Positions 1 through 64,000 of a stretch of 64,000 nucleotides of DNA are shown here, one piece after another; within the stretch, counting starts at the first letter, position 1, and each line of letters starts with the position of its first letter. Under the pieces are notes generated by a model, which saw nothing but the letters and a program-made list of their open reading frames with translations, searched no databases and was not told where the DNA came from. The DNA is from Odiellus spinosus (Eukaryota > Arthropoda > Arachnida > Opiliones > Phalangiidae): NCBI GenBank assembly GCA_963920705.1, contig CAWUCO010000291.1, positions 1,798,001-1,862,000 of the forward strand. The letters run 5' to 3'. The translations under genes were made by a program, and so were the position numbers.

Positions 1-3000
1 TTCAATATTTGGCGTTCAATCTTTGGCGTTTAATTCTTGGCGTTCAATCTTTGGAGCTCAATCTTTGACGTTCAATCTTTGACGTTCAATCTTTGGCGTT
101 CAACATTTGGCGTTCAATATTTGGCGTTCAATCTTTGTCGTTCAATCTTTGGCGTTCAGTCTTTGGCGTTCAATCTTTGGCGTTCAAACTTTGGCGTTCA
201 ATATTTGGCGTTCAATCGTTGGCGCTCAATATTTGGCGTTATATATTTGGCGTTCAATATTTGGCGTTCAATATTTGGCGTTCAATATTTGCCCTTCAAT
301 CTTTGGCGTTCAATATTTGGCGTTCAATCTTTGGCGTTCAATATTTGTCGTTCACACATTGTCGTTCAATCTTTGGTGTTCAATATTTGACGTTCAATAT
401 TTGGCGTTCAATCTTTGGCGTTCAGTCTTTGGCGTTCAATCTTTGGCGTTCAATCTTTGGCGTTCACACTTTGTCGTTCAATCTTTGGTGTTCAATATTT
501 GACGTTCAATATTTGGCGTTCAATCTTTGGCGTTCAGTCTTTGGCGTTCAATATTTAGCGTTCAATCTTTGACGTTCAATATTTGGCGTTCAATCTTTGG
601 CGTTCAATCTTTGGCGTTCAATCTTTGGCGTTCAATATTTAGCGATCAAATTATGGCGTTCAATTTTTGGCGTTCAATCTTTGGCGAACAATATTTGGCG
701 TTCAATCTTTGGCGTTCAATCTTTGGCGTTCAATCTTTGGCGTTCAATCTTTGGCGTTCAATATTTGGCGTTCAATCTTTGGAGTTCAATATTTGAAGTT
801 AAATCTTTGGCGTTCAATCTTTGGCGTTTAATTCTTGGCTTTCAATCTTTGGCGCTCAATCTTTGGCGTTCAATCTTTGGCGTTCAATATTTGGCGTTTA
901 ATCTTTGGCATTCACACTTTTGCGTACAATCTTTGGCGTTAAATATTTGACGTTCAATATTTGGCGTTCAATATTTGGCGTTCAATCTTTGGCGTTCAAT
1001 CTTTGGCGTTCTTACTTTTGCGTTCAATCTATGGCGTTCAATCTTTGGCGTTCAATTTTTGGCGTTCATACTTTGGCGTTCAATCTTTGGCGAACAATAT
1101 TTGGCGTTCAATCTTTGGCGTTCAATCTTTGGCGTTCAATCTTTGGCGTTCAATCTTTGGCGTTCAATCTTTGGCGTTCAATATTTGGCGTTCAATCTTT
1201 GGCGTTCAATATTTGAAGTTCAATCTTTGGCGTTCAATCTTTGGCGTTTAATTCTTGGCTTTCAATCTTTGGCGTTCAATCTTTGGCGTTCAATCTTTGG
1301 CGTTCAATATTTGGCGTTCAATCTTTGGCATTCAATCCTAGGCGTTCAATCTTTTTCGTTCAATCTTTGGCGTTCAATCTTTGGCGTTCACACTTTTGCG
1401 TACAATCTTTGGCGTTAAATATTTGACGTTCAATATTTGGCGTTCAATATTTGGCGTTCAATCTTTGGCGTTCAATCTTTGGCGTTCATACTTTTGCGTT
1501 CAATCTATGGCGTTCAATCTTTGGCGTTCAATTTTTGGCGTTCATACTTTGGCGTTCACACTTTGGCGTTCAATATTTGGCGTTCAATCTATGGCGTTCA
1601 ATCTTTGGCGTTCAAAACATGACGTTCAATCTTTGGCGTTAAATCTTAAGCGTTCAATATTTGGCGTTCAATCTTTGGCGTTCAACGTTTGGCGTTCAAT
1701 ATTTGGCGTTCAATCTTTGTCGTTCAATCTTTGGCGTTCAGTCTTTGGCGTTCAATCTTTGGCGTTCAAACTTTGGCGTTCAATATTTGGCGTTCAATCG
1801 TTGGCGCTCAATATTTGGCGTTATATATTTGGCGTTCAATATTTGGCGTTCAATATTTGCCCTTCAATCTTTGGCGTTCAATATTTGGCGTTCAATCTTT
1901 GGCGTTCAATATTTGTCGTTCACACTTTGTCGTTCAATCTTTGGCGTTCAATATTTGGCGTTCAATCTTTGGCGTTCAATATTTGGCGTTCAATCTTTGG
2001 CATTCAATCCTAGGCGTTCAATCTTTGGCGTTCAATCTTTGGCGTTCAATCTTTGGCGTTAAATATTTGACGTTCAATATTTGGCGTTCAATATTTGGCG
2101 TTCAATCTTTGGCGTTCAATCTTTGGCGTTCAATCTTTGGCGTTCAAACTTTTGCGTGCAATCTATTTCGTTCTATCTATGGCGTTCAAATTATGGCGTT
2201 CAATCTTTGGCGTTCAATCTTTGGCGTTCAATCTTTGGCGTTCAATCATTGGCGCTCAATCTTTGACGTTTAATCTTTGACGTTCAATCTTTGGCGTTCA
2301 CACTTTGGCGTTCAATCTTTGGCGTTCAATATTTGAAGTTCAATCTTTGGCTTTCAATCTTTGGCGTTTAATTCTTGGCTTTCAATCTTTTTTGTTCAAT
2401 CTTTGGCGTTCAATCTTTGGCGTTCTATATTTGGCGTTCAATCTTTGGCGTTCAATCTTTGGCGTTCAATCTTTGGCGTTCAATCTTTGGCGTTCAATAT
2501 TTGGCGTACAATCTTTGGCGTTCAATCTTTGGCGTTCAATCTTTGGCGTTCAATCTATGGCGTTCAATATTTGGCGTTCAATCTTTGGCGTTCAATCTTT
2601 GGCGTTCAATCTTTGGCGTTCAATATTTAGCGTTCAAATTATGGCGTTCAATCTTTGGCGTTCAATCTTTGGCGTTCAATCATTGGCGTTCACACTTTGT
2701 CGTTCAATCTTTGGTGTTCAATATTTGACGTTCAATATTTGGCGTTCAATCTTTGTCGTTCAATCTTTGGCGTTCAGTCTTTGGCGTTCAATCTTTGGCG
2801 TTCAAACTTTGGCGTTCAATATTTGGCGTTCAATCGTTGGCGCTCAATATTTGGCGTTATATATTTGGCGTTCAATATTTGGCGTTCAATATTTGCCCTT
2901 CAATCTTTGGCGTTCAATATTTGGCGTTCAATCTTTGGCGTTCAATATTTGTCGTTCACACTTTGTCGTTCAATCTTTGGTGTTCAATATTTGACGTTCA

Positions 3001-6000
3001 ATATTTGGCGTTCAATCTTTGGCGTTCCGTCTTTGGCGTTCAATCTTTGGCGTTCAATCTTTGGCGTTCACACTTTGTCGTTCAATCTTTGGTGTTCAAT
3101 ATTTGACGTTCAATATTTGGCGTTCAATCTTTGGCGTTCAGTCTTTGGCGTTCAATCTTTGGCGTTCAATCTTTGGCGTTCAATCTTTGACGTTCACACT
3201 TTGTCGTTCAATCTTTGGTGTTCAATATTTGACGTTCAATATTTCGCGTTCAATCTTTGGCGTTCAGTCTTTGGCGTTCAATCTTTAGCGTTCAATATTT
3301 GGCGTTCAATCATTGGCGTTCAATATTTGAAGTTCAATCTTTGGCGTCCAATCTTTGGCGTTCAAACTTTGGAGTTCAATCTTTGGTGTTCAATCTTTGG
3401 CGTTCAATATTTGGCGTTCAATCTATGGCGTTCAATCTTTGGCGTTCAATCTTTTGCGTTCAATATTTGAAGTTCAATCTTTGGCGTCCAATCTTTGGCG
3501 TTCAAACTTTGGCGTTCAATCTTTGGCGTTCAATCTTTGGCGTTCAATCTTTGGCGTTCAATCTTTAATGTTCAATCTATGGCGTTCAATCTTTGGCGTT
3601 CATACATTGGCGTTCACAGTTTGGCGTTCAATATTTGGCGTTCAATCTTTGGCGTTCAATCTTTGGCGTTCAATCTTTGGCGTTCAATCTTTGGCGTTCA
3701 AACTTTGGCGTTCAATATTTGGCGTTCAATATTTGAAGTTCAATCTTTGGCGTTCAATCTTTGGCGTTTAATTCTTGGCTTTCAATCTTTGGCGTTCAAT
3801 CTTTGGCGTTCAATATTTGGCGTTCAATCTTTGGCATTCAATCCTAGGCGTTCAATCTTTGGCGTTCAATCTTTTTCGTTCAATCTTTGGCGTTCACACT
3901 TTTGCGTACAATCTTTGGCGTTAAATATTTGACGTTCAATATTTGGCGTTCAATATTTGGCGTTCAATCTTTGGCGTTAAATCTTTGGCGTTCATACTTT
4001 TGCGTTCAATCTATGGCGTTCAATCTTTGGCGTTCAATTTTTGGCGTTCATACTTTGGCGTTCACACTTTGGCGTTCAATATTTGGCGTTCAATCTATGG
4101 CGTTCAATCTTTGGCGTTCAAAACATGACGTTCAATCTTTGGCGTTAAATCTTAAGCGTTCAATATTTGGCGTTCAATCTTTGGCGTTTAATTCTTGGCG
4201 TTCAATCTTTGGAGCTCAATCTTTGACGTTCAATCTTTGACGTTCAATCTTTGGCGTTCAACATTTGGCGTTCAATATTTGGCGTTCAATCTTTGTCGTT
4301 CAATCTTTGGCGTTCAGTCTTTGGCGTTCAATCTTTGGCGTTCAAACTTTGGCGTTCAATATTTGGCGTTCAATCGTTGGCGCTCAATATTTGGCGTTAT
4401 ATATTTGGCGTTCAATATTTGGCGTTCAATATTTGCCCTTCAATCTTTGGCGTTCAATATTTGGCGTTCAATCTTTGGCGTTCAATATTTGTCGTTCACA
4501 CTTTGTCGTTCAATCTTTGGTGTTCAATATTTGACGTTCAATATTTGGCGTTCAATCTTTGGCGTTCAGTCTTTGGCGTTCAATCTTTGGCGTTCAATCT
4601 TTGGCGTTCACACTTTGTCGTTCAATCTTTGGTGTTCAATATTTGACGTTCAATATTTGGCCTTCAATCTTTGGCGTTCAGTCTTTGGCGTTCAATATTT
4701 AGCGTTCAATCTTTGACGTTCAATATTTGGCGTTCAATCTTTGGCGTTCAATCTTTGGCGTTCAATATTTAGCGATCAAATTATGGCGTTCAATTTTTGG
4801 CGTTCAATCTTTGGCGAACAATATTTGGCGTTCAATCTTTGGCGTTCAATCTTTGGCGTTCAATCTTTGGCGTTCAATCTTTGGCGTTCAATCTTTGGCG
4901 TTCAATATTTGGCGTTCAATCTTTGGAGTTCAATATTTGAAGTTAAATCTTTGGCGTTCAATCTTTGGCGTTTAATTCTTGGCTTTCAATCTTTGGCGTT
5001 CAATCTTTGGCGTTAAATCTTTGGCGTTCAATATTTGGCGTTCAATCTTTGGCATTCAATCCTAGGCGTTCAATCTTTTTCGTTCAATCTTTGGCGTTCA
5101 ATCTTTGGCGTTCACACTTTTGCGTACAATCTTTGGCGTTAAATATTTGACGTTCAATATTTGGCGTTCAATATTTGGCGTTCAATCTTTGGCGTTCAAT
5201 CTTTGGCGTTCATACTTTTGCGTTCAATCTATGGCGTTCAATCTTTGGCGTTCAATTTTTGGCGTTCATACTTTGGCGTTCACACTTTGGCGTTCAATAT
5301 TTGGCGTTCAATCTATGGCGTTCAATCTTTGGCGTTCAAAACATGACGTTCAATCTTTGGCGTTAAATCTTAAGCGTTCAATATTTGGCGTTCAATCTTT
5401 GGCGTTCAACATTTGGCGTTCAATATTTGGCGTTCAATCTTTGTCGTTCAATCTTTGGCGTTCAGTCTTTGGCGTTCAATCTTTGGCGTTCAAACTTTGG
5501 CGTTCAATATTTGGCGTTCAATCGTTGGCGCTCAATATTTGGCGTTATATATTTGGCGTTCAATATTTGGCGTTCAATATTTGCCCTTCAATCTTTGGCG
5601 TTCAATATTTGGCGTTCAATCTTTGGCGTTCAATATTTGTCGTTCACACTTTGTCGTTCAATCTTTGGTGTTCAATATTTGACGTTCAATATTTGGCGTT
5701 CAATCTTTGGCGTTCAGTCTTTGGCGTTCAATCTTTGGCGTTCAATCTTTGGCGTTCACACTTTGTCGTTCAATCTTTGGTGTTCAATATTTGACGTTCA
5801 ATATTTGGCGTTCAATCTTTGGCGTTCAGTCTTTGGCGTTCAATCTTTGGCGTTCAATCTTTGGCGTTCACACTTTGTCGTTCAATCTTTGGTGTTCAAT
5901 ATTTGACGTTCAATATTTGGCGTTCAATCTTTGGCGTTCAGTCTTTGGCGTTCAATATTTGGCGTTCAATCTTTGGCGTTCAATATTTGAAGTTCAATCT

Positions 6001-6140
6001 TTGGCGTCCAATCTTTGGCGTTCAAACTTTGGCGTTCAATCTTTGGCGTTCAATATTTGGCGTTCAATCTATGGCGTTCAATCTTTGGCGTTCAATCTTT
6101 TGCGTTCAATGTTTGAAGTTCAATCTTTGGCGTCCAATCT
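1..6140 (+). repeat. Duplicated segments within forward block A (3.7-4.2 kb offsets)
   Basis: Marked variants recur at offsets that are whole numbers of units. GAGCTC at 54 and 4212 differ by 4,158 bp (297 units). TTCAAAACAT at 1611 and 5335 differ by 3,724 bp (266 units). The segment starting at the CACACTTTTGCGTAC unit recurs at about 911 and 1387 (476 bp, 34 units), and again near 3887 and 5105 (1,218 bp, 87 units). The region from 1 to about 2060 is thus largely represented again at 4159-6000, with pieces rearranged. No offset departs from the 14-bp grid. Confidence 0.85.
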
Positions 6141-6880
6141 TTGGCGTTCAAACTTTGGCGTTCAATCTTTGGTGTTCAATCTTTAATGTTCAATCTATGG
6201 CGTTCAATCTTTGGCGTTCATACATTGGCGTTCACAGTTTGGCGTTCAATATTTGGCGTTCAATCTTTGGCGTTCAATCTTTGGCGTTCAATCTTTGGCG
6301 TTCAATCTTTGGCGTTCAATCTTTGGCGTTCAAACTTTGGCGTTCAATATTTGGCGTTCAATTTTTGGCGTTCAATATTTGGTGTTCAATATTTGGCGTT
6401 CAATATTTGGCGTTCAATATTTGGCGTTCAATATTTGGCGTTCAATATTTGGCGTTCAATATTTGGCTTTCAATATTTGGCGTTCAATCTTTGGCGTTCA
6501 ATATTTAGCGTTCAATCTTTGACGTTCAATATTTGGCGTTCAATCTTTGGCGTTCAATATTTAGCGTTCAAATTATGGCGTTCAATTTTTGGCGTTCAAT
6601 CTTTGGCGAACAATATTTGGCGTTCAATCTTTGGCGTTCAATCTTTGGCGTTCAATCTTTGGCGTTCAATCTTTGGCGTTCAATATTTGGCGTTCAATCT
6701 TTAGAGTTCAATATTTGAAGTTAAATCTTTGGCGTTCAATCTTTGGCGTTTAATTCTTGGCTTTCAATCTTTGGCGTTCAATCTTTGGCGTTCAAACTTT
6801 GGCGTTCAATATTTGGCGTTCAATCTTTGGCATTCAATCCTAGGCGTTCAATCTTTGGCGTTCAATCTTTGGCGTTCAAT
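6141..6880 (+). repeat. Terminal A segment, inverted partner of about 26130-26860
   Basis: The last 0.7 kb of forward A repeats, in inverted orientation, the last 0.7 kb of reverse A before the B border. Both contain the run with TTTAATGTTC, CACAGTTTGG, TTCAATTTTTGG, ATTTGGTGTTC and ATTTGGCTTTC. Both then have the TTTAATTCTTGG unit and CCTAGG (6837 here, about 26147 there). They share the units after CCTAGG up to about 6879 and then differ. Reverse block B thus lies between inverted A segments. Confidence 0.75.
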
Positions 6881-6884
6881 CTAT

Positions 6885-6903
6885 GCGTTCAAATATTGAA
6901 CGC
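6885..6903. repeat. Orientation switch 1: palindrome joining A(+) to B(-)
   Basis: Forward A units meet reverse B units here. The joint is a perfect inverted repeat, GCGTTCAA-ATA-TTGAACGC, centred at 6894. The last forward unit is also irregular: CTATGCGTTC lacks one G of the usual CTATGGCGTTC. Both subfamily and orientation change at this one point. Confidence 0.93.
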
Positions 6904-9900
6904 CAAAGATTGACAGCCAAAGATTGAACGCCAAAGATTGAACGCCAAGGATTGAACGCCAAATATTGAACGCCAAAGATTGAACGCCTAATATTGAACG
7001 CCAAATATTGAACGAAAAATATTGAACGCCAAATATTGAACGCCAAAGTTTGAACGCCAAAGATTGACAGCCAAAGATTGAACGCCAATGATTGAACGCC
7101 AAGGATTGAACGCCAAATGTTGAACGCCAAAGATTGAACGCCAAAGATTGAACGCCAAATATTGAACGCCAAAGATTGAACGCCAAATATTGAACGCCAA
7201 ATATTGAATGCCAAATATTGAAGACCAAATATTGAACGCCAAAGATTGAACGCCAAATACTTACAGCCAAATACTTACAGCCAAAGATTGAACGCCAAAG
7301 AGTGAACGCCAAATATTGAACGCCAAAGATTGAACGCCAAATATTGAACGCTAAAGATTGAACGCCAAATATTGAACGCCAAATATTGAACGCCAAAGAT
7401 TGAACGCCAAATATTGAACGCCAAATATTGTGCGCCAAATATTGAACGCCAAAGATTGAACGCCAAAGATTGAAAGCCAAATATTGTACGCCGAATATTG
7501 AACGCCAAAAATTGAACGCCAAATATTGAACGCCAAATATTGAACACCAAAGGTTGAACGCCAAATATTGAACGCCAAATATTGAAAGCCAAAGATTGAA
7601 CGCCAAAGATTGAACGCCAAATATTGAACGCCAAAGATTGTGCGCCAAATATTGAACGCCAAAGATTGAATGCCAAATATTGAAGACCAAATATTGAACG
7701 CCAAAGATTGAACGCCAAGGATTGAACGCCAAAGATTGAACGCCAAGGATTGAAAGTCAAATATTGGACGCCAAATATTGAACGTTAAAGATTGAACGCC
7801 AAATATTGGACGCCAAAGATTGAACGCCAAAGATTGAACGCCAAATATTGAACGCTAAAGATTGAACGCCAAATATTGATCGCCAAAGATTAACGCCAGC
7901 ATTGAACGCCAAAGATTAACGCCAGCATTGAACGCCACAGATTGAACGCCAAATATTGAACGCCAAAGATTGAATGCCAAATATTGAACGCCAAATATTG
8001 TACGCCGAATATTGAACGCCAAAGATTGTGCGCAAAATATTGAACGCCAAAGATTGAACGCTAAAGATTGAACGCCAAAGATTGAACGAAAAAGATTGAA
8101 CTCCAAATATTGAACGCCAAAGATTGTGCGCCAAATATTGAACGCCAAAGATTGAATGCCAAATATTGAAGACCAAATATTGAACGCAAAATATTGAACG
8201 CCAAAGATTGAAGGCCAAAGATTGAACGCCAAAGATTGAACGCCAAGGAATGAACGCCAAATATTGGACGCCAAAGATTGAACGCCAAATATTGTACGCC
8301 GAATATTGAACGCCAAAAATTGAACGCCAAATATTGAACGCCAAATATTGAACGCCAAATATTGAAAGCCAAAGATTGAACGCCAAAGATTGAACTCCAA
8401 ATATTGAACGCCAAAGATTGTGCGCCAAATATTGAACGCCAAAGATTGAATGCCAAATATTGAAGACCAAATATTGAACGCCAAATATTGAACGCCAAAG
8501 ATTGAAGGCCAAAGATTGAACGCCAAAGACTGAACGCCAAAGATTGAACGCCAAATATTGAACGCCAAAGATTGAACGCCATAGATTGAACGACCAAGAT
8601 TGAACGCCAAAGATTGAACGCCAAAGATTGAACGCCAAATATTGAACGCCAAATATTGAAAGCCAAAGATTGAACGCCAAAGATTGAACGCCAAATATTG
8701 AACGCCAAAGATTGTGCGCCAAATATTGATCGCCAAAGATTGAATTCCAAATATTGAAGACCAAATATTGAACGCCAAATATTGAACGCCAAAGATTGAA
8801 CGCCAAAGATTGAACGCCAAAGATTGAACGCCAAAGATTGAACGCCAAAGATTGAACGCCAAGGATTGAACGCCAAAGATTGAACGCCAAGGATTGAAAG
8901 CCAAATATTGGACGCCAAATATTGAACGTTAAAGATTGAACGCCAAATTTTGGACGCCAAAGATTGAACGCCAAAGATTGAACGCCAAATATTGAACGCT
9001 AAAGATTGAACGCCAAATATTGAACGCCAAAGATTGAACGCCAAATATTGACAGCCAAAGATTGAACGCCAAAGATTGAACGCCAAGGATTCAACGCCAA
9101 ATATTGAACGCCAAAGATTGAACGCCTAATATTGAACGCCAAATATTGAACGCCAAATATTGAACGCCAAAGATTGAACGCCAAAGATTGACAGCGAAAG
9201 ATTGAACGCCAATGATTGAACGCCAAGGGTTGAACGCCAAATGTTGAACGCCAAAGATTGAACACCAAATATTGAACGCCAAATATTGAACGCCAAAGAT
9301 TGAACGCCAAATATTGAACGCCAAATATTAAACGCCAAAGATTGAATGCCAAATATTGAACGCCAAAGATTGTGCGCCAAATATTGAAAGCCAAAGATTG
9401 AATGCCAAATATTGAAGACCAAATATTGAACGCAAAATATTGAACGCCAAAGATTGAACGCCAAAGATTGAACGCCAAAGATTGAACGCCAAAGATTGAA
9501 CGCCAAGGAATGAACGCCAAATATTGGACGCCAAAGATTGAACGCCAAATATTGTACGCCGAATATTGAACGCCAAAAATTGAACGCCAAATATTGAACG
9601 CCAAATATTGAAAGCCAAAGATTGAACGCCAAAGATTGAACGCCAAAGATTGAACGACAAAGATTGAACGCCAAATATTGAACGCTAAAGATTGAACGCC
9701 AAATATTGAACGCCAAAGATTAACGCCAGCATTGAACGCCAAAGATTAACGCCAGCATTGAACGCCACAGATTGAACGCCAAATATTGAACGCCAAAGAT
9801 TGAATGCCAAATATTGAACGCCAAATATTGTACGCCGAATATTGAACGCCAAAGATTGTGCGCCAAATATTGAACGCTAAAGATTGAACGCTAAAGATTG

Positions 9901-12900
9901 AACGCCAAAGATTGAACGCCAAAGATTGAACTCCAAATATTGAACGCCAAAGATTGTGCGCCAAATATTGAACGCCAAAGATTGAATGCCAAATATTGAA
10001 GACCAAATATTGTGCGCCAAATATTGAACGCCAAAGATTGAACGCTTAAGATTGAACGCCAAAGATTGAACGCCAAAGATTGAACGCCAAGGAATGAACG
10101 CCAAATATTGGACGCCAAAGATTGAACGCCAAAGATTGAACGCCAAAGATTGAACGCCAAAGATTGAACGCCAAAGATTGAACGCCGAAGATTGAACGCC
10201 AAATATTGAACGCCAAAGAATGAACGCCAAATTTTGAACGCCAAAGATTGTGCGCCAAATATTGAACGCCAAAGATTGAATGCCAAATATTGAACGCCAA
10301 AGATTGAACGCCAAGGATTGAACGCCAAAGATTGAACGCCAAGGATTGAAAGCCAAATATTGGACGCCAAATATTGAACGTTAAAGATTGAACGCCAAAT
10401 ATTGGACGCAAAAGATTGAACGCCAAAGATTGAACGCCAAATATTGAACGCTAAAGATTGAACGCCAAATATTGAACGCCAAAGATTAACGCCAGCATTG
10501 AACGCCAAAGATTAACGCCAGCATTGAACGCCACAGATTGAACGCCAAATATTGAACGCCAAAGATTGAATGCCAAATATTGAACGCCAAATATTGTACG
10601 CCGAATATTGAACGCCAAAGATTGTGCGCCAAATATTGAACGCCAAAGATTGAACGCTAAAGATTGAACGCCAAAGATTGAACGCCAAAGATTGAACTCC
10701 AAATATTGAACGCCAAAGATTGTGCGCCAAATATTGAACGCCAAAGATTGAATGCCAAATATTGAAGACCAAATATTGTGCGCCAAATATTGAACGCCAA
10801 AGATTGAACGCTAAAGATTGAACGCCAAAGATTGAACGCCAAAGATTGAACGCCAAGGAATGAACGCAAAATATTGGACGCCAAAGATTGAACGCCAAAG
10901 ATTGAACGCCAAAGATTGAACGCCAAAGATTGAACGCCAAAGATTGAACGCCGAAGATTGAACGCCAAATATTGAACGCCAAAGAATGAACGCCAAATTT
11001 TGAACGCCAAAGATTGTGCGCCAAATATTGAACGCCAAAGATTGAATGCCAAATATTGAAGACCAAATATTGAACGTAAAATATTGAACGCCAAAGATTG
11101 AACGCCAAAGATTGAACGCCAAAGATTGAACGCCAATGATTGAACGCCAAAGATTGAACGCCAAAGATTAACGCCAGCATTGAACGCCAAAGATTAACGC
11201 CAGCATTGAACGCCACAGATTGAACGCCAAATATTGAACGCCAAAGATTGAACGCCAAATATTGAACGCCAAATATTGAACGCCAAATATTGAACGCCAA
11301 AGATTGAACGATAAAGATTGAACGCCAAATATTGAACGCCAAAGACTGAACGCCAAATTTTGAACGCCAAAGATTGAACGCCAAATATTGAACGCCAAAG
11401 ATTGTTCGCCAAATATTGAACGCTAAAGATTGAACGCCAAATATTGAACGCCAAATATTGAACGCCAAAGATTGAACGCCAAATATTGAACGCCAAAGAT
11501 TGTGCGCCAAATATTGAACGCCAAAGAATGAATGCCAAATATTGAAGACCAAATATTGAACGCCAAATATTGAACGCCAAAGATTGAACGCCAAAGATTG
11601 AACGCCAAATATTAACGCCAGCATTGAACGCCAAAGATTAACGCCAGCATTGAACGCCACAGATTGAACGCCAAATATTGAACGCCAAAGATTGAACGCC
11701 AAATATTGAACGCCAAATATTGAACGCCAAAGATTGAACGATAAAGATTGAACGCCAAATATTGAACGCCAAAGATTGAACGCCAAATTTTGAACGCCAA
11801 AGATTGAACGCCAAATATTGACCGCCAAAGATTGTTCGCCAAATATTGAACGCCAAAGATTGAATGCCAAATATTGAAGACCAAATATTGGACACCAAAG
11901 ATTGAACGCCAAAGATTGAACGCCAAATATTGAACGCCAAAGATTGAACGCCAAAGATTGAACGCCAAAGATTGAACGCCAATTATTGGACGCCAAAGAT
12001 TGAACGCCAATTATTGGACGCCAAAGATTGAACGCCAAAGATTGAACGCCAAATATTGGACGCCAAAGATTGAACGCCAAAGATTTAACGCCAAATATTG
12101 GACGCCAAAGATTGAACGCCAAATATTGAACGCCAAAGATTGACAGCCAAAGATTGAACGCCAAAGATTGAACGCCAAGGATTGAACGCCAAATATTGAA
12201 CGCCAAAGATTGAACGCCTAATATTGAACGCCAAATATTGAACGAAAAATATTGAACGCCAAATATTGAACGCCAAAGTTTGAACGCCAAAGATTGACAG
12301 CCAAAGATTGAACGCCAATGATTGAACGCCAAGGATTGAACGCCAAATGTTGAACGCCAAAGATTGAACGCCAAAGATTGAACGCCAAATATTGAACGCC
12401 AAAGATTGAACGCCAAATATTGAACGCCAAATATTGAATGCCAAATATTGAAGACCAAATATTGAACGCCAAAGATTGAACGCCAAATACTTACAGCCAA
12501 ATACTTACAGCCAAAGATTGAACGCCAAAGAGTGAACGCCAAATATTGAACGCCAAAGATTGAACGCCAAAGATTGAACGCCAAATATTGTACGCCGAAT
12601 ATTGAACGCCAAAAATTGAACGCCAAATATTGAACGCCAAATATTGAACACCAAAGGTTGAACGCCAAATATTGAACGCCAAATATTGAAAGCCAAAGAT
12701 TGAACGCCAAAAATTGAACGCCAAATATTGAACGCCAAAGATTGTGCGCCAAATATTGAACGCCAAAGATTGAATGCCAAATATTGAAGACCAAATATTG
12801 AACGCCAAAGATTGAACGCCAAGGATTGAACGCCAAAGATTGAACGCCAAGGATTGAAAGCCAAATATTGGACGCCAAATATTGAACGTTAAAGATTGAA

Positions 12901-15900
12901 CGCCAAATATTGGACGCCAAAGATTGAACGCCAAAGATTGAACGCCAAATATTGAACGCTAAAGATTGAACGCCAAATATTGATCGCCAAAGATTAACGC
13001 CAGCATTGAACGCCAAAGATTAACGCCAGCATTGAACGCCACAGATTGAACGCCAAATATTGAACGCCAAAGATTGAATGCCAAATATTGAACGCCAAAT
13101 ATTGTACGCCGAATATTGAACGCCAAAGATTGTGCGCCAAATATTGAACGCCAAAGATTGAACGCTAAAGATTGAACGCCAAAGATTGAACGAAAAAGAT
13201 TGAACTCCAAATATTGAACGCCAAAGATTGAAGGCCAAAGATTGAACGCCAAGGAATGAACGCCAAATATTGGACGCCAAAGATTGAACGCCAAATATTG
13301 TACGCCGAATATTGAACGCCAAAAATTGAACGCCAAATATTGAACGCCAAATATTGAACGCCAATTATTGAAAGCCAAAGATTGAACGCCAAAGATTGAA
13401 CTCCAAATATTGAATGCCAAAGATTATGCGCCAAATATTGAACGCCAAAGATTGAATGCCAAATATTGAAGACCAAATATTGAACGCCAAATATTGAACG
13501 CCAAAGATTGAAGGCCAAAGATTGAACGCCAAAGACTGAACGCCAAGGAATGAACGCCAAATATTGGACGCCAAAGATTGAACGCCAAATATTGTACGCC
13601 GAATATTGAACGCCAAAAATTGAACGCCAAATATTCAACGCCAAATATTGAACGCCAATTATTGAAAGCCAAAGATTGAACGCCAAAGATTGAACTCCAA
13701 ATATTGAATGCCAAAGATTATGCGCCAAATATTGAACGCCAAAGATTGAATGCCAAATATTGAAGACCAAATATTGAACGCCAAATATTGAACGCCAAAG
13801 ATTGAAGGCCAAAGATTGAACGCCAAAGACTGAACGCCAAAGATTGAACGCCAAAGATTGAACGCCAAAGATTGAACGCCATAGATTGAACGACCAAGAT
13901 TGAACGCCAAAGATTGAACGCCAAAGATTGAACGCCAAATATTGAACGCCAAATATTGAAAGCCAAAGATTGAACGCCAAAGATTGAACGCCAAATATTG
14001 AACGCCAAAGATTGTGCGCCAAATATTGAACGCCAAAGATTGAATTCCAAATATTGAAGACCAAATATTGAACGCCAAATATTGAACGCCAAAGATTGAA
14101 CGCCAAAGATTGAACGCCAAAGATTGAACGCCAAAGATTGAACGCCAAAGATTGAACGCCAAGGATTGAACGCCAAAGATTGAACGCCAAGGATTGAAAG
14201 CCAAATATTGGACGCCAAATATTGAACGTTAAAGATTGAACGCCAAATTTTGGACGCCAAAGATTGAACGCCAAAGATTGAACGCCAAATATTGAACGCT
14301 AAAGATTGAACGCCAAATATTGAACGCCAAAGATTGAACGCCAAATATTGACAGCCAAAGATTGAACGCCAAAGATTGAACGCCAAGGATTGAACGCCAA
14401 ATATTGAACGCCAAAGATTGAAAGCCTAATATTGAACGCCAAATATTGAACGCCAAATATTGAACGCCAAAGATTGAACGCCAAAGATTGACAGCGAAAG
14501 ATTGAACGCCAATGATTGAACGCCAAGGGTTGAGCGCCAAATGTTGAACGCCAAAGATTGAACACCAAATATTGAACGCCAAATATTGAACGCCAAAGAT
14601 TGAACGCCAAATATTGAACGCCAAATATTGAACGCCAAAGATTGAATGCCAAATATTGAACGCCAAAGATTGTGCGCCAAATATTGAAAGCCAAAGATTG
14701 AATGCCAAATATTGAAGACCAAATATTGAACGCAAAATATTGAACGCCAAAGATTGAACGCCAAAGATTGAACGCCAAAGATTGAACGCCAAAGATTGAA
14801 CGCCAAGGAATGAACGCCAAATATTGGACGCCAAAGATTGAACGCCAAATATTGTACGCCGAATATTGAACGCCAAAAATTGAACGCCAAATATTGAAAG
14901 CCAAATATTGAACGCCAAATATTGAAAGCCAAAGATTGAACGCCAAAGATTGAACCCCAAATATTGAACGCCAAAGATTGTGCGCCAAATATTGAACGCA
15001 AAATATTGAACGAAAAAGATTGAACGCCAAAGATTGAACGCCAAAGATTGAACGCCAAGGAATGAACGCATAATATTGGACGCCAAAGATTGAACGCCAA
15101 AAATTGAACGCCAAATATTGAACGCCAAATATTGAAAGCCAAAGATTGAACGCCAAAGATTGAACTCCAAATATTGAACGCCAAAGATTGTGCGCCAAAT
15201 ATTGAACGCCAAAGATTGAATGCCAAATATTGAAGACCAAATATTGAACGCCAAATATTGAACGCCAAAGATTGAACACCAAAGATTGAACGCCAAAGAT
15301 TGAACGCCAAAGATTGAACGCCAAAGATTGAACGCCAAGGATTGAACGCCAAAGATTGAACGCCAAAGATTGAACGCCAAAGATTGAACGCCAAATATTG
15401 AACGCTAAAGATTGAACGCCAAATATTGAACGCCAAAGATTAACGCCAGCATTGAACGCCAAAGATTAACGCCAGCATTGAACGCCACAGATTGAACGCC
15501 AAATATTGAACGCCAAAGATTGAATGCCAAATATTGAACGCCAAATATTGTACGCCGAACATTGAACGCCAAAGATTGTGCGCCAAATATTGAACGCCAA
15601 AGATTGAATGCCAAATATTGAAGACCAAATATTGTGCGCCAAATATTGAACGCCAAAGATTGAACGCTTAAGATTGAACGCCAAAGATTGAACGCCAAAG
15701 ATTGAACGCCAAGGAATGAACGCCAAATATTGGACGCCAAAGATTGAACGCCAAAGATTGAACGCCAAAGATTGAACGCCAAAGATTGAACGCCAAAGAT
15801 TGAACGCCGAAGATTGAACGCCAAATATTGAACGCCAAAGAATGAACGCCAAATTTTGAACGCCAAAGATTGAACGCCGAAGATTGAACGCCAAATATTG

Positions 15901-16000
15901 AACGCCAAGGATTGAACGCCAAAGATTGAACGCCAAGGATTGAACGCCAAATATTGGACGCCAAATATTGAACGTTAAAGATTGAACGCCAAAGATTGAA
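6894..16000 (-). repeat. 5.1-5.7-kb segmental tandem duplication in reverse block B
   Basis: Sequence from 6891 matches sequence from 12121 base for base for several hundred bases (offset 5,230). This includes the double unit with CTTACAGCC at about 7259 and 12489. The offset then changes in unit-sized steps: 5,104 near 7.8 kb, 5,300 near 8.6-9.1 kb, 5,720 near 9.7 kb. That is what losses and gains of 9 to 30 units would give. All four offsets leave remainder 8 when divided by 14, which is what five 13-bp modules in the interval predict. The left copy is cut by the orientation switch at 6894. Confidence 0.85.
10512..13016 (-). other. Longest stop-free run (834 codons); not called as a gene
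   Basis: This is the longest ATG-started open frame in the window. Its product is nothing but the 14-residue satellite peptide LAFNLWRSIFGVQS and its I/Y form LAFNIWRSIFGVQY, with the 13-bp modules read as AFNAGVNLWRS and LALIFGVQ. Other frames on the same strand are open over much of the interval and read the same peptide in other registers. That is expected from a stop-free unit whose length is not a multiple of three. There is no signal peptide, recognisable domain or non-repeat segment. Open frames elsewhere have the same explanation, and their strand simply follows repeat orientation. Confidence 0.9.
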
Positions 16001-16088
16001 CGCCAAATATAGAACGCTAAAGATTGAACGCCAAATATTGAACGCCAAATATTGAACGCCAAAGATTGAACGCCAAAGATTGAACGCC

Positions 16089-16558
16089 AAAGATTAACGC
16101 CAGCATTGAACGCCAAAGATTGAACGCCAAATATTGAACGCAAAATATTGAACGTCACAGATTAAACGCCAAATATTGAACGCCAAATATTGAACGCCAA
16201 AGATTGAACGCCAAAGATTGAACGCCAAGGATTGAACGCCAAATATTGGACGCCAAATATTGAACGTTAAAGATTGAACGCCAAAGATTGAACGCCAAAT
16301 ATAGAACGCTAAAGATTGAACGCCAAATATTGAACGCCAAATATTGAACGCCAAAGATTGAACGCCAAAGATTGAACGCCAAAGATTAACGCCAGCATTG
16401 AACGCCAAAGATTGAACGCCAAATATTGAACGCAAAATATTGAACGTCACAGATTAAACGCCAAATATTGAACGCCAAATATTGAACGCCAAAGATTGAA
16501 CGCCAAAGATTGAACGCCAAAGATTGAACGCCAAAGATTAACGCCAGCATTGAACGCC
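16089..16558 (-). repeat. 292-bp local duplication carrying single 13-bp modules
   Basis: Single, not paired, 13-bp modules start at 16089, 16381 and 16533. The first two sit in near-identical segments 292 bp apart, each with a unit containing AACGTCACAGATTAAACG and another containing TATAGAACGC. The offset is 21 units less two bases, as expected with one single module. Another single module is at 17229. Confidence 0.8.
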
Positions 16559-17624
16559 AAAGATTGAACGCCAAATATTGAACGCCAAATATTGAACGTC
16601 ACAGATTGAACGCCAAATATTGAACGCCAAAGATTGAACGCCAAATATTGAACGCCAAATATTGAACGCCAAAGATTGAACGCCAAAGATTGAACGCCAA
16701 ATATTGAACGCCAAAGATTGAACGCCAAATTTTGAACGCCAAAGATTGAACGCCAAATATTGAACGCCAAAGATTGTTCGCCAAATATTGAACGCCAAAG
16801 ATTGAATGCCAAATATTGAAGACCAAATATTGAACGCCAAATATTGGACGCCAAAGATTGAACGCCAAAGATTGAACGCCAAATATTGAACGCCAAAGAT
16901 TGAACGCCAAATATTGAACGCCAAAGATTGAACGCCAAATATTAGACGCCAAAGATTGAACGCCAAAGATTGAACTCCAAATATTAGACGCCAAAGATTG
17001 AACGCCAAAGATTGAACGCCAAAGATTGACAGCCAAAGATTGAACACCAAAGATTGAACGCCAAGGATTGAACGCCAAATATTGAACGCCAAAGACTGAA
17101 CGCCTAATATTGAACGCCAGCATTGAACGCCAAAGATTGAACACCAAATATTGAACGCCAAATATTGAACGCCAAAGATTGAACGCCAAATATTGAACGC
17201 TAAAGATTGAACGCAAAATATTGACGCCAAAGATTAACGCCAGCATTGAACGCCAAAGATTGAACGCCAAAGATTGAACGCCAAATATTGAACGCCAAAG
17301 ATTGAACGCCAAAGATTGAACGCCAAATATTGAACGCCAAAGATTGAACGCCAAAGATTGATCGCCAAATATTGGACGCCAAAGATTGAACGCCAAAGAT
17401 TTAACGCCAAATATTGGACGCCAAAGATTGAACGCCAAAGATTGACAGCCAAAGATTGAACGCCAAAGATTGAACGCCAAGGATTGAACGCCAAATATTG
17501 AACGCCAAAGATTGAACGCCTAATATTGAACGCCAAATATTGAACGCCAAATATTGAACGCCAAATATTGAACGCCAAAGATTGAACGCCAAAGATTGAC
17601 AGCCAAAGATTGAACGCCAAAGAT

Positions 17625-17960
17625 TGAATGCCAAATATTGAACGCCAAAGATTGTGCGCCAAATATTGAAAGCCAAAGATTGAATGCCAAATATTGAAGA
17701 ACAAATATTGAACGCAAAATATTGAACGCCAAAGATTGAACGCCAAATATTGAACGCCAAATATTGAACGCCAAATATTGAACGCCAAAGATTGAATGCC
17801 AAATATTGAACGCCAAAGATTGTGCGCCAAATATTGAAAGCCAAAGATTGAATGCCAAATATTGAAGAACAAATATTGAACGCAAAATATTGAACGCCAA
17901 AGATTGAACGCCAAAGATTGAACGCCAAAGATTGAACGCCAAATATTGAACGCCAAGAAA
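17625..17960 (-). repeat. 168-bp tandem duplication
   Basis: GAAGAACAAATATTG occurs at 17696 and 17864, exactly 12 units apart. The preceding units, with GAATGCC, TTGTGCGCC and GAAAGCC, occur in the same order in both copies. This is a small recent duplication inside reverse block B. Confidence 0.85.
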
Positions 17961-19026
17961 TGAACGCCAAATATTGGACGCCAAAGATTGAACGCCAAAT
18001 ATTGTACGCCGAATATTGAACGCCAAAAATTGAACGCCAAATATTGAAAGCCAAAGATTGAACGCCAAAGATTGAACGCCAAAGATTGAACGCCAAATAT
18101 TGAACGCCAAGGAATGAACGCCAAATATTGGACGCCAAAGATTGAACGCCAAATATTGTACGCCGAATATTGAACGCCAAAAATTGAACGCCAAATATTA
18201 AAAGCCAAATATTGAACGCCAAATATTGAAAGCCAAAATTGAACGCCAAAGATTGAACTCCAAATATTGAACGCCAAAGATTGTGCGCCAAATATTGAAC
18301 GCCAAAGATTGAATGCCAAATATTGAAGACCAAATATTGAACGCAAAATATTGAACGCCAAAAGATTGAACGCCAAAGATTGAACGCCAAAGATTGAACG
18401 CCAAGGAATGAACGCCAAATATTGGACGCCAAAGATTGAACGCCAAATATTGTACGCCGAATATTGAACGCCAAAAATTGAACGCCAAATATTGAACACC
18501 AAATATTGAACGCCAAATATTGAAAGCCAAAGATTGAACGCCAAAGATTGAACTCCAAATATTGAACGCCAAAGATTGTGCGCCAAATATTGAACGCCAA
18601 AGATTGAATGCCAAATATTGAAGACCAAATATTGAACGCCAAATATTGAACGCCAAATATTGAAAGCCAAAGATTGAACGCCAAAGATTGAACTCCAAAA
18701 ATTGAACGCCAAAGATTGTGCGCCAAATATTGAACGCCAAAGATTGAATGCCAAATATTGAAGACCAAATATTGAAAGCCAAATATTGAACGCCAAATAT
18801 TGTACGCCGAATATTGAACGCCAAAGATTGTGCGCCAAATATTGAACGCCAAAGATTGAACGCTAAAGATTGAACGCCAAAGATTGAACGCCAAAGATTG
18901 AACTCCAAATATTGAACGCCAAAGATTGTGCGCCAAATATTGAACGCCAAAGATTGAATGCCAAATATTGAAGACCAAATATTGTGCGCCAAATATTGAA
19001 CGCCAAAGATTGAACGCTAAAGATTG
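17755..19026 (-). repeat. Inverted partner of 38847-40120
   Basis: Read on the minus strand from 19026, this segment matches the plus strand from 38847 almost unit for unit: 18992 pairs with 38881 and 18838 with 39035. One base of slippage by 18195/39678 matches an extra A in this copy near 18361. The match fails near 17760/40120. The pair forms a 1.27-kb inverted repeat about 20 kb apart. Confidence 0.85.
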
Positions 19027-22000
19027 AACGCCAAAGATTGAACGCCAAAGATTGAACGCCAAAGATTGAACGCCAAATATTGAACGCCAAAGAATGAACG
19101 CCAAATTTTGAACGCCAAAGATTGTGCGCCAAATATTGAACGCCAAAGATTGAATGCCAAATATTGAAGACCAAATATTGAACGTAAAATATTGAACGTA
19201 AAATATTGAACGCCAAAGATTGAACGCCAAAGATTGAACGCCAAAGATTAACGCCAGCATTGAACGCCAAAGATTAACGCCAGCATTGAACGCCACAGAT
19301 TGAACGCCAAATATTGAACGCCAAAGATTGAACGCCAAATATTGAACGCCAAATATTGAACGCCAAAGATTGAACGATAAAGATTGAACGCCAAATATTG
19401 AACGCCAAAGATTGAACGCCAAATTTTGAACGCCAAAGATTGAACGCCAAATATTGAACGCCAAAGATTGTGCGCCAAATATTGAATGCCAAAGATTGAA
19501 CGCTAAAGATTGAACGCCAAAGATTGAACGCCAAAGATTGAACTCCAAATATTGAACGCCAAAGATTGTGCGCCAAATATTGAACGCCAAAGATTGAATG
19601 CCAAATATTGAAGACCAAATATTGTGCGCCAAATATTGAACGCCAAAGATTGAACGCTAAAGATTGAACGCCAAAGATTGAACGCCAAAGATTGAACGCC
19701 AAGGAATGAACGCCAAATATTGGACGCCAAAGATTGAACGCCAAAGATTGAACGCCAAATATTGAACGCCAAAGAATGAACGCCAAATTTTGAACGCCAA
19801 AGATTGTGCGCCAAATATTGAACGCCAAAGATTGAATGCCAAATATTGAAGACCAAATATTGAACGTAAAATATTGAACGCCAAAGATTGAACGCCAAAG
19901 ATTGAACGCCAATGATTGAACGCCAAAGATTGAACGCCAAAGATTAACGCCAGCATTGAACGCCAAAGATTAACGCCAGCATTGAACGCCACAGATTGAA
20001 CGCCAAATATTGAACGCCAAAGATTGAACGCCAAATATTGAACGCCAAAGATTGAATGCCAAATATTGAAGACCAAATATTGAACGCCAAATATTGTGCG
20101 CCAAATATTGAACGCCAAAGATTGATCGCCAAAGAGTGAACGCCAAATATTGAACGCCAGCATTGAACGCCAAAGATTGAACACCAAATATTGAACGTCA
20201 AATATTGAACGCCAAAGATTGAACGCCAAATATTGAACGCCAAAGATTGAATGCCAAATATTGAAGACCAAATATTGAACGCCAAAGATTGATCGCCAAA
20301 GATTGAACGCAAATATTGAACGCCAGCATTGAACGCCAAAGATTGAACACCAAATATTGAACGTCAAATATTGAACGCCAAAGATTGAACGCCAAATATT
20401 GAACGCTAAAGATTGAACGCCAAATATTGAACGCCAAATATTGAACGCCAAAGATTGAACGCCAAAGATTGAACGCCAAATATTGAACGCCAAAGATTGT
20501 GCGCCAAATATTGAACGCCAAAGATTGAATGCCAAATATTGAAGACCAAATATTGAACGCCAAATATTGAACGCCAAAGATTGAACGCCAAAGATGGAAC
20601 GCCAAAGATTGAACGCCAAAGATTGAACGCCAAAGATTGAACGCCAAAGATTGAACGCCAAATATTGAACGCCAAATATTGAACGCCAAAGATTGAACGA
20701 TAAAGATTGAACGCCAAATATTGAACGCCAAAGATTGAACGCCAAATTTTGAACGCCAAAGATTGAACGCCAAATATTGACCGCCAAAGATTGTTCGCCA
20801 AATATTGAACGCCAAAGATTGAATGTCAAATATTGAAGACCAAATATTGGACGCCAAAGATTGAACGCCAAAGATTGAACGCCAAATATTGAACGCCAAA
20901 GATTGAACGCCAAAGATTGAACGCCAAAGATTGAACGCCAATTATTGGACGCCAAAGATTGAACGACAATTATTGGACGCCAAAGATTGAACGCCAAGGA
21001 TTGAACGCCAAAGATTGAACGCCAAGGATAGAAAGCCAAATATTGGACGCCAAATATTGAACGTTAAAGATTGAACGCCAAATATTGGACGCCAAAGATT
21101 GAACGCCAAAGATTGAACGCCAAATATTGAACGCTAAAGATTGAACGCCAAATATTGAACGCCAAAGATTAACGCCAGCATTGAACGCCAAAGATTAACG
21201 CCAGCATTGAACGCCACAGATTGAACGCCAAATATTGAACGCCAAAGATTGAATGCCAAATATTGAACGCCAAAGATTGTGCGCCAAATATTGAACGCCA
21301 AAGATTGAATGCCAAATATTGAAGACCAAATATTGAACGCCAAATATTGAACGCCAAAGATTGAACGCCAAAGATGGAACGCCAAAGATTGAACGCCAAA
21401 GATTGAACGCCAAAGATTGAACGCCAAAGATTGAACGCCCAATATTGAACGCCAAAGATTGAACGCCAAAGATTGAACGCCAAATATTGAACGCCAAATA
21501 TTGAACGCCACAGATTGAACGCCAAATATTGAACGCCAAAGATTGAACGCCAAATATTGAACGCCAAATATTGAACGCCAAAGATTGAACGCCAAAGATT
21601 GAACGCCAAATATTGAACGCCAAATATTGAACGCCAAAGATTGAACGATAAAGATTGAACGCCAAATATTGAACGCCAAAGATTGAACGCCAAATTTTGA
21701 ACGCCAAAGATTGAACGCCAAATATTGACCGCCAAAGATTGTTCGCCAAATATTGAACGCCAAAGATTGAATGCCAAATATAGAAGACCAAATATTGGAC
21801 GCCAAAGATTGAACGCCAAAGATTGAACGCCAAATATTGAACGCCAAAGATTGAACGCCAAAGATTGAACGCCAAAGATTGAACGCCAATTATTGGACGC
21901 CAAAGATTGAACGACAATTATTGGACGCCAAAGATTGAACGCCAAAGATTGAACGCCAAATATTGGACGCCAAAGATTGAACGCCAAAGATTTAACGCCA

Positions 22001-22159
22001 AATATTGGACGCCAAAGATTGAACGCCAAATATTGAACGCCAAAGATTGACAGCCAAAGATTGAACGCCAATGATTGAACGCCAAGGATTGAACGCCAAA
22101 TGTTGAACGCCAAAGATTGAACGCCAAAGATTGAACGCCAAAGATAGAACGCCAAAGAT

Positions 22160-24510
22160 TGAACGCCAAAGATTAACGCCAGCATTGAACGCCAAAGATT
22201 AACGCCAGCATTGAACGCCAAAGATTGAACGCCAAATATTGACCGCCAAATATTGAACGCCACAGATTGAATGCCAAATATTGAACGCCAAAGATTGAAC
22301 GCCAAAGATTGAACGCCAAAGATTGAACGCCAAGGATTGAACGCCAAAGATTGAACGCCAAATATTGAACGCCAAATATTGAACGCTAAAGATTGAACGC
22401 CAAATATTGAACGCCAAAGATTGAACGCCAAATATTGAACGCCAAAGATTGTGCGCCAAATATTGAACGCCAAAGAATGAATGCCAAATATTGAAGACCA
22501 AATATTGAACGCCAAATATTGAACGCCAAAGATTGAACGCCAAAGATTGAACGCCAAAGATTGAACGCCAAAGATTGAACGCCAAAGATTAACGCCAGCA
22601 TTGAACGCCAAAGATTAACGCCAAAGATAGAACGACAAAGATTGAACGCCAAATATTGTACGCCGAATATTGAACGCCAAAAATTGAACGCCAAATATTG
22701 AACGCCAAATATTGAACACCAAAGGTTGAACGCCAAATATTGAACGCCAAATATTGAAAGCCAAAGATTGAACGCCAAAGATTGAACGTCAAATATTGAA
22801 CGCCAAAGATTGTGCGCCAAATATTGAACGCCAAAGATTGAATGCCAAATATTGAAGACCAAATATTGAACGCCAAAGATTGAACGCCAAAGATTGAACG
22901 CCAAGGATTGAACGCCAAAGATTGAACGCCAAGGATTGAACGCCAAATATTGGACGCCAAATATTGAACATTAAAGATTGAACGCCAAAGATTGAACGCC
23001 AAATATAGAACGCTAAAGATTGAACGCCAAATATTGAACGCCAAAAATTGAACGCCAAAGATTGAACGCCAAATATTGAACGCCAAAGATTGTTCGCCAA
23101 ATATTGAAGACCACATATTGAACGCCAAATATTGAACGCCAAAGATTGAACGCCAAAGATTGAACGCCAAAGATAGAACGCCAAAGATTGAACGCCAAAG
23201 ATTAACGCCAGCATTGAACGCCAAAGATTAACGCCAGCATTGAACGCCAAAGATTGAACGCCAAATATTGACCGCCAAATATTGAACGCCACAGATTGAA
23301 TGCCAAATATTGAACGCCAAAGATTGAACGCCAAAGATTGAACGCCAAAGATTGAACGCCAAGGATTGAACGCCAAAGATTGAACGCCAAGGATTGAACG
23401 CCAAATATTGGACGCCAAATATTGAACGTTAAAGATTGAACGCCAAATATTGAACGCCAAAGATTGTTCGCCAAATATTGAAGACCACATATTGAACGCC
23501 AAATATTGAACGCCAAAGATTGAACGCCAAAGATTGAACGCCAAAGATAGAACGCCAAAGATTGAACGCCTAAGATTAACGCCAGCATTGAACGCCAAAG
23601 ATTAACGCCAGCATTGAACGCCAAAGATTGAACGCCAAATATTGACCGCCAAATATTGAACGCCACAGATTGAATGCCAAATATTGAACGCCAAAGATTG
23701 AACGCCAAAGATTGAACGCCAAAGATTGAACGCCAAGGATTGAACGCCAAAGATTGAACGCCAAGGATTGAACGCCAAATATTGGACGCCAAATATTGAA
23801 CGTTAAAGATTGAACGCCAAAGATTGAACGCCAAATATAGAACGCTAAAGATTGAACGCCAAATATTGAACGCCAAATATTGAACGCCAAAGATTGAACG
23901 CCAAATATTGAACGCCAAAGATTGTTCGCCAAATATTGAAGACCAAATATTGAACGCCAAATATTGAACGCCAAAGATTGAACGCCAAAGATTGAACGCC
24001 AAAGATAGAACGCCAAAGATTGAACGCCAAAGATTAACGCCAGCATTGAACGCCAAAGATTAACGCCAGCATTGAACGCCAAAGATTGAACGCCAAATAT
24101 TGAACGCCACAGATTGAACGAAAAATATTGAACGCCAAAGATTGAACGCCAAATATTGAACGAAAAATATTGAACGCCAAAGATTGAACGCCAAAGATTG
24201 AACGCCAAAGATTGTTCGCCAAATATTGAACGCCAAATATTGAACGCTAAAGATTGAACTCCAAATATTGAACGCCAAATATTGAACGCCAAAGATTGAA
24301 CGCCAAATATTGAACGCCAAAGATTGTGCGCCAAATATTGAACGCCAAAGAATGAATGCCAATTATTGAAGACCAAATATTGAACGCCAAATATTGAACG
24401 CCAAAGATTGAACGCCAAAGATTGAACGCCAAAGATTGAACGCCAAAGATTAACGCCAGCATTGAACGCCAAAGATTAACGCCAGCATTGAACGCCACAG
24501 ATTGAACGCC
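22160..24510 (-). repeat. Cluster of short B repeats with the GACCGCC variant
   Basis: 13-bp modules start at 22168, 22584, 23197, 23571, 24029 and 24445, closer together than elsewhere in this block. After those at 22168, 23197 and 23571 the same units follow, including TTGACCGCCAAATATTG then GCCACAGATTGAATGCC (about 22234, 23265 and 23640). This indicates local duplication of 0.4-1.0-kb pieces. The module at 22584 runs into an irregular unit, CCAAAGATAGAACG, at about 22622. Confidence 0.78.
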
Positions 24511-26040
24511 AAATATTGAACGCCAAGGATTGAACGCCAAATGTTGAACGCCAAAGATTGAACGCCAAAGATTGAACGCCAAATATTGAACGCCAAAGAT
24601 TGAACGCCAAATATTGAACGCCAAATATTGAATGCCAAATATTGAAGACCAAATATTGAACGCAAAAGATTGAACGCCAAATACTTACAGCCAAAGATTG
24701 AACGCCAAAGAGTGAACGCCAAATATTGAACGCCAAAGATTGAACGCCAAATATTGAACGCCAAATATTGTGCGCCAAATATAGAACGCCAAACATTGAA
24801 CGCCGCCAAATATTGAACGCTAAAGATTGAACGCCAATATTGAACGCCAAATATTGAACGCCAAAGATTGAACGCCAAATATTGAACGCCAAATATTGTG
24901 CGCAAAATATTGAACGCCAAAGATTGAATGCCAAATATTGAAGACCAAATATTGAACGCCAAATATTGAACGCCAAAGTCTGAACGCCAAAGATTGAACG
25001 CCAAAGATTGAACGCCAAAGATTGAACGCCAAAGATTGAACGCCAAAGATTGAACGCCAAAGATTGAACGACAAAGATTGAACGCCAAAGATTGAACGCC
25101 AAATATTGTACGCCGAATATTGAACGCCAAAAATTGAACGCCAAATATTGAACGCCAAATATTGAACACCAAAGGTTGAACGCCAAATATTGAACGCCAA
25201 ATATTGAAAGCCAAAGATTGAACGCCAAAGATTGAACGCCAAATATTGAACGCCAAAGATTGTGCGCCAAATATTGAACGCTAAAGATTGAACGCCAAAT
25301 ATTGAATGCCAAATATTGAACGCCAAAGATTGAACGCCAAATATTGAACGCCAAAGATTGTGCGCCAAATATTGAACGCCAAAGAATGAATGCCAAATAT
25401 TGAAGACCAAATATTGAACGCCAAATATTGAACGCCAAAGATTGAACGCCAAAGATTGAACGCCAAAGATTGAACGCCAAAGATTGAATGCCAAAGATTA
25501 AACGCCAAAGATTAACGCCAGCATTGAACGCCAAAGATTAACGCCAGCATTGAACGCCACAGATTGAACGCCAAATATTGAACGCCAAGGATTGAACGCC
25601 AAATGTTGAACGCCAAATATTGAATGCCAAATATTGAAGACCAAATATTGAACGCAAAAGATTGAACGCCAAAGATTGAACGCCAAATACTTACAGCCAA
25701 AGATTGAACGCCAAAGAGTGAACGCCAAATATTGAACGCCAAAGATTGAACGCCAAATATTGAACGCCAAATATTGTGCGCCAAATATAGAACGCCAAAC
25801 ATTGAACGCCAAATATTGAACGCTAAAGATTGAACGCCAAATATTGAACGCCAAATATTGAACGCCAAAGATTGAACGCCAAATATTGAACGCCAAATAT
25901 TGTGCGCAAAATATTGAACGCCAAAGATTGAATGCCAAATATTGAAGACCAAATATTGAACGCCAAATATTGAACGCCAAAGTCTGAACGCCAAAGGTTG
26001 AACGCCAAAGATTGAACGCCAAAGATTGAAAGCCAAATAT

Positions 26041-26095
26041 TGAAGACCAAATGTTGAACGCCAAATATTGAACGTCAAATATTTAACGCCAAAGA
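26041..26095 (-). repeat. Border between subfamilies B and A without orientation change
   Basis: On the left the last B-type unit is GAAGACCAAATG (sense GGTCTTC). On the right the first A-type units are AACGTCAAATATTTAACG followed by TTGTACGCAAAAGTGTG. Orientation and the 14-bp grid continue across the change, so this looks like a true subfamily border within one array. The exact base cannot be fixed because the intervening unit, sense GGCGTTCAACATTT, occurs in both subfamilies. Confidence 0.82.
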
Positions 26096-29063
26096 TTGTA
26101 CGCAAAAGTGTGAACGCCAAAGATTGAACGCCAAAGATTGAACGCCTAGGATTGAATGCCAAAGATTGAACGCCAAATATTGAACGCCAAAGATTGAACG
26201 CCAAAGATTGAACGCCAACGATTGAAAGCCAAGAATTAAACGCCAAAGATTGAACTTCAAATATTGAACGCCAAAGATTGAACGCCAAATATTGAACGCC
26301 AAAGATTGAACGCCAAAGATTGAACGCCAAAGATTGAACGCCAAAGATTGAACGCCAAAGATTGAACGCCAAATATTGTTCGCCAAAGATTGAACGCCAA
26401 AAATTGAACGCCATAATTTGAACGCTAAATATTGAACGCCAAAGATTGAACGCCAAAGATTGAACGCCAAATATTGAACGTCAAAGATTGAACGCTAAAT
26501 ATTGAACGCCAAAGATTGAACGCCAAATATTGAAAGCCAAATATTGAACGCCAAATATTGAACGCCAAATATAGAACGCCAAATATAGAACGCCAAATAT
26601 TGAACGCCAAATATTGAACACCAAATATTGAACGCCAAAAATTGAACGCCAAATATTGACGCCAAAGTTTGTACGCCAAAGATTGAACGCCAAAGATTGA
26701 ACGCCAAAGATTGAACGCCAAAGATTGAACGCCAAAGATTGAACGCCAAATATTGAACGCCAAACTGTGAACGCCAATGTATGAACGCCAAAGATTGAAC
26801 GCCATAGATTGAACATTAAAGATTGAACGCCAAAGATTGAACGCCAAAGATTGAACGCCAAATATTGAACGAAAAAGATTGAACACCAAAGATTGAACGC
26901 CAAAGTTTGAACGCCAAAGATTGGACGCCAAAGATTGAACTTCAAATATTGAACGCAAAAGATTGAACGCCAAAGATTGAACGCCATAGATTGAACGCCA
27001 AATATTGAACGCCAAAGATTGAACACCAAAGATTGAACTCCAAAGTTTGAACGCCAAAGATTGGACGCCAAAGATTGAACTTCAAATATTGAACGCCAAA
27101 GATTGAACGCCAAATATTGAACGCCAAAGATTGAACGCCAAAGACTGAACGCCAAAGATTGAACGCGAAATATTGAACGTCAAATATTGAACACCAAAGA
27201 TTGAACGACAAAGTGTGAACGCCAAAGATTGAACGCCAAAGACTGAACGCCAAATATTGAACGTCAAATATTGAACACCAAAGATTGAACGACAAAGTGT
27301 GAACGCCAAAGATTGAACGCCAAAGATTGAACGCCAAAGACTGAACGCCAAAGATTGAACGCCAAATATTGAACGTCAAATATTGAACACCAAAGATTGA
27401 ACGACAAAGTGTGAACGCCAAAGATTGAACGCCAAAGATTGAACGCCAAATATTGAACGCCAAATGTTGAACGCCAAAGATTGAACGTCAAAGATTGAAC
27501 GTCAAAGATTGAGCTCCAAAGATTGAACGCCAAGAATTAAACGCCAAAGATTGAACGCCAAAGATTGAACGCCAAATATTGAACGCTTAAGATTGAACGC
27601 CAAAGATTGAACGCCATGGATTGAACGCAAAGATTGAACGCCATAGATTGAACGCCAAATATTGAACGCCAAAGATTGAACACCAAAGATTGAACGCCAA
27701 AGATTGAACGCCATAATTTGAACGCTAAATATTGAACGCCAAAGATTGAACGCCAAAGATTGAACGCCAAAGATTGAACGCCAAATATTGAACGCCAAAG
27801 ATTGAACGCTAAATATTGAACGCCAAAGATTGAACGCCAAATATTGAAAGCCAAATATTGAACACCAAATATTGAACGCCAAAAATTGAACGCCAAATAT
27901 TGAACGCCAAAGTTTGAACGCCAAAGATTGAACGCCAAAGATTGAACGCCAAAGATTGAACGCCAAAGATTGAACGCCAAAGATTGAACGCCAAAGATTG
28001 AACGCCAAATATTGAACGCCAAACTGTGAACGCCAATGTATGAACGCCAAAGATTGAACGCCATAGATTGAACATTAAAGATTGAACGCCAAAGATTGAA
28101 CGCCAAAGATTGAACGCCAAAGATTGAACGCCAAATATTGAACGAAAAAGATTGAACACCAAAGATTGAACGCCAAAGTTTGAACGCCAAAGATTGGACG
28201 CCAAAGATTGAACTTCAAATATTGAACGCAAAAGATTGAACGCCAAAGATTGAACGCCATAGATTGAACGCCAAATGTTGAACGCCAAAGATTGAACGTC
28301 AAAGATTGAACGTCAAAGATTGAGCTCCAAAGATTGAACGCCAAGAATTAAACGCCAAAGATTGAACGCCAAAGTTTGAACGCCAAAGATTGGACGCCAA
28401 AGATTGAACTTCAAATATTGAACGCCAAAGATTGAACGCCAAATATTGAACGCCAAAGATTGAACGCCAAAGACTGAACGCCAAAGATTGAACGCGAAAT
28501 ATTGAACGTCAAATATTGAACACCAAAGATTGAACGACAAAGTGTGAACGCCAAAGATTGAACGCCAAAGATTGAACGCCAAAGATTGAACGCCAAAGAC
28601 TGAACGCCAAAGATTGAACGCCAAATATTGAACGTCAAATATTGAACACCAAAGAATGAACGACAAAGTGTGAACGCCAAAGATTGAACGCCAAAGATTG
28701 AACGCTAAAGACTGAACGCCAAAGATTGAACGCCAAATATTGAACGTCAAATATTGAAAACCAAAGATTGAACGACAAAGTGTGAACGACAAATATTGAA
28801 CGCCAAAGATTGAACGCAAAATATTGAACGCCAAAGATTGAAGGGCAAATATTGAACGCCAAATATTGAACGCCAAATATATAACGCCAAATATTGAGCG
28901 CCAACGATTGAACGCCAAATATTGAACGCCAAAGTTTGAACGCCAAAGATTGATCGCCAAAGACTGAACGCCAAAGATTGAACGACAAAGATTGAACGCC
29001 AAATATTGAACGTCAAATATTGAACACCAAAGATTGAACGACAAAGTGTGAACGCAAAAGATT

Positions 29064-32000
29064 GAGCTCCAAAGATTGAACGCCAAGAATTAAACGCCAA
29101 AGATTGAACGCCAAAGATTGAACGCCAAATATTGAACGCTTAAGATTGAACGCCAAAGATTGAACGCCATGGATTGAACGCCAAAGATTGAACGCCATAG
29201 ATTGAACACCAAATATTGAACGCCAAAGATTGAACACCAAAGATTGAACGCCAAAGATTGAATGCCAAAGATTGAACGCCAAATATTGAACGCCAAAGAT
29301 TGAACGCTAAATATTGAACGCCAAAAATTGAACGCCAAATATTGAAAGCCAAATATTGAACGCCAAATATTGAACGCCAAATATTGAACGCCAAATATTG
29401 AACGCCAAATATTGAACGCCAAATATTGAACACCAAATATTGAACGTCAAAAATTGAACGCCAAATATTGAACGCCAAAGTTTGAACGCCAAAGATTGAA
29501 CGCCAAAGATTGAACGCCAAGAATTAAACGCCAAAGATTGAACGCCAAAGATTGAACGCCAAATATTGAACGCTTAAGATTGAACGCCAAAGACTGAACG
29601 CCAGAGATTGAACGCCAAAGACTGAACGAAAAAGATTGAGCTCCAAAGATTGAACGCCAAGAATTAAACGCCAAAGATTGAACGCCAAAGATTGAACGCC
29701 AAATATTGAACGCTTAAGATTGAACAACAAAGACTGAACGACAAAGATTGAACGCCAAATATTGAACGTCAAATATTGAACACCAAAGATTGAACGACAA
29801 AGTGTGAACGCCAAAGATTGAACGCCAAAGATTGAACGCCAAATATTGAACGCCAAATGTTGAACGCCAAAGATTGAACGCCAAATATTGAACGCCAAAT
29901 ATTGAACGCCAAATATTGAACACCAAATATTGAACGTCAAAAATTGAACGCCAAATATTGAACGCCAAAATTTTAACGCCAAAGATTGAACGCCAAAGAT
30001 TGAACGCCAAAGATTGAACGCCAAATATTGAACGCCAAACTGTGAACGCCAATGTATGAACGCCAAAGATTGAACGCCATAGATTGAACATTAAAGATTG
30101 AACGCCAAATATTGAACGCCAAAGATTGAACACCAAAGATTGAACGCCAAAGTTTGAACGCCAAATATTGAACGTCAAATATTGAACACCAAAGATTGAA
30201 CGACAAAGTGTGAACGCAAAAGATTGAACGCCAAAGATTGAACGCCAAATATTGAACGCCAAATGTTGAACGACAAAGATTGAACGTCAAAGATTGAACG
30301 TCAAAGATTGAGCTCCAAACATTGAACGCCAAGAATTAAACGCCAAAGATTGAACGCCAAAGATTGAACGCCAAATATTGAACGCTTAAGATTGAACGCC
30401 AAAGATTGAACGCCATGGATTGAACGCCAAAGATTGAACGCCATAGATTGAACACCAAATATTGAACGCCAAAGATTGAACACCAAAGATTGAACGCCAA
30501 AGATTGAATGCCAAAGATTGAACGCCAAATATTGAACGCCAAAGATTGAACGCTAAATATTGAACGCCAAAAATTGAACGCCAAATATTGAAAGCCAAAT
30601 ATTGAACGCCAAATATTGAACGCCAAATATTGAACGCCAAATATTGAACGCCAAATATTGAACGCCAAATATTGAACACCAAATATTGAACGTCAAAAAT
30701 TGAACGCCAAATATTGAACGCCAAAGTTTGAACGCCAAAGATTGAACGCCAAGAATTAAACGCCAAGAATTAAACGCCAAAGATTGAACGCCAAAGATTG
30801 AACGCCAAATATTGAACGCTTAAGATTGAACGCCAAAGACTGAACGCCAGAGATTGAACGCCAAAGACTGAACGAAAAAGATTGAGCTCCAAAGATTGAA
30901 CGCCAAGAATTAAACGCCAAAGATTGAACGCCAAAGATTGAACGCCAAATATTGAACGCTTAAGATTGAACAACAAAGACTGAACGACAAAGATTGAACG
31001 CCAAATATTGAACGTCAAATATTGAACACCAAAGATTGAACGACAAAGTGTGAACGCCAAAGATTGAACGCCAAAGATTGAACGCCAAATATTGAACGCC
31101 AAATGTTGAACGCCAAAGATTGAACGCCAAATATTGAACGCCAAATATTGAACGCCAAATATTGAACACCAAATATTGAACGTCAAAAATTGAACGCCAA
31201 ATATTGAACGCCAAAATTTGAACGCCAAAGATTGAACGCCAAAGATTGAACGCCAAAGATTGAACGCCAAATATTGAACGCCAAACTGTGAACGCCAATG
31301 TATGAACGCCAAAGATTGAACGCCATAGATTGAACATTAAAGATTGAACGCCAAATATTGAACGCCAAAGATTGAACACCAAAGATTGAACGCCAAAGTT
31401 TGAACGCCAAATATTGAACGTCAAATATTGAACACCAAAGATTGAACGACAAAGTGTGAACGCAAAAGATTGAACGCCAAAGATTGAACGCCAAATATTG
31501 AACGCCAAATGTTGAACGACAAAGATTGAACGTCAAAGATTGAACGTCAAAGATTGAGCTCCAAAGATTGAACGCCAAGAATTAAACGCCAAAGATTGAA
31601 CGCCAAAGATTGAACGCCAAATATTGAACGCTTAAGATTGAACGCCAAAGATTGAACGCCATGGATTGAACGCCAAAGATTGAACGCCATAGATTGAACA
31701 CCAAATATTGAACGCCAAAGATTGAACACCAAAGATTGAACGCCAAAGATTGAATGCCAAAGATTGAACGCCAAATATTGAACGCCAAAGATTGAACGCT
31801 AAATATTGAACGCCAAAAATTGAACGCCAAATATTGAAAGCCAAATATTGAACGCCAAATATTGAACGCCAAATATTGAACGCCAAATATTGAACGCCAA
31901 ATATTGAACGCCAAATATTGAACACCAAATATTGAACGTCAAAAATTGAACGCCAAATATTGAACGCCAAAGTTTGAACGCCAAAGATTGAACGCCAAAG

Positions 32001-33615
32001 ATTGAACGCCAAGAATTAAACGCCAAAGATTGAACGCCAAAGATTGAACGCCAAATATTGAACGCTTAAGATTGAACGCCAAAGACTGAACGCCAGAGAT
32101 TGAACGCCAAAGACTGAACGAAAAAGATTGAGCTCCAAAGATTGAACGCCAAGAATTAAACGCCAAAGATTGAACGCCAAAGATTGAACGCCAAATATTG
32201 AACGCTTAAGATTGAACAACAAAGACTGAACGACAAAGATTGAACGCCAAATATTGAACGTCAAATATTGAACACCAAAGATTGAACGACAAAGTGTGAA
32301 CGCCAAAGATTGAACGCCAAAGATTGAACGCCAAATATTGAACGCCAAATGTTGAACGCCAAAGATTGAACGCCAAATATTGAACGCCAAATATTGAACG
32401 CCAAATATTGAACACCAAATATTGAACGTCAAAAATTGAACGCCAAATATTGAACGCCAAAATTTGAACGCCAAAGATTGAACGCCAAAGATTGAACGCC
32501 AAAGATTGAACGCCAAATATTGAACGCCAAACTGTGAACGCCAATGTATGAACGCCAAAGATTGAACGCCATAGATTGAACATTAAAGATTGAACGCCAA
32601 ATATTGAACGCCAAAGATTGAACACCAAAGATTGAACGCCAAAGTTTGAACGCCAAATATTGAACGTCAAATATTGAACACCAAAGATTGAACGACAAAG
32701 TGTGAACGCAAAAGATTGAACGCCAAAGATTGAACGCCAAATATTGAACGCCAAATGTTGAACGACAAAGATTGAACGTCAAAGATTGAACGTCAAAGAT
32801 TGAGCTCCAAAGATTGAACGCCAAGAATTAAACGCCAAAGATTGAACGCCAAAGATTGAACGCCAAATATTGAACGCTTAAGATTGAACGCCAAAGATTG
32901 AACGCCATGGATTGAACGCCAAAGATTGAACGCCATAGATTGAACACCAAATATTGAACGCCAAAGATTGAACACCAAAGATTGAACGCCAAAGATTGAA
33001 TGCCAAAGATTGAACGCCAAATATTGAACGCCAAAGATTGAACGCTAAATATTGAACGCCAAAAATTGAACGCCAAATATTGAAAGCCAAATATTGAACG
33101 CCAAATATTGAACGCCAAATATTGAACGCCAAATATTGAACGCCAAATATTGAACGCCAAATATTGAACACCAAATATTGAACGTCAAAAATTGAACGCC
33201 AAATATTGAACGCCAAAGTTTGAACGCCAAAGATTGAACGCCAAAGATTGAACGCCAAGAATTAAACGCCAAAGATTGAACGCCAAAGATTGAACGCCAA
33301 ATATTGAACGCTTAAGATTGAACGCCAAAGACTGAACGCCAGAGATTGAACGCCAAAGACTGAACGAAAAAGATTGAGCTCCAAAGATTGAACGCCAAGA
33401 ATTAAACGCCAAAGATTGAACGCCAAAGATTGAACGCCAAATATTGAACGCTTAAGATTGAACAACAAAGACTGAACGACAAAGATTGAACGCCAAATAT
33501 TGAACGTCAAATATTGAACACCAAAGATTGAACGACAAAGTGTGAACGCCAAAGATTGAACGCCAAAGTTTGAACGCCAAATATTGAACGCCAAATGTTG
33601 AACGCCAAAGATTGA
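29064..33615 (-). repeat. 1,246-bp higher-order repeat, about 3.65 copies
   Basis: Marker sites recur every 1,246 bp (89 units exactly). GAGCTCC occurs at 29064, 30310, 31556 and 32802; CCATGG at 29167, 30413, 31659 and 32905; ACTGTG at 30039, 31285 and 32531. Copies are almost identical. Single differences include TTTTAACG at about 29971 in copy 1, CCAAACATTG at about 30317, and a shorter unit run near 30740-30770. Copy 4 breaks off near 33615. A related partial copy lies 1,708 bp on, at about 34893-35170. The near identity suggests recent amplification by unequal exchange. Confidence 0.93.
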
Positions 33616-36600
33616 ACGTCAAAGATTGAACGACAAAGATTGAGCTTCAAAGATTGAACGCCATAATTTGAACGCCAAAGATTGAACGCCAAATATTGAA
33701 CGCCAAAGTGTGAACGCCAAATTATGAACGCAAAAGATTGAACGCCAAAGATTGAACGCCAAAAACTGAACGCCAAAGATTGAACGCCAACGATTGAACG
33801 CTTAAGATTGAACGCCAAAGATTGAACGCCATGGATTGAACGCCAAAGATTGAACGCCATAGATTGAACACCAAATATTGAACGCCAAAGATTGAACACC
33901 AAAGATTGAACGCCAAAGATTGAACGCCATAATTTGAACGCTAAATATTGAACGCCAAAGATTGAACGCCAAAGATTGAACGCCAAAGATTGAACGCCAA
34001 ATATTGAACGCCAAAGATTGAACGCTAAATATTGAACGCCAAAGATTGAACGCCAAATATTGAAAGCCAAATATTGAACGCCAAATATTGAACGCCAAAT
34101 ATTGAACGCCAAATATTGAACGCCAAATATTGAACGCCAAATATTGAACACCAAATATTGAACGTCAAAAATTGAACGCCAAATATTGAACGCCAAAATT
34201 TGAACGCCAAAGATTGAACGCCAAAGATTGAACGCCAAAGATTGAACGCCAAATATTGAACGCCAAACTGTGAACGCCAATGTATGAACGCCAAAGATTG
34301 AACGCCATAGATTGAACATTAAAGATTGAACGCCAAATATTGAACGCCAAAGATTGAACACCAAAGATTGAACGCCAAAGTTTGAACGCCAAAGATTGGA
34401 CGCCAAAGATTGAACTTCAAATATTGAACGCAAAAGATTGAACGCCAAAGATTGAACGCCATAGATTGAACGCCAAATATTGAACGCCAAAGATTGAACA
34501 CCAAAGATTGAACGCCAAAGTTTGAACGCCAAAGATTGGACGCCAAAGATTGAACTTCAAATATTGAACGCCAAAGATTGAACGCCAAATATTGAACGCC
34601 AAAGATTGAACGCCAAAAAATGAACGCCAAAGATTGAACGCCAAATATTGAACGTCAAATATTGAACACCAAAGATTGAACGACAAAGTGTGAACGCCAA
34701 AGAATGAACGCCAAAGATTGAAGGCCAAAGATTGAACGCCAAAGACTGAACGCCAAAGATTGAACGCTAAATATTGAACGCCAAAAATTGAACGCCAAAT
34801 ATTGAAAGCCAAATATTGAACGCCAAATATTGAACGCCAAATATTGAACGCCAAAAATTGAACGCCAAATATTGAAAGCCAAATATTGAACGTCAAAAAT
34901 TGAACGCCAAATATTGAACGCCAAAGTTTGAACGCCAAAGATTGAACGCCAAAGATTGAACGCCAAGAATTAAACGCCAAAGATTGAACGCCAAAGATTG
35001 AACGCCAAATATTGAACGCTTAAGATTGAACGCCAAAGACTGAACGCCAGAGATTGAACGCCAAAGACTGAACGAAAAAGATTGAGCTCCAAAGATTGAA
35101 CGCCAAGAATTAAACGCCAAAGATTGAACGCCAAAGATTGAACGCCAAATATTGAACGCTTAAGATTGAACAACAAAGACTGAACGACAAAGATTGAACG
35201 CCAAATATTGAACGCCAAAGATTGAACGCCAAATATTGAACGCCAAATGTTGAACGCCAAAGATTGAACGTCAAAGATTGAACGACAAAGATTGAGCTTC
35301 AAAGATTGAACGCCATAATTTGAACGCCAAAGATTGAACGCCAAATATTGAACGCCAAAGTGTGAACGCCAAATTATGAACGCAAAAGATTGAACGCCAA
35401 AGATTGAACGCCAAAGACTGAACGCCAAAGATTGAACGCCAACGATTGAACGCTTAAGATTGAACGCCAAAGATTGAACGCCATGGATTGAACGCCAAAG
35501 ATTGAACGCCATAGATTGAACACCAAATATTGAACGCCAAAGATTTAACGCCAAAGATTGAACTTCAAATATTGAACGCAAAAGATTGAACGCCAAAGAT
35601 TGAACGCCAAAGATTGAACGCCATAGATTGAACGCCAAATATTGAACGCCAAAGATTGAACACCAAAGATTGAACGCCAAAGTTTGAACGCCAAAGATTG
35701 GACGCCAAAGATTGAACTTCAAATATTGAACGCCAAAGATTGAACGCCAAATATTGAACGCCAAAGATTGAACGCCAAAGAATGAACGCCAAAGATTGAA
35801 CGCCAAATATTGAACGTCAAATATTGAACACCAGAGATTGAACGACAAAGTGTGAACGCCAAAGAATGAACGCCAAAGATTGAAGGCCAAAGATTGAACG
35901 CCAAAGACTGAACGCCAAAGATTGAACGCCAAATATTGAACGCCAAAGACTGAACGCCAAAGATTGAACGACAAAGATTGAACGCCAAATATTGAACGCC
36001 AAATGTTGAACGCCAAAGATTGAACGTCAAAGATTGAACGTCAAAGATTGAACGCCAAATATTGAACGCTTAAGATTTAACGCCAAAGATTGAACGTCAT
36101 GTTTTGAACGCCAAAGATTGAACGCCATAGATTGAACGCCAAATATTGAACGCCAAATTGTGAACGCCAAAGTATGAACGCCAAAAATTGAACGCCAAAG
36201 ATTGAACGCCATAGATTGAACGCAAAAGTATGAACGCCAAAGATTGAACGCCAAAGATTGAACGCCAAATATTGAACGCCAAATATTGAACGTCAAATAT
36301 TTAACGCCAAAGATTGTACGCAAAAGTGTGAACGCCAAAGATTGAACGCCAAAGATTGAACGCCAAAGATTGAACGCCTAGGATTGAATGCCAAAGATTG
36401 AACGCCAAATATTGAACGCCAAAGATTGAACGCCAAAGATTGAACGCCAAAGATTGAAAGCCAAGAATTAAACGCCAAAGATTGAACGCCAAAGATTGAA
36501 CTTCAAATATTGAACGCCAAAGATTGAACGCCAAATATTGAACGCCAAAGATTGAACGCCAAAGATTGAACGCCAAAGATTGAACGCCAAATATTGTTCG

Positions 36601-36699
36601 CCAAAGATTGAACGCCAAAGTATGAACGCCAAAAATTGAACGCCAAAGATTGAACGCCATAGATTGAACGCAAAAGTAAGAACGCCAAAGATTGAACGC

Positions 36700-38800
36700 C
36701 AAAGATTGAACGCCAAATATTGAACGCCAAATATTGAACGTCAAATATTTAACGCCAAAGATTGTACGCAAAAGTGTGAACGCCAAAGATTGAACGCCAA
36801 AGATTGAACGCCAAAGATTGAACGCCTAGGATTGAATGCCAAAGATTGAACGCCAAATATTGAACGCCAAAGATTGAACGCCAAAGATTGAACGCCAAAG
36901 ATTGAAAGCCAAGAATTAAACGCCAAAGATTGAACGCCAAAGATTTAACTTCAAATATTGAACTCCAAAGATTGAACGCCAAATATTGAACGCCAAAGAT
37001 TGAACGCCAAAGATTGAACGCCAAAGATTGAACGCCAAAGATTGAACGCCAAAGATTGAACGCCAAATATTGTTCGCCAAAGATTGAACGCCAAAAATTG
37101 AACGCCATAATTTGATCGCTAAATATTGAACGCCAAAGATTGAACGCCAAAGATTGAACGCCAAAGATTGAACGCCAAATATTGAACGTCAAAGATTGAA
37201 CGCTAAATATTGAACGCCAAAGATTGAACGCCAAATATTGAAAGCCAAATATTGAACGCCAAATATTGAACGCCAAATATAGAACGCCAAATATAGAACG
37301 CCAAATATTGAACGCCAAATATTGAACGCCAAAGTTTGAACGCCAAAGATTGAACGCCAAAGATTGAACGCCAAAGATTGAACGCCAAAGATTGAACGCC
37401 AAAGATTGAACGCCAAATATTGAACGCCAAACTGTGAACGCCAATGTATGAACGCCAAAGATTGAACGCCATAGATTGAACATTAAAGATTGAACGCCAA
37501 AGATTGAACGCCAAAGATTGAACGCCAAAGTTTGAACGCCAAAGATTGGACGCCAAAGATTGAACTTCAAATATTGAACGCAAAAGATTGAACGCCAAAG
37601 ATTGAACGCCATAGATTGAACGCCAAATATTGAACGCCAAAGATTGAACACCAAAGATTGAACTCCAAAGTTTGAACGCCAAAGATTGGACGCCAAAGAT
37701 TGAACTTCAAATATTGAACGCCAAAGATTGAACGCCAAATATTGAAGGCCAAAGATTGAACGCAAAAGTAAGAACGCCAAAGATTGAACGCCAAAGATTG
37801 AACGCCAAATATTGAACGCCAAATATTGAACGTCAAATATTTAACGCCAAAGATTGTACGCAAAAGTGTGAACGCCAAAGATTGAACGCCAAAGATTGAA
37901 CGCCAAAGATTGAACGCCAAAGATTGAACGCCTAGGATTGAATGCCAAAGATTGAACGCCAAATATTGAACGCCAAAGATTGAACGCCAAAGATTGAACG
38001 CCAAAGATTGAAAGCCAAGAATTAAACGCCAAAGATTGAACGCCAAAGATTTAACTTCAAATATTGAACTCCAAAGATTGAACGCCAAATATTGAACGCC
38101 AAAGATTGAACGCCAAAGATTGAACGCCAAAGATTGAACGCCAAAGATTGAACGCCAAAGATTGAACGCCAAATATTGTTCGCCAAAGATTGAACGCCAA
38201 AAATTGAACGCCATAATTTGATCGCTAAATATTGAACGCCAAAGATTGAACGCCAAAGATTGAACGCCAAATATTGAACGTTAAAGATTGAACGCTAAAT
38301 ATTGAACGCCAAAGATTGAACGCCAAATATTGAAAGCCAAATATTGAACGCCAAATATTGAACGCCAAATATAGAACGCCAAATATAGAACGCCAAATAT
38401 TGAACGCCAAATATTGAACACCAAATATTGAACGCCAAAAATTGAACGCCAAATATTGAACGCCAAAGTTTGAACGCCAAAGATTGAACGCCAAAGATTG
38501 AACGCCAAAGATTGAACGCCAAAGATTGAACGCCAAAGATTGAACGCCAAATATTGAACGCCAAACTGTGAACGCCAATGTTTGAACGCCAAAGATTGAA
38601 CGCCATAGATTGAACATTAAAGATTGAACGAAAAAGATTGAACGCCAAAGATTGAACGCCAAAGATTGAACGCCAAAGTTTGAACGCCAAAGATTGGACG
38701 CCAAAGATTGAACTTCAAATATTGAACGCAAAAGATTGAACGCCAAAGATTGAACGCCATAGATTGAACGCCAAATATTGAACGCCAAAGATTGAACACC
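36700..38800 (-). repeat. 1,106-bp tandem duplication in reverse block A
   Basis: TTTGATCGCTAAAT occurs at 37111 and 38217, 1,106 bp (79 units) apart, and the flanking variant pattern matches across most of both copies. Further on the offset grows to 1,134 bp (ACTGTG at 37431 and 38565), so one copy has gained or lost two units. The right copy reaches almost to the orientation switch at 38846. Outer limits are approximate. Confidence 0.8.
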
Positions 38801-38828
38801 AAAGATTGAACTCCAAAGTTTGAACGAC

Positions 38829-38854
38829 AAAGATTGGACGCCAAATCAATCTTT
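38829..38854. repeat. Orientation switch 2: A(-) to B(+)
   Basis: Reverse A units end with GGACGCCAAAT and forward B starts directly with CAATCTTTAGCG. The joint is out of register: the first forward unit lacks its opening GGCGTT. Eight-base arms AAAGATTG (38829-38836) and CAATCTTT (38847-38854) flank a 10-base spacer. Such arms are expected wherever opposite units meet, so they need not have caused the switch. Confidence 0.92.
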
Positions 38855-40120
38855 AGCGTTCAATCTTTGGCGTTCAATATTTGGCGCACAATATTTGGTC
38901 TTCAATATTTGGCATTCAATCTTTGGCGTTCAATATTTGGCGCACAATCTTTGGCGTTCAATATTTGGAGTTCAATCTTTGGCGTTCAATCTTTGGCGTT
39001 CAATCTTTAGCGTTCAATCTTTGGCGTTCAATATTTGGCGCACAATCTTTGGCGTTCAATATTCGGCGTACAATATTTGGCGTTCAATATTTGGCTTTCA
39101 ATATTTGGTCTTCAATATTTGGCATTCAATCTTTGGCGTTCAATATTTGGCGCACAATCTTTGGCGTTCAATTTTTGGAGTTCAATCTTTGGCGTTCAAT
39201 CTTTGGCTTTCAATATTTGGCGTTCAATATTTGGCGTTCAATATTTGGTCTTCAATATTTGGCATTCAATCTTTGGCGTTCAATATTTGGCGCACAATCT
39301 TTGGCGTTCAATATTTGGAGTTCAATCTTTGGCGTTCAATCTTTGGCTTTCAATATTTGGCGTTCAATATTTGGTGTTCAATATTTGGCGTTCAATTTTT
39401 GGCGTTCAATATTCGGCGTACAATATTTGGCGTTCAATCTTTGGCGTCCAATATTTGGCGTTCATTCCTTGGCGTTCAATCTTTGGCGTTCAATCTTTGG
39501 CGTTCAATCTTTGGCGTTCAATATTTTGCGTTCAATATTTGGTCTTCAATATTTGGCATTCAATCTTTGGCGTTCAATATTTGGCGCACAATCTTTGGCG
39601 TTCAATATTTGGAGTTCAATCTTTGGCGTTCAATTTTGGCTTTCAATATTTGGCGTTCAATATTTGGCTTTTAATATTTGGCGTTCAATTTTTGGCGTTC
39701 AATATTCGGCGTACAATATTTGGCGTTCAATCTTTGGCGTCCAATATTTGGCGTTCATTCCTTGGCGTTCAATATTTGGCGTTCAATCTTTGGCGTTCAA
39801 TCTTTGGCGTTCAATCTTTGGCTTTCAATATTTGGCGTTCAATTTTTGGCGTTCAATATTCGGCGTACAATATTTGGCGTTCAATCTTTGGCGTCCAATA
39901 TTTGGCGTTCATTCCTTGGCGTTCAATATTTGGCGTTCAATCTTTGGCGTTCAATCTTTGGCGTTCAATCTTTGGCGTTCAATATTTTGCGTTCAATATT
40001 TGTTCTTCAATATTTGGCATTCAATCTTTGGCTTTCAATATTTGGCGCACAATCTTTGGCGTTCAATATTTGGCATTCAATCTTTGGCGTTCAATATTTG
40101 GCGTTCAATATTTGGCGTTC
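38847..40120 (+). repeat. Inverted partner of 17755-19026, abutting the orientation switch
   Basis: The first 1.27 kb of forward B after the switch is a close inverted copy of 17755-19026. Similarity probably resumes beyond it: units with TCTGTGACG and GTTTAATCTGTGACG at about 40216 and 40371, and a single 13-bp module at 40269-40294, resemble the reverse B stretch at about 16.1-16.6 kb. About a kilobase in between is missing from one copy. Confidence 0.82.
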
Positions 40121-41039
40121 AATCTTTGGCGTTCAATATTTGGCGATCAATCTTTGGCGTTCAATATTTGGCGTTCAATATTTGGCGTTCAATCTTTGGC
40201 GTTCAATATTTGGCGTTCAATCTGTGACGTTCAATATTTGGCGTTCAATATTTGGCGTTCAATCTTTGGCGTTCAATGCTGGCGTTAATCTTTGGCGTTC
40301 AATCTTTGGCGTTCAATCTTTGGCGTTCAATCTTTGTCGTTCAATATTTGGCGTTCAATATTTGGCGTTTAATCTGTGACGTTCAATATTTTGCGTTCAA
40401 TATTTGGCGTTCAATCTTTAGCGTTCTATATTTGGCGTTCAATCTTTGGCGTTCAATCTTTAACGTTCAATATTTGGCGTCCAATATTTGGCGTTCAATC
40501 CTTGGCGTTCAATCTTTGGCGTTCAATCCTTGGCGTTCAATCTTTGGCGTTCAATCTTTGGCGTTCAATCTTTGGCGTTCAATCTTTGGCTTTCAATATT
40601 TGGCGTAAAATATTTGGCGTTCAACCTTTGGCGTTCAATATTTGGCGCACAATCTTTGGCGTTCAATATTTGGCGTTCAATCTTTGGCGTTCAATCTTTG
40701 GCTTTCAATATTTGGCGTAAAATATTTGGCGTTCAACCTTTGGTGTTCAATATTTGGCGTTCAATATTTGGCGTTCAATTTTTGGCGTTCAATATTCGGC
40801 GTACAATATTTGGCGTTCAATCTTTGGCGTTCAATATTTGGCGCAAAATATTTGGCGTTCAATCTTTAGCGTTCAATATTTGGCGTTCAATCTTTGGCGT
40901 TCAATATTTGGCGTTCACTCTTTGGCGTTCAATATTTGGTCTTCAATATTTGGCATTCAATATTTGGCGTTCAATATTTGGCGTTCAATCTTTGGCGTTC
41001 AATCTTTGGCGTTCAACATTTGGCGTTCAATCTTTGGCT

Positions 41040-44000
41040 GTCAATCTTTAGCGTTCAAACTTTGGCGTTCAATATTTGGCGTTCAATATTTTTCGTTCAA
41101 TATTTGGCGTTCAATCTTTGGCGTTCAATATTTGGCGTTCAATCCTTGGCGTTCAATCTTTGGCGTTCAATCTTTGGCTGTCAATCTTTGGCGTTCAATA
41201 TTTGGCGTTCAATCTTTGGCGTCCAATATTTGGCGTTAAATCTTTGGCGTTCAATCTTTGGCGTCCAATATTTGGCGTTCAATCTTTGCCGTTCAATCTT
41301 TGGCGTCCAATAATTGGCGTTCAATCTTTGGCGTTCAAAATTTGGCGTTCAATCTTTGGCGTTCAATATTTGGCGTTCAATCTTTATCGTTCAATCTTTG
41401 GCGTTCAATCTTTGGCGTTCAATATTTGGCGTTCAATCTGTGGCGTTCAATGCTGGCGTTAATCTTTGGCGTTCAATGCTGGCGTTAATATTTGGCGTTC
41501 AATCTTTGGCGTTCAATCTTTGGCGTTCAATCTTTGGCGTTCAATATTTGGCGTTCAACCTTTGGTGTTCAATATTTGGCGTTCAATATTTGGCGTTCAA
41601 TTTTTGGCGTTCAATATTCGGCGTACAATATTTGGCGTTCAATCTTTGGCGTTCAATCTTTGGCGTTCAATATTTGGTCTTCAATATTTTGCATTCAATC
41701 TTTGGCGTTCAATATTTGGCGCACAATATTTGGCGTTCAATATTTGGCGTTCAATCTTTGGCGTTCAATATTTGGCGTTCAATATTTGGCGTTCAATCTT
41801 TAGCGTTCAATATTTGGCGTTCAATCTTTGGCGTTCAATATTTGGCGTTCACTCTTTGGCGTTCAATATTTGGTCTTCAATATTTGGCATTCAATATTTG
41901 GCGTTCAATATTTGGCGTTCAATCTTTGGCGTTCAATCTTTGGCGTTCAACATTTGGCGTTCAATCTTTGGCTGTCAATCTTTAGCGTTCAAACTTTGGC
42001 GTTCAATATTTGGCGTTCAATATTTTTCGTTCAATATTTGGCGTTCAATCTTTGGCGTTCAATATTTGGCGTTCAATCCTTGGCGTTCAATCTTTGGCGT
42101 TCAATCTTTGGCTGTCAATCTTTGGCGTTCAATATTTGGCGTTCAATGTTTGGCGTCCAATATTTGGCGTTAAATCTTTGGCGTTCAATCTTTGGCGTCC
42201 AATATTTGGCGTTCAATCTTTGGCGTTCAATCTTTGGCGTCCAATAATTGGCGTTCAATCTTTGGCGTCCAATAATTGGCGTTCAATCTTTGGCGTTCAA
42301 TCTTTGGCGTTCAATCTTTGGCGTTCAATATTTGGCGTTCAATCTTTGGCGTTCAATCTTTGGTGTCCAATATTTGGTCTTCAATATTTGGCATTCAATC
42401 TTTGGCGTTCAATATTTGGCGAACAATCTTTGGCGGTCAATATTTGGCGTTCAATCTTTGGCGTTCAAAATTTGGCGTTCAATCTTTGGCGTTCAATATT
42501 TGGCGTTCAATCTTTATCGTTCAATCTTTGGCGTTCAATCTTTGGCGTTCAATATTTGGCGTTCAATCTGTGGCGTTCAATGCTGGCGTTAATCTTTGGC
42601 GTTCAATGCTGGCGTTAATATTTGGCGTTCAATCTTTGGCGTTCAATCTTTGGCGTTCAATCTTTGGCGTTCAATATTTGGCGTTCAATATTTGGTCTTC
42701 AATATTTGGCGTTCAATATTTGGTCTTCAATATTTGGCATTCATTCTTTGGCGTTCAATATTTGGCGCACAATCTTTGGCGTTCAATATTTGGCGTTCAA
42801 TCTTTGGCGTTCAATATTTGGCGTTCAATATTTGGCGTTCAATCTTTAGCGTTCAATATTAGGCGAACAATCTTTGGCGTTCAATATTTGGCGTTCAATC
42901 TTTGGCGTTCAAAATTTGGCGTTCAGTCTTTGGCGTTCAATATTTGGCGTTCAATCTTTATCGTTCAATCTTTGGCGTTCAATATTTGGCGTTCCATATT
43001 TGGCGTTCAATCTTTGGCGTTCAATATTTGGCGTTCAATCTGTGGCGTTCAATGCTGGCGTTAATCTTTGGCGTTCAATGCTGGCGTTAATCTTTGGCGT
43101 TCAATATTTGGCGTTCAATATTTTTCGTTCAATATTTGGCGTTCAATCTTTGGCGTTCAATATTTGGCGTTCAATCCTTGGCGTTCAATCTTTGGCGTTC
43201 AATCTTTGGTTGTCAATCTTTGGCGTTCAATATTTGGCGTTCAATGTTTGGCGTCCAATATTTGGCGTTAAATCTTTGGCGTTCAATCTTTGGCGTCCAA
43301 TATTTGGCGTTCAATCTTTGGCGTTCAATCTTTGACGTTCAATATTTGGCGTTCAATCTTTGGCGTTCAATCTTTGGTGTCCAATATTTGGTCTTCAATA
43401 TTTGGCATTCAATCTTTGGCGTTCAATATTTGGCGAACAATCTTTGGCGGTCAATATTTGGCGTTCAATCTTTGGCGTTCAAAATTTGGCGTTCAATCTT
43501 TGGCGTTCAATATTTGGCGTTCAATCTTTATCGTTCAATCTTTGGCGTTCAATCTTTGGCGTTCAATATTTGGCGTTCAATCTGTGGCGTTCAATACTGG
43601 CGTTAATCTTTGGCGTTCAATGCTGGCGTTAATATTTGGCGTTCAATCTTTGGCGTTCAATCTTTGGCGTTCAATCTTTGGCGTTCAATATTTGGCGTTC
43701 AATATTTGGTCTTCAATATTTGGCGTTCAATATTTGGTCTTCAATATTTGGCATTCATTCTTTGGCGTTCAATATTTGGCGCACAATCTTTGGCGTTCAA
43801 TATTTGGCGTTCAATCTTTGGCGTTCAATATTTGGCGTTCAATATTTGGCGTTCAATCTTTAGCGTTCAATATTAGGCGAACAATCTTTGGCGTTCAATA
43901 TTTGGCGTTCAATCTTTGGCGTTCAAAATTTGGCGTTCAGTCTTTGGCGTTCAATATTTGGCGTTCAATCTTTATCGTTCAATCTTTGGCGTTCAATATT

Positions 44001-46320
44001 TGGCGTTCCATATTTGGCGTTCAATCTTTGGCGTTCAATATTTGGCGTTCAATCTGTGGCGTTCAATGCTGGCGTTAATCTTTGGCGTTCAATGCTGGCG
44101 TTAATCTTTGGCGTTCAATCTTTGGCGTTCAATATTTGGCGCACAATCTTTGGCGTTCAAAATTTGGCGTTCATTCTTTGGCGTTCAATATTTGGCGTTC
44201 AATCTTCGGCGTTCAATCTTTGGCGTTCAATCTTTGGCGTTCAACATTTGGCGTTCAATCTTTGGCTGTCAATCTTTAGCGTTCAAACTTTGGCGTTCAA
44301 TATTTGGCGTTCAATATTTTTCGTTCAATATTTGGCGTTCAATCTTTGGCGTTCAATATTTGGCGTTCAATCCTTGGCGTTCAATCTTTGGCGTTCAATC
44401 TTTGGCTGTCAATCTTTGGCGTTCAATATTTGGCGTTCAATCTTTGGCGTCCAATATTTGGCGTTAAATCTTTGGCGTTCAATCTTTGGCGTCCAATATT
44501 TGGCGTTCAATCTTTGCCGTTCAATCTTTGGCGTCCAATAATTGGCGTTCAATCTTTGGCGTTCAAAATTTGGCGTTCAATCTTTGGCGTTCAATATTTG
44601 GCGTTCAATCTTTATCGTTCAATCTTTGGCGTTCAATCTTTGGCGTTCAATATTTGGCGTTCAATCTGTGGCGTTCAATGCTGGCGTTAATCTTTGGCGT
44701 TCAATGCTGGCGTTAATATTTGGCGTTCAATCTTTGGCGTTCAATCTTTGGCGTTCAATCTTTGGCGTTCAATATTTGGCGTTCAACCTTTGGTGTTCAA
44801 TATTTGGCGTTCAATATTTGGCGTTCAATTTTTGGCGTTCAATATTCGGCGTACAATATTTGGCGTTCAATCTTTGGCGTTCAATCTTTGGCGTTCAATA
44901 TTTGGTCTTCAATATTTTGCATTCAATCTTTGGCGTTCAATATTTGGCGCACAATATTTGGCGTTCAATATTTGGCGTTCAATCTTTGGCGTTCAATATT
45001 TGGCGTTCAATATTTGGCGTTCAATCTTTAGCGTTCAATATTTGGCGTTCAATCTTTGGCGTTCAATATTTGGCGTTCACTCTTTGGCGTTCAATATTTG
45101 GTCTTCAATATTTGGCATTCAATATTTGGCGTTCAATATTTGGCGTTCAATCTTTGGCGTTCAATCTTTGGCGTTCAACATTTGGCGTTCAATCTTTGGC
45201 TGTCAATCTTTAGCGTTCAAACTTTGGCGTTCAATATTTGGCGTTCAATATTTTTCGTTCAATATTTGGCGTTCAATCTTTGGCGTTCAATATTTGGCGT
45301 TCAATCCTTGGCGTTCAATCTTTGGCGTTCAATCTTTGGCTGTCAATCTTTGGCGTTCAATATTTGGCGTTCAATGTTTGGCGTCCAATATTTGGCGTTA
45401 AATCTTTGGCGTTCAATCTTTGGCGTCCAATATTTGGCGTTCAATCTTTGGCGTTCAATCTTTGGCGTCCAATAATTGGCGTTCAATCTTTGGCGTCCAA
45501 TAATTGGCGTTCAATCTTTGGCGTTCAATCTTTGGCGTTCAATCTTTGGCGTTCAATATTTGGCGTTCAATCTTTGGCGTTCAATCTTTGGTGTCCAATA
45601 TTTGGTCTTCAATATTTGGCATTCAATCTTTGGCGTTCAATATTTGGCGAACAATCTTTGGCGGTCAATATTTGGCGTTCAATCTTTGGCGTTCAAAATT
45701 TGGCGTTCAATCTTTGGCGTTCAATATTTGGCGTTCAATCTTTATCGTTCAATCTTTGGCGTTCAATCTTTGGCGTTCAATATTTGGCGTTCAATCTGTG
45801 GCGTTCAATGCTGGCGTTAATCTTTGGCGTTCAATGCTGGCGTTAATATTTGGCGTTCAATCTTTGGCGTTCAATCTTTGGCGTTCAATCTTTGGCGTTC
45901 AATATTTGGCGTTCAATATTTGGTCTTCAATATTTGGCGTTCAATATTTGGTCTTCAATATTTGGCATTCATTCTTTGGCGTTCAATATTTGGCGCACAA
46001 TCTTTGGCGTTCAATATTTGGCGTTCAATCTTTGGCGTTCAATATTTGGCGTTCAATATTTGGCGTTCAATCTTTAGCGTTCAATATTAGGCGAACAATC
46101 TTTGGCGTTCAATATTTGGCTTTCAATCTTTGGCGTTCAAAATTTGGCGTTCAGTCTTTGGCGTTCAATATTTGGCGTTCAATCTTTATCGTTCAATCTT
46201 TGGCGTTCAATATTTGGCGTTCCATATTTGGCGTTCAATCTTTGGCGTTCAATATTTGGCGTTCAATCTGTGGCGTTCAATGCTGGCGTTAATCTTTGGC
46301 GTTCAATGCTGGCGTTAATC
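41040..46320 (+). repeat. Nested 3,228-bp and 1,014-bp duplications in forward block B
   Basis: Modules at 41428, 42558 and 43030 recur at 44656, 45786 and 46258, each 3,228 bp on, with matching flanks. Inside, the modules at 42558 and 43030 recur at 43572 and 44044 (1,014 bp), and the segment around 42276-43090 matches 43290-44104. The copies are nearly identical; one difference is AATACTGG against AATGCTGG. The nesting indicates at least two rounds of unequal exchange. Outer limits are approximate. Confidence 0.88.
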
Positions 46321-49300
46321 TTTGGCGTTCAATCTTTGGCGTTCAATCTTTGGCGTTCAATCTTTGGCGTTCAATATTTTACGATCAATATTTGGTCTTC
46401 AATATTTGGCATTCAATCTTTGGCGTTCAATATTTGGCGCACAATCTTTGGCGTTCAAAATTTGGCGTTCATTCTTTGGCGTTCAATATTTGGCGTTCAA
46501 TCTTCGGCGTTCAATCTTTGGCGTTCAATCTTTGGCGTTCAATCTTTGGCGTTCAATCTTTGGCGTTCAATCTTTGGCGTCCAATATTTGGCGTTCATTC
46601 CTTGGCGTTCAATCTTTGGCGTTCAATCTTTGGCGTTCAATCTTAAGCGTTCAATCTTTGGCGTTCAATATTTGGCGCACAATATTTGGTCTTCAATATT
46701 TGGCATTCAATCTTTGGCGTTCAATATTTGGCGCACAATCTTTGGCGTTCAATATTTGGAGTTCAATCTTTGGCGTTCAATCTTTGGCGTTCAATCTTTA
46801 GCGTTCAATCTTTGGCGTTCAATATTTGGCGCACAATCTTTGGCGTTCAATATTCGGCGTACAATATTTGGCGTTCAATATTTGGCATTCAATCTTTGGC
46901 GTTCAATATTTGGCGTTCAATCTGTGGCGTTCAATGCTGGCGTTAATCTTTGGCGTTCAATGCTGGCGTTAATCTTTGGCGTTCAATATTTGGCGTTCAA
47001 TCTTTAGCGTTCAATATTTGGCGTTCAATCTTTGGCGTTCAATCTTTGGCGTTCAATCTTTGGCGTTCAATCCTTGGCGTTCAATCTTTGGCGTTCAATC
47101 TTTGGCGTTCAATCTTTGGCGTTCAATCTTTGGCGTTCAATCTTTGGCGTTCAATATTTGGCGTTCAATATTTGGTCTTCAATATTTGGCATTCAATCTT
47201 TGGCGTTCAATATTTGGCGCACAATCTTTGGCGTTCAATATTTGGAGTTCAATCTTTGGCGTTCAATCTTTGGCTTTCAATATTTGGCGTTCAATATTTG
47301 GCGTTCAATTTTTGGCGTTCAATATTCGGCGTACAAATTTGGCGTTCAATCTTTGGCGTCCAATATTTGGCGTTCATTCCTTGGCGTTCAATCTTTGGCG
47401 TTCAATCTTTGGCGTTCAATCTTTTTCGTTCAATATTTTGCGTTCAATATTTGGCGCACAATCTTTGGCGTTCAATATTTGGAGTTCAATATTTGGCTTT
47501 CAATATTTGGCGTTCAATTTTTGGCGTTCAATATTCGGCGTACAATATTTGGCGTTCAATCTTTGGCGTCCAATATTTGGCGTTCATTCCTTGGCGTTCA
47601 ATCTTTGGCGTTCAATCTTTGGCGTTCAATCTTTGGCGTTCAATCTTTGGCGTTCAATATTTTGCGTTCAATATTTGGTCTTCAATATTTGGCATTCAAT
47701 CTTTGGCTTTCAATATTTGGCGCACAATCTTTGGCGTTCAATATTTGGCATTCAATCTTTGGCGTTCAATATTTGGCTATCAATATTTGGCGTTCAATCT
47801 TTGGCGTTCTATATTTTGCGTTCAATATTCGGCGTACAATATTTGGCGTTCAATCTTTGGCGTTCAATCTTTGGCGTTCAATATTTGGTCTTCAATATTT
47901 TGCATTCAATCTTTGGCGTTCAATATTTGGCGCACAATATTTGGCGTTCAATATTTGGCGTTCAATCTTTGGCGTTCAATATTTGGCGTTCAATATTTGG
48001 CGTTCAATCTTTAGCGTTCAATATTTGGCGTTCAATCTTTGGCGTTCAATATTTGGCGTTCACTCTTTGGCGTTCAATATTTGGTCTTCAATATTTGGCA
48101 TTCAATATTTGGCGTTCAATATTTGGCGTTCAATCTTTGGCGTTCAATCTTTGGCGTTCAACATTTGGCGTTCAATCTTTGGCTGTCAATCTTTAGCGTT
48201 CAAACTTTGGCGTTCAATATTTGGCGTTCAATATTTTTCGTTCAATATTTGGCGTTCAATCTTTGGCGTTCAATATTTGGCGTTCAATCCTTAGCGTTCA
48301 ATCTTTGGCGTTCAATCTTTGGCTGTCAATCTTTGGCGTTCAATATTTGGCGTTCAATGTTTGGCGTCCAATATTTGGCGTTAAATCTTTGGCGTTCAAT
48401 CTTTGGCGTCCAATATTTGGCGTTCAATATTTGGCGTTCAATATTAGGCGTTCAATCTTTGGCGTTCAATATTTGGCGTTCAATCCTTGGCGTTCAATCT
48501 TTGGCTGTCAATATTTGGCGTTCAATCTTTGGCGTTCAATATTTGGCGTTCAATCTTTAGCGTTCAATATTTGGCGTTCAATCTTTGGCGTCCAAAATTT
48601 GGCGTTCAATCTTTAACGTTCAATATTTGGCGTCCAATATTTGGCTTTCAATCCTTGGCGTTCAATCTTTGGCGTTCAATCCTTGGCGTTCAATCTTTGG
48701 CGTTCAATCTTTGGCGTTCAATCTTTGGCGTTCAATCTTTGGCGTTCAATCTTTGGCGTTCAATATTTGGCGTTCAATATTTGGCGTTCAATATTTGGCG
48801 TTCAATATTTGGCATTCAATCTTTGGCGTTCAATATTTGGCGTTCAATCTGTGGCGTTCAATGCTGGCGTTAATCTTTGGCGTTCAATGCTGGCGTTAAT
48901 CTTTGGCGATCAATATTTGGCGTTCAATCTTTAGCGTTCAATATTTGGCGTTCAATCTTTGGCGTTCAATCTTTGGCGTCCAATATTTGGCGTTCAATCT
49001 TTAACGTTCTATATTTGGCGTCCAATATTTGGCTTTCAATCCTTGGCGTTCAATCTTTGGCGTTCAATCCTTGGCGTTCAATCTTTGGCGTTCAATATTT
49101 GGTCTTCAATATTTGGAATTCAATCTTTGGCGTTCAATATTTGGCGCACAATCTTTGGCGTTCAATATTTGGCGTTCAATCTTTGGCGTTCAATCTTTGG
49201 CTTTCAATATTTGGCGTTCAATATTTGGCGTTCAATCTTTGGCGTTCAATCTTTGGCGTTCAATCTTGGTCGTTCAATCTATGGCGTTCAATCTTTGGCG

Positions 49301-52300
49301 TTCAATCTTTGGCGTTCAATCTTTGGCGTTCAGTCTTTGGCGTTCAATCTTTGGCCTTCAATCTTTGGCGTTCAATATTTGGCGTTCAATATTTGGTCTT
49401 CAATATTTGGCATTCAATCTTTGGCGTTCAATATTTGGCGCACAATCTTTGGCATTCAATATTTGGAGTTCAATCTTTGGCGTTCAATCTTTGGCTTTCA
49501 ATATTTGGCGTTCAATATTTGGCGTTCAATATTTGGCGATCAATTTTTGGCGTTCAATATTCGGCGTACAATATTTGGCGTTCAATCTTTGGCGTCCAAT
49601 ATTTGGCGTTCATTAATTGGCGTTCAATCTTTGGCGTTCAATCTTTGGCCTTCAATCTTTGGCGTTCAATATTTTGCGTTCAATATTTGGTCTTCAATAT
49701 TTGGGATTCAATCTTTGGCGTTCAATATTTGGCGCACAATCTTTGGCGTTCAATATTTGGAGTTCAATCTTTTTCGTTCAATCTTTGGCGTTCAATCTTT
49801 AGCGTTCAATCTTTGGCGTTCAATATTTGGCGCACAATCTTTGGCGTTCAATATTCGGCGTACAATATTTGGCGTTCAATATTTGGCATTCAATCTTTGG
49901 CGTTCAATATTTGGCGTTCAATCTGTGGCGTTCAATGCTGGCGTTAATCTTTGGCGTTCAATGCTGGCGTTAATCTTTGGCGATCAATATTTGGCGTTCA
50001 ATCTTTAGCGTTCAATATTTGGCGTTCAATCTTTGGCGTTCAATCTTTGGCGTCCAATATTTGGCGTTCAATCTTTAACGTTCTATATTTGGCGTCCAAT
50101 ATTTGGCTTTCAATCCTTGGCGTTCAATCTTTGGCGTTCAATCCTTGGCGTTCAATCTTTGGCGTTCAATATTTGGTCTTCAATATTTGGCATTCAATCT
50201 TTGGCGTTCAATATTTGGCGCACAATCTTTGGCGTTCAATATTTGGCGTTCAATCTTTGGCTTTCAATATTTGGCGTTCAATATTTGGCGTTCAACCTTT
50301 GGTGTTCAATATTTGGCGTTCAATATTTGGCGTTCAATTTTTGGCGTTCAATATTCGGCGTACAATATTTGGCGTTCAATCTTTGGCGTTCAATCTTTGG
50401 CGTTCAATATTTGGCGCACAATATTTGGCGTTCAATATTTGGCGTTCAATCTTTGGCGTTCAATATTTGGTCTTCAATATTTGGCATTCAATATTTGGCG
50501 TTCAATATTTGGCGTTCAATCTTTGGCGTTCAATATTTGGCGTTCAATCTTTGGCGTTCAATCTTTGGCGTTCAACATTTGGCGTTCAATCCTTGGCGTT
50601 CAATCATTGGCGTTCAATCTTTGGCTGTCAATCTTTGGCGTTCAAACTTTGGCGTTCAATATTTGGCGTTCAATATTTTTCGTTCAATATTTGGCGTTCA
50701 ATATTTGGCGTTCAATCCTTGGCGTTCAATCTTTGGCGTTCAATCTTTGGCTGTCAATCTTTGGCGTTCAATATTTGGCGTTCAATCTTTGGCGTCCAAT
50801 ATTTGGCGTTAAATCTTTGGCGTTCAATCTTTGGCGTCCAATATTTGGCGTTCAATCTTTGGCGTCCAATAATTGGCGTTCAATCTTTGGCGTTCAATCT
50901 TTGGCGTTCAATCTTTGGCGTTCAATATTTTTCATTCAATCTTTGGTGTTCAATCTTTGGTGTCCAATATTTGGTCTTCAATATTTGGCATTCAATCTTT
51001 GGCGTTCAATATTTGGCGAACAATCTTTGGCGGTCAATATTTGGCGTTCAATCTTTGGCGTTCAAAATTTGACGTTCAATCTTTGGCGTTCAATATTTGG
51101 CGTTCAATCTTTATCGTTCAATCTTTGGCGTTCAATGTTTGGCGTTCAATATTTGGCGTTCAATCTTTGGCGTTCAATGTTTGGCGTTCAATATTTGGCG
51201 TTCAATCTTTGGCGTTCAATATTTGGCGTTCAATCTGTGGCGTTCAATGCTGGCGTTAATCTTTGGCGTTCAATGCTGGCGTTAATATTTGGCGTTCAAT
51301 CTTTGGCGTTCAATCTTTGGCGTTCAATCTTTGGCGTTCAATATTTGGCGTTCAATATTTGGTCTTCAATATTTGGCATTCATTCTTTGGCGTTCAATAT
51401 TTGGCGCACAATCTTTGGCGTTCAATATTTGGCGTTCAATCTTTGGCGTTCAATATTTGGCGTTCAATATTTGGCGTTCAATCTTTAGCGTTCAATATTT
51501 GGCGAACAATCTTTGGCGTTCAATATTTGGCGTTCAATCTTTGGCGTTCAAAATTTGGCGTTCAGTCTTTGGCGTTCAATATTTGGCGTTCAATCTTTAT
51601 CGTTCAATCTTTGGCGTTCAATATTTGGCGTTCAATATTTGGCGTTCAATATTTGGCGTTCAATCTATGGCGTTCAATGCTGGCGTTAATCTTTGGCGTT
51701 CAATGCTGGCGTTAATCTTTGGCGTTCAATCTTTGGCGTTCAATCATTGGCGTTCAATCTTTGGCGTTCAATCTTTGGCGTTCAATCTTTGGCGTTCAAT
51801 ATTTTACGTTCAATATTTGGTCTTCAATATTTGGCATTCAATCTTTGGCGTTCAATATTTGGCGCACAATCTTTGGCGTTCAAAATTTGGCGTTCATTCT
51901 TTGGCGTTCAATATTTGGCGTTCAATCTTCGGCGTTCAATCTTTGGCGTTCAATCTTTGGCGTTCAATCTTTGGCGTTCAATCATTGGCGTTCAATCTTT
52001 GGCGTCCAATATTTGGCGTTCATTCCTTGATGTTCAATCTTTGGCGTTCAATCTTTGGCGTTCAATATTTGGCGCACAATATTTGGTCTTCAATATTTGG
52101 CATTCAATCTTTGGCGTTCAATATTTGGCGCACAATCTTTGGCGTTCAATATTTGGAGTTCAATCTTTGGCGTTCAATCTTTGGCGTTCAATCTTTAGCG
52201 TTCAATCTTTGGCGTTCAATATTTGGCGCACAATCTTTGGCGTTCAATATTCGGCGTACAATATTTGGCGTGCAATATTTGGCATTCAATCTTTGGCGTT

Positions 52301-53500
52301 CAATATTTGGCGTTCAATCTGTGGCGTTCAATGCTGGCGTTAATCTTTGGCGTTCAATGCTGGCGTTAATCTTTGGCGTTCAATATTTGGCGTTCAATCT
52401 TTAGCGTTCAATATTTGGCGTTCAATCTTTGGCGTTCAATCTTTTGCGTCCAATATTTGGCGTTCAATCTTTAACGTTCAATATTTGGCGTCCAATATTT
52501 GGCTTTCAATCCTTGGCGTTCAATCTTTGGCGTTCAATCCTTGGCGTTCAATCTTTGGCGTTCAATATTTGGCATTCAATCTTTGGCGTTCAATATTTGG
52601 CGCACAATCTTTGGCGTTCAAAATTTGGCGTTCATTCTTTGGCGTTCAATATTTGGCGTTCAATCTTCGGCGTTCAATCTTTGGCGTTCAATCTTTGGCG
52701 TTCAATCTTTGGCGTTCAATCTTTGGCGTTCAATCTTTGGCGTTCAATCCTTGGCGTTCAATCTTTGGCGTTCAATCTTTGGCGTTCAATCTTTGGCGTT
52801 CAATCTTTGGCGTTCAATCTTTGGCGTTCAATATTTGGCGTTCAATATTTGGTCTTCAATATTTGGCATTCAATCTTTGGCGTTCAATATTTGGCGCACA
52901 ATCTTTGGCGTTCAATATTTGGAGTTCAATCTTTGGCGTTCAATCTTTGGCTTTCAATATTTGGCGTTCAATATTTGGCGTTCAATTTTTGGCGTTCAAT
53001 ATTCGGCGTACAAATTTGGCGTTCAATCTTTGGCGTCCAATATTTGGCGTTCATTCCTTGGCGTTCAATCTTTGGCGTTCAATCTTTGGCGTTCAATCTT
53101 TTTCGTTCAATATTTTGCGTTCAATATTTGGCGCACAATCTTTGGCGTTCAATATTTGGAGTTCAATCTTTGGCGTTCAATCTTTGGCTTTCAATATTTG
53201 GCGTTCAATATTTGGCTTTCAATATTTGGCGTTCAATTTTTGGCGTTCAATATTCGGCGTACAATATTTGGCGTTCAATCTTTGGCGTCCAATATTTGGC
53301 GTTCATTCCTTGGCGTTCAATCTTTGGCGTTCAATCTTTGGCGTTCAATCTTTGGCGTTCAATCTTTGGCGTTCAATATTTTGCGTTCAATATTTGGTCT
53401 TCAATATTTGGCATTCAATCTTTGGCTTTCAATATTTGGCGCACAATCTTTGGCGTTCAATATTTGGCATTCAATCTTTGGCGTTCAATATTTGGCGTTC
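45780..53500 (+). repeat. About 5.4-kb spaced copies in forward block B
   Basis: Modules at 46258 and 46912 recur at 51655 and 52309, 5,397 bp on. Neighbouring sequence also matches, including a shared one-base deletion giving CGTACAAATTTGG at about 47332 and 53008. The preceding module pair, 45786 and 51225, is 5,439 bp apart, a difference of three units. The same module order appears again at 56206, 56678 and 57612 and at 59536, 59994 and 60928, so this is a diverged larger-order repeat. Confidence 0.8.
48839..50250 (+). repeat. 1,074-bp duplication in forward block B
   Basis: The modules at 48839 and 49913 lie 1,074 bp apart. Each is followed by the same units: GGCGATCAATATTTGG, TTTAGCGTTC, and TTTAACGTTCTATATTTGG (about 49008 and 50082). 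The match runs for at least 300 bp after the module. Similar sequence recurs after 54880, 4,967 bp further on. Confidence 0.8.
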
Positions 53501-54629
53501 AATATTTGGCGTTCAATCTTTGGCGTTCAATATTTGGCGTTCAATATTTGGTGTTCAATCTTTGGCGTTCAACATTTGGCGTTCAACCCTTGGCGTTCAA
53601 TCATTGGCGTTCAATCTTTCGCTGTCAATCTTTGGCGTTCAATCTTTGGCGTTCAATATTTGGCGTTCAATATTTGGCGTTCAATATTAGGCGTTCAATC
53701 TTTGGCGTTCAATATTTGGCGTTCAATCCTTGGCGTTCAATCTTTGGCGTTCAATCTTTGGCTGTCAATATTTGGCGTTCAATCTTTGGCGTTCAATATT
53801 TGGCGTTCAATCTTTAGCGTTCAATATTTGGCGTTCAATCTTTGGCGTTCAATCTTTGGCGTCCAAAATTTGGCGTTCAATCTTTAACGTTCAATATTTG
53901 GCGTCCAATATTTGGCTTTCAATCCTTGGCATTCAATCTTTGGCGTTCAATCCTTGGCGTTCAATCTTTGGCGTTCAATCTTTGGCGTTCAATCTTTGGC
54001 GTTCAATCTTTGGCGTTCAATCTTTGGCGTTCAATCTTTGGCGTTCAATATTTGGCGTTCAATATTTGGTCTTCAATATTTGGAATTCAATCTTTGGCGT
54101 TCAATATTTGGCGCACAATCTTTGGCGTTCAATATTTGGCGTTCAATCTTTGGCGTTCAATCTTTGGCTTTCAATATTTGGCGTTCAATATTTGGCGTTC
54201 AATCTTTGTCGCTCAATCTTTGGCGTTCAATCTTGGTCGTTCAATCTATGGCGTTCAATCTTTGGCGTTCAATCTTTGGCGTTCAATCTTTGGCGTTCAG
54301 TCTTTGGCGTTCAATCTTTGGCCTTCAATCTTTGGCGTTCAATATTTGGCGTTCAATATTTGGTCTTCAATATTTGGCATTCAATCTTTGGCGTTCAATA
54401 TTTGGCGCACAATCTTTGGCATTCAATATTTGGAGTTCAATCTTTGGCGTTCAATCTTTGGCTTTCAATATTTGGCGTTCAATATTTGGCGTTCAATATT
54501 TGGCGTTCAATTTTTGGCGTTCAATATTCGGCGTACAATATTTGGCGTTCAATCTTTGGCGTCCAATATTTGGCGTTCATTCCTTGGCGTTCAATCTTTG
54601 GCGTTCAATCTTTGGCCTTCAATCTTTGG

Positions 54630-57600
54630 CGTTCAATATTTTGCGTTCAATATTTGGTCTTCAATATTTGGCATTCAATCTTTGGCGTTCAATATTTGGA
54701 GCACAATCTTTGGCGTTCAATATTTGGAGTTCAATCTTTTTCGTTCAATCTTTGGCGTTCAATCTTTAGCGTTCAATCTTTGGCGTTCAATATTTGGCGC
54801 ACAATCTTTGGCGTTCAATATTCGGCGTACAATATTTGGCGTTCAATATTTGGCATTCAATCTTTGGCGTTCAATATTTGGCGTTCAATCTGTGGCGTTC
54901 AATGCTGGCGTTAATCTTTGGCGTTCAATGCTGGCGTTAATCTTTGGCGATCAATATTTGGCGTTCAATCTTTAGCGTTCAATATTTGGCGTTCAATCTT
55001 TGGCGTTCAATCTTTGGCGTCCAATATTTGGCGTTCAATCTTTAACGTTCTATATTTGGCGTCCAATATTTGGCTTTCAATCCTTGGCGTTCAATCTTTG
55101 GCGTTCAATCCTTGGCGTTCAATCTTTGGCGTTCAATATTTGGTCTTCAATATTTGGCATTCAATCTTTGGCGTTCAATCTTTGGCGTTCAATATTTGGC
55201 GCACAATATTTGGCGTTCAATATTTGGCGTTCAATCTTTGGCGTTCAATATTTGGCGTTCAATATTTGGCGTTCAATCTTTAGCGTTCAATATTTGGCGT
55301 TCAATCTTTGGCGTTCAATATTTGGCGTTCACTCTTTGGCGTTCAATCTTTGGCTGTAAGTATTTGGCTGTAAGTATTTGGCGTTCAATCTTTGGCGTTC
55401 AATATTTGGTCTTCAATATTTGGCATTCAATATTTGGCGTTCAATATTTGGCGTTCAATCTTTGGCGTTCAATATTTGGCGTTCAATCTTTGGCGTTCAA
55501 TCTTTGGCGTTCAACATTTGGCGTTCAATCCTTGGCGTTCAATCATTGGCGTTCAATCTTTGGCTGTCAATCTTTGGCGTTCAAACTTTGGCGTTCAATA
55601 TTTGGCGTTCAATATTTTTCGTTCAATATTTGGCGTTCAATATTAGGCGTTCAATCTTTGGCGTTCAATATTTGGCGTTCAATCCTTGGCGTTCAATCTT
55701 TGGCGTTCAATCTTTGGCTGTCAATCTTTGGCGTTCAATATTTGGCGTTCAATCTTTGGCGTCCAATATTTGGCGTTAAATCTTTGGCGTTCAATCTTTG
55801 GCGTCCAATATTTGGCGTTCAATCTTTGGCGTTCAATCTTTGGCGTCCAATAATTGGCGTTCAATCTTTGGCGTCCAATAATTGGAGTTCAATCTTTGGC
55901 GTTCAATCTTTGGCGTTCAATCTTTGGCGTTCAATCTTTGGCGTTCAATATTTGGCGTTCAATCTTTGGCGTTCAATCTTTGGTGTCCAATATTTGGTCT
56001 TCAATATTTGGCATTCAATCTTTGGCGTTCAATATTTGGCGAACAATCTTTGGCGGTCAATATTTGGCGTTCAATCTTTGGCGTTCAAAATTTGGCGTTC
56101 AATCTTTGGCGTTCAATATTTGGCGTTCAATCTTTATCGTTCAATCTTTGGCGTTCAATATTTGGCGTTCAATATTTGGCGTTCAATCTTTGGCGTTCAA
56201 TATTTGGCTTTCAATCTGTGGCGTTCAATGCTGGCGTTAATCTTTGGCGTTCAATGCTGGCGTTAATATTTGGCGTTCAATCTTTGGCGTTCAATCTTTG
56301 GCGTTCAATATTTGGCGTTCAATATTTGGTCTTCAATATTTGGCATTCATTCTTTGGCGTTCAATATTTGGCGCACAATCTTTGGCGTTCAATATTTGGC
56401 GTTCAATCTTTGGCGTTCAATATTTGGCGTTCAATATTTGGCGTTCAATCTTTAGCGTTCAATATTTGGCGAATAATCTTTGGCGTTCAATATTTGGCGT
56501 TCAATCTTTGGCGTTCAAAATTTGGCGTTCAGTCTTTGGCGTTCAATATTTGGCGTTCAATCTTTATCGTTCAATCTTTGGCGTTCAATATTTGGCGTTC
56601 AATATTTGGCGTTCAATATTTGGCGTTCAATATTTGGCGTTCAATATTTGGCGTTCAATCTTTGGCGTTCAATATTTGGCGTTCAATCTGTGGCGTTCAA
56701 TGCTGGCGTTAATCTTTGGCGTTCAATGCTGGCGTTAATCTTTGGCGTTCAATCTTTGGCGTTCAATCATTGGCGTTCAATCTTTGGCGTTCAATCTTTG
56801 GCGTTCAATCTTTGGCGTTCAATATTTTACGTTCAATATTTGGTCTTCAATATTTGGCATTCAATCTTTGGCGTTCAATATTTGGCGCACAATCTTTGGC
56901 GTTCAAAATTTGGCGTTCATTCTTTGGCGTTCAATATTTGGCGTTCAATCTTCGGCGTTCAATCTTTGGCGTTCAATCTTTGGCGTTCAATCTTTGGCGT
57001 TCAATCTTTCGCGTTCAATCTTTGGCGTCCAATATTTGGCGTTCATTCCTTGGCGTTCAATCTTTGGCGTTCAATCTTTGGCGTTCAATCTTTAGCGTTC
57101 AATCTTTGGCGTTCAATATTTGGCGCACAATATTTGGTCTTCAATATTTGGCATTCAATCTTTGGCGTTCAATATTTTTCGCACAATCTTTGGCGTTCAA
57201 TATTTGGAGTTCAATCTTTGGCGTTCAATCTTTGGCGTTCAATCTTTGGCGTTCAATCTTTGGCGTTCAATCTTTGGAGTCCAATATTTGGCGTTCATTC
57301 CTTGGCGTTCAATCTTTGGCGTTCAATCTTTGGCGTTCAATCTTTAGCGTTCAATCTTTGGCGTTCAATATTTGGCGCACAATATTTGGTCTTCAATATT
57401 TGGCATTCAATCTTTGGCGTTCAATATTTGGCGCACAATCTTTGGCGTTCAATATTTGGAGTTCAATCTTTGGCGTTCAATCTTTGGCGTTCAATCTTTA
57501 GCGTTCAATCTTTGGTGTTCAATATTTGGCGCACAATCTTTGGCGTTCAATATTCGGCGTACAATATTTGGCGTTCAATATTTGGCATTCAATCTTTGGC

Positions 57601-60600
57601 GTTCAATATTTGGCGTTCAATCTGTGGCGTTCAATGCTGGCGTTAATCTTTGGCGTTTAATGCTGGCGTTAATCTTTGGCGTTCAATATTTGGCGTTCAA
57701 TCTTTAGCGTTCAATATTTGGCGTTCAATCTTTGGCGTTCAATCTTTTGCGTCCAATATTTGGCGTTCAATCTTTAACGTTCAATATTTGGCGTCCAATA
57801 TTTGGCTTTCAATCCTTGGCGTTCAATCTTTGGCGTTCAATCCTTGGCGTTCAATCTTTGGCGTTCAATCTTTGGCGTTCAATCTTTGGCGTTCAATCTT
57901 TGGCGTTCAATCCTTGGCGTTCAATCTTTCGCGTTCAATCTTTGGCGTTCAATCTTTGGCGTTCAATATTTGGCGTTCAATATTTGGTCTTCAATATTTG
58001 GCATTCAATCTTTGGCGTTCAATATTTGGCGCACAATCTTTGGCGTTCAATATTTGGAGTTCAATCTTTTTCGTTCAATCTTTGGCGTTCAATCTTTAGC
58101 GTTCAATCTTTGGCGTTCAATATTTGGCGCACAATCTTTGGCGTTCAATATTCGGCGTACAATATTTGGCGTTCAATATTTGGCATTCAATCTTTGGCGT
58201 TCAATATTTGGCGTTCAATCTGTGGCGTTCAATGCTGGCGTTAATCTTTGGCGTTCAATGCTGGCGTTAATCTTTGGCGATCAATATTTGGCGTTCAATC
58301 TTTAGCGTTCAATATTTGGCGTTCAATCTTTGGCGTTCAATCTTTGGCGTCCAATATTTGGCGTTCAATCTTTAACGTTCAATATTTGGCGTCCAATATT
58401 TGGCTTTCAATCCTTGGCGTTCAATCTTTGGCGTTCAATCCTTGGCGTTCAATCTTTGGCGTTCAATATTTGGTCTTCAATATTTGGCGTTCAATCTTTG
58501 GCGTTCAATCTTTGGCGTTCAATATTTGGCGCACAATATTTGGCGTTCAATATTTGGCGTTCAATCTTTGGCGTTCAATATTTGGCGTTCAATATTTGGC
58601 GTTCAATCTTTAGCGTTCAATATTTGGCGTTCAATCTTTGGCGTTCAATATTTGGCGTTCACTCTTTGGCGTTCAATCTTTGGCTGTAAGTATTTGGCTG
58701 TAAGTATTTGGCGTTCAATCTTTGGCGTTCAATATTTGGTCTTCAATATTTGGCATTCAATATTTGGCGTTCAATATTTGGCGTTCAATCTTTGGCGTTC
58801 AATATTTGGCGTTCAATCTTTGGCGTTCAATCTTTGGCGTTCAACATTTGGCGTTCAATCCTTGGCGTTCAATCATTGGCGTTCAATCTTTGGCTGTCAA
58901 TCTTTGGCGTTCAAACTTTGGCGTTCAATATTTGGCGTTCAATATTTTTCGTTCAATATTTGGCGTTCAATATTAGGCGTTCAATCTTTGGCGTTCAATA
59001 TTTGGCGTTCAATCCTTGGCGTTCAATCTTTGGCGTTCAATCTTTGGCTGTCAATCTTTGGCGTTCAATATTTGGCGTTCAATCTTTGGCGTCCAATATT
59101 TGGCGTTAAATCTTTGGCGTTCAATCTTTGGCGTCCAATATTTGGCGTTCAATCTTTGGCGTTCAATCTTTGGCGTCCAATAATTGGCGTTCAATCTTTG
59201 GCGTCCAATAATTGGAGTTCAATCTTTGGCGTTCAATCTTTGGCGTTCAATCTTTGGCGTTCAATCTTTGGCGTTCAATATTTGGCGTTCAATCTTTGGC
59301 GTTCAATCTTTGGTGTCCAATATTTGGTCTTCAATATTTGGCATTCAATCTTTGGCGTTCAATATTTGGCGAACAATCTTTGGCGGTCAATATTTGGCGT
59401 TCAATCTTTGGCGTTCAAAATTTGGCGTTCAATCTTTGGCGTTCAATATTTGGCGTTCAATCTTCATCGTTCAATCTTTGGCGTTCAATATTTGGCGTTC
59501 AATATTTGGCGTTCAATCTTTGGCGTTCAATATTTGGCTTTCAATCTGTGGCGTTCAATGCTGGCGTTAATCTTTGGCGTTCAATGCTGGCGTTAATATT
59601 TGGCGTTCAATCTTTGGCGTTCAATCTTTGGCGTTCAATATTTGGCGTTCAATATTTGGTCTTCAATATTTGGCATTCATTCTTTGGCGTTCAATATTTG
59701 GCGCACAATCTTTGGCGTTCAATATTTGGCGTTCAATCTTTGGCGTTCAATATTTGGCGTTCAATATTTGGCGTTCAATCTTTAGCGTTCAATATTTGGC
59801 GAATAATCTTTGGCGTTCAATATTTGGCGTTCAATCTTTGGCGTTCAAAATTTGGCGTTCAGTCTTTGGCGTTCAATATTTGGCGTTCAATCTTTATCGT
59901 TCAATCTTTGGCGTTCAATATTTGGCGTTCAATATTTGGCGTTCAATATTTGGCGTTCAATATTTGGCGTTCAATCTTTGGCGTTCAATATTTGGCGTTC
60001 AATCTGTGGCGTTCAATGCTGGCGTTAATCTTTGGCGTTCAATGCTGGCGTTAATCTTTGGCGTTCAATCTTTGGCGTTCAATCATTGGCGTTCAATCTT
60101 TGGCGTTCAATCTTTGGCGTTCAATCTTTGGCGTTCAATATTTTACGTTCAATATTTGGTCTTCAATATTTGGCATTCAATCTTTGGCGTTCAATATTTG
60201 GCGCACAATCTTTGGCGTTCAAAATTTGGCGTTCATTCTTTGGCGTTCAATATTTGGCGTTCAATCTTCGGCGTTCAATCTTTGGCGTTCAATCTTTGGC
60301 GTTCAATCTTTGGCGTTCAATCTTTCGCGTTCAATCTTTGGCGTCCAATATTTGGCGTTCATTCCTTGGCGTTCAATCTTTGGCGTTCAATCTTTGGCGT
60401 TCAATCTTTAGCGTTCAATCTTTGGCGTTCAATATTTGGCGCACAATATTTGGTCTTCAATATTTGGCATTCAATCTTTGGCGTTCAATATTTTTCGCAC
60501 AATCTTTGGCGTTCAATATTTGGAGTTCAATCTTTGGCGTTCAATCTTTGGCGTTCAATCTTTGGCGTTCAATCTTTGGCGTTCAATCTTTGGAGTCCAA

Positions 60601-61300
60601 TATTTGGCGTTCATTCCTTGGCGTTCAATCTTTGGCGTTCAATCTTTGGCGTTCAATCTTTAGCGTTCAATCTTTGGCGTTCAATATTTGGCGCACAATA
60701 TTTGGTTTTCAATATTTGGCATTCAATCTTTGGCGTTCAATATTTGGCGCACAATCTTTGGCGTTCAATATTTGGAGTTCAATCTTTGGCGTTCAATCTT
60801 TGGCGTTCAATCTTTAGCGTTCAATCTTTGGTGTTCAATATTTGGCGCACAATCTTTGGCGTTCAATATTCGGCGTACAATATTTGGCGTTCAATATTTG
60901 GCATTCAATCTTTGGCGTTCAATATTTGGCGTTCAATCTGTGGCGTTCAATGCTGGCGTTAATCTTTGGCGTTTAATGCTGGCGTTAATCTTTGGCGTTC
61001 AATATTTGGCGTTCAATCTTTAGCGTTCAATATTTGGCGTTCAATCTTTGGCGTTCAATCTTTTGCGTCCAATATTTGGCGTTCAATCTTTAACGTTCAA
61101 TATTTGGCGTCCAATATTTGGCTTTCAATCCTTGGCGTTCAATCTTTGGCGTTCAATCCTTGGCGTTCAATCTTTGGCGTTCAATCTTTGGCGTTCAATC
61201 TTTGGCGTTCAATCTTTGGCGTTCAATCCTTGGCGTTCAATCTTTCGCGTTCAATCTTTGGCGTTCAATCTTTGGCGTTCAATATTTGGCGTTCAATATT
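54630..61300 (+). repeat. 3.3-kb tandem duplication in forward block B
   Basis: Two nearly identical copies lie head to tail with an offset of 3,330 bp: the rare double CTGTAAG unit is at 55353 and 58683, and modules 54880 and 56206 pair with 58210 and 59536. From about 56.7 kb the offset is 3,316 bp (56678/59994, 57612/60928), so one copy has lost one unit. Few differences are visible; one is GGAGCACAAT at 54698 against GGCGCACAAT at 58028. The left limit is near 54630. The near identity suggests a recent event. Confidence 0.9.
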
Positions 61301-62659
61301 TGGTCTTCAATATTTGGCATTCAATCTTTGGCGTTCAATATTTGGCGCACAATCTTTGGCGTTCAATATTTGGAGTTCAATCTTTGGCGTTCAATCTTTG
61401 GCTTTCAATATTTGGCGTTCAATATTTGGCGTTCAATTTTTGGCGTTCAATATTCGGCGTACAATATTTGGCGTTCAATCTTTGGCGTCCAATATTTGGC
61501 GTTCATTCCTTGGCGTTCAATCTTTGGCGTTCAATCTTTGGCGTTCAATCTTTTTCGTTCAATATTTTGCGTTCAATATTTGGCGCACAATCTTTGGCGT
61601 TCAATATTTGGAGTTCAATCTTTCCCGTTCAATCTTTGGCTTTCAATATTTGGCGTTCAATATTTGGCTTTCAATATTTGGCGTTCAATTTTTGGCGTTC
61701 AATATTCGGCGTACAATATTTGGCGTTCAATCTTTGGCGTCCAATATTTGGCGTTCATTCCTTGGCGTTCAATCTTTGGCGTTCAATCTTTTGCGTTCAA
61801 TCTTTGGCGTTCAATATTTTGCGTTCAATATTTGGTCTTCAATATTTGGCATTCAATCTTTGGCTTTCAATATTTGGCGCACAATCTTTGGCGTTCAATA
61901 TTTGGCATTCAATCTTTGTTGTTCAATATTTGGCGTTCAATATTTGGCGTTCAATCTTTGGCGTTCAATATTTGGCGTTCAATATTTGGTGTTCAATCTT
62001 TGGCGTTCAACATTTGGCGTTCAACCCTTGGCGTTCAATCATTGGCGTTCAATCTTTCGCTGTCAATCTTTGGCGTTCAATCTTTGGCGTTCAATATTTG
62101 GCGTTCAATATTTGGCGTTCAATATTAGGCGTTCAATCTTTGGCGTTCAATATTTGGCGTTCAATCCTTGGCGTTCAATCTTTGGCGTTCAATCTTTGGC
62201 TGTCAATATTTGGCGTTCAATCTTTGGCGTTCAATATTTGGCGTTCAATCTTTAGCGTTCAATATTTGGCGTTCAATCTTTGGCGTTCAATCTTTGGCGT
62301 CCAATATTTGGCGTTCAATCTTTAACGTTCAATATTTGGCGTCCAATATTTGGCTTTCAATCCTTGGCGTTCAATCTTTGGCGTTCAATCCTTGGCGTTC
62401 AATCTTTGGCGTTCAATCTTTGGCGTTCAATCTTTGGCGTTCAATCTTTGGCGTTCAATCTTTGGCGTTCAATATTTGGCGTTCAATATTTGGTCTTCAA
62501 TATTTGGAATTCAATCTTTGGCGTTCAATCTTTGGCGTTCAATATTTGGCGTTCAATATTTGGTCTTCAATATTTGGAATTCAATCTTTGGCGTTCAATA
62601 TTTGGCGCACAATCTTTGGCGTTCAATATTTGGCGTTCAATCTTTGGCGTTCAATCTTT

Positions 62660-63527
62660 GGCTTTCAAAATTTGGCGTTCAATATTTGGCGTTCAATCTT
62701 TGGCGTTCAATCTTTGGCGTTCAATCTTTGTCGTTCAATCTATGGCGTTCAATCTTTGGCGTTCAATCTTTGGCGTTCAATCTTTGGCGTTCAGTCTTTG
62801 GCGTTCAATCTTTGGCGTTCAATCTTTGGCGTTCAATATTTGGTCTTCAATATTTGGCATTCAATCTTTGGCGTTCAATATTTGGCGCACAATCTTTGGC
62901 GTTCAATATTTGGAGTTCAATCTTTGGCGTTCAATCTTTGGCTTTCAATATTTGGCGTTCAATATTTGGCGTTCAATATTTGGCGTTCAATTTTTGGCGT
63001 TCAATATTCGGCGTACAATATTTGGCGTTCAATATTTGGCGTCCAATATTTGGCGTTCATTCCTTGGCGTTCAATCTTTGGCGTTCAATCTTTGGCTTTC
63101 AAAATTTGGCGTTCAATATTTGGCGTTCAATCTTTGGCGTTCAATCTTTGGCGTTCAATCTTTGTCGTTCAATCTATGGCGTTCAATCTTTGGCGTTCAA
63201 TCTTTGGCGTTCAATCTTTGGCGTTCAGTCTTTGGCGTTCAATCTTTGGCGTTCAATCTTTGGCGTTCAATATTTGGTCTTCAATATTTGGCATTCAATC
63301 TTTGGCGTTCAATATTTGGCGCACAATCTTTGGCGTTCAATATTTGGAGTTCAATCTTTGGCGTTCAATCTTTGGCTTTCAATATTTGGCGTTCAATATT
63401 TGGCGTTCAATATTTGGCGTTCAATTTTTGGCGTTCAATATTCGGCGTACAATATTTGGCGTTCAATATTTGGCGTCCAATATTTGGCGTTCATTCCTTG
63501 GCGTTCAATCTTTGGCGTTCAATCTTT
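62660..63527 (+). repeat. 434-bp tandem duplication
   Basis: GGCTTTCAAAATTTGG occurs at 62660 and 63094, and TTTGTCGTTC recurs at the same 434-bp (31-unit) offset. The intervening variant order matches. Just upstream, a 70-bp (five-unit) piece with TTTGGAATTC is also repeated, near 62460 and 62530. Confidence 0.85.
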
Positions 63528-64000
63528 GGCATTCAATCTTTGGCGTTCAATATTTGGCGCACAATCTTTGGCGTTCAATATTTGGAGTTCAATCTTTGGC
63601 GTTCAATCTTTGGCTTTCAATATTTGGCGTTCAATATTTGGCTTTCAATATTTGGCGTTCAATTTTTGGCGTTCAATATTCGGCGTACAATATTTGGCGT
63701 TCAATCTTTGGCGTCCAATATTTGGCGTTCATTCCTTGGCGTTCAATCTTTGGCGTTCAATCTTTGGCGTTCAATCTTTGGCGTTCAATATTTTGCGTTC
63801 AATATTTGGTCTTCAATATTTGGCATTCAATCTTTGGCTTTCAATATTTGGCGCACAATCTTTGGCGTTCAATATTTGGCATTCAATCTTTGGCGTTCAA
63901 TATTTGGCGTTCAATATTTGGCGTTCAATCTTTGGCGTTCAATATTTGGCGTACAATATTTGGTGTTCAATCTTTGGCGTTCAACATTTGGCGTTCAACC

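Follow-up and report, generated by a model that had tools for sequence, protein, structure and literature searches.

A probable 32-kb inversion across a subfamily border in a 14-bp satellite array of Odiellus spinosus

Inversions within satellite arrays are already known, and the case described here is a new and unusually easily recognised example of an otherwise ordinary rearrangement. Human structural variation includes inversions with flanking deletions or duplications, and the alpha-satellite monomer is about 171 bp long. The case combines, like the human inversions with flanking deletions, a flip with a probable loss at a breakpoint; unlike in those inversions, the breakpoints lie in satellite DNA, so that the lost length can be inferred just from related copies. 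Primate alpha-satellite arrays contain inversions that were checked with ultra-long reads (PMC11062924). For Tribolium madens, macro-dyad symmetries of the satellites TmSat1 and TmSat2 have been described, with conserved, recurrent inversion sites of two types (2044 and 3486 sequences) whose arms tend to symmetry (PMC13081366).

The locus to be compared with these systems is a stretch of 64,000 nucleotides (C282:1798001-1862000, hereafter the window) that is made up of three contiguous runs of the 14-bp satellite TTCAATCTTTGGCG. It resembles the primate inversions (PMC11062924): in both, blocks of satellite monomers change strand within arrays. The window differs from those arrays in its 14-bp monomer, in the 32-kb size of its block, in that the probable inversion is seen in assembled sequence, and in having an internal border between two subfamilies, A and B, that reveals the flip from one sequence. 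With Tribolium madens (PMC13081366), the locus shares kilobase-scale inverted subarrays and transitions between two satellites. It departs from that system because each of its junction patterns occurs once in this genome, and about 88% of the array runs in one direction. Moreover, a symmetry of the Tribolium type would place arms of the same satellite face to face at the inversion site, whereas both junctions here bring different subfamilies together and the perfect inverted arms are 8 and 4 bp.

Searches covered the genome of 443,074,358 bases in 286 contigs. A 26-27-bp satellite borders the array on the left, where it begins at about C282:1631973; its far end lies between 2018.3 and 2030.0 kb, a 23-bp satellite being found there by 2030.0 kb. 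Its length is thus about 386-398 kb, and one LINE insertion interrupts it. Contig C282 was read contiguously from 1600 to 1922 kb and by 300-bp samples from 1928 to 2018 kb. Within the set of papers searched, the monomer (both strands) and the two neighbouring satellites gave no match, although the satellite may well have been described elsewhere. The features referred to below are as follows, in window coordinates unless C282 is given.

About C282:1631973 to the left junction, (+): subfamily A run of about 173 kb, with the LINE insertion inside; window 1..6893 is its end.
6890..6893, no strand: left junction, A(+)/B(-), with 3 bp (CAA, 6890-6892) compatible with both sides.
6894..26075, (-): B part of the inverted block.
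26025..26125, (-): A/B border, near 26,075 (cumulative-score minimum at C282:1824075), the only border in the sequence read.
26076..38846, (-): A part of the inverted block.
29,097-33,568: local amplification with a 1246-bp unit, within the A part of the block.
38845..38847, no strand: right junction, A(-)/B(+), with an overlap of 0-1 bp.
38847..40124, (+): inverted copy of window 17,749-19,026, 1278 bp, starting at the right junction; 1277 bases align with 1 mismatch, and each copy has one unaligned base.
38847..64000, (+): right flank of subfamily B, running on to about C282:1897082.
C282:1897083-1910355, (-): second inverted block, 13.3 kb, located 60 kb downstream of the window block.

The original prediction placed strand switches at 6894 and 38846, and both were confirmed by three kinds of evidence. 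Tandem Repeats Finder reports three 14-bp arrays (1-6892, 6890-38845, and 38846-63998), the middle one as the reverse complement. Strand-specific 10-base words match the window 1628 times on the forward and 1570 times on the reverse strand, with no forward words inside the block and no reverse words outside it. The AT skew is about -0.4 on either side of the block and about +0.4 within it, changing where the strand switches. Within the window, there is one bounded reversed block with uniform strand on either side. Along C282, the array begins as (+) at 1632 kb and changes to (-) after 1804.893 kb, back to (+) after 1836.846 kb, to (-) once more after 1897.082 kb, and finally to (+) after 1910.355 kb, with all 16 far samples (300 bp each, at 1928-2018 kb) also (+). 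Genome-wide, a 28-mer probe has 2873 forward matches, 2200 of them inside the contiguously read stretch and 673 outside, and 344 reverse matches, every one of which falls into two compact blocks (221 in the window block and 123 in the second), although beyond the contiguously read stretch this probe could overlook small minus pieces that lack it. The two minus blocks together comprise 45,226 bases, or about 11-12% of the array.

Subfamilies were assigned with an 18-mer classifier trained on 1632-1712 and 1718-1790 kb for A and on 1845-1895 kb for B; the B training stretch takes in the last part of the window but none of the tested stretches. All 29 A bins and all 16 B bins outside the training stretches agreed with their assignment. 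In bins of 500 bp, the left flank scored A throughout (10/10) and the right flank B throughout (11/11), whereas the 64 bins of the block divided into the 26 rightmost, scored as A, and the remaining 38, scored as B. Far samples of 300 bp at 1928-2018 kb scored B in 16 of 16 cases. Subfamily B contains 13-bp monomers, of which the block has 80 and the right flank within the window 92, with none in window 1-6893. Matches to a 19-base B marker with GGCGCACAAT number 192 on the forward and 63 on the reverse strand, all 63 of the latter in the two inverted blocks. Another B marker has 46 forward and 18 reverse matches, and the range from 1805 to 1911 kb holds all 64 of them. The predicted order, A(+) B(-) A(-) B(+), thus holds by the classifier, with one sharp border, and from the classifier bins and the B markers together it follows that reversing 6894-38846 leaves a single A-to-B border, all forward, as had been proposed. 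The reversal restores the marker order along the array; this applies to the sequence read, in which 1922-2018 kb is represented by samples.

The block is kin to its immediate neighbours and not imported, both halves being closest to the nearest flank of the same subfamily, with a likeness that declines with distance. The mean share of 28-mers in common with the A flank is, for the A half, 0.350 at 1760-1804 kb, 0.258 at 1718-1760 kb, and 0.224 at 1632-1712 kb; for the B half and the B flank, it is 0.473 at 1838-1862 kb, 0.417 at 1862-1884 kb, and 0.326 at 1884-1896 kb. With a minimum length of 300 bp and a maximum spacing of 30 kb, 33 direct repeat pairs cross the restored B/B joint, at least as many as at 98.0% of 101 B positions, and one crosses the restored A/A joint, at least as many as at 11.9% of 134 A positions; among eight settings, this one gives the strongest contrast between the two joints. 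Over all eight, the B/B joint ranks at 74.3-99.0% of B positions and the A/A joint at 11.9-73.9% of A positions. These spanning repeats support the inversion on the B side and are neutral on the A side. Similarity also correlates with restored distance in the expected sense, with weak gradients that are nevertheless better in the restored than in the opposite sense on both sides of the window block (rank correlations of -0.184 versus -0.137 in A and -0.079 versus 0.053 in B). Through-matches were absent at all 4 restored joints, which is weak evidence alone, because many random points likewise have none (118 of 200 in A and 89 of 200 in B). A looser adjacency search did not discriminate, as most randomly joined sites yielded pairs too (21 of 24 in B, 12 of 16 in A).

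Each junction can be placed to within a few bases. At the left junction, perfect inverted arms of 8 bp surround a 3-bp spacer; at the right junction, the longest perfect inverted arms are 4 bp, with spacers of up to 8 searched. In exact searches, the 27-base pattern of the left junction and the 25-base pattern of the right junction each occur a single time in the genome. With arms of this length, the flip is unlikely to have come about through inverted-repeat pairing, and a fold-back palindrome at the junctions is ruled out, since A meets B at both of them. In such repetitive sequence, the overlaps of 3 and 0-1 bp could be due to chance. The original prediction was also right that the restored joints are out of 14-bp register, with about 2 bp missing at A/A and about 7 bp at B/B.

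The restored joints were scored by joining 150 bp from each side and counting the edits by which the best match elsewhere exceeded the cost of the two halves. Intact sites have median excesses of 0 in B (n = 30) and 1 in A (n = 20), whereas random joins have medians of 14 in B (n = 30) and 13.5 in A (n = 20). The restored joints scored 15 for A/A and 14 for B/B (16 with the B end shifted by 2 bp), like random joins, and no sequence elsewhere reproduces either of them; among the intact sites, 1 of 20 in A reached 15 and 3 of 30 in B reached 13. Bases missing from the register explain part of the B/B value. The block's left end has three exact 300-bp copies elsewhere, none of which leads on into sequence resembling the right flank (40, 40, and 49 edits per 300, with a median of 37 edits for random in-register B pieces in 49 comparisons). 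Two of these copies are not independent, because they are tandem to each other and have an identical continuation, from which that of the third differs by 16 edits. For the right flank, there is a single exact 300-bp copy, preceded by sequence that does not resemble the left end of the block (51 edits). By their register, their random-like scores, and the divergent continuations of copies of the block's left end, the restored joints do not appear to be intact array without loss or gain.

Among 10 pairs listed, four copies of the left end have a relative of the right flank downstream, the nearest 1233-1597 bp away. For the A joint, the best 5 of 14 pairs listed have gaps of 1778-3333 bp, but this joint is ambiguous because three lower-ranked pairs among the same 14 have gaps of just 169, 197, and 617 bp. 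The flip was probably not clean: sequence appears to be missing at the B joint, where related regions hold about 1.2-1.6 kb more, and possibly at the A joint as well. Bases had been predicted to be lost or gained at the joints, and the copies of the flanks point to a probable loss at the B joint.

Taken together, strand, border order, and neighbour kinship agree with the single inversion spanning the subfamily border that was originally predicted and support it. Judging from these sequence features, we consider it probable that about 32 kb of the array was inverted in place in one event and joined by end-joining, with a probable loss at the B joint. Two double-strand breaks would have occurred, one in A and the other in B about 19 kb beyond the A/B border, after which the middle piece would have flipped and been rejoined in place within an otherwise one-directional array. 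Joining would have involved overlaps of 0-3 bp, two-break end-joining being the simplest account, and kilobase-scale loss would be probable at the B joint and possible at the A joint. Staggered breaks that duplicated the ends of the inversion are disfavoured: the closest relatives of the end of the A flank (11 edits per 300) are found within the block at depths of about 960 and 2070 bp, and not at its end.

An assembly error, with a piece of the array placed backwards or chimeric molecules assembled, is unlikely. Satellite arrays are difficult to assemble, and both restored joints are unlike intact array. However, scaffold flips generally leave runs of N, and there are none in the window or in 1600-1800 kb; joining through an opposite-strand overlap requires matching sequence, whereas the perfect inverted arms at the junctions are 8 and 4 bp; and fold-back chimeras give identical sequence on either side of the junction, not A on one side and B on the other. 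Replication template switching is a further alternative: A(+) would have been copied up to a strand switch in B, then copying would have run back over the border into A and switched once more, to B(+). The product would resemble an inversion with end losses or templated copies. The right junction does open with the 1278-bp near-identical copy of the block interior, the junction overlaps are 0-3 bp, and the sequence that separates relatives of the two B flanks from each other is missing here. A simple switch back, however, predicts a duplicate of about 12 kb, whereas the close match ends at 1278 bp, and exact 300-bp inverted pairs are also found away from the junction, so that such copies are not junction-specific. 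We regard template switching as improbable. The more specific proposal that it made the flip, with the 1278-bp copy as its templated insertion and the second block formed likewise, is more doubtful still; if true, it would mean that fork switching alters strand as well as copy number in satellite arrays.

Inverted duplication, in which the block is a backward copy of a forward A/B border persisting elsewhere, is highly improbable. Inverted matches to B(+) cover as much as 4.4 kb of the B half at 99.45% identity, but these matches are partial, and their identity is within the range of pairs inside B. Between the A half of the block and the A flank, the longest inverted match is 670 bp. In the sequence read, a forward A/B border was not seen, including in the far samples, 16 of 16 of which score B.

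For the 1278-bp copy, we lean towards an older direct repeat truncated by sequence loss over a templated insertion, because block and flank share further inverted pairs of 300 bp that are exact and sit away from the right junction. Near-identical repeats on either side of the flip suggest that the inversion is young relative to array turnover, and, given such an age, it may still be polymorphic. Against this, the longest same-strand pairs reach 5003 bp, versus 1151 bp for the longest across the flip; identities of hand-picked pairs overlap (99.27-100% on the same strand, n = 10, and 98.66-99.92% across the flip, n = 4). Unequal exchange is not expected to operate across an orientation switch, and a block that was flipped together with a subfamily border therefore serves as a natural clock and barrier for studying satellite turnover.

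Many switches beyond the window had been named as something that would weaken the reading as a single inversion. One further block was found, and two per about 390 kb are few, so that this reading is not undone. The coordinates of the window block's ends were accurate in every analysis, allowing for the 0-3 bp of ambiguity at its junctions. The second block does not fit an insertion, since its flanks joined directly have 14 excess edits, against 10 and 9 at its restored joints. With its ends about 7-30 bp off, a left/right classifier along this block gives means near zero, and with the ends slightly off, its rank correlations in the restored versus the opposite sense are -0.176 versus -0.218 and -0.094 versus 0.034.

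A second inverted block lies beyond the window, within subfamily B of the 14-bp satellite array on C282, the contig that holds the window. This block and three further features of the array are as follows.

C282:1897083-1910355, inverted: second inverted block, 13.3 kb, outside the window and inside subfamily B
C282:1886291-1894602: two copies of 3585 bp each, 4.7 kb apart
Window 29,097-33,568: locally amplified 1246-bp unit, in the inverted A half of the first inverted block
C282 ~1713-1718 kb: LINE-type retrotransposon within the subfamily A part of the array

When the second block is computationally reversed and its ends are rejoined to the flanks, the restored joints carry 10 and 9 excess edits, i.e., the cost of the best match of the joined piece elsewhere beyond the cost of its halves. 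The right junction of this block displays perfect inverted arms of 20 bp separated by a 3-bp spacer.

The two 3585-bp copies are identical, without a single difference, which may reflect either a very recent duplication or a duplication in the assembly. Copies of the 1246-bp unit share 99.75% identity.

The LINE-type element contains an open frame of 902 amino acids that includes an endonuclease domain and a reverse transcriptase domain. Near the left end of the element lies a repeat with a spacing of 465 bp. The 14-bp array is flanked by a 26-27 bp satellite on the left and by a different, 23-bp satellite on the right, which gives this region of C282 the appearance of a satellite mosaic.
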